NCBI GenBank assembly: GCA_021203185.1
Contig: JAJQBR010000068.1
Span: forward strand, 1 to 33,623
Length of the DNA: 33,623 bases
Reading direction: 5' to 3'
From: Clostridiales bacterium
Lineage (GTDB): Bacteria; Bacillota; Clostridia; Oscillospirales; Oscillospiraceae
Within the stretch, counting starts at the first letter, position 1. Every line of letters begins with the position of its first letter. Below, piece after piece: positions 1 through 33,623 of this stretch. The notes beneath the pieces are model-generated. The model saw nothing but the letters and a program-made list of their open reading frames with translations. It did no database searches and was not told where the DNA came from. Both the position numbers and the translations under genes were made by a program.

Positions 1-45
<45 letters not shown>

Positions 46-250
46 TGGTATCTATACTTGTCCGTCTCCGAACAAGATACAAATCTCATCTCTGAGCGAT
101 TCTAGCTTTACTCAAAGTAATTTTTTCAGGGTCACCGGTTGTAGCCCGAAGACTACTTCCATTAGACCTATTTTAGGTCTTTTCCGGTGCGTTTCTTGTC
201 TTACATTGTTTAATTTACAAGGTACATCCCGCCCTCATCGGCGGACTTTT
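46..250 (-). other. rRNA operon leader (pre-16S)
   Basis: About 200 transcribed bases between the proximal rrn promoter and 16S, without a credible gene. Two clear hairpins are visible in the minus-strand RNA: a perfect 7-bp stem at 164-170/174-180 (AGACCTA-ttt-TAGGTCT) and a 6-bp stem closed by a UUCG tetraloop at 140-155. These are of the kind found in rrn leaders for antitermination or RNase III processing; their exact role is inferred. No tRNA is present. Confidence 0.7.
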
Positions 251-279
251 ATACTATCACAATTCGACCGCTCTGTCAA
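251..279 (-). promoter_or_regulatory. rrn promoter P2 (sigma-A type)
   Basis: On the minus strand: TTGACA (279-274), a 17-bp spacer, TAGTAT (256-251). The -35 is perfect and the spacing ideal. It lies ~200 bp upstream of 16S and is the proximal of two tandem promoters. Confidence 0.85.
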
Positions 280-335
280 CTACTTTTTTTCGCCGACTCG
301 TGTCGTTTTGCGCCGCGCCCCTTAGGCGCTCAGTT

Positions 336-364
336 AATATACCATACCGTTATGTCCGTGTCAA
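336..364 (-). promoter_or_regulatory. rrn promoter P1 (sigma-A type)
   Basis: On the minus strand: TTGACA (364-359), a 17-bp spacer ending in TATGG, TATATT (341-336). It lies 85 bp upstream of P2, giving the tandem arrangement common for rrn operons. A GC-rich inverted repeat around 311-330 lies between the two promoters. Confidence 0.85.
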
Positions 365-459
365 CACCTTTTTTCATTCTTTTTAAATTTCCTTTACCTG
401 GGAAATACAGGGGGACAACCGTTCGCCGTTTTTCGACCCCTTCCCGGCCCAAAATGCGC

Positions 460-489
460 AAAAAAGAGCGGCCTCGGATGGGAGGCCGC
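460..489 (-). terminator. Rho-independent terminator of the prsA-like gene
   Basis: Perfect 8-bp GC stem 468-475/482-489 with a 6-base loop, followed on the minus strand by a T-run (A460-A465 on plus). It starts 33 bp after the stop codon of the lipoprotein gene and separates it from the rrn promoters. Confidence 0.9.
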
Positions 490-522
490 CCCCTGGTCTC
501 ATTATATATTATAGTATAGCAG

Positions 523-1797
523 TTATGCCGCGTCGTCGTCCTCGGGTTCAGCTTCCGCGTCCTCGTCCGCCTCGTCCGCTGTGTCAGACGCCGAGCTACC
601 GTAGGCGAACACCTCGCTGGGGACAATCTCCCCCAGGATGTCGGCCTCGGTGTAGTCCAGGTTCTCCCTGGCGGCGGAGATGATGCTGTCCACCCGGTCC
701 TGGGCCGTCAGGTAGTTGATATAATAGGCGTCAAAGTAGCTCTCGTAGGCCCCGTAGTAGATGGTCTGATCCCCCAGCACGGGCAGGCGCAGAAGGATGT
801 GGTAGCCGTAGGAGGTCTCCACCGGCTCGGAGATCTCGCCGATCTCCAGGCTCACGGTGGCGTCGCTGAACTCCTCCACCATGATCCCCATGTCGGGGTA
901 ATAGACGTAGCCGTCGGGGTAGGAGAGCATGCCCCCGTCCTCACCGTACTCGTCCATAAGCTCGTCGAACCGGGCGTATAGTTCATCGTCCTCCAGGGCA
1001 CTGAGCTCCTCGTACAGCGCGTCGATCTGGGCCCTGGCCTGCTCCTGCTCCTCCTCTGACAGCTCCACGTTGTCATCGTCCACGGTCATGATCAAAATGT
1101 GCTTGACGCGGTAGAGGCCGTTGGACTCGGCAAAGGCGTCGATCTCGTCCTGGGGGGTGTCCACCCCGCCCACGCCGTACAGCTCATCCAATAGCTGATA
1201 GTAGACGGCCGTGCTCTCCAGGATAAAGTCGAAGACCTCCTCGGAGAGGTAGTTGGCCGTCAAAAACTCGGCGTACTCCTCGTCGCTCTCCAGGCCGTAG
1301 TACTCCATCATGTCCTCTTTGGTGTCCAGGTAGTTCTCCTCGTCCAGTACATAGCCCTGTTCGTCGAAGACATAGCCCACTGCCCGGCGCTCCAGGATGC
1401 TGACCACGGCGTGCTGGAGAGTGAACTCGTTATAGCTCAGGTCGTCGCCGTAGATGTTGCCCTCGAACACGTCGTCCCAGTCGGTGACGCCGTAGCTGTT
1501 TTCGATGGTATAGCGGGTATTTTGAAGATAGTAGTACATCTCCTCCCAGTACACGGGCTCGCCCTCCACCTCCATGACCACGGTCTTGGGGTCGTAGCCG
1601 CCCAGGGTGCCGTCGTCCTCGATCTCGTCTTCCTCTTCGTCCTCCTCTTCATCCGGCTCCTCCGCGGGGTCCTCGGTCTGCTCTGCGGTGTCGTCCTCGG
1701 CCTCGTCCTCGTCGTCGTCGCCGCTACACGCGGCCAGGCCGACCAGAAGGAGCAGGGCCAGTAGCAGGGAAATCAGGGTTTTGTTATTTCTCATCAC
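523..1797 (-). CDS. PrsA/SurA-like peptidylprolyl isomerase lipoprotein
   Basis: 424 aa. The N-terminus is a lipoprotein signal: basic MMRNNK, a Leu-rich core and the lipobox L21-A-A-C24, so the mature protein should be anchored outside the membrane by lipidated Cys24. A very acidic Asp/Glu-rich linker follows (about residues 26-62), then a SurA_N-like helical region and a parvulin rotamase domain at about 229-338 (starts YRVKHILI, ends SYGYHILLRLP, both family hallmarks). The tail is again acidic. PrsA-type proteins fold secreted proteins after Sec export. It follows mfd on the same strand, as in other clostridia, but has its own promoter and terminator. Start: GTG 1797 is 10-11 bases after GGAGG (1813-1809); ATG 1794 is the next codon and equally possible. 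The substrate is unknown. It could also be named surA-like or foldase. Confidence 0.9.
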   Translation of the reverse strand: MMRNNKTLISLLLALLLLVGLAACSGDDDEDEAEDDTAEQTEDPAEEPDEEEDEEEDEIEDDGTLGGYDPKTVVMEVEGEPVYWEEMYYYLQNTRYTIENSYGVTDWDDVFEGNIYGDDLSYNEFTLQHAVVSILERRAVGYVFDEQGYVLDEENYLDTKEDMMEYYGLESDEEYAEFLTANYLSEEVFDFILESTAVYYQLLDELYGVGGVDTPQDEIDAFAESNGLYRVKHILIMTVDDDNVELSEEEQEQARAQIDALYEELSALEDDELYARFDELMDEYGEDGGMLSYPDGYVYYPDMGIMVEEFSDATVSLEIGEISEPVETSYGYHILLRLPVLGDQTIYYGAYESYFDAYYINYLTAQDRVDSIISAARENLDYTEADILGEIVPSEVFAYGSSASDTADEADEDAEAEPEDDDAA

Positions 1798-1835
1798 GTT
1801 TTCATTAACCTCCGGTTATGTTCATCTTGTCTGGT

Positions 1836-1864
1836 AATATACCACAATCTGGCGGCAGTCACAA
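1836..1864 (-). promoter_or_regulatory. Promoter of the prsA-like gene
   Basis: Minus strand TTGTGA (1864-1859), 17-bp spacer ending TGTGG, TATATT (1841-1836), inside the 83-bp gap after mfd. This allows the lipoprotein to be expressed independently of the mfd operon. Confidence 0.7.
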
Positions 1865-1880
1865 CGCCGGGGGCCTGAGT

Positions 1881-4800
1881 TTACGGATTATTCACACTTT
1901 CCCTGTAGGCCTGGACAAACTCCACGGCCTCGTCAATGACCTGATTTCCGCTCCTGAGCTTCATGCGGATGGCGGGCACGTCCCCGGCCTGAATTTTGAT
2001 TCTCCCCTTGAAGGCGCTCTGGGCGTAAATGGCGGAGATGCGCTCCATTTCAAAGGCGGCAAAGGTGAAGTTCAGCCACCCGCCCTTTTGGCCCACCTCG
2101 GTGATTCCCGCGTCAGAGGCCATGCCCCGCAACTGGGCCACCTGGATCAGGGTCCGGACGGGTTTCGGCGGCTCCCCGTAACGGTCGATAAGCTCATCTA
2201 TCACGTCCTCCGCGTCGTCGTCGGTGCGGATTTGGGCGATTCGCCTGTACAGGTCCATTCTCTGCTCGGGGGAGGAGACGTAGTCGTCGGGGATATTAGC
2301 CTCCACGGACAGGTCCGCGGCGCAGTCGGCCCGGACGGCGGGGGCCTCCCCCTTCTCCTCCAGGACGGCCTCGTTTAAGAGCTTGAGGTACATGTCGTAG
2401 CCCACGCTCATCATGTGCCCCGCCTGCTCGGCCCCCAGAATGTTGCCCGCGCCCCGAATCTCCAGGTCCCGCAGGGCAATTTTGAAGCCGGAGTTGAATT
2501 CGGCAAACTCCCGGATGGCCGCCAGCCGCTTTGTGGCCACCTCTGTGAGCACCTTGCCCTGGCGGTAGGTGAGGTAGGCGAAGGCGCTCCGGTTAGACCG
2601 GCCCACCCGGCCCCGGATCTGGTGGAGCTGGGCCAGGCCCATGCGGTCGGCGTCCTCGATGATGAGGGTGTTGACGTTGGGGATGTCGATGCCCGTCTCG
2701 ATGATGGTGGTGCAGACCAGCACCTGTATCTCGCCTCGGACCACCTGATCCATCACGTCGGAGATCTCCTCCTGGGTCATCCTTCCGTGGGCCACTCCCA
2801 TGCGGATATTTTCGTCATCCAGCAGTTCCCGGATGGTGACGGCGGTCTGGTTGATGGTTCCCACCCGGTTGTGGAGGTAGTAAACCTGACCGCCCCGACC
2901 CACCTCCCGGCGGATGGCGTCCAGCACCACCCCCCAGTCGTGTTCCAGCACATAGGTCTGCACCGGCTGACGGTCCTGGGGCGGCTCCTCCAGGGTGGAC
3001 ATATCCCGGATGCCGGAGAGGGCCATGTTCAGCGTCCGGGGGATGGGCGTGGCGGAGAGGGTCAGCACGTCCACCTGCTGGAACCGCTCCTTGAGCTTCT
3101 CCTTTTGTCCCACACCGAAACGCTGCTCCTCATCCACTACCAGCAGACCCAAATTTTTGAACTGCAAGCCCTTGGTCAGCAGCCGGTGGGTGCCGATAAG
3201 GATATCGATGAGGCCGTTTTCCGCGTCCCGGAGGATGTTTTTGGCGGCCTTGCCGGTCTGGAACCGGGTAATGAGGGCGATGCGCACCGGGAAGCCCTCA
3301 AACCGACGCAGGGCGGTCTGGTAGTGCTGGTTTGCCAGCACTGTGGTGGGTACCAAAATGGCCGCCTGCTTGCCCTCCAGTACGCATTTCATCACCGCCC
3401 GGAGGGCCACCTCAGTTTTGCCATAGCCCACATCGCCGCAGAGCAGCCGGTCCATGGGAACAGGCTTTTCCATGTCCGCCTTGACCTCGGCCACACAGCG
3501 CATTTGATCCTCTGTCTCCTGGTATTCAAACTTGTCCTCGAACTCCTGCTGCCAGGGGTCGTCCGGGTGGAAGGCGTAGCCAGGCTGCCTCTGACGGGCG
3601 GCGTAAAGCTGAATCAGTTCTTTCGCCAGCTCCTGGGTGGCCCTTTTCGCTTTGGACTTGGCCCGGTTCCAGTCGGTTCCTCCCAACTTAGAGAGACGAA
3701 CCGTGGGCGTACCGTCCTCCCCCTCGCCTCCGCCGATGTATTTGCTGACCATGTCCAGCTGGGTGGCGGGGACATAGAGGCTGTCGCCTCCGGCGTAGGA
3801 GAGCTTCACATAGTCCTTCTCTACGCCGTCCACCTTCATCTTGGTCATCTCCACAAAGCGGGCGATGCCGTACTTTTCGTGAACCACCAGGTCGCCGGGG
3901 ACCAGGTCGGTGAAGGATTGCAGCTTTTGCCGGTTGGTGGCGGTTTGGGAACTCTTTCCCCGCCGCTTCTGGGCCGGGACAGCGGCCCCCTCGGTGATGA
4001 GGGCGAAGCCAGGGTATTCAAACCCGGAGGACACCCCACCCACCGACAGCACCGTCTGACCCGGCTGGGGCAGCTGCTTCAAGTCCAGATCCAACTGCAC
4101 CTTCACGTCCTGCTCCCGCAGCAGGTCAGACAGGTTTTTGGCCCTTCCCTGGCTCTGGCACAGCACCACGCAGGCGTAATTGCGGTGCTGGTAGTGTTCC
4201 AAGTCGGAGACGGCGGTCTCCAGGCTGGAGCCGAAGCTGGGCAGCTGCTTGCAGTTCAGCGTCAGCAGCACACGGGGGTCGCAGGGCCGCACAGAGGTTT
4301 GGAAAGAGTCCAGATACACGCAGGGGAACTCCCGGCCCAGACGCCGTCCCATCTCCTCCACAGTGGCCGTGTAGCGCGCCTCGGCCTCCCACAGCACACC
4401 GGAGGCGGACAGCGCGTCCATGTCCTCTGTCATGCGCCAGAGGCAGTGGTTGGCCGCCTCCACGCACCGGCTGCTCTCCGCCCAGAGGACGCAGGCGTCG
4501 GCGGGGATGTAGTCGCCGCCGCAGGCGAAGTCCGGATAAATTAGATCCATATACCGGTCCGCCGCCGGGAAGACGGCGCCGTCCGCCAGGCGGCGGCTGT
4601 CCTCTTCCAAGGTGTTCAGCAGGACGGCATAGTTGGCGCCGTTGCTGCGCTTTTTAGACCTGGAGGCCCGCTCCACCTGGATTTTCCGGCGTTCGATGTC
4701 CTCCACCAGCCCCAGCACACCGCCCGGGGCCAGCTGGGGCAGCGTCTCCGCCGCCGGCAGCAGCTCCACCTGCTCCAACCGGTCAGTGCGCCGCTGGGTC

Positions 4801-5423
4801 AGCGGGTCGAAGGAATAGACGGTGTCTACCTCATTGTCCCAAAACTCCACCCGGACGGGGGCCTCCGCCGCAGGGGAGAACACGTCCAAAATGTCCCCCC
4901 GGAGGGCGAACTGCCCCGGCCCCTCCACCTGCATACAGCGGGTGTAGCCTCCGGCGGCCAGCTGCCGGGTCAGGTCGTCCGTCTCGTACAGGTCGCCGGG
5001 CCGCAGGGTCAACGCCGCTTTTTCCAGTGTGGCGGGGGGCATGGTCCGCTGGAACAGGCCCTCCACCGTAGCTACTAACATCTTCACTCGCCCAGTTTGC
5101 AGGCCCCGCAGCAGCCGCAGCCGTTGGTGTTCCCACTGGCGGGAGACGGTGGCGTTGTGGAACACGAACTCCCGCCCCATCAGCAGCTCCACCGGCTCCC
5201 CGGTGAAAAACGCCAGGTCGCTTTGCAGCCGTTTGCCCTCCTGCTCGTCTGGGCAGAGCAGCACAACAGGCCGCCCCGTGGTCTCCCGGAGGGCGGCGGC
5301 CAGGTGCGCCCGATGAACCGTGGTCAGACCGGCCACGGCCACAGGGCTGCGGCCCGCGTCCAGCTGGGCGGTCAGCTCCCGAAACTCCGGGAGAGGTTGC
5401 AGTACAGTTGTCAGTGGTTTCAT
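1881..5423 (-). CDS. mfd: Transcription-repair coupling factor Mfd
   Basis: 1180 aa, the usual length. Mfd is a DNA translocase that removes RNA polymerase stalled at lesions and recruits UvrA. Visible in order: a UvrB-homology N-terminal part with RNAP-independent damage-module features (GQFALRGDILDVFSP), the CarD-like RNA polymerase interaction domain at about 503-565 (GDLVVHEKYGIARF), the superfamily-2 helicase core with Walker A GDVGYGKT near 663, the DEEQRFG box near 763, the SATPIPRTL motif, the TRG region with QIRGRVGRS, and the C-terminal UvrA-inhibiting domain. It starts at ATG 5423 after a GAGG site. It is the last gene of the glmU-prs-pth-mfd block, with a 234-bp gap to pth that contains a repeat element. 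Confidence 0.98.
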   Translation of the reverse strand: MKPLTTVLQPLPEFRELTAQLDAGRSPVAVAGLTTVHRAHLAAALRETTGRPVVLLCPDEQEGKRLQSDLAFFTGEPVELLMGREFVFHNATVSRQWEHQRLRLLRGLQTGRVKMLVATVEGLFQRTMPPATLEKAALTLRPGDLYETDDLTRQLAAGGYTRCMQVEGPGQFALRGDILDVFSPAAEAPVRVEFWDNEVDTVYSFDPLTQRRTDRLEQVELLPAAETLPQLAPGGVLGLVEDIERRKIQVERASRSKKRSNGANYAVLLNTLEEDSRRLADGAVFPAADRYMDLIYPDFACGGDYIPADACVLWAESSRCVEAANHCLWRMTEDMDALSASGVLWEAEARYTATVEEMGRRLGREFPCVYLDSFQTSVRPCDPRVLLTLNCKQLPSFGSSLETAVSDLEHYQHRNYACVVLCQSQGRAKNLSDLLREQDVKVQLDLDLKQLPQPGQTVLSVGGVSSGFEYPGFALITEGAAVPAQKRRGKSSQTATNRQKLQSFTDLVPGDLVVHEKYGIARFVEMTKMKVDGVEKDYVKLSYAGGDSLYVPATQLDMVSKYIGGGEGEDGTPTVRLSKLGGTDWNRAKSKAKRATQELAKELIQLYAARQRQPGYAFHPDDPWQQEFEDKFEYQETEDQMRCVAEVKADMEKPVPMDRLLCGDVGYGKTEVALRAVMKCVLEGKQAAILVPTTVLANQHYQTALRRFEGFPVRIALITRFQTGKAAKNILRDAENGLIDILIGTHRLLTKGLQFKNLGLLVVDEEQRFGVGQKEKLKERFQQVDVLTLSATPIPRTLNMALSGIRDMSTLEEPPQDRQPVQTYVLEHDWGVVLDAIRREVGRGGQVYYLHNRVGTINQTAVTIRELLDDENIRMGVAHGRMTQEEISDVMDQVVRGEIQVLVCTTIIETGIDIPNVNTLIIEDADRMGLAQLHQIRGRVGRSNRSAFAYLTYRQGKVLTEVATKRLAAIREFAEFNSGFKIALRDLEIRGAGNILGAEQAGHMMSVGYDMYLKLLNEAVLEEKGEAPAVRADCAADLSVEANIPDDYVSSPEQRMDLYRRIAQIRTDDDAEDVIDELIDRYGEPPKPVRTLIQVAQLRGMASDAGITEVGQKGGWLNFTFAAFEMERISAIYAQSAFKGRIKIQAGDVPAIRMKLRSGNQVIDEAVEFVQAYRESVNNP

Positions 5424-5493
5424 AGCGGAACCTCGAAATCATAAAAAAGTTGTGGTTTTTTGTCGCTTTGGGGATGGCGCGGCCCCGCTTTTA

Positions 5494-5652
5494 TTGGTTA
5501 TCCCTTTGAAACAGCCGCATTGTAATAAGCTATTAGCTGTTAGTCAGGCGCTGCAAACCAAAAGCGTAGAGCTTAAAGGGCAGTACCACCAAGCTAAAAG
5601 CCAAAAGCTAGGAGCTAATGGCTATAAAGATGCTGAGCAAAGGGACAACCAG
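5494..5652 (-). repeat. Palindromic intergenic repeat, copy A (behind pth)
   Basis: 159 bp between pth and mfd. Its ends are inverted repeats of each other (TTGGTTATCCCTTTG at the left; the reverse complement of the right end reads CTGGTTGTCCCTTTG), followed inward on both arms by AGCTATTAGCT-like words. It matches copies at 15414-15696 and 20971-21213 in the opposite orientation but lacks most of their centre, and shares an exact 27-base block (5528-5554) with the copy at 24268-24294. It begins 5-6 bases after the pth stop codon. Flanks 5485-5493 and 5653-5661 are only weakly similar, so any target duplication has decayed. Confidence 0.8.
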
Positions 5653-5657
5653 CATTT

Positions 5658-6254
5658 TTACTTGCTGTAGCGGTTCTGGGCCTTGTCGAAGCCCTGCTCC
5701 AGCACCATCTCCACCGCCTCCGCCGCACGCTGGGCGGCGTCGTCCATCAGCTTGGCGTCCTCCGGGGAGAACTTGCCCAGCACCCAGGCGGCCAGGTCGT
5801 AATCCGGGTGAGGCTTCTGCCCCACACCCATTTTGATGCGGGGGAACTGGTCCGTCCCCAATTCCTCTATGATGGACTTGAGGCCGTTATGCCCTCCCGC
5901 GCTGCCTTTTTTTCGCAGACGGAGGGTACCGGTGGGCAGGGAAACGTCGTCGCAGACCACCAGAATGTGGTCCGGCTCAATTTTATAGAAGTGAGCGGCC
6001 TCCTCCACGGCCTCGCCGGAGAGGTTCATATAGGTCTGGGGCTTCATGGCCAGGATGCGCACCCCGCCGCAGGTGAAATCCCCCACCAGAGCGCGAAACT
6101 TGGCCCGATTGATGTGCTGGCCGGTCTTTTGCTCCAGGGCAGCCGCCGCCCGGAACCCGGCGTTGTGCCGGGTGTTGTCGTACTTGGGGCCGGGGTTGCC
6201 CAGGAACACCACCAGCCACTCCACCGGCCCCTGCCGGTTTTTGAACAGAAACAT
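5658..6254 (-). CDS. pth: Peptidyl-tRNA hydrolase
   Basis: 198 aa. Pth releases peptides from peptidyl-tRNA dropped by ribosomes, recycling tRNA; essential in most bacteria. The family signature FLGNPGPKYDNTRHNAGF is at residues 17-34, with Asn20 and catalytic His30 (E. coli Asn10/His20). The second conserved block VVCDDVSLPTGTLRLRKKGS-AGGHNGLKS follows. Start ATG 6254 has a good GGAGG site 8 bases upstream; this gives about ten extra N-terminal residues compared with E. coli. It lies downstream of prs in the conserved block also seen in Bacillus (where the gene is spoVC). Confidence 0.97.
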   Translation of the reverse strand: MFLFKNRQGPVEWLVVFLGNPGPKYDNTRHNAGFRAAAALEQKTGQHINRAKFRALVGDFTCGGVRILAMKPQTYMNLSGEAVEEAAHFYKIEPDHILVVCDDVSLPTGTLRLRKKGSAGGHNGLKSIIEELGTDQFPRIKMGVGQKPHPDYDLAAWVLGKFSPEDAKLMDDAAQRAAEAVEMVLEQGFDKAQNRYSK

Positions 6255-6266
6255 CGTCAGCCTCCT

Positions 6267-6372
6267 GCCCGAAACGGGCGGTCAAAAAAACAGGAAGGAA
6301 AGAAACGCGCAAACGCCCCAAAGGGGTCACCGGCAGGCGATGACCCCTGAAGGGCGATGACCCCTGAAGGGC
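6267..6372 (-). repeat. prs-pth spacer with a 17-bp tandem duplication and hairpins
   Basis: Two exact adjacent copies of GCGATGACCCCTGAAGG occupy 6337-6353 and 6354-6370. TGACCCC in the first copy can pair with GGGGTCA at 6323-6329, so the prs-pth mRNA can form alternative hairpins. A separate GCCCG-aaa-CGGGC stem (6267-6279) lies directly beside the pth ribosome binding site. None has a proper T-tract, so a terminator is not claimed. Confidence 0.7.
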
Positions 6373-6410
6373 TATAAAAGCATAAAACAGTTCGTGAGAA
6401 CAGCAAAAGC

Positions 6411-7385
6411 TCAACTGTAGATAGCGTTCATGGAGGCATCGTTGAACATCCGGGAAATGGCCTCGGCGAACATGGGCGCCACGGTGAGATAGTGGATTTT
6501 CTGACTCAAATCCCCAGGGGCGGGGATGGTGTCCAGCAGCACCAGCTCGTCCAGGGAGGAGTTGTCGATGCGCTCCATAGCCGGGCCGGAGAGGACGCCG
6601 TGGCTGGCACAGGCGGTGACGCTCCTGGCTCCGCCGATGGTCATCAGCGCCCTGGCCGCGCCGCAGAGAGAGCCGGCCGTATCCACCATGTCGTCCAGCA
6701 GAATGACGTTCTTGTCCTTCACGTCGCCGATGATGTTCATGACCTCGGAGGAATTGGCCTTCTGGCGGCGCTTGTCCACGATAGCCATGGGCATATTCAT
6801 CTGTTGAGCAAAGTTCCGCACCCGGGCCACGCTGCCCACGTCGGGGGAAACCACCATGGTGTTTTCATAGCTGTCAGCGAACTTCTTTTTAAAGTAGTCC
6901 ACGAACAGGGAACCGCCCTGGAGGTTGTCCATGGGGATGTCGAAGAAGCCCTGGATCTGGAGACAGTGGATGTCCATAGTCAGCACATGATCCGCCCCCG
7001 CCTTGGTCAGCAGGTCGGACACCAGCCGGGCGGAAATGGGATCTCTGGACTTGGTCTTGCGGTCCTGCCGGGCGTAGCCAAAGTAGGGGAGGACTGCGGT
7101 GATGCGCCCGGCGGAGGCCCGCTTCAGCGCGTCCAGCATGATGAGCATTTCCATCAAGTAGTCGTTGACGCTGCGGTAGTCCTTCTCGCCCCGCTTGCCG
7201 GTGGCGCAGGTGGATTGGACGACGTACACATCGCTGCCCCGGACGGTCTCGTAAATGGAGGCGAAACTCTCCCCGTCGGAGAACGCGCCGCACTCGGAGT
7301 TGCCCATCGGGACGCCGATTTGCTTGCAGATGGCCCTGGTCAGGGCGGGGTTGGAGCTGCCGCTGAAAATCTTGAGGTCTTTCAT
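6411..7385 (-). CDS. prs: Ribose-phosphate pyrophosphokinase (PRPP synthetase)
   Basis: 324 aa, close to the usual ~315. It makes phosphoribosyl pyrophosphate from ribose 5-phosphate and ATP for nucleotide, His and Trp synthesis. Visible: FSDGES near residue 37, the ATP-binding stretch LPYFGYARQDRK with the catalytic-loop sequence SRDPISARL, and the PRPP-binding loop VILLDDMVDTAGS. The usual SPDHGG block reads SPDVGS here, a divergence whose effect is unknown. Start ATG 7385 follows a GGAGAGGA site. It lies between the glmU-like gene and pth, as in Bacillus. Confidence 0.97.
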   Translation of the reverse strand: MKDLKIFSGSSNPALTRAICKQIGVPMGNSECGAFSDGESFASIYETVRGSDVYVVQSTCATGKRGEKDYRSVNDYLMEMLIMLDALKRASAGRITAVLPYFGYARQDRKTKSRDPISARLVSDLLTKAGADHVLTMDIHCLQIQGFFDIPMDNLQGGSLFVDYFKKKFADSYENTMVVSPDVGSVARVRNFAQQMNMPMAIVDKRRQKANSSEVMNIIGDVKDKNVILLDDMVDTAGSLCGAARALMTIGGARSVTACASHGVLSGPAMERIDNSSLDELVLLDTIPAPGDLSQKIHYLTVAPMFAEAISRMFNDASMNAIYS

Positions 7386-7497
7386 AACAAAATCATTCCT
7401 CTCCTGGATTCAAGTCTCTTTTTTCAGGAATTTGCGAATGAATAGGTGACAAAAAAGCATTGTGTTGGACGGCGTCCCAAAAGCAGACAGAGCGCAA

Positions 7498-8301
7498 TCA
7501 GCCCCTGACCACCTGGAACGGGCCGACGATTGTGCCGTCCGCCAGGCGGACGGAGGACACCTGGGAGGCGTTGACCACGCAGCCGCTGCCCAGCGCGCAG
7601 TCGGTGAGTACGCTGTTTGGGCCAAGAACGCAGCCCTCCCCGGCGGTCACCCGCCCCATCAGGATGGTGTTTGGCATAATAACGCTGCCGGGCGCGACCT
7701 GAGTACCCGCCTCCACATAAGTGGTGTTGGGGTCGATGATATCCACGCCCTCCGCCATCAGGCGGTACAGGTTGTCCGCCAGTCCCAGCTCTCTGGCCTG
7801 AAACAGCTCTTTCGGGCCGGTCAGGGGCAATAGCTGGATCTCCGGGTCGTTCAGGGGGGAGTAGTAGTCGCCGTAATTCAGGGCGTCCAAACCGCCTTCC
7901 GCCAGGTCAGCGGCCTCCACCCGGTAAACGCCCATCACGTCCCCTGCAGGGGTGAGAAATTCCTCCTCCACCAGCTCCTGACAGGCAGAGCAGGACAACC
8001 ACACCGGCTGAGTGACGGTGATGACCTTGCCCTCGCATCCGGCGGCAAACTCCATCAGCCGCCGGTTCAGGGATGGGTCGGCGCAGGAGACCACTTCTGT
8101 CCCGGAAGGGAAGCACCCGGCGGTGGGGGCGGTCAGGTCGTCCTCAGAGACGACAAAAAACCGTTCCACCCCCTGCCGCTCCAGACCCATGGCGAGCCAG
8201 CTGGCGGCGGGAGAAAACAGAAGCTTCTGCAACAGGAACGGTTCATAAGAGGACTGGGCTGCCTCTCTCAGCACAAAAATCACCGCACTGGAAGCTGTCA
8301 T
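7498..8301 (-). CDS. Degenerate GlmU-like protein, probably catalytically inactive
   Basis: 267 aa from ATG 8301 (GGGGAG site upstream; longer in-frame starts to 8439 have no ribosome site and code for improbable sequence). The C-terminal ~90 residues match GlmU where the linker enters the left-handed beta-helix: ARELGLADNLYRLMAEGVDI then IDPNTTYVEAG, hexapeptide-like repeats, and VGPFQVVRG, equivalent to the GlmU VGPFAxLRPG word. The protein stops exactly there, so the acetyltransferase active-site half is missing (GlmU ~456 aa). The N-terminal half has the right length and a similar fold pattern but lacks the LAAGxGTRM and GDxPL nucleotidyltransferase motifs. Position directly before prs is that of glmU (gcaD) in Bacillus, so ancestry is well supported; the present function is unknown. 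Confidence 0.75.
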   Translation of the reverse strand: MTASSAVIFVLREAAQSSYEPFLLQKLLFSPAASWLAMGLERQGVERFFVVSEDDLTAPTAGCFPSGTEVVSCADPSLNRRLMEFAAGCEGKVITVTQPVWLSCSACQELVEEEFLTPAGDVMGVYRVEAADLAEGGLDALNYGDYYSPLNDPEIQLLPLTGPKELFQARELGLADNLYRLMAEGVDIIDPNTTYVEAGTQVAPGSVIMPNTILMGRVTAGEGCVLGPNSVLTDCALGSGCVVNASQVSSVRLADGTIVGPFQVVRG

Positions 8302-8570
8302 AGCCCATTCTCCCCTTTCCTCATCGTTTGGGTTTTCGGTGCGCCGCCTCGTCGCGGCTCCGCCGGGAAACGCGCAAGCGGTTTCTCCAGCGTCTCCTAT
8401 TATAGCAAACGGAATTAGATTTTGCACACGAAAACACACATTTTTTTAATGAAATGAAACAATTTGTCGTTTTTACAGTTTTGCCCCCTTTTTTCCCATC
8501 GTTTTCGGCATTTTTGCCAGTTTCAGTGAAAGGAGAGCAGAAGCAAAGTTTTTGAAAAATAGTCCCGGAG
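8302..8570. other. Intergenic region between divergent transcription units
   Basis: No credible gene. On the minus strand a perfect TATAAT (8404-8399) lies about 95 bp before the glmU-like start, but the -35 (GTGCAA, 8427-8422) is weak, so a promoter for the glmU-prs-pth-mfd block is plausible rather than certain. The part from 8430 to 8540 is T-rich and holds nothing recognisable. Confidence 0.5.
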
Positions 8571-8573
8571 CAT

Positions 8574-8603
8574 TGCCGTCATTTGACCGAATGTGGTATA
8601 CTG
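8574..8603 (+). promoter_or_regulatory. Promoter of the DUF2156-GNAT pair
   Basis: TTGCCG (8574-8579), an 18-bp spacer ending TGTGG, and TATACT (8598-8603). It sits about 60 bp upstream of ATG 8663. A nearer TTGACC is only 8 bp from the -10 and cannot be the -35. Confidence 0.65.
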
Positions 8604-8662
8604 CTAGCGGCCCTTTCCTAAATCAACGCTTTGGAAAGGGACTGAACAGAAACGAGGCTATT

Positions 8663-9580
8663 ATGATAGATTTTAAACGTCCGCAGCTGGCAGACAAGGC
8701 GTGGATCGACCCCATCTTCCGCGCCTCCGGCTTCCGCAGCTGCGAATACACCTTCCCCAACCTGATGGCCTGGGCGGAGGCGTTCCACGAGACGGTGGCC
8801 CTGGTGGATGGCTTTGTGGTGGTCCACGTGGGCACAGACGAGGGGGGCTACGGCTGGGCCGCCGGTTCCGGCGACCGAAAAGCCCTGCTCTGCACCCTGG
8901 CCCGGGACGCGGAGAAGCGGGGCCGCTCACTCCGGCTGCTGGGCCTGACCGAAGAACAGACCGAGGAACTGGAAACGCTGTTTCCCGGGAAATTCACCTT
9001 TACCAATTACCGAAACGCGGCGGACTACTGTTACACCGTGGACAAGCTGGCTGACCTGGCAGGGAAAAAACTCCACGCCAAGCGCAACCACATCCACCGG
9101 TTCGTGGAGAACTACCCAGACTGGCGGGTGGCGGAGATCACCCCGGAGAATCTGGACCAGTGCGTGACCCTGGCCCGGGACTGGGAACAGGCCCAGGCGG
9201 AGGCCGGACTGGACGACTGGAACGAGCAGGAAGGGGAAGCCGCTCTGCGCCTCTGCATTCGGCATTATGAAGCGCTGGATCTGGAAGGGCTAATCCTCTA
9301 CGGAGAGGACACCCCCCTGGCCTTTACCATGGGGCGGAGCATTGGCGGGGACACCTACGACGTGATCTTTGAAAAGTCCTACGCCGACATCCAGGGGGCC
9401 TACGCCATGATCAACCGGGAGTTCGCCCGGTGGATTCGCACAAATCACCCGGAGATCGTCTACCTGAACCGGGAGGACGATATGGGAGAGCCGGGCCTGC
9501 GGAAAGCCAAGCTCTCCTACCACCCGGATCTGATGGTGGAAAAACATTTGGCCTGCCTGAAACCGGGGGAGACCCTGTGA
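8663..9580 (+). CDS. DUF2156 (MprF C-terminal-like) protein
   Basis: 305 aa, starting at ATG 8663 (MIDFKRPQ; weak GAGG site). It resembles the soluble C-terminal domain of phosphatidylglycerol lysyltransferases (DUF2156, two tandem GNAT-like folds): KRNHIHRFVENYPDWRVAEI and the late AYAMINREFARWI...YLNREDDMGEPGLRKAKLSYHP are typical. No transmembrane helices are present, so it is not a full MprF; soluble members of this family are widespread in Clostridia and their acceptor is unknown. The stop overlaps the start of the next gene (GTGA), so the two are translationally coupled and probably work together. It runs toward the origin, opposite to its neighbours. Confidence 0.85.
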   Translation: MIDFKRPQLADKAWIDPIFRASGFRSCEYTFPNLMAWAEAFHETVALVDGFVVVHVGTDEGGYGWAAGSGDRKALLCTLARDAEKRGRSLRLLGLTEEQTEELETLFPGKFTFTNYRNAADYCYTVDKLADLAGKKLHAKRNHIHRFVENYPDWRVAEITPENLDQCVTLARDWEQAQAEAGLDDWNEQEGEAALRLCIRHYEALDLEGLILYGEDTPLAFTMGRSIGGDTYDVIFEKSYADIQGAYAMINREFARWIRTNHPEIVYLNREDDMGEPGLRKAKLSYHPDLMVEKHLACLKPGETL

Positions 9581-10407
9581 CCGCCCTGTGCCGCGTCTCC
9601 CACCGGGAGGAGGCGCCCCAGCTGGCCCGGCTGTGGAAGATTTGCTTTGGGGATACCGACGACTATATCGGCCACTACTTTTCCACCTACTACCGCCCGT
9701 CCCGGGCGCTGGTGCTGGAGGACAGGGGGCAGCTCCGCTCCATGCTGCTGACCTTTCCCAACGTCCTGGTGACGGGGGAGGGGAGGGAAGTCCCGGCCTG
9801 CTATATCTACGCCTTTTGCACTGCGCCGGAGGCCCGGAGCCGGGGCTATGGCCGCCGCCTGCTGGCCTGGGCGGAGGAGCAGGCCGCCCGGCAGGGCTGC
9901 CGTCTGGCCGTGATGGTCCCCGGAGAAGCAAGTCTGTTCGCCTTTTATGAGACGCTGGGCTACCGGACGGTATTTTTCCACCGGGAGCAGATTTTTACCC
10001 AAACCGGGACGGAGGATTGCACCCCGGTCCCCTGTGACGGGGCGGCTTACGCCGCCCGGCGGGAAACATTGCTGGCAGGACAGCCCCACATGGCCTATCC
10101 CCCGGAGGTGATGGACTATCAGCGCTCTTTGTGCCGCCGGACGAGGGGCGACTTTTTCCTGTTGGGAGACGGCCTCACCGCCGTGGAGACCGACGGGGAA
10201 ACCCTGTTCTGCAAGGAGCTGTTGACAACGCACCCCCAGGAGGCGGTCAACGCCCTGCTGACCCACTTCGGCAGGGAACGGGCCGTGGTGCGGACCCCGG
10301 CGGGACCGGAGGACAAGGCAAAGGGCTTTGCCGTGGCGAAATCCCTCGTCCCCGGCGGGGATGGGCAGGCGGAGCAAACCGGATACCTGGCCTTCGCTTT
10401 CGACTGA
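9577..10407 (+). CDS. GNAT-family N-acetyltransferase
   Basis: 276 aa from GTG 9577, which overlaps the upstream TGA by 4 bases and has GGGGGAG before it. The acetyl-CoA-binding core is clear: YIYAFCTAPEARSRGYGRRLL (motif A, R-x-x-G-x-G/A) and FYETLGYRTVFFHREQ. The C-terminal half (after ~150) is a less conserved extension, as in Eis-like two-part acetyltransferases. The substrate cannot be read from the sequence. Coupled to the DUF2156 gene. Confidence 0.85.
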   Translation: MTALCRVSHREEAPQLARLWKICFGDTDDYIGHYFSTYYRPSRALVLEDRGQLRSMLLTFPNVLVTGEGREVPACYIYAFCTAPEARSRGYGRRLLAWAEEQAARQGCRLAVMVPGEASLFAFYETLGYRTVFFHREQIFTQTGTEDCTPVPCDGAAYAARRETLLAGQPHMAYPPEVMDYQRSLCRRTRGDFFLLGDGLTAVETDGETLFCKELLTTHPQEAVNALLTHFGRERAVVRTPAGPEDKAKGFAVAKSLVPGGDGQAEQTGYLAFAFD

Positions 10408-10444
10408 TCCGCGCTCTATCACGAAAAATTCACAAAAGAATCGG

Positions 10445-10473
10445 TTGAAACCTGTGCGGTTTTATGGTAGAGT
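10445..10473 (+). promoter_or_regulatory. Promoter of the small P-loop protein gene
   Basis: TTGAAA (10445-10450), 17-bp spacer ending TATGG, TAGAGT (10468-10473). The transcript would begin with a leader containing a perfect 8-bp hairpin CCTTTTCC/GGAAAAGG (10493-10500/10511-10518) just before the ribosome binding site. Confidence 0.6.
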
Positions 10474-10546
10474 ATACACATAGCAAAGGCCCCCTTTTCC
10501 TAAAAAAACGGGAAAAGGAAAAAGCAATGTTAAGGAGTGATTCTCT

Positions 10547-10957
10547 ATGGTAAGAGTGATTATGGGCGGCGCAGGAGCAGGAAAGACCAAGCAGTTGATC
10601 GACCTGCTCAACGCCGCCGTCACCACAGAGCATGGCAACATCATCTGCATCGAGCCAAACCTGGACCTGACGTATAATATCCACCACGACATCCGTCTGG
10701 TGGCTGCCAACGAATACCCCATCCGGTCCTACGAGAAGTTACAGGGTTTCCTGTGCGGGCTGTACGCCGGCAACTACGACATCACCCACATTTTCGTGGA
10801 CAACCTGTGCAAGATCGCAGGCAACAAAGATCCCGCCGCAGTGGAGCAGTTCCTGAACTGGCTGGACACCTTCGGCGACCAGAACAGCATCAAGTTCACC
10901 ATCACCATGTCCTTCACCCCGGATCTGGCCACCGAAGGCATCAAGAAGTATTGCTAA
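10547..10957 (+). CDS. Small P-loop NTPase-like protein of unknown function
   Basis: 136 aa, start ATG 10547 after AAGGAG. Walker A is GGAGAGKTK at residues 7-15; a possible Walker B is ITHIFVDNL near 79-87. The protein is much shorter than most P-loop enzymes and has no other motif I can assign. It is preceded by its own promoter and a hairpin leader and followed by a strong terminator, so it is a single-gene unit between two conserved blocks. It might be described in databases as a PilT-like or nucleotide-kinase-like protein on the basis of the P-loop alone; that would be weak. Function unknown. Confidence 0.8.
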   Translation: MVRVIMGGAGAGKTKQLIDLLNAAVTTEHGNIICIEPNLDLTYNIHHDIRLVAANEYPIRSYEKLQGFLCGLYAGNYDITHIFVDNLCKIAGNKDPAAVEQFLNWLDTFGDQNSIKFTITMSFTPDLATEGIKKYC

Positions 10958-10974
10958 ACATCCAAAATTGCTGC

Positions 10975-11008
10975 AAAAAGGCTCTCCATACCGTGTGGAG
11001 AGCCTTTT
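10975..11008. terminator. Bidirectional terminator
   Basis: Perfect 8-bp GC stem GGCTCTCC/GGAGAGCC (10980-10987/10997-11004) flanked by AAAA and TTTT that extend the pairing. It lies between the converging P-loop gene (plus) and ricT (minus) and can serve both. Confidence 0.9.
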
Positions 11009-11027
11009 ATTGTGCATTTCAAGAGGA

Positions 11028-12107
11028 TTAACTGGTCCCGCTGCTCTCCCCGCTGCGGCGGTGATGAGGCCGGTGGCGGCGGCGAGAGGTTCCGCCGGAG
11101 GACCGTTTTTCCTCGTCGCCCTGCTTCGCGGGGGCGGGGCGGCTGTTCTTCCGGGGCTGGGATGTTTTCTTCTTCCGGGGCGGCTCCGCCTGCGGCTTCT
11201 GCTCCTGGGGTTCGGCGGATTCCTTCTGGAATCGGGGCTGGAGGGAAGGCTTTTCAGCCTTTTCCGGCTTTTCGTACCCCGCCGGGCGCTTGCCCTTGCC
11301 GCTGCGGATAATCTCAAGCTCGTTGTTTTTGTAGATGTGTACCTCGTCCGGATCCCTGTCCAGCACCACCTGGCACTGCTCCCGCAGCAGATTGACCTGG
11401 TTGATAACGCCCACGCCGTCCGGGGTCTTGACCAGCGACTCCAGCTTGGGGGCGTGTTTCAGCAGATCCTCGTAGGCGTCCTGCTCGTATTTCAGGCAGC
11501 ACATCAGCCGCCCGCAGGAGCCGGAAATTTTTGTGGGGCTGAGGGAGATGCTCTGGGTCTTGGCCATTTTGATGGACACCGGCTGGAAGTCCTCCAAGAA
11601 CTGCGTACAGCAGAAGGGCCGTCCGCAGACCCCCAGACCACCCATCATCCGGGCCTCGTCCCGGACGCCGATCTGCCGCAGCTCAATGCGGGTGCGGAAC
11701 ACCGACGCCAGGTCTTTTACCAGACTGCGGAAGTCCACCCGCCCGTCGGCGGTGAAGTAAAACAGGATTTTGCTGCCGTCGAAGCTGTACTTCACGTCCA
11801 CCAGCTTCATCTCCAGGCCGTGTTCCAAAATCTTCTTCTGGCAGATTTTATAGGCATTTTTCTCCCGCTCCTTGTTGCGTTCCACCTGAAGGAAGTCCTC
11901 TTTGGTGGCCACTCGGAGCATAGGCCGCAGGGTGGAGACCAGTTCCATTTCGTCCACCATAAAGTTGGACTGGACGCACTCGGCAAACTCCACGCCTTTG
12001 GATGTTTCGATGATAACGTGTTCCCCTACGTCCACGTGGACGCCGTTGGGGTTAAAATAGTATTGTTTTCCGCCGGATTTGAACCGGATGCCGATCACTT
12101 CGGTCAT
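11028..12107 (-). CDS. ricT: PSP1-domain protein RicT (YaaT)
   Basis: 359 aa. RicT is part of the RicA-RicF-RicT (Y-) complex that carries Fe-S clusters and, in Bacillus, supports RNase Y-dependent mRNA processing, biofilm formation and sporulation. The PSP1 domain is clear, with two Cys clusters GVCGRPFCC (about 159-165) and GSCGRLMCC (about 197-203) that supply the cluster ligands. After about residue 285 comes a basic, Pro/Glu/Lys-rich disordered tail longer than in Bacillus. ATG 12107 follows GGAGG. Downstream of holB as in Bacillus, but with a GNAT gene inserted between them. Confidence 0.95.
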   Translation of the reverse strand: MTEVIGIRFKSGGKQYYFNPNGVHVDVGEHVIIETSKGVEFAECVQSNFMVDEMELVSTLRPMLRVATKEDFLQVERNKEREKNAYKICQKKILEHGLEMKLVDVKYSFDGSKILFYFTADGRVDFRSLVKDLASVFRTRIELRQIGVRDEARMMGGLGVCGRPFCCTQFLEDFQPVSIKMAKTQSISLSPTKISGSCGRLMCCLKYEQDAYEDLLKHAPKLESLVKTPDGVGVINQVNLLREQCQVVLDRDPDEVHIYKNNELEIIRSGKGKRPAGYEKPEKAEKPSLQPRFQKESAEPQEQKPQAEPPRKKKTSQPRKNSRPAPAKQGDEEKRSSGGTSRRRHRPHHRRSGESSGTS

Positions 12108-12146
12108 GTTGTTCCTCCATGCGCCGGGCTGCGGCGCGGTATATCG

Positions 12147-12635
12147 TCATTTCAGTAATTTTTCGTAGCAGAACCAGTCCAGCCCGTACATATGGGCCGT
12201 CCCCGTCCGGCGATACGACGCCCGCTCGTAAAGGGCGATAGCCGATGGATTGGTCTGAGCCGCCAGCAAGCGGATACCGTCCACCCCCTGCCGGGCGGCG
12301 TCCTGCTCCACCTGAACCAGCAGATGGCCCGCCAGCCCCCGATGCTGGCAGTCTTTCCGAACGGCCATGCGCATCAACCCCATGGGGTTCGCCGCTCTGC
12401 TGTCCCAGCCTTCCGCCTCGTCCAGCTCCGGGTCGGGGCCAAGGGCGCAGGCGGCAACGATTTCTCCCTCGTCTGTCCGCAGCAGGTACAAGTTGCCCTG
12501 AGCAATGTCCTGCCGAACGTCGTCCTCGCCGGGGTAAAATTCGTTCCAGGCACACCCTTCGGTCCCAATCAGGGAGCGATACAACGCCAGCACCGCAGTC
12601 AAATCGTTAAAACTGGCTTTTTCCGCACTTTGCAT
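12147..12635 (-). CDS. GNAT-family N-acetyltransferase
   Basis: 162 aa from ATG 12635 (MQSAEKASFNDL), chosen because GAGGGG lies 7 bases upstream; an in-frame ATG at 12650 lacks a site. The acetyl-CoA-binding motif LMRMAVRKDCQHRGLAGHLL and the ALYERASYRRTG end are typical of GNAT enzymes. The ribosome binding site overlaps the holB stop, so it is translated from the darA-holB-ricT mRNA. The substrate is unknown. In Bacillus this place between holB and ricT is empty. Confidence 0.88.
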   Translation of the reverse strand: MQSAEKASFNDLTAVLALYRSLIGTEGCAWNEFYPGEDDVRQDIAQGNLYLLRTDEGEIVAACALGPDPELDEAEGWDSRAANPMGLMRMAVRKDCQHRGLAGHLLVQVEQDAARQGVDGIRLLAAQTNPSAIALYERASYRRTGTAHMYGLDWFCYEKLLK

Positions 12636-12646
12636 GGTCTTTCCCC

Positions 12647-13639
12647 TCATGCCAGCAACTGACACTCCTCATAGAGCCGCACCGCCAGCCACCCGGCGCT
12701 GTGGGCGTGGGCGTAAAACCGGCACTGCTCCAGCGCCTGCTCGGTCAGCTGGCGGAACTCAATCAGCTGCCGAACGGTGAAGGTTTGGGCCAGCCGCTCC
12801 GCCCATTGGGTTTCTTCCACCTGACCGCCTGCGGCGGCCACGGCTCCATCCCGGAACCGCTGGCCCAGGGCGGTGTAGAGGGCCACGAACCCGTCCCGGC
12901 TGAGCTTTTCCCGCTGGGTGTCCGCCGCGCAGGTCATCAACTCCCACTCGCTGCGCTCCAGCAGCGCGTTCAGCCAGGTTTCCGTCCGGGCAGCTGTGCC
13001 ATCGTTGGGCTGCGCCTCCTCCAGGAAGGAAACCGCTTGCCCCAGCAGCCCCTGGCTGCTCTCTGCGGCGCGGGCAATTTTTTCTCGGTCCCGCTCCGGG
13101 AACCGCCGGGTCAGGTAGCTCTCCGCCTCAGCCGGAGAGACCGGGGCAGTGTGGTACTGGGCGCAGCGGCTGCGCACCGTGTCCAGCAGGGCGGCGCTGT
13201 TTTCCGTCACCAACAGGAAAGCCGCGTAGGGCGGCCCCTCTTCCAGCAGCTTGAGCATGGCGTTCTGGGCCGGGAGGTTGATGGGCTGGTCGATGAGATA
13301 GACCTTTCGCCGGGCTTGGTTGGGGCGGATCTGTGCGTCTGACCGGATGGCCCGGACGGTGTTCACCTTCACGTCCTTGCCCAGCTCCTCCGCCGGGACA
13401 AACCGCTCCAGCCCCATCACGTCGGGGTGGATGCCCTCCGCGACCCGTCGACAGTGGGGACACTCCCCGCAGGGGTACGGCGACCGCCCCTCGCACACCA
13501 GCGCCTGGGCCAGCAGCCGGGCCAGCGTGTGCCGCCCGGAGCCAACCGGCCCACTAATAATGACTGCGTGGGGGGGACGCTCCACCCCCGCCAGGGCGCG
13601 TTTCAGCGGCTGGTTGCCGACCAACTGACGCAGTTCCAT
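12647..13639 (-). CDS. holB: DNA polymerase III delta' subunit
   Basis: 330 aa. Clamp-loader subunit that helps open and load the DnaN ring. Visible: the N-terminal AAA+ fold with a degenerate P-loop GPVGSGRHT (30-38; Lys replaced by Arg, so ATP hydrolysis is unlikely, as in E. coli delta'), a zinc module with Cys49, Cys57, Cys60 and Cys63, the KVYLIDQPINLPAQNAMLKLLEEGP segment and the sensor-1-like LLVTENSAALLDTVRSRC. Start ATG 13639 overlaps the darA stop (ATGA), so the pair is translationally coupled. The longer open frame upstream lies over darA and is not coding. Confidence 0.93.
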   Translation of the reverse strand: MELRQLVGNQPLKRALAGVERPPHAVIISGPVGSGRHTLARLLAQALVCEGRSPYPCGECPHCRRVAEGIHPDVMGLERFVPAEELGKDVKVNTVRAIRSDAQIRPNQARRKVYLIDQPINLPAQNAMLKLLEEGPPYAAFLLVTENSAALLDTVRSRCAQYHTAPVSPAEAESYLTRRFPERDREKIARAAESSQGLLGQAVSFLEEAQPNDGTAARTETWLNALLERSEWELMTCAADTQREKLSRDGFVALYTALGQRFRDGAVAAAGGQVEETQWAERLAQTFTVRQLIEFRQLTEQALEQCRFYAHAHSAGWLAVRLYEECQLLA

Positions 13640-13962
13640 CAGACCCGCTCGAACTGTTCCACGTCCACCACAAAGATGGTGGCACCGCCCACTGTGATTT
13701 GCTCCCGGTCGTCCGCCGGGTAGCCGTAGTGTTCCCGGGGCATTTGAGGCATCTGCCGCTCCCTGCGGCGGACGCTTTGAACGATGCGCTGCTTCACGTC
13801 CTCCACCCGCTCCTCGTCTACGCCGATGAGGAACGTGGTGTTGCGGGAGACCAGATAACTGCCCCGTGAGGACATCTGCGTGGAGGCATAGCCACCCTGG
13901 TTCAGAGCCTGGACCACTGGTGTAACGTCCTCCTGATTGACAATGGCAATGACCAGCTTCAT
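13639..13962 (-). CDS. darA: Cyclic-di-AMP receptor (DarA/PstA, YaaQ family)
   Basis: 107 aa, the usual size. A PII-like trimeric protein that binds c-di-AMP; its downstream target is not established. MKLVIAIVNQEDVTPVVQAL, the SSRGSYLVSRNTTFLIGVDEERV core and the C-terminal GGATIFVVDVEQFERV are characteristic. ATG 13962 follows AAAGGAGG. It heads the darA-holB-GNAT-ricT unit. The Bacillus order yaaO-tmk-darA-yaaR-holB-ricT is kept here without tmk and yaaR. Confidence 0.95.
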   Translation of the reverse strand: MKLVIAIVNQEDVTPVVQALNQGGYASTQMSSRGSYLVSRNTTFLIGVDEERVEDVKQRIVQSVRRRERQMPQMPREHYGYPADDREQITVGGATIFVVDVEQFERV

Positions 13963-14005
13963 ACAAACCGCCCTCCTTTGGCTTCTGTTTTGCAGATCAC
14001 TTTGC

Positions 14006-15331
14006 TCATCTGCTTTTCACAATCACAACCTTCTTTTCATTATACCCTATTTCCCGCAAATAGGAAAGTCCTTTTTTCTCAATTTCCTCTCCTGGGGCCA
14101 CCACCGGCACACCGGGGGGATAGGGGGCCAGTTCTTCCCCGGCTGCTGACCCGGCGGATTGTTCCAGGGGAACGGTCTGTTTGGGGGTAAACAGGGCCTC
14201 TCTGGGGGTAAGAAGCTGTCTGCCCGGCAGGGGAGGGGGCGGTAACACTCCTGCCGGACGCTGTTTCCCCCGAAGGCCCAGCCGGTCCAGCCCCCGGCGC
14301 AGCCGGGCGAGTTCCTCCGGCCCGTCGCAGTCGGTCAAAATCAGCACCACATGGGCGGCATCCGCCATTTCCGGGTAAATGCCCAGCTCCTGCAGCTCCC
14401 GCTCTGCCCGAAACCCATCCTCCACACAGAGGACCAGCCGGGCCGGATCCAGCGGCGCATCCTCGGTTGTCAGGGCGGGGTAGTCCCGGCGGAGATGTTC
14501 CACGGCGGCGCAGATCTCCTGATAGCGGGCCTGTCCCTGGCCTCCGCAATAATACTCCCGCGCCCAGTCCAGCGCCGCCATCATGGGGTAGGAGGGGGAG
14601 GAGGTGGCAAACGTGCGGCTGGCCCGGCGCAAACCGTCCAGCGTCTCCGGGGCGTTGGCGAACAACAGCGCCGACTGACCCGGTGCGCGGAGGGTCTTGT
14701 GGGCGGACGTGACCACATAATCCGCCCCCCGATAGGGGTTCTCCCCCACCAGGAACAAGTGAGCGCCGTGGGCGCCGTCCACCAGAAGTTTTGCACCGTG
14801 GGCGTGACAGATGTGGGAAAGGGCCGTAATATCCGACAACACACCGTAATATGTCGGTGATGTAATACAAACTGTTTTAATATTTGGGCGCGCTTCCAGC
14901 ACAGCTTTCACACAATCCGGCTCCACCGGCCCCACCACACCGGCCTCGGCCAGCCAGGGCCGCGTCAGCCACACCGGGCGCAGGTCCAGCAGCGCCATAC
15001 CTGTGTGAACGCTGCGGTGACTGACCCGGTCTGCCAGAATTTCCTCCCTCGGCCCGGCGGCCCGGAGCAGCATGGTGTGAACCCCCTGGGTGGAGCCGCC
15101 CGTCAGGAACAGGCAGCAGTCCGCTCCCCATACCTCCGCCCAAAGCTGCTCCGCCGCCTCGATGGGGCCGCCGGGGGCATAGAGATTGCCCGTTGGGGGC
15201 AGTTCGGTGAAGTCGATGCCCGCGTAGTCCGCCAGGGCGGGGAGGGATTGCCCCTTATGGCCGGGCATAGCCATACGCAGAGGGTGCGCGGCATGAAACT
15301 CTTGCAGCGCAGTATAAAGGGGCGTGGACAT
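14006..15331 (-). CDS. Orn/Lys/Arg decarboxylase-family PLP enzyme (YaaO-like)
   Basis: 441 aa from ATG 15331 (MSTPLYTALQEFHAAHPLRM); AAAGGAG lies 5-6 bases upstream. Group III decarboxylase of the short YaaO/SpeA type. Visible: AMPGHKG near residue 21, the TGNLYAPGGPI turn, the GSTQGVHTML cofactor pocket, DGAHGAHL and the PLP-binding lysine in TSAHKTL. The likely product is a polyamine or cadaverine, but the substrate cannot be fixed. It sits upstream of darA as yaaO does in Bacillus. A terminator-like hairpin lies directly before its ribosome site. Confidence 0.88.
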   Translation of the reverse strand: MSTPLYTALQEFHAAHPLRMAMPGHKGQSLPALADYAGIDFTELPPTGNLYAPGGPIEAAEQLWAEVWGADCCLFLTGGSTQGVHTMLLRAAGPREEILADRVSHRSVHTGMALLDLRPVWLTRPWLAEAGVVGPVEPDCVKAVLEARPNIKTVCITSPTYYGVLSDITALSHICHAHGAKLLVDGAHGAHLFLVGENPYRGADYVVTSAHKTLRAPGQSALLFANAPETLDGLRRASRTFATSSPSYPMMAALDWAREYYCGGQGQARYQEICAAVEHLRRDYPALTTEDAPLDPARLVLCVEDGFRAERELQELGIYPEMADAAHVVLILTDCDGPEELARLRRGLDRLGLRGKQRPAGVLPPPPLPGRQLLTPREALFTPKQTVPLEQSAGSAAGEELAPYPPGVPVVAPGEEIEKKGLSYLREIGYNEKKVVIVKSR

Positions 15332-15344
15332 AGCGGCTCCTTTC

Positions 15345-15391
15345 AAAAAGCGGCCGGGACTGCGTCAAAAACGGTTTGACACAGCCCCGGC
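15345..15391 (-). terminator. Terminator or attenuator hairpin directly before the yaaO-like gene
   Basis: Long imperfect stem on both arms of 15353-15391: CCGGG, CTG and GTCAAA pair with TTTGAC, CAG and CCCGG, with two single mismatches and a 5-base loop. On the minus strand it is followed after 3-4 bases by TTTTT (15349-15345), which abuts the AAAGGAG of the next gene. It can end the rpmH-jag transcript and blocks readthrough into the decarboxylase. Confidence 0.6.
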
Positions 15392-15413
15392 GGGAAAAGC
15401 GTAGTTTTGAATA

Positions 15414-15696
15414 ACTGGTTGTCCCTTTTACTCAACCTTATGAGCATTTTGGCTCTTAGCTCTTAGCTTTTAGCCATTAGCTTTGTGGTTCTCGGCATTA
15501 CGTGCTGCGCTTACCGTTTGTATGACTTTACAAACGGGTGGTTTCGCTCTCAGCTTCCTTTTTAGCTGTTCGCTTTAGACTGGTGATACCTGACTACAGG
15601 GAGAAGCGCAGCTTCGGAAGTGCCGCTTGACGGCGACAGCTAACAACTAATAGCTAATAGCTTATCACAACGCGGCTGATTCAAAGAGATAGTCAG
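15414..15696 (+). repeat. Palindromic intergenic repeat, copy B (behind jag)
   Basis: 283 bp filling most of the jag to yaaO-like gap. Left end ACTGGTTGTCCCTTTTACTC; the reverse complement of the right end reads CTGACTATCTCTTTGAATCA, an imperfect terminal inverted repeat. Close match along its length to copy C at 20971-21213, including TTAGCTTTTAGCCATTAGC, GGCATTACGTGCTGCGCTTA and CCTTTTTAGCTGTT. B has a ~40-bp GC-rich insertion (about 15599-15640). A central hairpin CCGTTTGT/ACAAACGG lies at 15514-15521/15530-15537. Flanking TTGAATA (15407-15413) and TTGAGTA (15698-15704) may be a decayed target duplication. No open frame of note. Confidence 0.85.
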
Positions 15697-15704
15697 ATTG
15701 AGTA

Positions 15705-16583
15705 TTACTTGCTCCGGCGGTAGGCCACCACAATGCGGCGGTTCGGCTCGGTGCCGGTGGAATAGGTGCTGATGTTGGGGTCGTAGTCCTGGAGGGCGGC
15801 GTGGATCACGTGGCGCTCGTAGGCGTTCATCGGCTCCAGCATCATGTTCCGGCGGTACTTGATGGCCTTCCCCGCAGTTTTGCGGGCCAGCCGCTGGAGG
15901 GATTCTTCCCGCTTGGCCCGGTAGTTCTCCGCGTCGATGTGGATGCGCACCCGGCGGGACTGGTTGTTGTTGACGGCGTAGTTGGTCAGCTGCTGGATGG
16001 CGTCCAGCGTCTCCCCCCGGCGGCCAATCAGCGCGCCCAGGTTCTCACCTACCAGCTCCACCTGATAGATGTTGTCCTCGGTCACGGTGACGACGGGCTT
16101 GGCATCGCTGTCCAGCCGCTCCATCAGGCCGGTCAGAAACTCCACAATGCGCTCGGTGCGGTCCTCCACGGGGCCTTCTTCCACGGGCGCGGCGGCCTTC
16201 GGCTCCTCTGCCACAGGCGCGGCCTTCTCCGGAGCGGGCTTTTTCTTCTTGGGGCGGGACTTTTTGGCGGGACGGGGAGCGTCCGCCTTCTTTTCCGGTT
16301 TTTTCTCCGGCTGGGGCTTTGGCTCTGCCGACTCTGCCACAGGGGCGGCCTCCACGGGGACGGCGGGGGCCGGTTCCTCCGCCACGGGAGCGGGGGCCGG
16401 TTCCTCCGGCGCCTCATAGGTGACTTTGACACGGGCGGGCTTACTGCCAATGCCCAGGAAACCGGTCTTAGCCCGGTCAAGGACCTGCACGGAGACGCTG
16501 TCCCGGTCCAGGTTCAACTGTTTCAAAGCGGCGGCAATGGCGTCGTTTTCCGTCTTGCCGGTGGTTTCGATAGACTTTAACAT
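15705..16583 (-). CDS. khpB: RNA-binding protein KhpB (Jag/SpoIIIJ-associated)
   Basis: 292 aa. Jag/KhpB is an RNA-binding partner of KhpA in other Firmicutes, tied to cell division and envelope control. Domains: Jag_N at 1-52 (KTENDAIAAALKQLNL, GFLGIGSKPARV), a long Pro/Ala/Lys/Glu linker (about 53-140) of low complexity, a type II KH domain (GENLGALIGRRGETLDAIQQL, with the GxxG loop as GRRG) and an R3H domain at the C-terminus (RAKREESLQRLARKTA...MNAYERHVIHAAL). Last gene of rpmH-rnpA-yidD-yidC-jag. The stop is about 9 bases from repeat copy B. Confidence 0.95.
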   Translation of the reverse strand: MLKSIETTGKTENDAIAAALKQLNLDRDSVSVQVLDRAKTGFLGIGSKPARVKVTYEAPEEPAPAPVAEEPAPAVPVEAAPVAESAEPKPQPEKKPEKKADAPRPAKKSRPKKKKPAPEKAAPVAEEPKAAAPVEEGPVEDRTERIVEFLTGLMERLDSDAKPVVTVTEDNIYQVELVGENLGALIGRRGETLDAIQQLTNYAVNNNQSRRVRIHIDAENYRAKREESLQRLARKTAGKAIKYRRNMMLEPMNAYERHVIHAALQDYDPNISTYSTGTEPNRRIVVAYRRSK

Positions 16584-16646
16584 GGGAATCCTTCATTCCT
16601 TTCTATATAACTCTATGCAGCGCAATGCAAATTTCCGGCAGACGGG

Positions 16647-18032
16647 TCAGACGTTCTCCTCGTCCTCGTCGTCGTTCTCGCTGCCCTCTGCAGCTTCGTT
16701 TTCGGTGTCCTCCAGAACCTCCGTCTCCTCCGGGGTCTGGACAGGCTCGTCCTCCTGCGCGGTCTCCTCCAGCAGCAGCTCCTCCTCAGGCGGCAGTTCC
16801 TCGTCCTGGTTGTTTTTCTTCTTCCGCTTGGCGTTTTTGGCCAGGGTCGCCTCCAGCGCTGCCTCGTCCAGCACGTCCTGAGGGTCACGGTAGGGGGTCA
16901 CGGGGTAGCGGTCCGGGTCGTAGGCCCGGCCGCGGGCAAAGGGACGAATCCCCACCCGACTGGCGTCGGTGGGACGATCTTTGGACTTGCTGACGCCGCC
17001 CTTCTTCGCGCGCTTGCCTTTCTTGCGGTTCTTCTCGGCCTGCTCGGCCCGGCGGGCGGCGATGGCGGCCTTCCGCTCCTGTTCCTTTTCCTTCTCCTCG
17101 TTGGCCCGGCGCTCCCGCTCGGCCACCATTTCCTCAAACTTGCCCTTGAGCATCTGGGCACAGACAACTTCCTGCGCCGCAGAAAAGACGGAGTTGAACA
17201 ACATATAGACACACATGCCGGCGGGCATGATATAGCCGAACCACAGGTACATCAGCGGCATCAAGTACATCATCATCTTGTTGGTGGAGTCCGCGGCAGC
17301 GGTGCTGGCGTCTTTCTCCTTGTCCTGGCTCTTGCCCATGGTGATGTTGTTGGTTTTCTGGGAGATCTGGCTGTAGAGGAAGCTGAACACCGTGACCACG
17401 ATGGGGATCAGGAACAGGCCGATGTTGGCCCAGGTCAGGTCCAGCGTCCAGATTTTCCATTGGGGGGTCTGGGACAGGTCCATGCCCAGCCAGGTGAAGT
17501 CAATGGAAACCAGCTTGGAGGCGCTGTCGCCTACGGCGCCCGCCACGGCGTTCCAAACGGTGGAATCCTTGCCCATCAGGGAGGTCAGGGTCATCTCCTG
17601 GTAGGCGGCGGTGGTACCCAGGTCGTAGCCCAGTGCGGTCACAGCGTCCACGGCGGCGGTGATCTCATCCTTGGTCAGGCACATCATATAGAGCATGGGC
17701 CGACGGATGATGTAGTACAGGCCCATCAGGATGGGCAGGGGCAGGAAGGACCACAGGCAGCCGCCCATGGGGTTGACACCCTCCCGCTCGTAGAGGGCCT
17801 GGGTTTCCTGGTTCAGGCGGTTCTGGTCCTTGGCGTACTGCTTTTGCAGCTTCTGGACCTCCACCTGGAGGGAGTTCATCTGCATCATGCTCTTCTTGCC
17901 CCGATAGGAGATGGGGAAGAGAATCAGCTTGGACAGCAGGGTGAAAATGATAAGGGACAGGGCGTAGCTGTGGCAAAATTCATAGATCCACAGCAGGATC
18001 TTGCCGAAGATTTGCAAAAAAGCAGTAATCAT
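16647..18032 (-). CDS. yidC: Membrane protein insertase YidC
   Basis: 461 aa from ATG 18032 (AAGGAGG site); the extra in-frame residues upstream have no site. YidC inserts membrane proteins alone or with Sec. The Firmicutes-type core has about five hydrophobic segments: residues 5-45, MGGCLWSFLPLPILMGLYYI, a long one near 210-235 and MMYLMPLMYLWFGYIMPAGM. The groove arginine is in FPISYRGKKS. No lipobox is seen, unlike Bacillus SpoIIIJ. After about 310 comes a long cytoplasmic tail, first basic and coiled-coil like (ribosome contact is plausible), then strongly acidic at the end. Followed by jag 63 bases on. Confidence 0.95.
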   Translation of the reverse strand: MITAFLQIFGKILLWIYEFCHSYALSLIIFTLLSKLILFPISYRGKKSMMQMNSLQVEVQKLQKQYAKDQNRLNQETQALYEREGVNPMGGCLWSFLPLPILMGLYYIIRRPMLYMMCLTKDEITAAVDAVTALGYDLGTTAAYQEMTLTSLMGKDSTVWNAVAGAVGDSASKLVSIDFTWLGMDLSQTPQWKIWTLDLTWANIGLFLIPIVVTVFSFLYSQISQKTNNITMGKSQDKEKDASTAAADSTNKMMMYLMPLMYLWFGYIMPAGMCVYMLFNSVFSAAQEVVCAQMLKGKFEEMVAERERRANEEKEKEQERKAAIAARRAEQAEKNRKKGKRAKKGGVSKSKDRPTDASRVGIRPFARGRAYDPDRYPVTPYRDPQDVLDEAALEATLAKNAKRKKKNNQDEELPPEEELLLEETAQEDEPVQTPEETEVLEDTENEAAEGSENDDEDEENV

Positions 18033-18104
18033 GGTTCGGCGTCCTCCTTCTTGGGGGTATATTTCCACGAAAGGGCCTTTGCGCCCTTATGGGATCAAAG
18101 ATTT

Positions 18105-18249
18105 AATTAGCAGTTAGCAATGTGTAATGAAATCATGCTGTTACGATTTTCATAAAAACGGTTCGTCCGTTTTTTGCTCCACATCCGGCAGCTTATCACC
18201 AGCATACCGTTTCGATTCTCTTTTCATTGCTAATTGCACATTGCTAATT
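18105..18249. repeat. Inverted-repeat element between yidD and yidC
   Basis: 145 bp with 28-bp imperfect terminal inverted repeats (18105-18132 and 18222-18249, 22 of 28 positions matching), starting AATTAGCA on both arms and ending ATGAAA inward. The right arm contains ATTGCTAATT twice. A central AAAACGG/CCGTTTT hairpin sits at about 18155-18175 with T-runs on both sides. It abuts the yidD stop codon (18251-18253). The sequence is different from the other intergenic repeat family here, although the layout is alike. Confidence 0.75.
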
Positions 18250-18250
18250 G

Positions 18251-18469
18251 TCACGGTACGGGGTCGTACTCGATGCTCTTCTGCCGGTGCAGGGGTTGGC
18301 ACTTTGCCAGCCGTTTGGCCGCCAGCAGGGAGCCTCTGGCCGCTCCGTATTTCTCCACCGCCTCCTTCGCGTACTCGGAGCAGGTGGGGATAAACCGACA
18401 CCGGGGCGGCAAGCCGGAGGAGATGTACCGCTGATAGAGACCAATCAGCCACAGCAGCAGCCGTTTCAT
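18251..18469 (-). CDS. yidD: Membrane protein insertion efficiency factor YidD
   Basis: 72 aa, typical size. The family signature is complete: IGLYQRYISSGLPPRCRFIPTCSEYAKEAVEKYG, with three Cys in this region and later. YidD is a small membrane-associated protein that aids YidC-dependent insertion. ATG 18469 overlaps the rnpA stop (ATGA), so the two are translationally coupled. The C-terminus SIEYDPVP ends at the border of a repeat element. Confidence 0.96.
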   Translation of the reverse strand: MKRLLLWLIGLYQRYISSGLPPRCRFIPTCSEYAKEAVEKYGAARGSLLAAKRLAKCQPLHRQKSIEYDPVP

Positions 18470-18834
18470 TGCTCCGCCTCCGTCCCCGCAGGGGAAACGG
18501 GCTTGAGTAAGCCGAGTTTTTTTGCCACCCGGAGGAAATCCCGCTCCATGGCGTGGTATCCGGCGCTGACGGCCCGAACCCGGGCCACGATGACAATGTC
18601 CCGTCCGGGGATCAACTCGTCCCGGTGCAGCCGGTAAATTTCCCGCAGCTGGCGGCGAACCCGGTTGCGAACCACGGCGTGACCCAGCTTGGTGCCAGTG
18701 GTGATGCCCACCCGGCTCTCACCCTTGCGGTTGCGCTGCCAGTAGAGAGCCAGCGTTGGAGCGGCGGCGGAACGTCCCCGGCGGTACAGACGCTGGAAAT
18801 CCCGGTTGGACTTGATGGTTACCGTTTTCTTCAT
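18466..18834 (-). CDS. rnpA: Ribonuclease P protein component
   Basis: 122 aa from ATG 18834 (MKKTVTIKSNRDFQRLYRRG; AGG-rich site upstream). Protein subunit of RNase P, which trims the 5' leader of tRNAs. The RNR motif is present: VVRNRVRRQLREIYR, with GRDIVIVAR after it. It lies downstream of rpmH, as in nearly all bacteria, but separated by a 182-bp structured spacer. Confidence 0.97.
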   Translation of the reverse strand: MKKTVTIKSNRDFQRLYRRGRSAAAPTLALYWQRNRKGESRVGITTGTKLGHAVVRNRVRRQLREIYRLHRDELIPGRDIVIVARVRAVSAGYHAMERDFLRVAKKLGLLKPVSPAGTEAEQ

Positions 18835-19016
18835 GCTCTCCGGCCTTCCTGAACAAACGGCGGCGACAGGCAGGGGAGAGGGGGCCGCGACCTGGGCCTG
18901 GCCCCCTCTCCGCCGCCCGCCTGGGGCGGGCTTGTCCGCAGATACATTACAGGGGTGGAGCTTGCTGCAGCTTCCACCCCTCGCACTTGCTTCCGCATCG
19001 TTCGTACTTTGAGCGC
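18835..19016 (-). other. Structured rpmH-rnpA spacer with three hairpins
   Basis: 182 bp without a gene. Three inverted repeats in a row: a perfect 12-bp GC stem GGAGAGGGGGCC/GGCCCCCTCTCC (18875-18886/18900-18911), CCGCCC/GGGCGG (about 18914-18930) and AGGGGTGGA/TCCACCCCT (18951-18959/18973-18981). None is followed by a T-tract on the minus strand, so they look like processing or mRNA-stability structures rather than terminators. Confidence 0.75.
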
Positions 19017-19157
19017 TCAATAGCTCAGCTGGTTGCGGCCCTTGGCGCGGCGGCGGGCCAGCACCTGGCGGCCGCTCTTGGTGGCCATTCTTGCCCGGAA
19101 GCCGTGAACCTTCTGTCCGTGACGCTTTTTGGGCTGGTAGGTACGTTTGGTAGCCAT
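19017..19157 (-). CDS. rpmH: 50S ribosomal protein L34
   Basis: 46 aa: [20 protein letters not shown] then [20 protein letters not shown] and RNQLSY. This is the whole L34 family signature with a two-residue N-terminal extension (MAT before the usual start). ATG 19157 has GGAGG 8 bases upstream. First gene of the rpmH-rnpA-yidD-yidC-jag unit, divergent from dnaA. Confidence 0.97.
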
Positions 19158-19297
19158 TCGATACACCTCCGAATCGTGAAATCAGCGGGGCGGCCTTGCC
19201 GCCTGTACCCGCTGCGGGGAAAGCCCCGGCCGCCGGGCGATTCCCGGTCCGGCCCTGGGGGCAAAGCATCCCCAGGGGACACTATAACGCACTGCTT
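19158..19297 (-). other. rpmH leader
   Basis: About 130 transcribed bases between the rpmH promoter and start codon. It can form two GC hairpins, CCCTGGGG/CCCCAGGG (19254-19261/19271-19278) and GGGG-aaag-CCCC near 19217-19228. No open frame or known riboswitch is recognised. Confidence 0.5.
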
Positions 19298-19327
19298 ATT
19301 ATACTCCACCAAATCGGCTGCTGTCAA
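19298..19327 (-). promoter_or_regulatory. rpmH operon promoter
   Basis: Minus strand TTGACA (19327-19322), 18-bp spacer, TATAAT (19303-19298): both hexamers are perfect. It is one of the strongest promoter matches in the window, fitting a ribosomal-protein operon. Confidence 0.9.
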
Positions 19328-19353
19328 CCGTTTGCCCCAGGTTTTTTGTCATT

Positions 19354-19362
19354 TTATCCACA
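19354..19362 (+). promoter_or_regulatory. DnaA box upstream of dnaA
   Basis: Perfect consensus TTATCCACA, 265 bp before the dnaA start and 27 bp behind the rpmH -35. It may serve dnaA autoregulation or form the upstream half of a bipartite origin; only this one strong box is seen on this side. Confidence 0.75.
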
Positions 19363-19502
19363 GCGCGCCCCTTTTCCGCCCCGCCTGTGGGCACGCACCG
19401 GCCCTGCAAGCCCGCCTTTCCCTTCCACGACGTTTTTTCTCTCCCGGTGGGCTTTGTCCACTATTCACGGTTATCCTGCCCCCTCTGGCGGTAAATTTCT
19501 GT

Positions 19503-19531
19503 TTGTATCAGAAGCTGTTTTGTGGTATACT
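19503..19531 (+). promoter_or_regulatory. dnaA promoter
   Basis: TTGTAT (19503-19508), 17-bp spacer ending TGTGG, TATACT (19526-19531), about 97 bp upstream of the dnaA ATG. Confidence 0.75.
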
Positions 19532-19627
19532 AAAGGCAGACTAAAAGATGGGGTGTTTTGCGCTTTTTTGCCCTGCCCCGGCCTGCGCACTCCCTTTATT
19601 CATCTAAAAGAGAAAAGAGGTTTTGAC

Positions 19628-20953
19628 ATGAATTCTGCCGCGGAAATTTGGGCCAGTGTGCTTCCCCTGCTGGAAAGCGAACTGACCACCACGGCTGTCA
19701 CCACCTGGTTCATGGACGTGGAGGCTCTGGATCTGGAGCGCAACCGGCTGGTGATCACCAATCCCTTCGCCTTTAAGTGTGGCATCATTCGAGATCGCTA
19801 CACCGACACCCTGAAAAAAGCCCTTTACGAACTGTTCGCCGCTGACATCGACGTGATCGTCCTCGACCCGGAGGATGCGGAGCAGTATCGCCGCCGCCGC
19901 AGCGCCCCGGAGGAAAACGCCAATATCCTGATGGGCAGCGAGGACTACACCTTCGACCGGTTCGTGGTGGGTTCCTCCAACAAGTTCGCTTACAACGCCT
20001 CTCTTGCCGTGGCCAATCAGCCCGGCAAAAGCTACAACCCCCTGTTCCTCTACGGGGAATCCGGCCTGGGCAAGACCCACCTGCTCTACGCCATCTTCCA
20101 TGCCATCCAGCAGCAGCACCCGGAGTTTCAAATCATCTACGTCAAGGGGGACGAGTTCACCAACGAACTCAACGAGGCCATCCGCCTGAACTCCACCGAC
20201 GCCTTCCGCCAGAAGTACCGGGACAAAGACCTGCTGCTGGTGGATGACATCCAGTTCATCGCCGGCAAGGACTCCACTCAGGAGGAATTTTTTAACACCT
20301 TTAACAACCTCTACGAGGCGGGCAAACAGATTGTCCTGACCTCCGACCGGCCCCCATCCGACATGGTCCGGCTGGAGGACCGGCTGCGCACCCGGTTCGA
20401 GTGGGGCCTGATGGCAGACATCCAGCCGCCAGACTACGAAACCCGCTGCGCCATCATCAAGGACAAAGCCATTCTGCTGGGACTGAATCTGCCCCAGGAC
20501 ATCATCGAATACATCGCCCACAACATCACCGCCAACGTGCGGCAGCTGGAGGGGTCCCTCCACCGACTGATGGCCTATCGGGACCTGCTGGGTAACCAGG
20601 TGGACGACGTGGCCGCAGGCCGGGCCATTCGGGAGTTGATCCGCACCTCCAGCGAACTGACCCCCTCCGCCGACGTGATTCTGGAGGAGACAGCCAAGTT
20701 TTACGGCATCACCCCAGAGACCATCCTGTCCACCAGCCGCAAGTCCAACATCATCCTGGCCCGCCAGGTCAGTATGTACATCATCCGGTCCATGACCACC
20801 CTGAGCCTCCCGGAAATCGGGAAAATTTACGATATGCACCACACCACCGTCATGCACTCCATCGACAAGATCGAAAACACCCTGAAAACCGACAAGGCCC
20901 TGGCCGACGTCATCAAGGACATCAAGGCCAACATCAACGACCGCACCTACTGA
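19628..20953 (+). CDS. dnaA: Chromosomal replication initiator DnaA
   Basis: 441 aa from ATG 19628 (AGAGG site; the longer open frame upstream covers the promoter and is not coding). DnaA binds DnaA boxes and melts the origin. Domain I is at 1-80, domain II is short, the AAA+ core has Walker A GESGLGKT at 143 and LLLVDDIQF near 201-209, and the C-terminal helix-turn-helix domain IV follows. The recognition signature is unusual: instead of GGRDHTT it reads YDMHHTT (401-407), one residue shorter, with His404 where the DNA-contacting Asp (E. coli Asp433) is expected; His405, Thr406 and Thr407 are kept. A repeat element starts 17 bases after the stop. Confidence 0.98.
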   Translation: MNSAAEIWASVLPLLESELTTTAVTTWFMDVEALDLERNRLVITNPFAFKCGIIRDRYTDTLKKALYELFAADIDVIVLDPEDAEQYRRRRSAPEENANILMGSEDYTFDRFVVGSSNKFAYNASLAVANQPGKSYNPLFLYGESGLGKTHLLYAIFHAIQQQHPEFQIIYVKGDEFTNELNEAIRLNSTDAFRQKYRDKDLLLVDDIQFIAGKDSTQEEFFNTFNNLYEAGKQIVLTSDRPPSDMVRLEDRLRTRFEWGLMADIQPPDYETRCAIIKDKAILLGLNLPQDIIEYIAHNITANVRQLEGSLHRLMAYRDLLGNQVDDVAAGRAIRELIRTSSELTPSADVILEETAKFYGITPETILSTSRKSNIILARQVSMYIIRSMTTLSLPEIGKIYDMHHTTVMHSIDKIENTLKTDKALADVIKDIKANINDRTY

Positions 20954-20961
20954 CAAAGATA

Positions 20962-21222
20962 AAATCTGTTACTGGTTATCCCTTTTACTCAGCCTTATGA
21001 GCATTTTAGCTATTAGCTATTAGCTTTTAGCCATTAGCTCTGTGGTTCTTGGCATTACGTGCTGCGCTTATCATTTACATAACTTTACAAATGGGTGGGC
21101 TCACTCTTGGTTTCCTTTTTAGCTGTTTGCTTTAAACCGGTATTACCTGACTAACAGCTAACAGCTAACGGCTAATAGCTTATCACAAACGGCTGATTCA
21201 AAGGGATAGTCAGAAATCTGTT
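20962..21222 (+). repeat. Palindromic intergenic repeat, copy C, with 9-bp flanking direct repeats
   Basis: 243-bp element (20971-21213) in the dnaA-dnaN spacer, flanked on both sides by the exact 9-mer AAATCTGTT (20962-20970 and 21214-21222). Terminal inverted repeats of 23 bp (20972-20994 and 21191-21213) match at 19 of 23 positions. TAGC-rich subterminal arms can pair. The central hairpin CATTT/AAATG (21072-21076/21089-21093) differs from copy B by a paired change. Non-coding. The structure is that of a MITE-like insertion with a target-site duplication. Confidence 0.88.
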
Positions 21223-21262
21223 TTGTAAACCTCTTTGTTTTCTCCTGTGCGACAACCTGCCA

Positions 21263-21293
21263 TTGCGCCCTGCGCGTATACAGTTTGTATAAT
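21263..21293 (+). promoter_or_regulatory. Possible dnaN promoter
   Basis: A perfect TATAAT (21288-21293) with TTGCGC (21263-21268) at a long 19-bp spacing, about 240 bp before dnaN. The -35 is weak, and the transcript would run through the DnaA boxes. Confidence 0.5.
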
Positions 21294-21308
21294 TCCGCGC
21301 AGAAGGCC

Positions 21309-21465
21309 CTTTCCACAGTTTCCACAGCTTTTTTCCACTTGTGGAAACTGCAATTGTGGAAAATATCTTTCCATTTTTGGGATCTGTGGGAACCTGTGGA
21401 TAACGCTGTTCAATCTGTGGATTTGTTTTTTGCTGCTGTTTCAGCGGAAAATTGCGTTTTCCACA
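21309..21465. other. oriC: oriC: cluster of DnaA boxes
   Basis: Between copy C and dnaN there are at least six boxes: CTTTCCACA (21309-21317, +), GTTTCCACA (21318-21326, +), the same on the minus strand (21340-21348), TTTTCCACA on minus (21355-21363), the perfect TTATCCACA on minus (21395-21403) and TTTTCCACA (21457-21465, +). Weaker ones lie at 21385-21393 and 21416-21424. The clustering between dnaA and dnaN, with genes diverging on both sides, marks the replication origin. Confidence 0.93.
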
Positions 21466-21492
21466 GACGAGCGGCACCTACTACTACTACTA
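21457..21492 (+). other. Origin unwinding element: DnaA box, GC-rich spacer, DnaA-trios
   Basis: A DnaA box (TTTTCCACA, 21457-21465) is followed by a 12-bp GC-rich spacer (21466-21477) and five perfect CTA triplets (21478-21492), then TTTT. Read on the complementary strand 3' to 5' the triplets are GAT repeats, the DnaA-trio motif that in Bacillus lets DnaA filaments load on single strands and open the duplex. The order box, GC cluster, trios is that of the basal origin unwinding system. It lies 39 bp before dnaN. Confidence 0.85.
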
Positions 21493-21531
21493 TTTTCAGG
21501 TTCCTTTCCTATCAAACAAAAGGAGGTTCTT

Positions 21532-22638
21532 ATGCGCTTTACCTGCGAGAAATCCCTGTTGCAAACCATGATTACCATTACCTCCCGAACTGTGGCGGCA
21601 AAAAGTTCCATTCCAGCGTTGGAAGGCATCCTCATCGAAGCCGGAGAACAACTCCAGCTGACCGGCTACAACCTGAAAACCGGGATCCGCGCTCTGGTAT
21701 CCGCCGAAATTCAGGAAGAAGGAGATATCGTTGTCTCCGCCCGGCTGTTCAACGAGATTGTCCGGCGGTTACCGGATGAAGTTGTCAATGTGTCAACCGA
21801 CCGCAGTCTTATCACCATCCGGTGCGGCGCCAGTCAGTTCCAGATTCAGGGCAGCAGCCCGGAGGAGTACCCGGATTTGCCCAGCGTAGAGTTCCAAAAC
21901 AGCATCTCCCTGCCCCAGCGGACGCTGATGTCTATGCTCAACCAGACCCTGTTCGCCGTCAGCCACGACGAGAGCCGTCCCATCCACACCGGCGAGTTGT
22001 TCGAGGTGGAGGACGGCACCCTGACCATCGTTTCCGTGGACGGCTACCGGCTGGCCCTGCGGCGGGAACCGGTCACCAGTGGGCCGAACTGCTCCTTCGT
22101 GGTGCCGGCGATCTCCCTCAATGAGGTGGCCAAAATCTGCGGCGACACCGACGAACCAGTAGAGATTGTTCAGGGATCCCAGCATATTATGTTCAAAACC
22201 GGCAGCGTCACGCTGATTTCCCGGCGGCTGGAGGGTACTTTTTTGGACTACAAGCACTCCATTCCCACCAGCAACCCCATTTCCGTCACTGTAGACCGGC
22301 GGCAGCTCATCGCCTCCATCGAGCGCTGCTCCCTCATCGTCACCGAGCAGCAGAAAAGCCCTCTGCGCTGCACCCTGGAGAACAACCTGCTGAAACTCCA
22401 GACCGCCACCGCTCTGGGTACCGTCTATGACGAGTGCGGCGTGGTGTCCAACGGCGGCGAACTGGAAATTGGCTTCAACAACCGCTATATGCTGGACGCG
22501 CTGAAAGCCGCTCCGGAGGACGTGGTGCAGCTGACGCTGAACACCCCCATCTCCCCCTGTGTCATTGTGCCGGAGGAGGGACAGGGCAACCAGTTCCTGT
22601 ATATGGTGCTGCCCGTCCGTCTGCGGGCCAGGGCATGA
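21532..22638 (+). CDS. dnaN: DNA polymerase III beta subunit (sliding clamp)
   Basis: 368 aa, the usual length. Ring clamp that keeps the replicative polymerase on DNA. ATG 21532 ([20 protein letters not shown]) follows AGGAGG. Three clamp folds are evident; the typical [13 protein letters not shown] is near the middle and the protein ends [12 protein letters not shown], where the family has the conserved Met-Pro-Met/Leu-Arg end. Directly downstream of the origin and first of the dnaN-rlbA-recF-remB series. Confidence 0.98.
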
Positions 22639-22655
22639 GGAAACCGAGGAACACT

Positions 22656-22868
22656 ATGAAACAGCAAACCGTAAAAATTGAAACGGAATTTATCCGCCTG
22701 GACGCCCTGCTCAAGCTGGCCCACCTGGTCTCCAGCGGCGGCGAGGCCAAAATCCGCATCCAGGACGGCCAAGTTTGGGTCAACGGGGAGGTCTGCACCA
22801 TGCGGGGCAAAAAACTGCGCCCCGGCGACAGCGCCGTCCTGCTGGACACCACGGTAACGGTGGAGTAA
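22656..22868 (+). CDS. rlbA: S4-domain RNA-binding protein YaaA/RlbA
   Basis: 70 aa from ATG 22656 (GAGG site 7 bases upstream); an in-frame ATG at 22635 overlapping the dnaN stop would add 7 residues and cannot be excluded. The S4 fold is plain: [20 protein letters not shown] then [14 protein letters not shown]. Homologues between dnaN and recF in Bacillus are associated with the ribosome large subunit. Its start lies 17 bases after dnaN and its stop 2 bases before recF. Confidence 0.93.
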
Positions 22869-22870
22869 CG

Positions 22871-23980
22871 ATGGTTGTCAACGCCATCGGCCTGGAAAAC
22901 TTCCGCAACTATAGCGCGCTAAACGCTCAATTCTGCCCCAGCATCAACGTCATCACCGGGGACAATGCCCAGGGCAAGACCAATCTGCTGGAAGCCATCG
23001 CCTACCTCTCCGCCTGTCGGAGCCACCGGGCCAGAGCGGACAGCGAACTGATCCGCTTCGAGGCCCAGCGGGCCAGGCTGGAGGGGGAGATTTTCTCCCG
23101 GAACCGGGACTTCCGGCTGGAGGTTCGGCTGGGCCGAGGGGTGCGCCGCCAAATGTGGAGCAACGGCGTCCGCCTGAAAAACGCGGGGGAACTGACCGGC
23201 ATCCTGAAAACCGTCCTCTTCTGTCCGGAGGATCTGGATCTCATCCGGGCCGGGGCGGCGGAGCGGAGAAAATTCCTGGACGGGGCCATCTGCCAGCTGC
23301 GGCCCCGGTATGGGGCGGCCCTGGCGGAGTACAAACGCCTGCTGGAGCAGAAGCGACGCATCCTCCGGGACTGGCCGGAGAAGCCCTCCCTGCTGGACTT
23401 GATGGAGGATTACAACCTGCGGATGTGCCAGACTGGGGCGCTGGTGATCCACTACCGGGCGCACTTTGTCCAAAAGCTGAACCAGTGCGCTCCCGCCATC
23501 CACGCCAGCTTCTCCAACGGGCGGGAGGAACTGGGGCTGGGCTACCAGACGGTGAAAACCGTCACCGACCCGCTGGCCCCGGCTCAGACGATTTTCAATC
23601 AATTACAGGATCATATGGCCCGGCACCGCCAGGCTGAGCTGGAGGCCCGGAGCTGTCTCTCCGGCCCACACAAGGACGATTTGTTGGTGGATATCAACGG
23701 ACGCAGCGTCCGCACCTACGGCAGTCAGGGCCAGACCCGCACCGCAGCCCTGAGCCTGGAACTGGCCCAGCGGGAGATTTTTTACGACAACGACGGGGAG
23801 TATCCGGTGCTGCTGCTGGACGACGTCCTCAGCGAACTGGACCAGCGGCGGCAGGAGTTTGTCCTCAACCGCATCCAGGGGGGACAGGTGTTTATCACCT
23901 GCTGCGAGAGCGACCGGCTCTCCGCGCTGGAGGCGGGGCAGGTGCTGCGCATCGAAAACGGCGCGCTGTTGGAGGGATAA
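22871..23980 (+). CDS. recF: DNA replication and repair protein RecF
   Basis: 369 aa from ATG 22871. SMC-like ATPase that helps load RecA at gaps with RecO and RecR. It starts VNAIGLENFRNYSALNAQF, with Walker A GDNAQGKTN near residue 30, the ABC signature YGSQGQTRT near 285 and Walker B PVLLLDDVLSELD at about 312-324, all intact. Downstream of rlbA with 2 bases between. Confidence 0.97.
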   Translation: MVVNAIGLENFRNYSALNAQFCPSINVITGDNAQGKTNLLEAIAYLSACRSHRARADSELIRFEAQRARLEGEIFSRNRDFRLEVRLGRGVRRQMWSNGVRLKNAGELTGILKTVLFCPEDLDLIRAGAAERRKFLDGAICQLRPRYGAALAEYKRLLEQKRRILRDWPEKPSLLDLMEDYNLRMCQTGALVIHYRAHFVQKLNQCAPAIHASFSNGREELGLGYQTVKTVTDPLAPAQTIFNQLQDHMARHRQAELEARSCLSGPHKDDLLVDINGRSVRTYGSQGQTRTAALSLELAQREIFYDNDGEYPVLLLDDVLSELDQRRQEFVLNRIQGGQVFITCCESDRLSALEAGQVLRIENGALLEG

Positions 23981-23982
23981 CC

Positions 23983-24276
23983 GTGTATCTGCACCTGGGA
24001 AACGGCGTTTTGGTGGACGAAAAAGACGTAATTGGCGTTTTTGACCTGGAAATCACGTCTCAAAGCTACCGAACAAGGCAATACTTGAACCGGGCAGAAA
24101 AAAACGGCCACGTGGCCTATGTGGACATCGAGGAACTGCCCAAGAGCTTTGTGGTCTGCGCCCCCAAAGGGCAGGGGCAGACAGTTTATCTCTCCCCCCT
24201 GGCCAGCCAGACGCTCCAGCGGCGTTCGGCGCGGCGGTGGTGGGAAGAAAATGAGCTGTTAGCTACTAGCTATTAG
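23983..24276 (+). CDS. remB: RemB-like extracellular matrix regulator (DUF370)
   Basis: 97 aa from GTG 23983 with GGAGGG 8 bases upstream, 2 bases after recF. MYLHLGNGVLVDEKDVIGVF is typical of RemA/RemB DUF370 proteins, and the place between recF and gyrB is that of remB (yaaB) in Bacillus, where it promotes matrix gene expression by an unclear route. The last eight residues (ELLATSY and stop) come from the repeat sequence that begins at 24253, so the original C-terminus has been replaced or extended by the repeat. Confidence 0.88.
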   Translation: MYLHLGNGVLVDEKDVIGVFDLEITSQSYRTRQYLNRAEKNGHVAYVDIEELPKSFVVCAPKGQGQTVYLSPLASQTLQRRSARRWWEENELLATSY

Positions 24277-24375
24277 CTGTTAGTCAGGCGCTGCCAGACG
24301 AAAGCTGGGTTCTAATAACCAATCGCTAAAAAGCGGCGGAAGTTTCTCTTTGAACTGAGCAAAAGAAATTGCCAC
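24253..24375 (-). repeat. Palindromic intergenic repeat, copy D (overlaps the remB 3' end)
   Basis: About 120 bp. The block 24268-24294 is identical over 27 bases to 5528-5554 in copy A, and the right end ACTGAGCAAAAGAAATTGCC resembles the GCTGAGCAAAGGGACAACC end of copy A. The left terminus seems to be lost. It contributes the remB stop codon (TAG, 24274-24276) and fills the remB-gyrB gap. Coordinates are approximate. Confidence 0.7.
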
Positions 24376-24399
24376 GAAATAAGAACAACCAACGAATAG

Positions 24400-26358
<1,959 letters not shown>

Positions 26359-26371
26359 TTGGAGAGAAATT

Positions 26372-28885
26372 ATGGGACACAACAGAGACTATAAACCGGA
26401 GGATATCGCGTTTCCCGACCAGGTCATCACCAACTCCGAACTGGTCGGGGAGATGGAGAAAAGCTATATTGAGTACGCCATGAGCGTCATTGTAGGCCGC
26501 GCCCTGCCCGACGTGCGGGACGGCCTGAAGCCCGTCCACCGGCGCATCCTCTACACCATGCACGAGGGCGGTCTGACCTACGACAAGCCCTTCAAAAAGT
26601 CCGCCACCTGCGTGGGCGACGTGCTGGGCCACTACCACCCCCACGGAGACGCTTCGGTCTACGACGCCATGGTGCGTCTGGCCCAGGACTTTTCCATGCG
26701 CTACCCGCTGGTGGACGGCCACGGCAACTTCGGCTCCGTAGACGGCGACCCCCCTGCGGCCTACCGGTATACCGAGGCAAGGCTTGCCAAAATCTCGGCG
26801 GAAATGCTGCGGGACATCGACAAGGATACAGTGGACTGGGACCCCAACTTTGATGAGACGAGGAAGGAACCCCGTGTACTGCCCAGCAGGTTCCCCAACC
26901 TGCTGGTCAACGGCTCCTCCGGCATTGCCGTGGGTATGGCCACCAATATCCCGCCCCACAATCTGCGGGAGGTCATTGACGCAGTCATCTGTGTGCTGGA
27001 CGACCCCAACGCCACCCTTGCCGACCTGATGAAGTACGTCAAGGGGCCGGATTTCCCCACCCGAGGCATTATCATGGGCCGGGCGGGCATCCGGCAGGCT
27101 TACGCCACGGGCAGGGGCCGGGTGACGGTCCGGGCCAGGACGGAGTTCGAGGAGTTCGGCGCGGGCCGCACCCGCATCATCGTCACCGAGCTGCCTTATC
27201 AGGTCAACAAGCGCCAGCTCATTAAGACCATCGCCGAGCAGGTGAAAGATAAGCGGCTCCAGGGCATTTCCGACCTGCGGGACGAGACGGACCGGAATGG
27301 TATGCGCATCGTTATCGAACTGAAAAAGGACGCCAACGGCCAGGTGGTGCTGAACAACCTGTTCAAGCAGACCTCCTTGCAGACCAACTTCTCCATCATC
27401 ATGCTGGCCCTGGTGGACAACCAGAAACAGCCCAAAATCCTTTCCCTGCGGCACATTCTGGATGAGTACATCGCCTTCCAGGAGGAGATCATCATTCGCC
27501 GCACTAAGTACGACCTGCGCAAGGCGCGGGAGCGCTCCCACCTGCTGGAGGGCCTGCTCATTGCCCAGGACAACATCGACGAGGTCATTCGCATCATCCG
27601 CAACAGCTACGACAACGCCCGGCAGAACCTGATGGACCGGTTTGGGCTGGACGAGGTCCAGGCCCAGGCCATCTGCGATATGCGGCTCATCGCCCTTCAG
27701 GGCCTGAACCGGGAGAAGCTGGAGCAGGAGTACAAGGATTTGGAGGAGAAAATCGCCTACTATATCCGCCTGCTGGAGGACGAGGATCTGCTGCGCCAGA
27801 CCCTGAAAGAGGAGCTGACCGCCATCCGGGACAAGTACGGAGACGACCGCATCACCGAAATTCAGGACGTGGCCGAGGAAATCGACATCGAAGATTTGAT
27901 CCAGGAGGAGGAGTGTGTGTTCACCCTCAGCCACAACGGGTATCTCAAGCGCACTCCCGTCAGCGCCTACCGCATCCAGAAGCGGGGCGGCAAGGGTATC
28001 AACGACATGAACGTCCGGGAGGAGGACTATGTGGAGACCCTCTTCACCTGCTCCACCCACGATTATATCCTGTTCTTCACCGACCAGGGCAAGGTGTATA
28101 TGAAGAAGGGGTATCAGATCCCCGAAGCCGGGCGCACCGCCAAGGGCATCAACATCGTCAACTTCATTTCCATCGCCCCGGAGGAGAAGGTCAAGGCCAT
28201 GCTCCACTTCCGGGAGTTTAAGGACGATGAGTATCTGATTTTCGCCACCAGCAACGGCACCGTCAAGCGGCTGCAACTGGATCAGCTGAAAAACATCCGC
28301 TCTATGGGTATCCGCGCCCTGACCCTGGAGGAAGGCAACGAGTTGATTTCCGTCCGCCGGACCCACGGCGGCCAGGAGGTGCTGCTGGTCACCCGCAACG
28401 GCCAGGCCATCCGCTTTAGCGAAGAAGATGTCCGCTGCACAGGCCGTACCGCCATGGGCGTCCGGGGCGTCAAGCTCCGGGAGGGCGACCGGGTGGTGGG
28501 CTGCGAAATCGTCGGCCACGGCGAGGCCCTGCTCACCGTCACCGAGAAGGGTTACGGCAAACGCACCCTCACCGGTGAGTACAGCCTCCATGGTCGGGGC
28601 GGATACGGCAACCGGAACTATAACATCACCGAAAAGACCGGCCCGGTGGTGGGCAGCGCCATTGTCAACGACAGCGACGACGTGCTGCTGATTTCCGACG
28701 ACGGCACCATCATCCGTATGTCCGCCAGCGGCATCAGCAAGTACGGCAGAGCCACCAGAGGCGTCCGCCTGATGAACGTAGAGGAAGGCTGTAAGGTTAT
28801 TGCCCTGGCCAAGACCAAAATGGACGAAAACGGCGACGTCGCCGAGGCCGACCTACAGGACAACGGCGAAAAGGACGCGGAGTAA
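26372..28885 (+). CDS. gyrA: DNA gyrase subunit A
   Basis: 837 aa. DNA-cleaving subunit. Catalytic Tyr133 in [10 protein letters not shown] (E. coli Tyr122). The C-terminal domain carries the GyrA box QKRGGKG near residue 535, which marks it as gyrase rather than ParC. In the quinolone region [11 protein letters not shown], Ala94 stands where E. coli has Ser83, Ser95 is next to it, and Asp98 matches Asp87. An acidic tail follows. ATG 26372 with GGAGAG. Its stop is adjacent to the rnhA start. Confidence 0.98.
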
Positions 28886-29323
28886 ATGAAAACAGTGACC
28901 CTGTATACCGACGGCGCCTGCTCCGGCAACCCCGGAGCAGGGGGCTGGGCGGCCATCCTGCTCTTTGGTGCGCATAAAAAGGAACTCTCCGGCGGAGAGC
29001 GGGCCACAACAAATAATCGAATGGAGTTGACAGCGGTTATCAAGGGTCTGGAGGCTCTGAAAGAGCCGTGTGTCGTGGAGCTTTACTCCGACTCCAAGTA
29101 TATCATCGACGCGCTGGAGAAGGGTTGGGCCGTGGGCTGGCGCAGGCGCGGCTGGGTACGGGGGAATAAGGAGCCGGCTCTGAACCCGGACCTGTGGGCG
29201 CGGCTGCTGGACCTGTGCGAGGTCCACAAGGTCAACCTCCACTGGGTCAAGGGCCACGCCAGCAACGAATACAACAACCGCTGCGACCAGCTGGCGGTGG
29301 CGGAGTGGAAAAAGCTGAAATAA
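28886..29323 (+). CDS. rnhA: Ribonuclease HI
   Basis: 145 aa. Degrades RNA in RNA-DNA hybrids, removing primers and R-loops. The DEDD active site is complete: Asp9 ([11 protein letters not shown]), Glu47 (NNRMELTAV), Asp69 (LYSDSKYI) and Asp134 (NRCDQLA), with His124 in KGHAS. ATG 28886 follows the gyrA TAA with no gap and GGAG in the gyrA end, so it is co-translated. Confidence 0.96.
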
Positions 29324-29338
29324 TGTCCGCAGAACGAA

Positions 29339-29407
29339 CCCCGCCGGAGGCCAGGGAAAGACCTGGGTCCGGCGGGGGCGTGTTGTGTACCAGTGGCACG
29401 TTTTTTT
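29339..29407 (+). terminator. Terminator of the gyr-rnhA unit
   Basis: Long GC-rich stem CCCCGCCGGA/TCCGGCGGGG (29339-29348/29368-29377), extended by an inner CCAGG/CCTGG. T7 follows only at 29401-29407, after a further weak CGTG/CACG pairing, so the exact termination structure is uncertain. Confidence 0.65.
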
Positions 29408-29422
29408 AGTCCAATGAGATAA

Positions 29423-29451
29423 ACAGCCCCACGTCCGAAGACGTGGGGCTG
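29423..29451 (-). terminator. Rho-independent terminator of gap
   Basis: Perfect 12-bp stem CAGCCCCACGTC/GACGTGGGGCTG (29424-29435/29440-29451) with a UUCG loop on the minus strand, followed by TTTATC. It is 43 bp past the gap stop codon. Confidence 0.92.
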
Positions 29452-29494
29452 CACCTTGCTCGGTGGAAAGAAGTAGTTCTAAGAGATTAGACGA

Positions 29495-30508
29495 TTAGCC
29501 CAGCTCGGAGAAGTACTTGATGGTGCGGACCATCTGAGAGGTGTAGGAGTTCTCGTTGTCATACCAGGAGACGACCTGAACCTCAGAGGTGCCGTTGCCC
29601 AGATCCAGAACCATGGTCTGAGTGGCGTCGAACAGGGAGCCGTAACGCATACCGACGATGTCGGAGGAGACGATCTCATCGGTGTTGTAGCCGAAGGACT
29701 CGGTGGCCTCAGCCTTCATCTGAGCGTTGATCTCTTCCTTGGTGGGGGCGCCTTCCACGATGGCGGTCAGGATGGTGGTGGAGCCGGTGGGGGTGGGAAC
29801 ACGCTGGGCGGAGCCGATCAGCTTGCCGTTCAGCTCGGGAATGACCAGGCCGATGGCCTTGGCAGCGCCGGTGCTGTTGGGCACGATGTTGACAGCGGCG
29901 GCGCGGGAGCGGCGCAGGTCGCCCTTACGCTGGGGGCCGTCCAGAGTCATCTGGTCGCCGGTGTAGGCGTGGATGGTGCACATAATGCCGGACTTGATGG
30001 GGGCGCAGTCGTTCAGGGCCTTCGCCATAGGGGCCAGGCAGTTGGTGGTGCAGGAAGCGGCGGAGATGATGGTGTCCTCAGGCTTCAGGGTCTCATGGTT
30101 GACGTTGTAAACGATGGTGGGCAGGTCGTTGCCGGCGGGGGCGGAGATGACGACCTTGCGGGCGCCGGCATCGATGTGCGCCTGAGCCTTGGCCTTGCTG
30201 GTGTAGAAGCCGGTGCACTCCAGCACCACGTCAACACCCAGCTCGCCCCAGGGCAGCTCGGCGGCGTTGGCCTTGGCATAGATGGTGATCTCCTTGCCGT
30301 CGACGGTGATGGAACTCTCGCCAGCGGAAACGGTATCGGCCAGAGCGTACTTGCCCTGCGTGGAGTCATACTTCAGCAGATGGGCCAGCATCTTGGGGGA
30401 GGTCAGGTCGTTGATGGCGACAACCTCATAACCCTCAGCGCCGAACATCTGACGGAAAGCCAGACGACCAATGCGGCCGAAACCGTTAATTGCAACTTTA
30501 ACTGCCAT
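29495..30508 (-). CDS. gap: Glyceraldehyde-3-phosphate dehydrogenase
   Basis: 337 aa from ATG 30508 (AGGAGG 9 bases upstream; the longer frame has no site). Glycolytic NAD-dependent enzyme. N-terminal Rossmann motif [15 protein letters not shown]; active-site [12 protein letters not shown] with Cys153; downstream residues typical of the NAD type, including the C-terminal [16 protein letters not shown]. It has its own strong promoter and terminator, so it is a single-gene unit. It is transcribed toward the origin, against replication, unusual for a highly expressed gene. Confidence 0.98.
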
Positions 30509-30556
30509 GATAAAATTACCTCCTAAAATTTTGGTAAACAAGGATTTACGCCTCTT

Positions 30557-30585
30557 ATTTTACCCCATTGTTAAACATTTGACAA
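30557..30585 (-). promoter_or_regulatory. gap promoter
   Basis: Minus strand TTGTCA (30585-30580), 17-bp spacer, TAAAAT (30562-30557), about 50 bp before the start codon. No clear operator palindrome was found next to it. Confidence 0.8.
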
Positions 30586-30776
30586 GCCCTTTTTTTGTTT
30601 TTGTGCGAAAATGCGTCAAAACGGTTTAGAGGGAGGAAATGGTTCAAAAAATGATGTGATTTTTGGGTAAATTGGGACAAAATGCAGACAGGTTGTGGCG
30701 GAAAGACCGCAGAGGCGGACAAAACAAAGAGAAAATTTTTTGTGAAGGAAGCATAAAATCAGAGATTTGTCGAGAA

Positions 30777-32555
30777 TTATTCCTCTTTTTCTCCCACGAT
30801 TTGGATATGCACCTCGTCCAGCTGTTTCTGCTCCACTGGGGAGGGGCTGCCCATCATCACGTCCTGGGCGTTCTTGTTCATGGGGAAGGGGATGATCTCC
30901 CGGATGGAGTCCTCACCGGCCAGCAGCATGACCATGCGGTCCACGCCGGGGGCGATGCCTGCGTGAGGGGGCGCACCGTAGCAGAAGGCGTTGTACATGG
31001 CGGGGAACTTGGCCTTGACGTCATCTTCGCCCAGGCGGACCAGCTCAAAGGCTTTGACCATGATCTCCGGGTCGTGGTTCCGCACTGCGCCGGAGGACAA
31101 CTCCACGCCGTTACAGACCAGGTCGTACTGGTCGGCGGTGATGTCCAGGGGGTCAATTTCGCCCCGCTCCGCTTTCAGCAGGGTCTCCAAGCCGCCGTTG
31201 GGCATGGAGAAGGGGTTGTGGCAGAACTCAAGCTGACCGGACTCCTCGCCGATCTCGTACATGGGGAAGTCCACGATCCAGCAGAACTCGTACTTTTCCG
31301 GGTCCATGTGGTCGGGGCAGGCGGCGCCCAGTTTGTTGCGCAGCACACCGGCGGTCTTTTGGGCGTCGGTCAACTTGCCTGCGGTGAAGCCCACGAAGCA
31401 GCCGGGGGTCAGCCCCAACTTCTCGGTCAGGGCGGCGGCGCTGTCCTTCAGGAACTTGGAGACGCCGCCGGTCAGTTGGCCCTTGTCGTCCACCTTGCAC
31501 CAGTAGACCTTGCCGCCGGACTGGACCTCCACCTCGGCACACAGCTTGTCGATGGCTTTCCGGGCCAGCTTGCAACCGGAGACCACCACGGCCTTGACGC
31601 TCTGGCCCTGGAAGGGACCGAAGGCGGTGGCGGAGCAGATGTCGGTGGCGTCCTGTACCTCCAGGTCAATTCGCAGGTCGGGCTTGTCGGTGCCGTAGTG
31701 TTCCATGGCCTCCAGGAAGGGGATGCGGCGGAAGGGGGCGGCGGAGGCGGTGTTGTAGACGCCGTACTTGGCGAAGATGGGGGGCAGCACCCGCTCTAAC
31801 ACGGCGAACACGTCGTCCTGGGTGGCGAAGGCCATTTCCATGTCCAACTGGTAGAACTCGCCGGGGGAGCGGTCGCCCCGGGCGTCCTCGTCCCGGAAAC
31901 AGGGGGCGATTTGGAAGTATTTGTCGAATCCAGAGGTCATCAGCAGCTGCTTGAACTGCTGGGGGGCCTGAGGCAGGGCGTAGAACTTGCCGGGATGCTT
32001 CCGGGAGGGCACCAGGTAGTCCCGCGCACCCTCCGGGGAGGAGGCGGTCAGGATGGGGGTGGTGATTTCCAAAAAGCCTTCCTCGGTCATGGCCTGGCGC
32101 AGGGCGGAGACCACGTTGCATCGCAGGACGATGTTGTTCTTCACCGCCGGGTTCCGCAGGTCGAGATAGCGGTATTTCAGGCGGATGCTCTCATCCGCCT
32201 CCCGGCTGCGGTTGATTTCAAAGGGCAGCTCGTTGTAGCGGCAGCGGCCCAGCACCTTGATCTCGCTGGGGACCACCTCGATTTCGCCGGTGGGAATTTT
32301 TTTGTTTTTGCTCTCCCGGATGCGAACGGTACCGGTGACGGAGAGGGTGGTCTCCTTGTTTAGGGGCTTGACGGCGGACATCATCTCCGCCGTCTCGATG
32401 ACCACCTGGGTGGTGCCGTAGAAGTCCCGGAGGACCAGGAAGGCAAAGTTGCTGCCCACCTCACGGACGTTTTCCATCCACCCGCAGAGGATGACGGTCT
32501 TGCCTGCGTCGGCGGCGCGGAGCTCGCCGCAGGTGTGGGTGCGGGATTGAACCAT
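30777..32555 (-). CDS. aspS: Aspartyl-tRNA synthetase
   Basis: 592 aa, the bacterial type with a GAD insertion. Charges tRNA-Asp; whether it also charges tRNA-Asn cannot be read from the sequence alone. Seen: the N-terminal OB fold (RTHTCGELRAADAGKTVILC), motif 2 FRDEDARGDRSPGEFYQLD, YGTDKPDLR before the insertion, and motif 3 GIAPGVDRMVMLL near 540-553. The SPGEFYQ version of motif 2 is one residue longer than the common RQPEFTQ. ATG 32555 follows GAGGTAG. It begins 26 bases after the mrr stop, so no room is left for its own promoter. Confidence 0.96.
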   Translation of the reverse strand: MVQSRTHTCGELRAADAGKTVILCGWMENVREVGSNFAFLVLRDFYGTTQVVIETAEMMSAVKPLNKETTLSVTGTVRIRESKNKKIPTGEIEVVPSEIKVLGRCRYNELPFEINRSREADESIRLKYRYLDLRNPAVKNNIVLRCNVVSALRQAMTEEGFLEITTPILTASSPEGARDYLVPSRKHPGKFYALPQAPQQFKQLLMTSGFDKYFQIAPCFRDEDARGDRSPGEFYQLDMEMAFATQDDVFAVLERVLPPIFAKYGVYNTASAAPFRRIPFLEAMEHYGTDKPDLRIDLEVQDATDICSATAFGPFQGQSVKAVVVSGCKLARKAIDKLCAEVEVQSGGKVYWCKVDDKGQLTGGVSKFLKDSAAALTEKLGLTPGCFVGFTAGKLTDAQKTAGVLRNKLGAACPDHMDPEKYEFCWIVDFPMYEIGEESGQLEFCHNPFSMPNGGLETLLKAERGEIDPLDITADQYDLVCNGVELSSGAVRNHDPEIMVKAFELVRLGEDDVKAKFPAMYNAFCYGAPPHAGIAPGVDRMVMLLAGEDSIREIIPFPMNKNAQDVMMGSPSPVEQKQLDEVHIQIVGEKEE

Positions 32556-32581
32556 AGTTTGGCTACCTCATTTCATATAGT

Positions 32582-33511
32582 TTACAGGGAATCTTCGTTG
32601 AAGAAATCAGTGTCCAGTTTCTTGATAGAATAAGTCTCGGAGACGGAGACGCCGACATTGTATTCAATCATCAACTCGGCTAATTTTTCGCCATCCACCA
32701 ATACAATATGCTGTCGTTCGGCAGATTCTTTTGCGCCATTTGAAAAATGAGCGGTGGTGATAAACAGTCCTCTGGATGCGCCTTGATCCTGCAAGGCACC
32801 GGAAAACTTCTGAATTTCCGGGCGGCTGACCGTCGTCTCCGGGTTCCAGCGCTTGGCCTGGATATAGATTTGACTGAACCCCAGCTTGTCCTCCTTGATG
32901 ATGCCATCGATGCCGCCGTCGCCGGTTCTTTGGGTTTTAATGCCGGAACCGTCAAAAGAACCGCCATAGCCCATTTTCAGCAAGAGACGAACCACCAGTT
33001 TCTCAAAAAAGTCAGGGGACTGGGCCATGATTTCGTCCATCAGTTCATCGGCCAATGCGGTGTTGAGCTTTTTGAAAGCAGTTTTGATAGTATCTTGGGG
33101 TGTGGAGGTGTCTTTGCTTGCCTGCGCTTCCGCCGATGACGGAGAAGGGGATTCCGTATCGCTGGCCGTTTTGTTCTGAAAGGCCGCGAAAGAGGGATAG
33201 CGCAGGAGATAGTTGGTGTTGATTGTGATAGAAGGAGATTCCTGTAGCTTTTTACCTTCCGGGGTAATCACATATTTTCCCCTTGCGACCCGCGAAATCA
33301 GGCCCGCTTTGTTCAGGTAAATACCGGCCCAGTTGACACGGTTGGAAAACACAGTTTGACCGCCGCTGGGCAAAAGTTGCTGCAGGTCCTCTGCCGACAA
33401 AGCTCTGGCGGCGCTGATGCTTTCTCTGACATCGGAATTGGAATGAATTGCTCCATCTGCCAGCACGTCTAAGAAATCTCTGAAAAATTCCTCAAATTTA
33501 GGAACAGCCAC
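32582..33511 (-). CDS. Mrr-like restriction endonuclease
   Basis: 309 aa from GTG 33511 (GAGGAGG 8 bases upstream). N-terminal winged-helix Mrr_N-like domain (VPKFEEFFRDFLDVLADGAI, GLISRVARGKYVITPEG), a low-complexity Ser/Thr linker (about 118-140), then the PD-(D/E)xK nuclease: FFEKLVVRLLLKMGYGG, GDGGIDGIIKEDKLGFSQIY and IQAKRWN, the D...QxK active-site arrangement of Mrr. Mrr enzymes cut methylated foreign DNA (type IV restriction); this is the likely role. No partner methylase or second subunit is visible. It sits directly before aspS. Confidence 0.9.
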   Translation of the reverse strand: MAVPKFEEFFRDFLDVLADGAIHSNSDVRESISAARALSAEDLQQLLPSGGQTVFSNRVNWAGIYLNKAGLISRVARGKYVITPEGKKLQESPSITINTNYLLRYPSFAAFQNKTASDTESPSPSSAEAQASKDTSTPQDTIKTAFKKLNTALADELMDEIMAQSPDFFEKLVVRLLLKMGYGGSFDGSGIKTQRTGDGGIDGIIKEDKLGFSQIYIQAKRWNPETTVSRPEIQKFSGALQDQGASRGLFITTAHFSNGAKESAERQHIVLVDGEKLAELMIEYNVGVSVSETYSIKKLDTDFFNEDSL

Positions 33512-33546
33512 GAACGTTCCTCCTCTATGCTCTCAATTTTCTGCTG

Positions 33547-33623
33547 TTAGCGTCCTGGCCCGTGGGGTCTGGGCGGATGGGGCCGCGGCGGTGGCGGCGG
33601 CGGAACCGGTCTCGGTGGGGGAG
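33547..33623 (-). CDS. Possible 3' end of a proline-rich protein (partial)
   Basis: One minus-strand frame from the window edge reads PPPRPVPPPPPRPHPPRPHG then PGR and TAA (33549-33547). Proline/arginine-rich tails like this occur in small clostridial proteins. The stretch is short, the GC bias could create it by chance, and another frame reads through as Ala/Thr-rich; treat as tentative. It ends 26 bases before the Mrr ribosome site. Confidence 0.3.
   Translation of the reverse strand, partial: PPPRPVPPPPPPRPHPPRPHGPGR

Follow-up and report, generated by a model that had tools for sequence, protein, structure and literature searches.

Stop-codon-abutting palindromes in a clostridial genome, one kind of which is probably also carried as cargo by IS1595-family MITEs

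The TAGC-rich repeats in the origin region of this Clostridiales genome most probably represent two layers, namely IS1595-family MITEs (copies A, B and C) and a separate heptad palindrome, which these elements carry as cargo and which also exists in a bare form. That copies A–C are IS1595-family MITEs is near certain, and the bare palindromes are well supported, as a pattern, as a distinct class that abuts stop codons. The window, i.e. the whole 33,623 nt stretch of DNA that was analysed, spans the origin region with mfd, pth, trmE, jag, yidC, rnpA, rpmH, dnaA, dnaN, recF, remB, gyrB and gyrA; except for the proteins used as queries against relatives, these names are presumed from the labels of a preliminary description together with gene order and general homology. 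The source genome comprises 2.48 Mb in 198 contigs, of which the window is contig 53, and is 98.5% complete. All element counts refer to a sample of 596,020 bases (58.8% G+C), composed of 90 stretches fetched around hits plus the window, which amounts to approximately 24% of the genome and was picked for holding repeats. In our literature searches we recognised no paper on such repeats from this bacterial group. The three MITEs and their associated features are as follows.

5493-5653, no strand assigned: copy A, IS1595-type MITE of 161 bp with an A-type TAGC core, between pth and mfd
5494-5507 and 5639-5652: TIR pair of copy A
15414-15697, + strand: copy B, IS1595-type MITE with a C-type TAGC core and a TIR pair
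15595-15635, no strand assigned: GC-rich insert of about 41 bp within copy B, from the alignment
15352-15392, - strand: likely intrinsic terminator of jag, identified by eye and intact beyond copy B
20971-21214, + strand: copy C, IS1595-type MITE of 244 bp with TIRs and a perfect duplication
20963-20970, + strand: left 8-bp target duplication of copy C, AATCTGTT
21215-21222, + strand: right 8-bp target duplication of copy C, AATCTGTT

Copies A, B and C have inverted termini and inner blocks in common; B and C are 75.7% identical across 284 aligned columns, A matches both of them at both ends, and none of the three wholly contains an ORF of 80 aa or more, i.e. they have no capacity to encode a transposase. 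The insert of about 41 bp in copy B is missing from C and from most of the aligned copies (B was aligned with 40 others). Copy A lies 4 nt from the stop codon of pth, copy B 7 nt behind that of jag, which is on the - strand, and copy C 17 nt from that of dnaA, between dnaA and the DnaA-box region preceding dnaN, which confirms the distances given in the preliminary description for these three of its four copies. The site of copy C is empty in five relatives (G005, G014, G017, G018 and G019), indicating a young insertion. G014 also carries an element, with a partly different interior, at the site of copy A, which is therefore probably an old one. G017 and G014 lack copy B, and in both the jag stop codon is followed, by eye, by the T-run hairpin that in the window lies intact beyond B. 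In a fixed register no clear 8-bp duplication could be found around either copy A, where six of the eight positions are mismatched, or copy B.

The identity of these elements was established from their ends, their duplications and a partner element with an IS1595 transposase. The TIR motif CTGRYTATCCCTTT, allowing up to two mismatches, occurs at 131+136 sites in the 2.48-Mb genome, compared with 14+12 for a reversed-pattern control, which excludes sharing of the TIRs by chance, and it is also present in MAG records labelled Clostridiales, Bacillota or Oscillospiraceae bacterium. We accepted as MITEs those elements having paired TIRs and flanked by 8-bp duplications that differ at no more than one position; 44 passed, and one of them (L136:4378), which lies inside a gene and whose duplication has one mismatch, was discarded as a chance match before the tally. 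The duplications of the remaining 43, for which no more than one mismatch was allowed, are perfect in 33 cases and have one mismatch in ten, and the duplicated 8-mers are strongly A+T-rich. The TIRs are about 24 bp long, and every one of the 43 copies combines an L end (TTTTACTCAG type) with an R end (TTTGAATCAG type), as does the autonomous IS described below. These data clearly bear out the high copy number that had been suggested from the window.

An autonomous element of 988 bp with the same L and R ends of about 24 bp was found in a sister species (locus L206, JAJPXY010000161.1, positions 5561-6548), flanked by the duplication ATTGCTAA. It encodes a 293-aa protein that matches PF12762 (1.1e-20), PF12760 (1e-14) and NF033547 (1.2e-55), the last of these being the IS1595 family transposase model, and an identical intact copy is present in genome G018. 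A match to the transposase protein was found in nine of the 32 genomes of the genus, and G002 has a 63% relative with different ends. The source genome, whose assembly of 198 contigs is broken by repeats, gave no PF12762 match and no intact transposase with these ends; we found there one 50-aa transposase relict (locus L151), with an internal stop and adjoining a TIR, an internal-deletion form. Within the sample, 44 sequences match copy C over its full length, counting C and B themselves. Used as a query, copy C matched in 12 of the 32 genomes of the genus; among 300 genomes drawn from the family it matched at E ≤1e-8 in four, each of them a member of this genus.

The ends, duplications, empty sites and partner element suggest that the IS1595 transposase recognises the ~24-bp MITE ends in trans and that the MITE would be inserted into A+T-rich 8-mers, which are duplicated in the process, with insertions into genes presumably cleared by purifying selection; the source genome, in which only the relict described above was found, may still mobilise them in this way. 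According to a table in PMC3852290, the ISHwa6-related MITE of Haloquadratum walsbyi is an IS1595 element of 165 bp with seven copies, 25-bp TIRs and 8-bp direct repeats. Our elements resemble it in being short and non-coding, with long TIRs and 8-bp repeats of IS1595 type, and differ from it in their length (244 bp), in their number (at least 43 accepted copies in the 24% sample) and in having as their core a heptad palindrome which also exists alone.

The placement of the MITEs relative to genes was then compared with that expected from their targets. Of the 43 accepted MITEs, 18 lie no more than 20 nt from a stop codon and one no more than 20 nt from a start codon; ten are located between divergent genes. 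None overlaps a called gene, although a null model based on target composition places 37% inside genes. The 18 near-stop elements compare with 4.3 expected when every intergenic position is weighted by its target composition (P ~5e-8), and with an A+T-weighted expectation, within the same regions, of 12.0 out of 32 (P ~9e-4); these P values are rough, since the weights were derived from the same sites. The excess disappears when the seven convergent regions are taken on their own (five seen, 4.1 expected). Regardless of duplication, 16 of 44 C-type copies in the source genome and six of 19 in relatives lie near stops, and those within 20 nt show no overall orientation bias, the end facing the stop codon being L in ten and R in six cases in the source genome and L in one and R in five in relatives. 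Under the strict requirement for TIRs plus duplication the relatives yielded six elements, two of them near a stop, which is a weak replicate. The bias of the MITEs towards stop codons is thus real but moderate, and is largely explained by A+T-rich targets, which account for much of the 3′ bias, together with avoidance of genes and starts. The proposal that insertion is tolerated only at 3′ ends accordingly stands as far as exclusion from genes and a 3′ bias are concerned, but not for the elements between divergent genes.

The TAGC-rich core is itself a palindrome, with arms built of 7-nt TTAGCNN units, and a search with the A-type core revealed copies without any TIR which are fused to stop codons. 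Core modules were collected with a profile and an arm detector, giving 84 away from stretch ends, and a module was scored as TIR-less if both of its ends fell short of the 99th percentile obtained with random windows. Only this class entered the analysis, because the 44 modules assigned a single TIR form a meaningless class, the detector often taking the inner arm of C-type elements as an edge. Twenty-seven of the 84 modules (64–279 bp) have no detectable IS ends, although some of those so scored retain, by eye, sub-threshold TIR remnants on their far side (L154, L162 and L174). Twenty-three of them could be tested, having a called gene on either side and facing a stop codon on one side or both. 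In 19 of these 23 the stop codon is no more than 12 nt away, compared with 5.1 expected (P ~9e-12) under uniform placement, a null that ignores promoters and terminators; for those with at least 60 nt free the figures are 11 of 14, against 1.3 expected. This placement was stable for TIR thresholds from 16 to 9, the latter giving 17 of 19, and was repeated in relatives (seven of eight, 2.2 expected, with one module just under the threshold scored as a miss). A negative module-to-stop distance may indicate a stop codon provided by the module, and our homemade gene caller could misread genes truncated by an element as native ends, as at remB. At atpB-atpE, yicC-remA and murB-rapZ the native stops are conserved and the core starts 0–5 nt after them. 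The earlier claim of a position directly behind stop codons, which does not hold for the TIR family as a whole, thus returns in a stronger form for TIR-less palindromes, which the preliminary description had no means of separating from the MITEs.

The fourth repeat of the window, copy D, had been described as sharing its termini with the other three and as starting behind the stop codon of remB, neither of which applies to it.

24252-24370 (edges approximate), + strand: copy D, half-stripped, a TAGC arm fused to remB
23983-24276, + strand: remB ORF, with its last codons and stop TAG (24274-24276) from copy D

Copy D has no left TIR and its right IS end is decayed, so that two IS ends are not seen. 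remB is not in frame with the TGA at 24252-24254 and reads through to the TAG at 24274-24276 inside the repeat. The gene ends GAG CTG TTA GCT ACT AGC TAT TAG here and GAG AAA TAA in G005 and G014, indicating that the last residues and the stop codon of remB come from D. The repeat is present in G018 and G019 and absent from G005, and G014 has a different insert. Copy D may represent an intermediate which has lost one IS end.

Comparison of the operon junctions between relatives showed turnover. At atpB-atpE, the source genome, G005, G003 and G017 have a TAGC palindrome; G014 has only nine bases before an A-rich stretch, and G019 has an unrelated palindrome with NNGCAAT/ATTGCNN units. The yicC-remA junction holds the TAGC type in the source genome, G003, G017 and G019 and the ATTGC type in G014 and G018, and in ten more distant genomes there are gaps of ~9–30 nt and no palindrome. 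At murB-rapZ, full modules occur in the source genome, G005, G003 and G019 (interrupted, and with a run of N, in the last), short mini-palindromes in G014 and G017, and none in G018. The ATTGC type is also represented in the window.

18108-18253, - strand: second heptad palindrome, with 5′ NNGCAAT units and 3′ ATTGCNN units

This palindrome, which was not part of the preliminary description, abuts the stop codon of the gene at the yidD position (18251-18469, - strand) and has orthologous copies in G017, G019, G014 and G018. Eight ATTGC palindromes were found in the sample, and for six of eight testable ones the nearest stop is at most 12 nt away (3.0 expected); in relatives this was so for five of five (0.9 expected), four of which are one orthologous site behind yidD.

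How the bare palindromes came to lie behind stop codons may be accounted for in several ways. In the two-layer account the TAGC core would be a palindromic repeat in its own right, transported by the MITE as cargo, and the bare copies would either have an independent, REP-like origin or descend from old MITE cores that have lost their ends. The precision with which they adjoin stop codons and the existence of a parallel ATTGC family favour the former, i.e. a REP-like element that has a mover of its own and was captured by IS1595 ends. We put forward, tentatively, that heptad-arm palindromes, TTAGCNN and independently ATTGCNN, form a mobile class inserted or kept behind stops, even within operons, that unrelated versions take one another's place at identical sites in sister species, and that IS1595 ends captured one of them as cargo. 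Half-stripped copies such as D favour instead the possibility, to which we also give some but limited credence, that all TAGC repeats are IS1595 MITEs and that the bare ones are old copies with deleted or decayed ends, deletion having been halted by the gene at its stop codon; in keeping with this, the bare copies at atpB-atpE and murB-rapZ are common to several species and hence old, whereas copy C is young. It would require, however, that 19 of 23 deletions stopped within 12 nt of a stop codon, often with more than 60 nt free on the other side, and that the arms stayed recognisable although the 24-bp ends had gone, and a second family without IS1595 ends is placed in the same way.

An mRNA 3′ structure had also been proposed, and in a transcript the bare core would form a long hairpin behind the stop codon. 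Copies C, B and A form much more stable folds than shuffled sequences (z of -5.0, -5.3 and -4.8 respectively), the atpB-atpE and yicC-remA junctions each carry one or the other of two unrelated palindromes depending on the relative, and PMC12306157 reports that E. coli REPs no more than 15 nt from a stop stall ribosomes. The folding of the TIR copies, however, follows from their inverted ends, and copy D shows no advantage in folding over shuffled sequences (z -0.42). When 41 copies were folded to a consensus, a two-sided change was seen in only one of 36 consensus pairs (the orthologous alignments at the three operon sites, of three or four rows, were excluded from this scoring), and in arm-swap tests own arms paired no better than those of other elements, being slightly worse in 13 bare modules (permutation P 0.98) and giving P values of 0.99 and 0.86 in 36 TIR elements. 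Selection on arm pairing or RNA structure is thus unsupported by covariation and arm swapping, and many sites vary among relatives, so that we consider it unlikely that the repeats are functional stabilisers, ribosome stallers or terminators retained by selection behind stops. A bidirectional terminator was also rejected, as elements lack, by eye, a T-run where one would be expected. For the 18 MITE ends nearest stops, a terminator on the far side of the element was detected by script in three, and by eye a hairpin plus T-run was seen in about eight (L098, L100, L114, L147, L152, L154, L160 and L167), a looser count because the script limits loop size.

Known palindromic repeats offer a further comparison. 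PATEs, palindrome-associated elements of the IS200/IS605 family, have palindromic ends, are non-autonomous and are not known to produce a target duplication. The bare palindromes, for which likewise no target duplication, and no transposase, is known, resemble them in these features, but no IS200/IS605 gene is linked with them here. REPs are described in PMC3733652 as 20–40 bp long and marked at one of their ends by the tetranucleotide GTAG (or CGTC), and GTAG termini are reported to give flanking ORFs their stop codon (PMC3733652, PMC12306157). Our repeats are like the REPs and REPINs mobilised by RAYTs, as these sources portray them, in being extragenic palindromes near stops, with D supplying the stop of remB, and they are palindromic and present in high copy number. 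It is nevertheless very improbable that they belong to a classical enterobacterial-type family (REP/BIME or ERIC). Copies A–C carry IS1595 ends, and 8-bp duplications occur, perfect at C and not clear at A and B, so that these three are not bare structural repeats. The bare modules are longer than REPs, other than the murB-rapZ mini-palindromes of G014 and G017, with arms of 7-nt tandem units and, by eye in printed junctions, TRAGC/TTAGC ends in place of the GTAG/CGTC tag. No Rfam match was found in the window, and a crude motif screen of 1.53 Mb of overlapping loci, approximately a quarter of the source genome, gave no protein that appeared by eye to be a convincing Y1 (RAYT-type) one.

The MITE part of these findings is ordinary in kind, with a high copy number and one copy inside the dnaA-dnaN origin region. 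At remB, such a repeat has rewritten the end of a conserved protein. The bare palindromes bear on the old question of why extragenic palindromes such as REPs adjoin stop codons, and the same operon junctions being empty, filled, or filled by an unrelated palindrome in close relatives amounts to a natural experiment, the comparison of which addresses whether targeted insertion or selection on the mRNA is the source of this placement.

The dnaA-dnaN origin region is longer by 252 bp owing to copy C, one of the IS1595-family MITEs (20971-21222), which is absent from five relatives; a cluster of the DnaA-box-like sequence TGTGGAAA lies downstream of it. Copy B, a second such MITE, contains a GC-rich module carrying CCGTCAAGCGGCACTTCC and CCCTTTCAGGGGAGG words. 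Further elements bounded by IS1595 ends have this module as their interior, and it also occurs in G023 and G015, two less closely related genomes of the genus. The module, and a second palindrome built of heptads, were located as follows (L-numbers denote stretches fetched around repeat matches):

15595-15635, GC-rich module, insert within B
L099:1-158, L149:4784-4952 and L171:1-269, GC-rich module as the inner part of further elements bounded by IS1595 ends
18108-18253, second heptad palindrome (ATTGC units), adjoining the stop of the yidD-position gene

When compared with its orthologues in four sister genomes, the interior of the 18108-18253 palindrome was found to be inverted, aligning on the opposite strand only, as if its arms had recombined. 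ATTGC palindromes are also insertion sites of IS1595-type elements, as seen in L206 (5540-5561 and 6549-6560), a relative's contig with an autonomous element, and in L114 and L167; A+T-rich 8-mers are available in these palindromes, with ATTGCTAA an example of duplication there.

Several IS1595-type elements (L102, L105 and L181) pass into foreign sequence shortly before the contig end, which suggests that other insertion sequences sit in the TAGC arms, breaking the assembly.

The TAGC arms differ among copies mostly by 7- or 14-base indels (alignment A1, B with 40 other copies). Each 7-nt arm unit contains TAG, and because its length is not divisible by 3, stops are available in several frames within these arms, explaining how D, the half-stripped element at the remB end, could give remB its stop.
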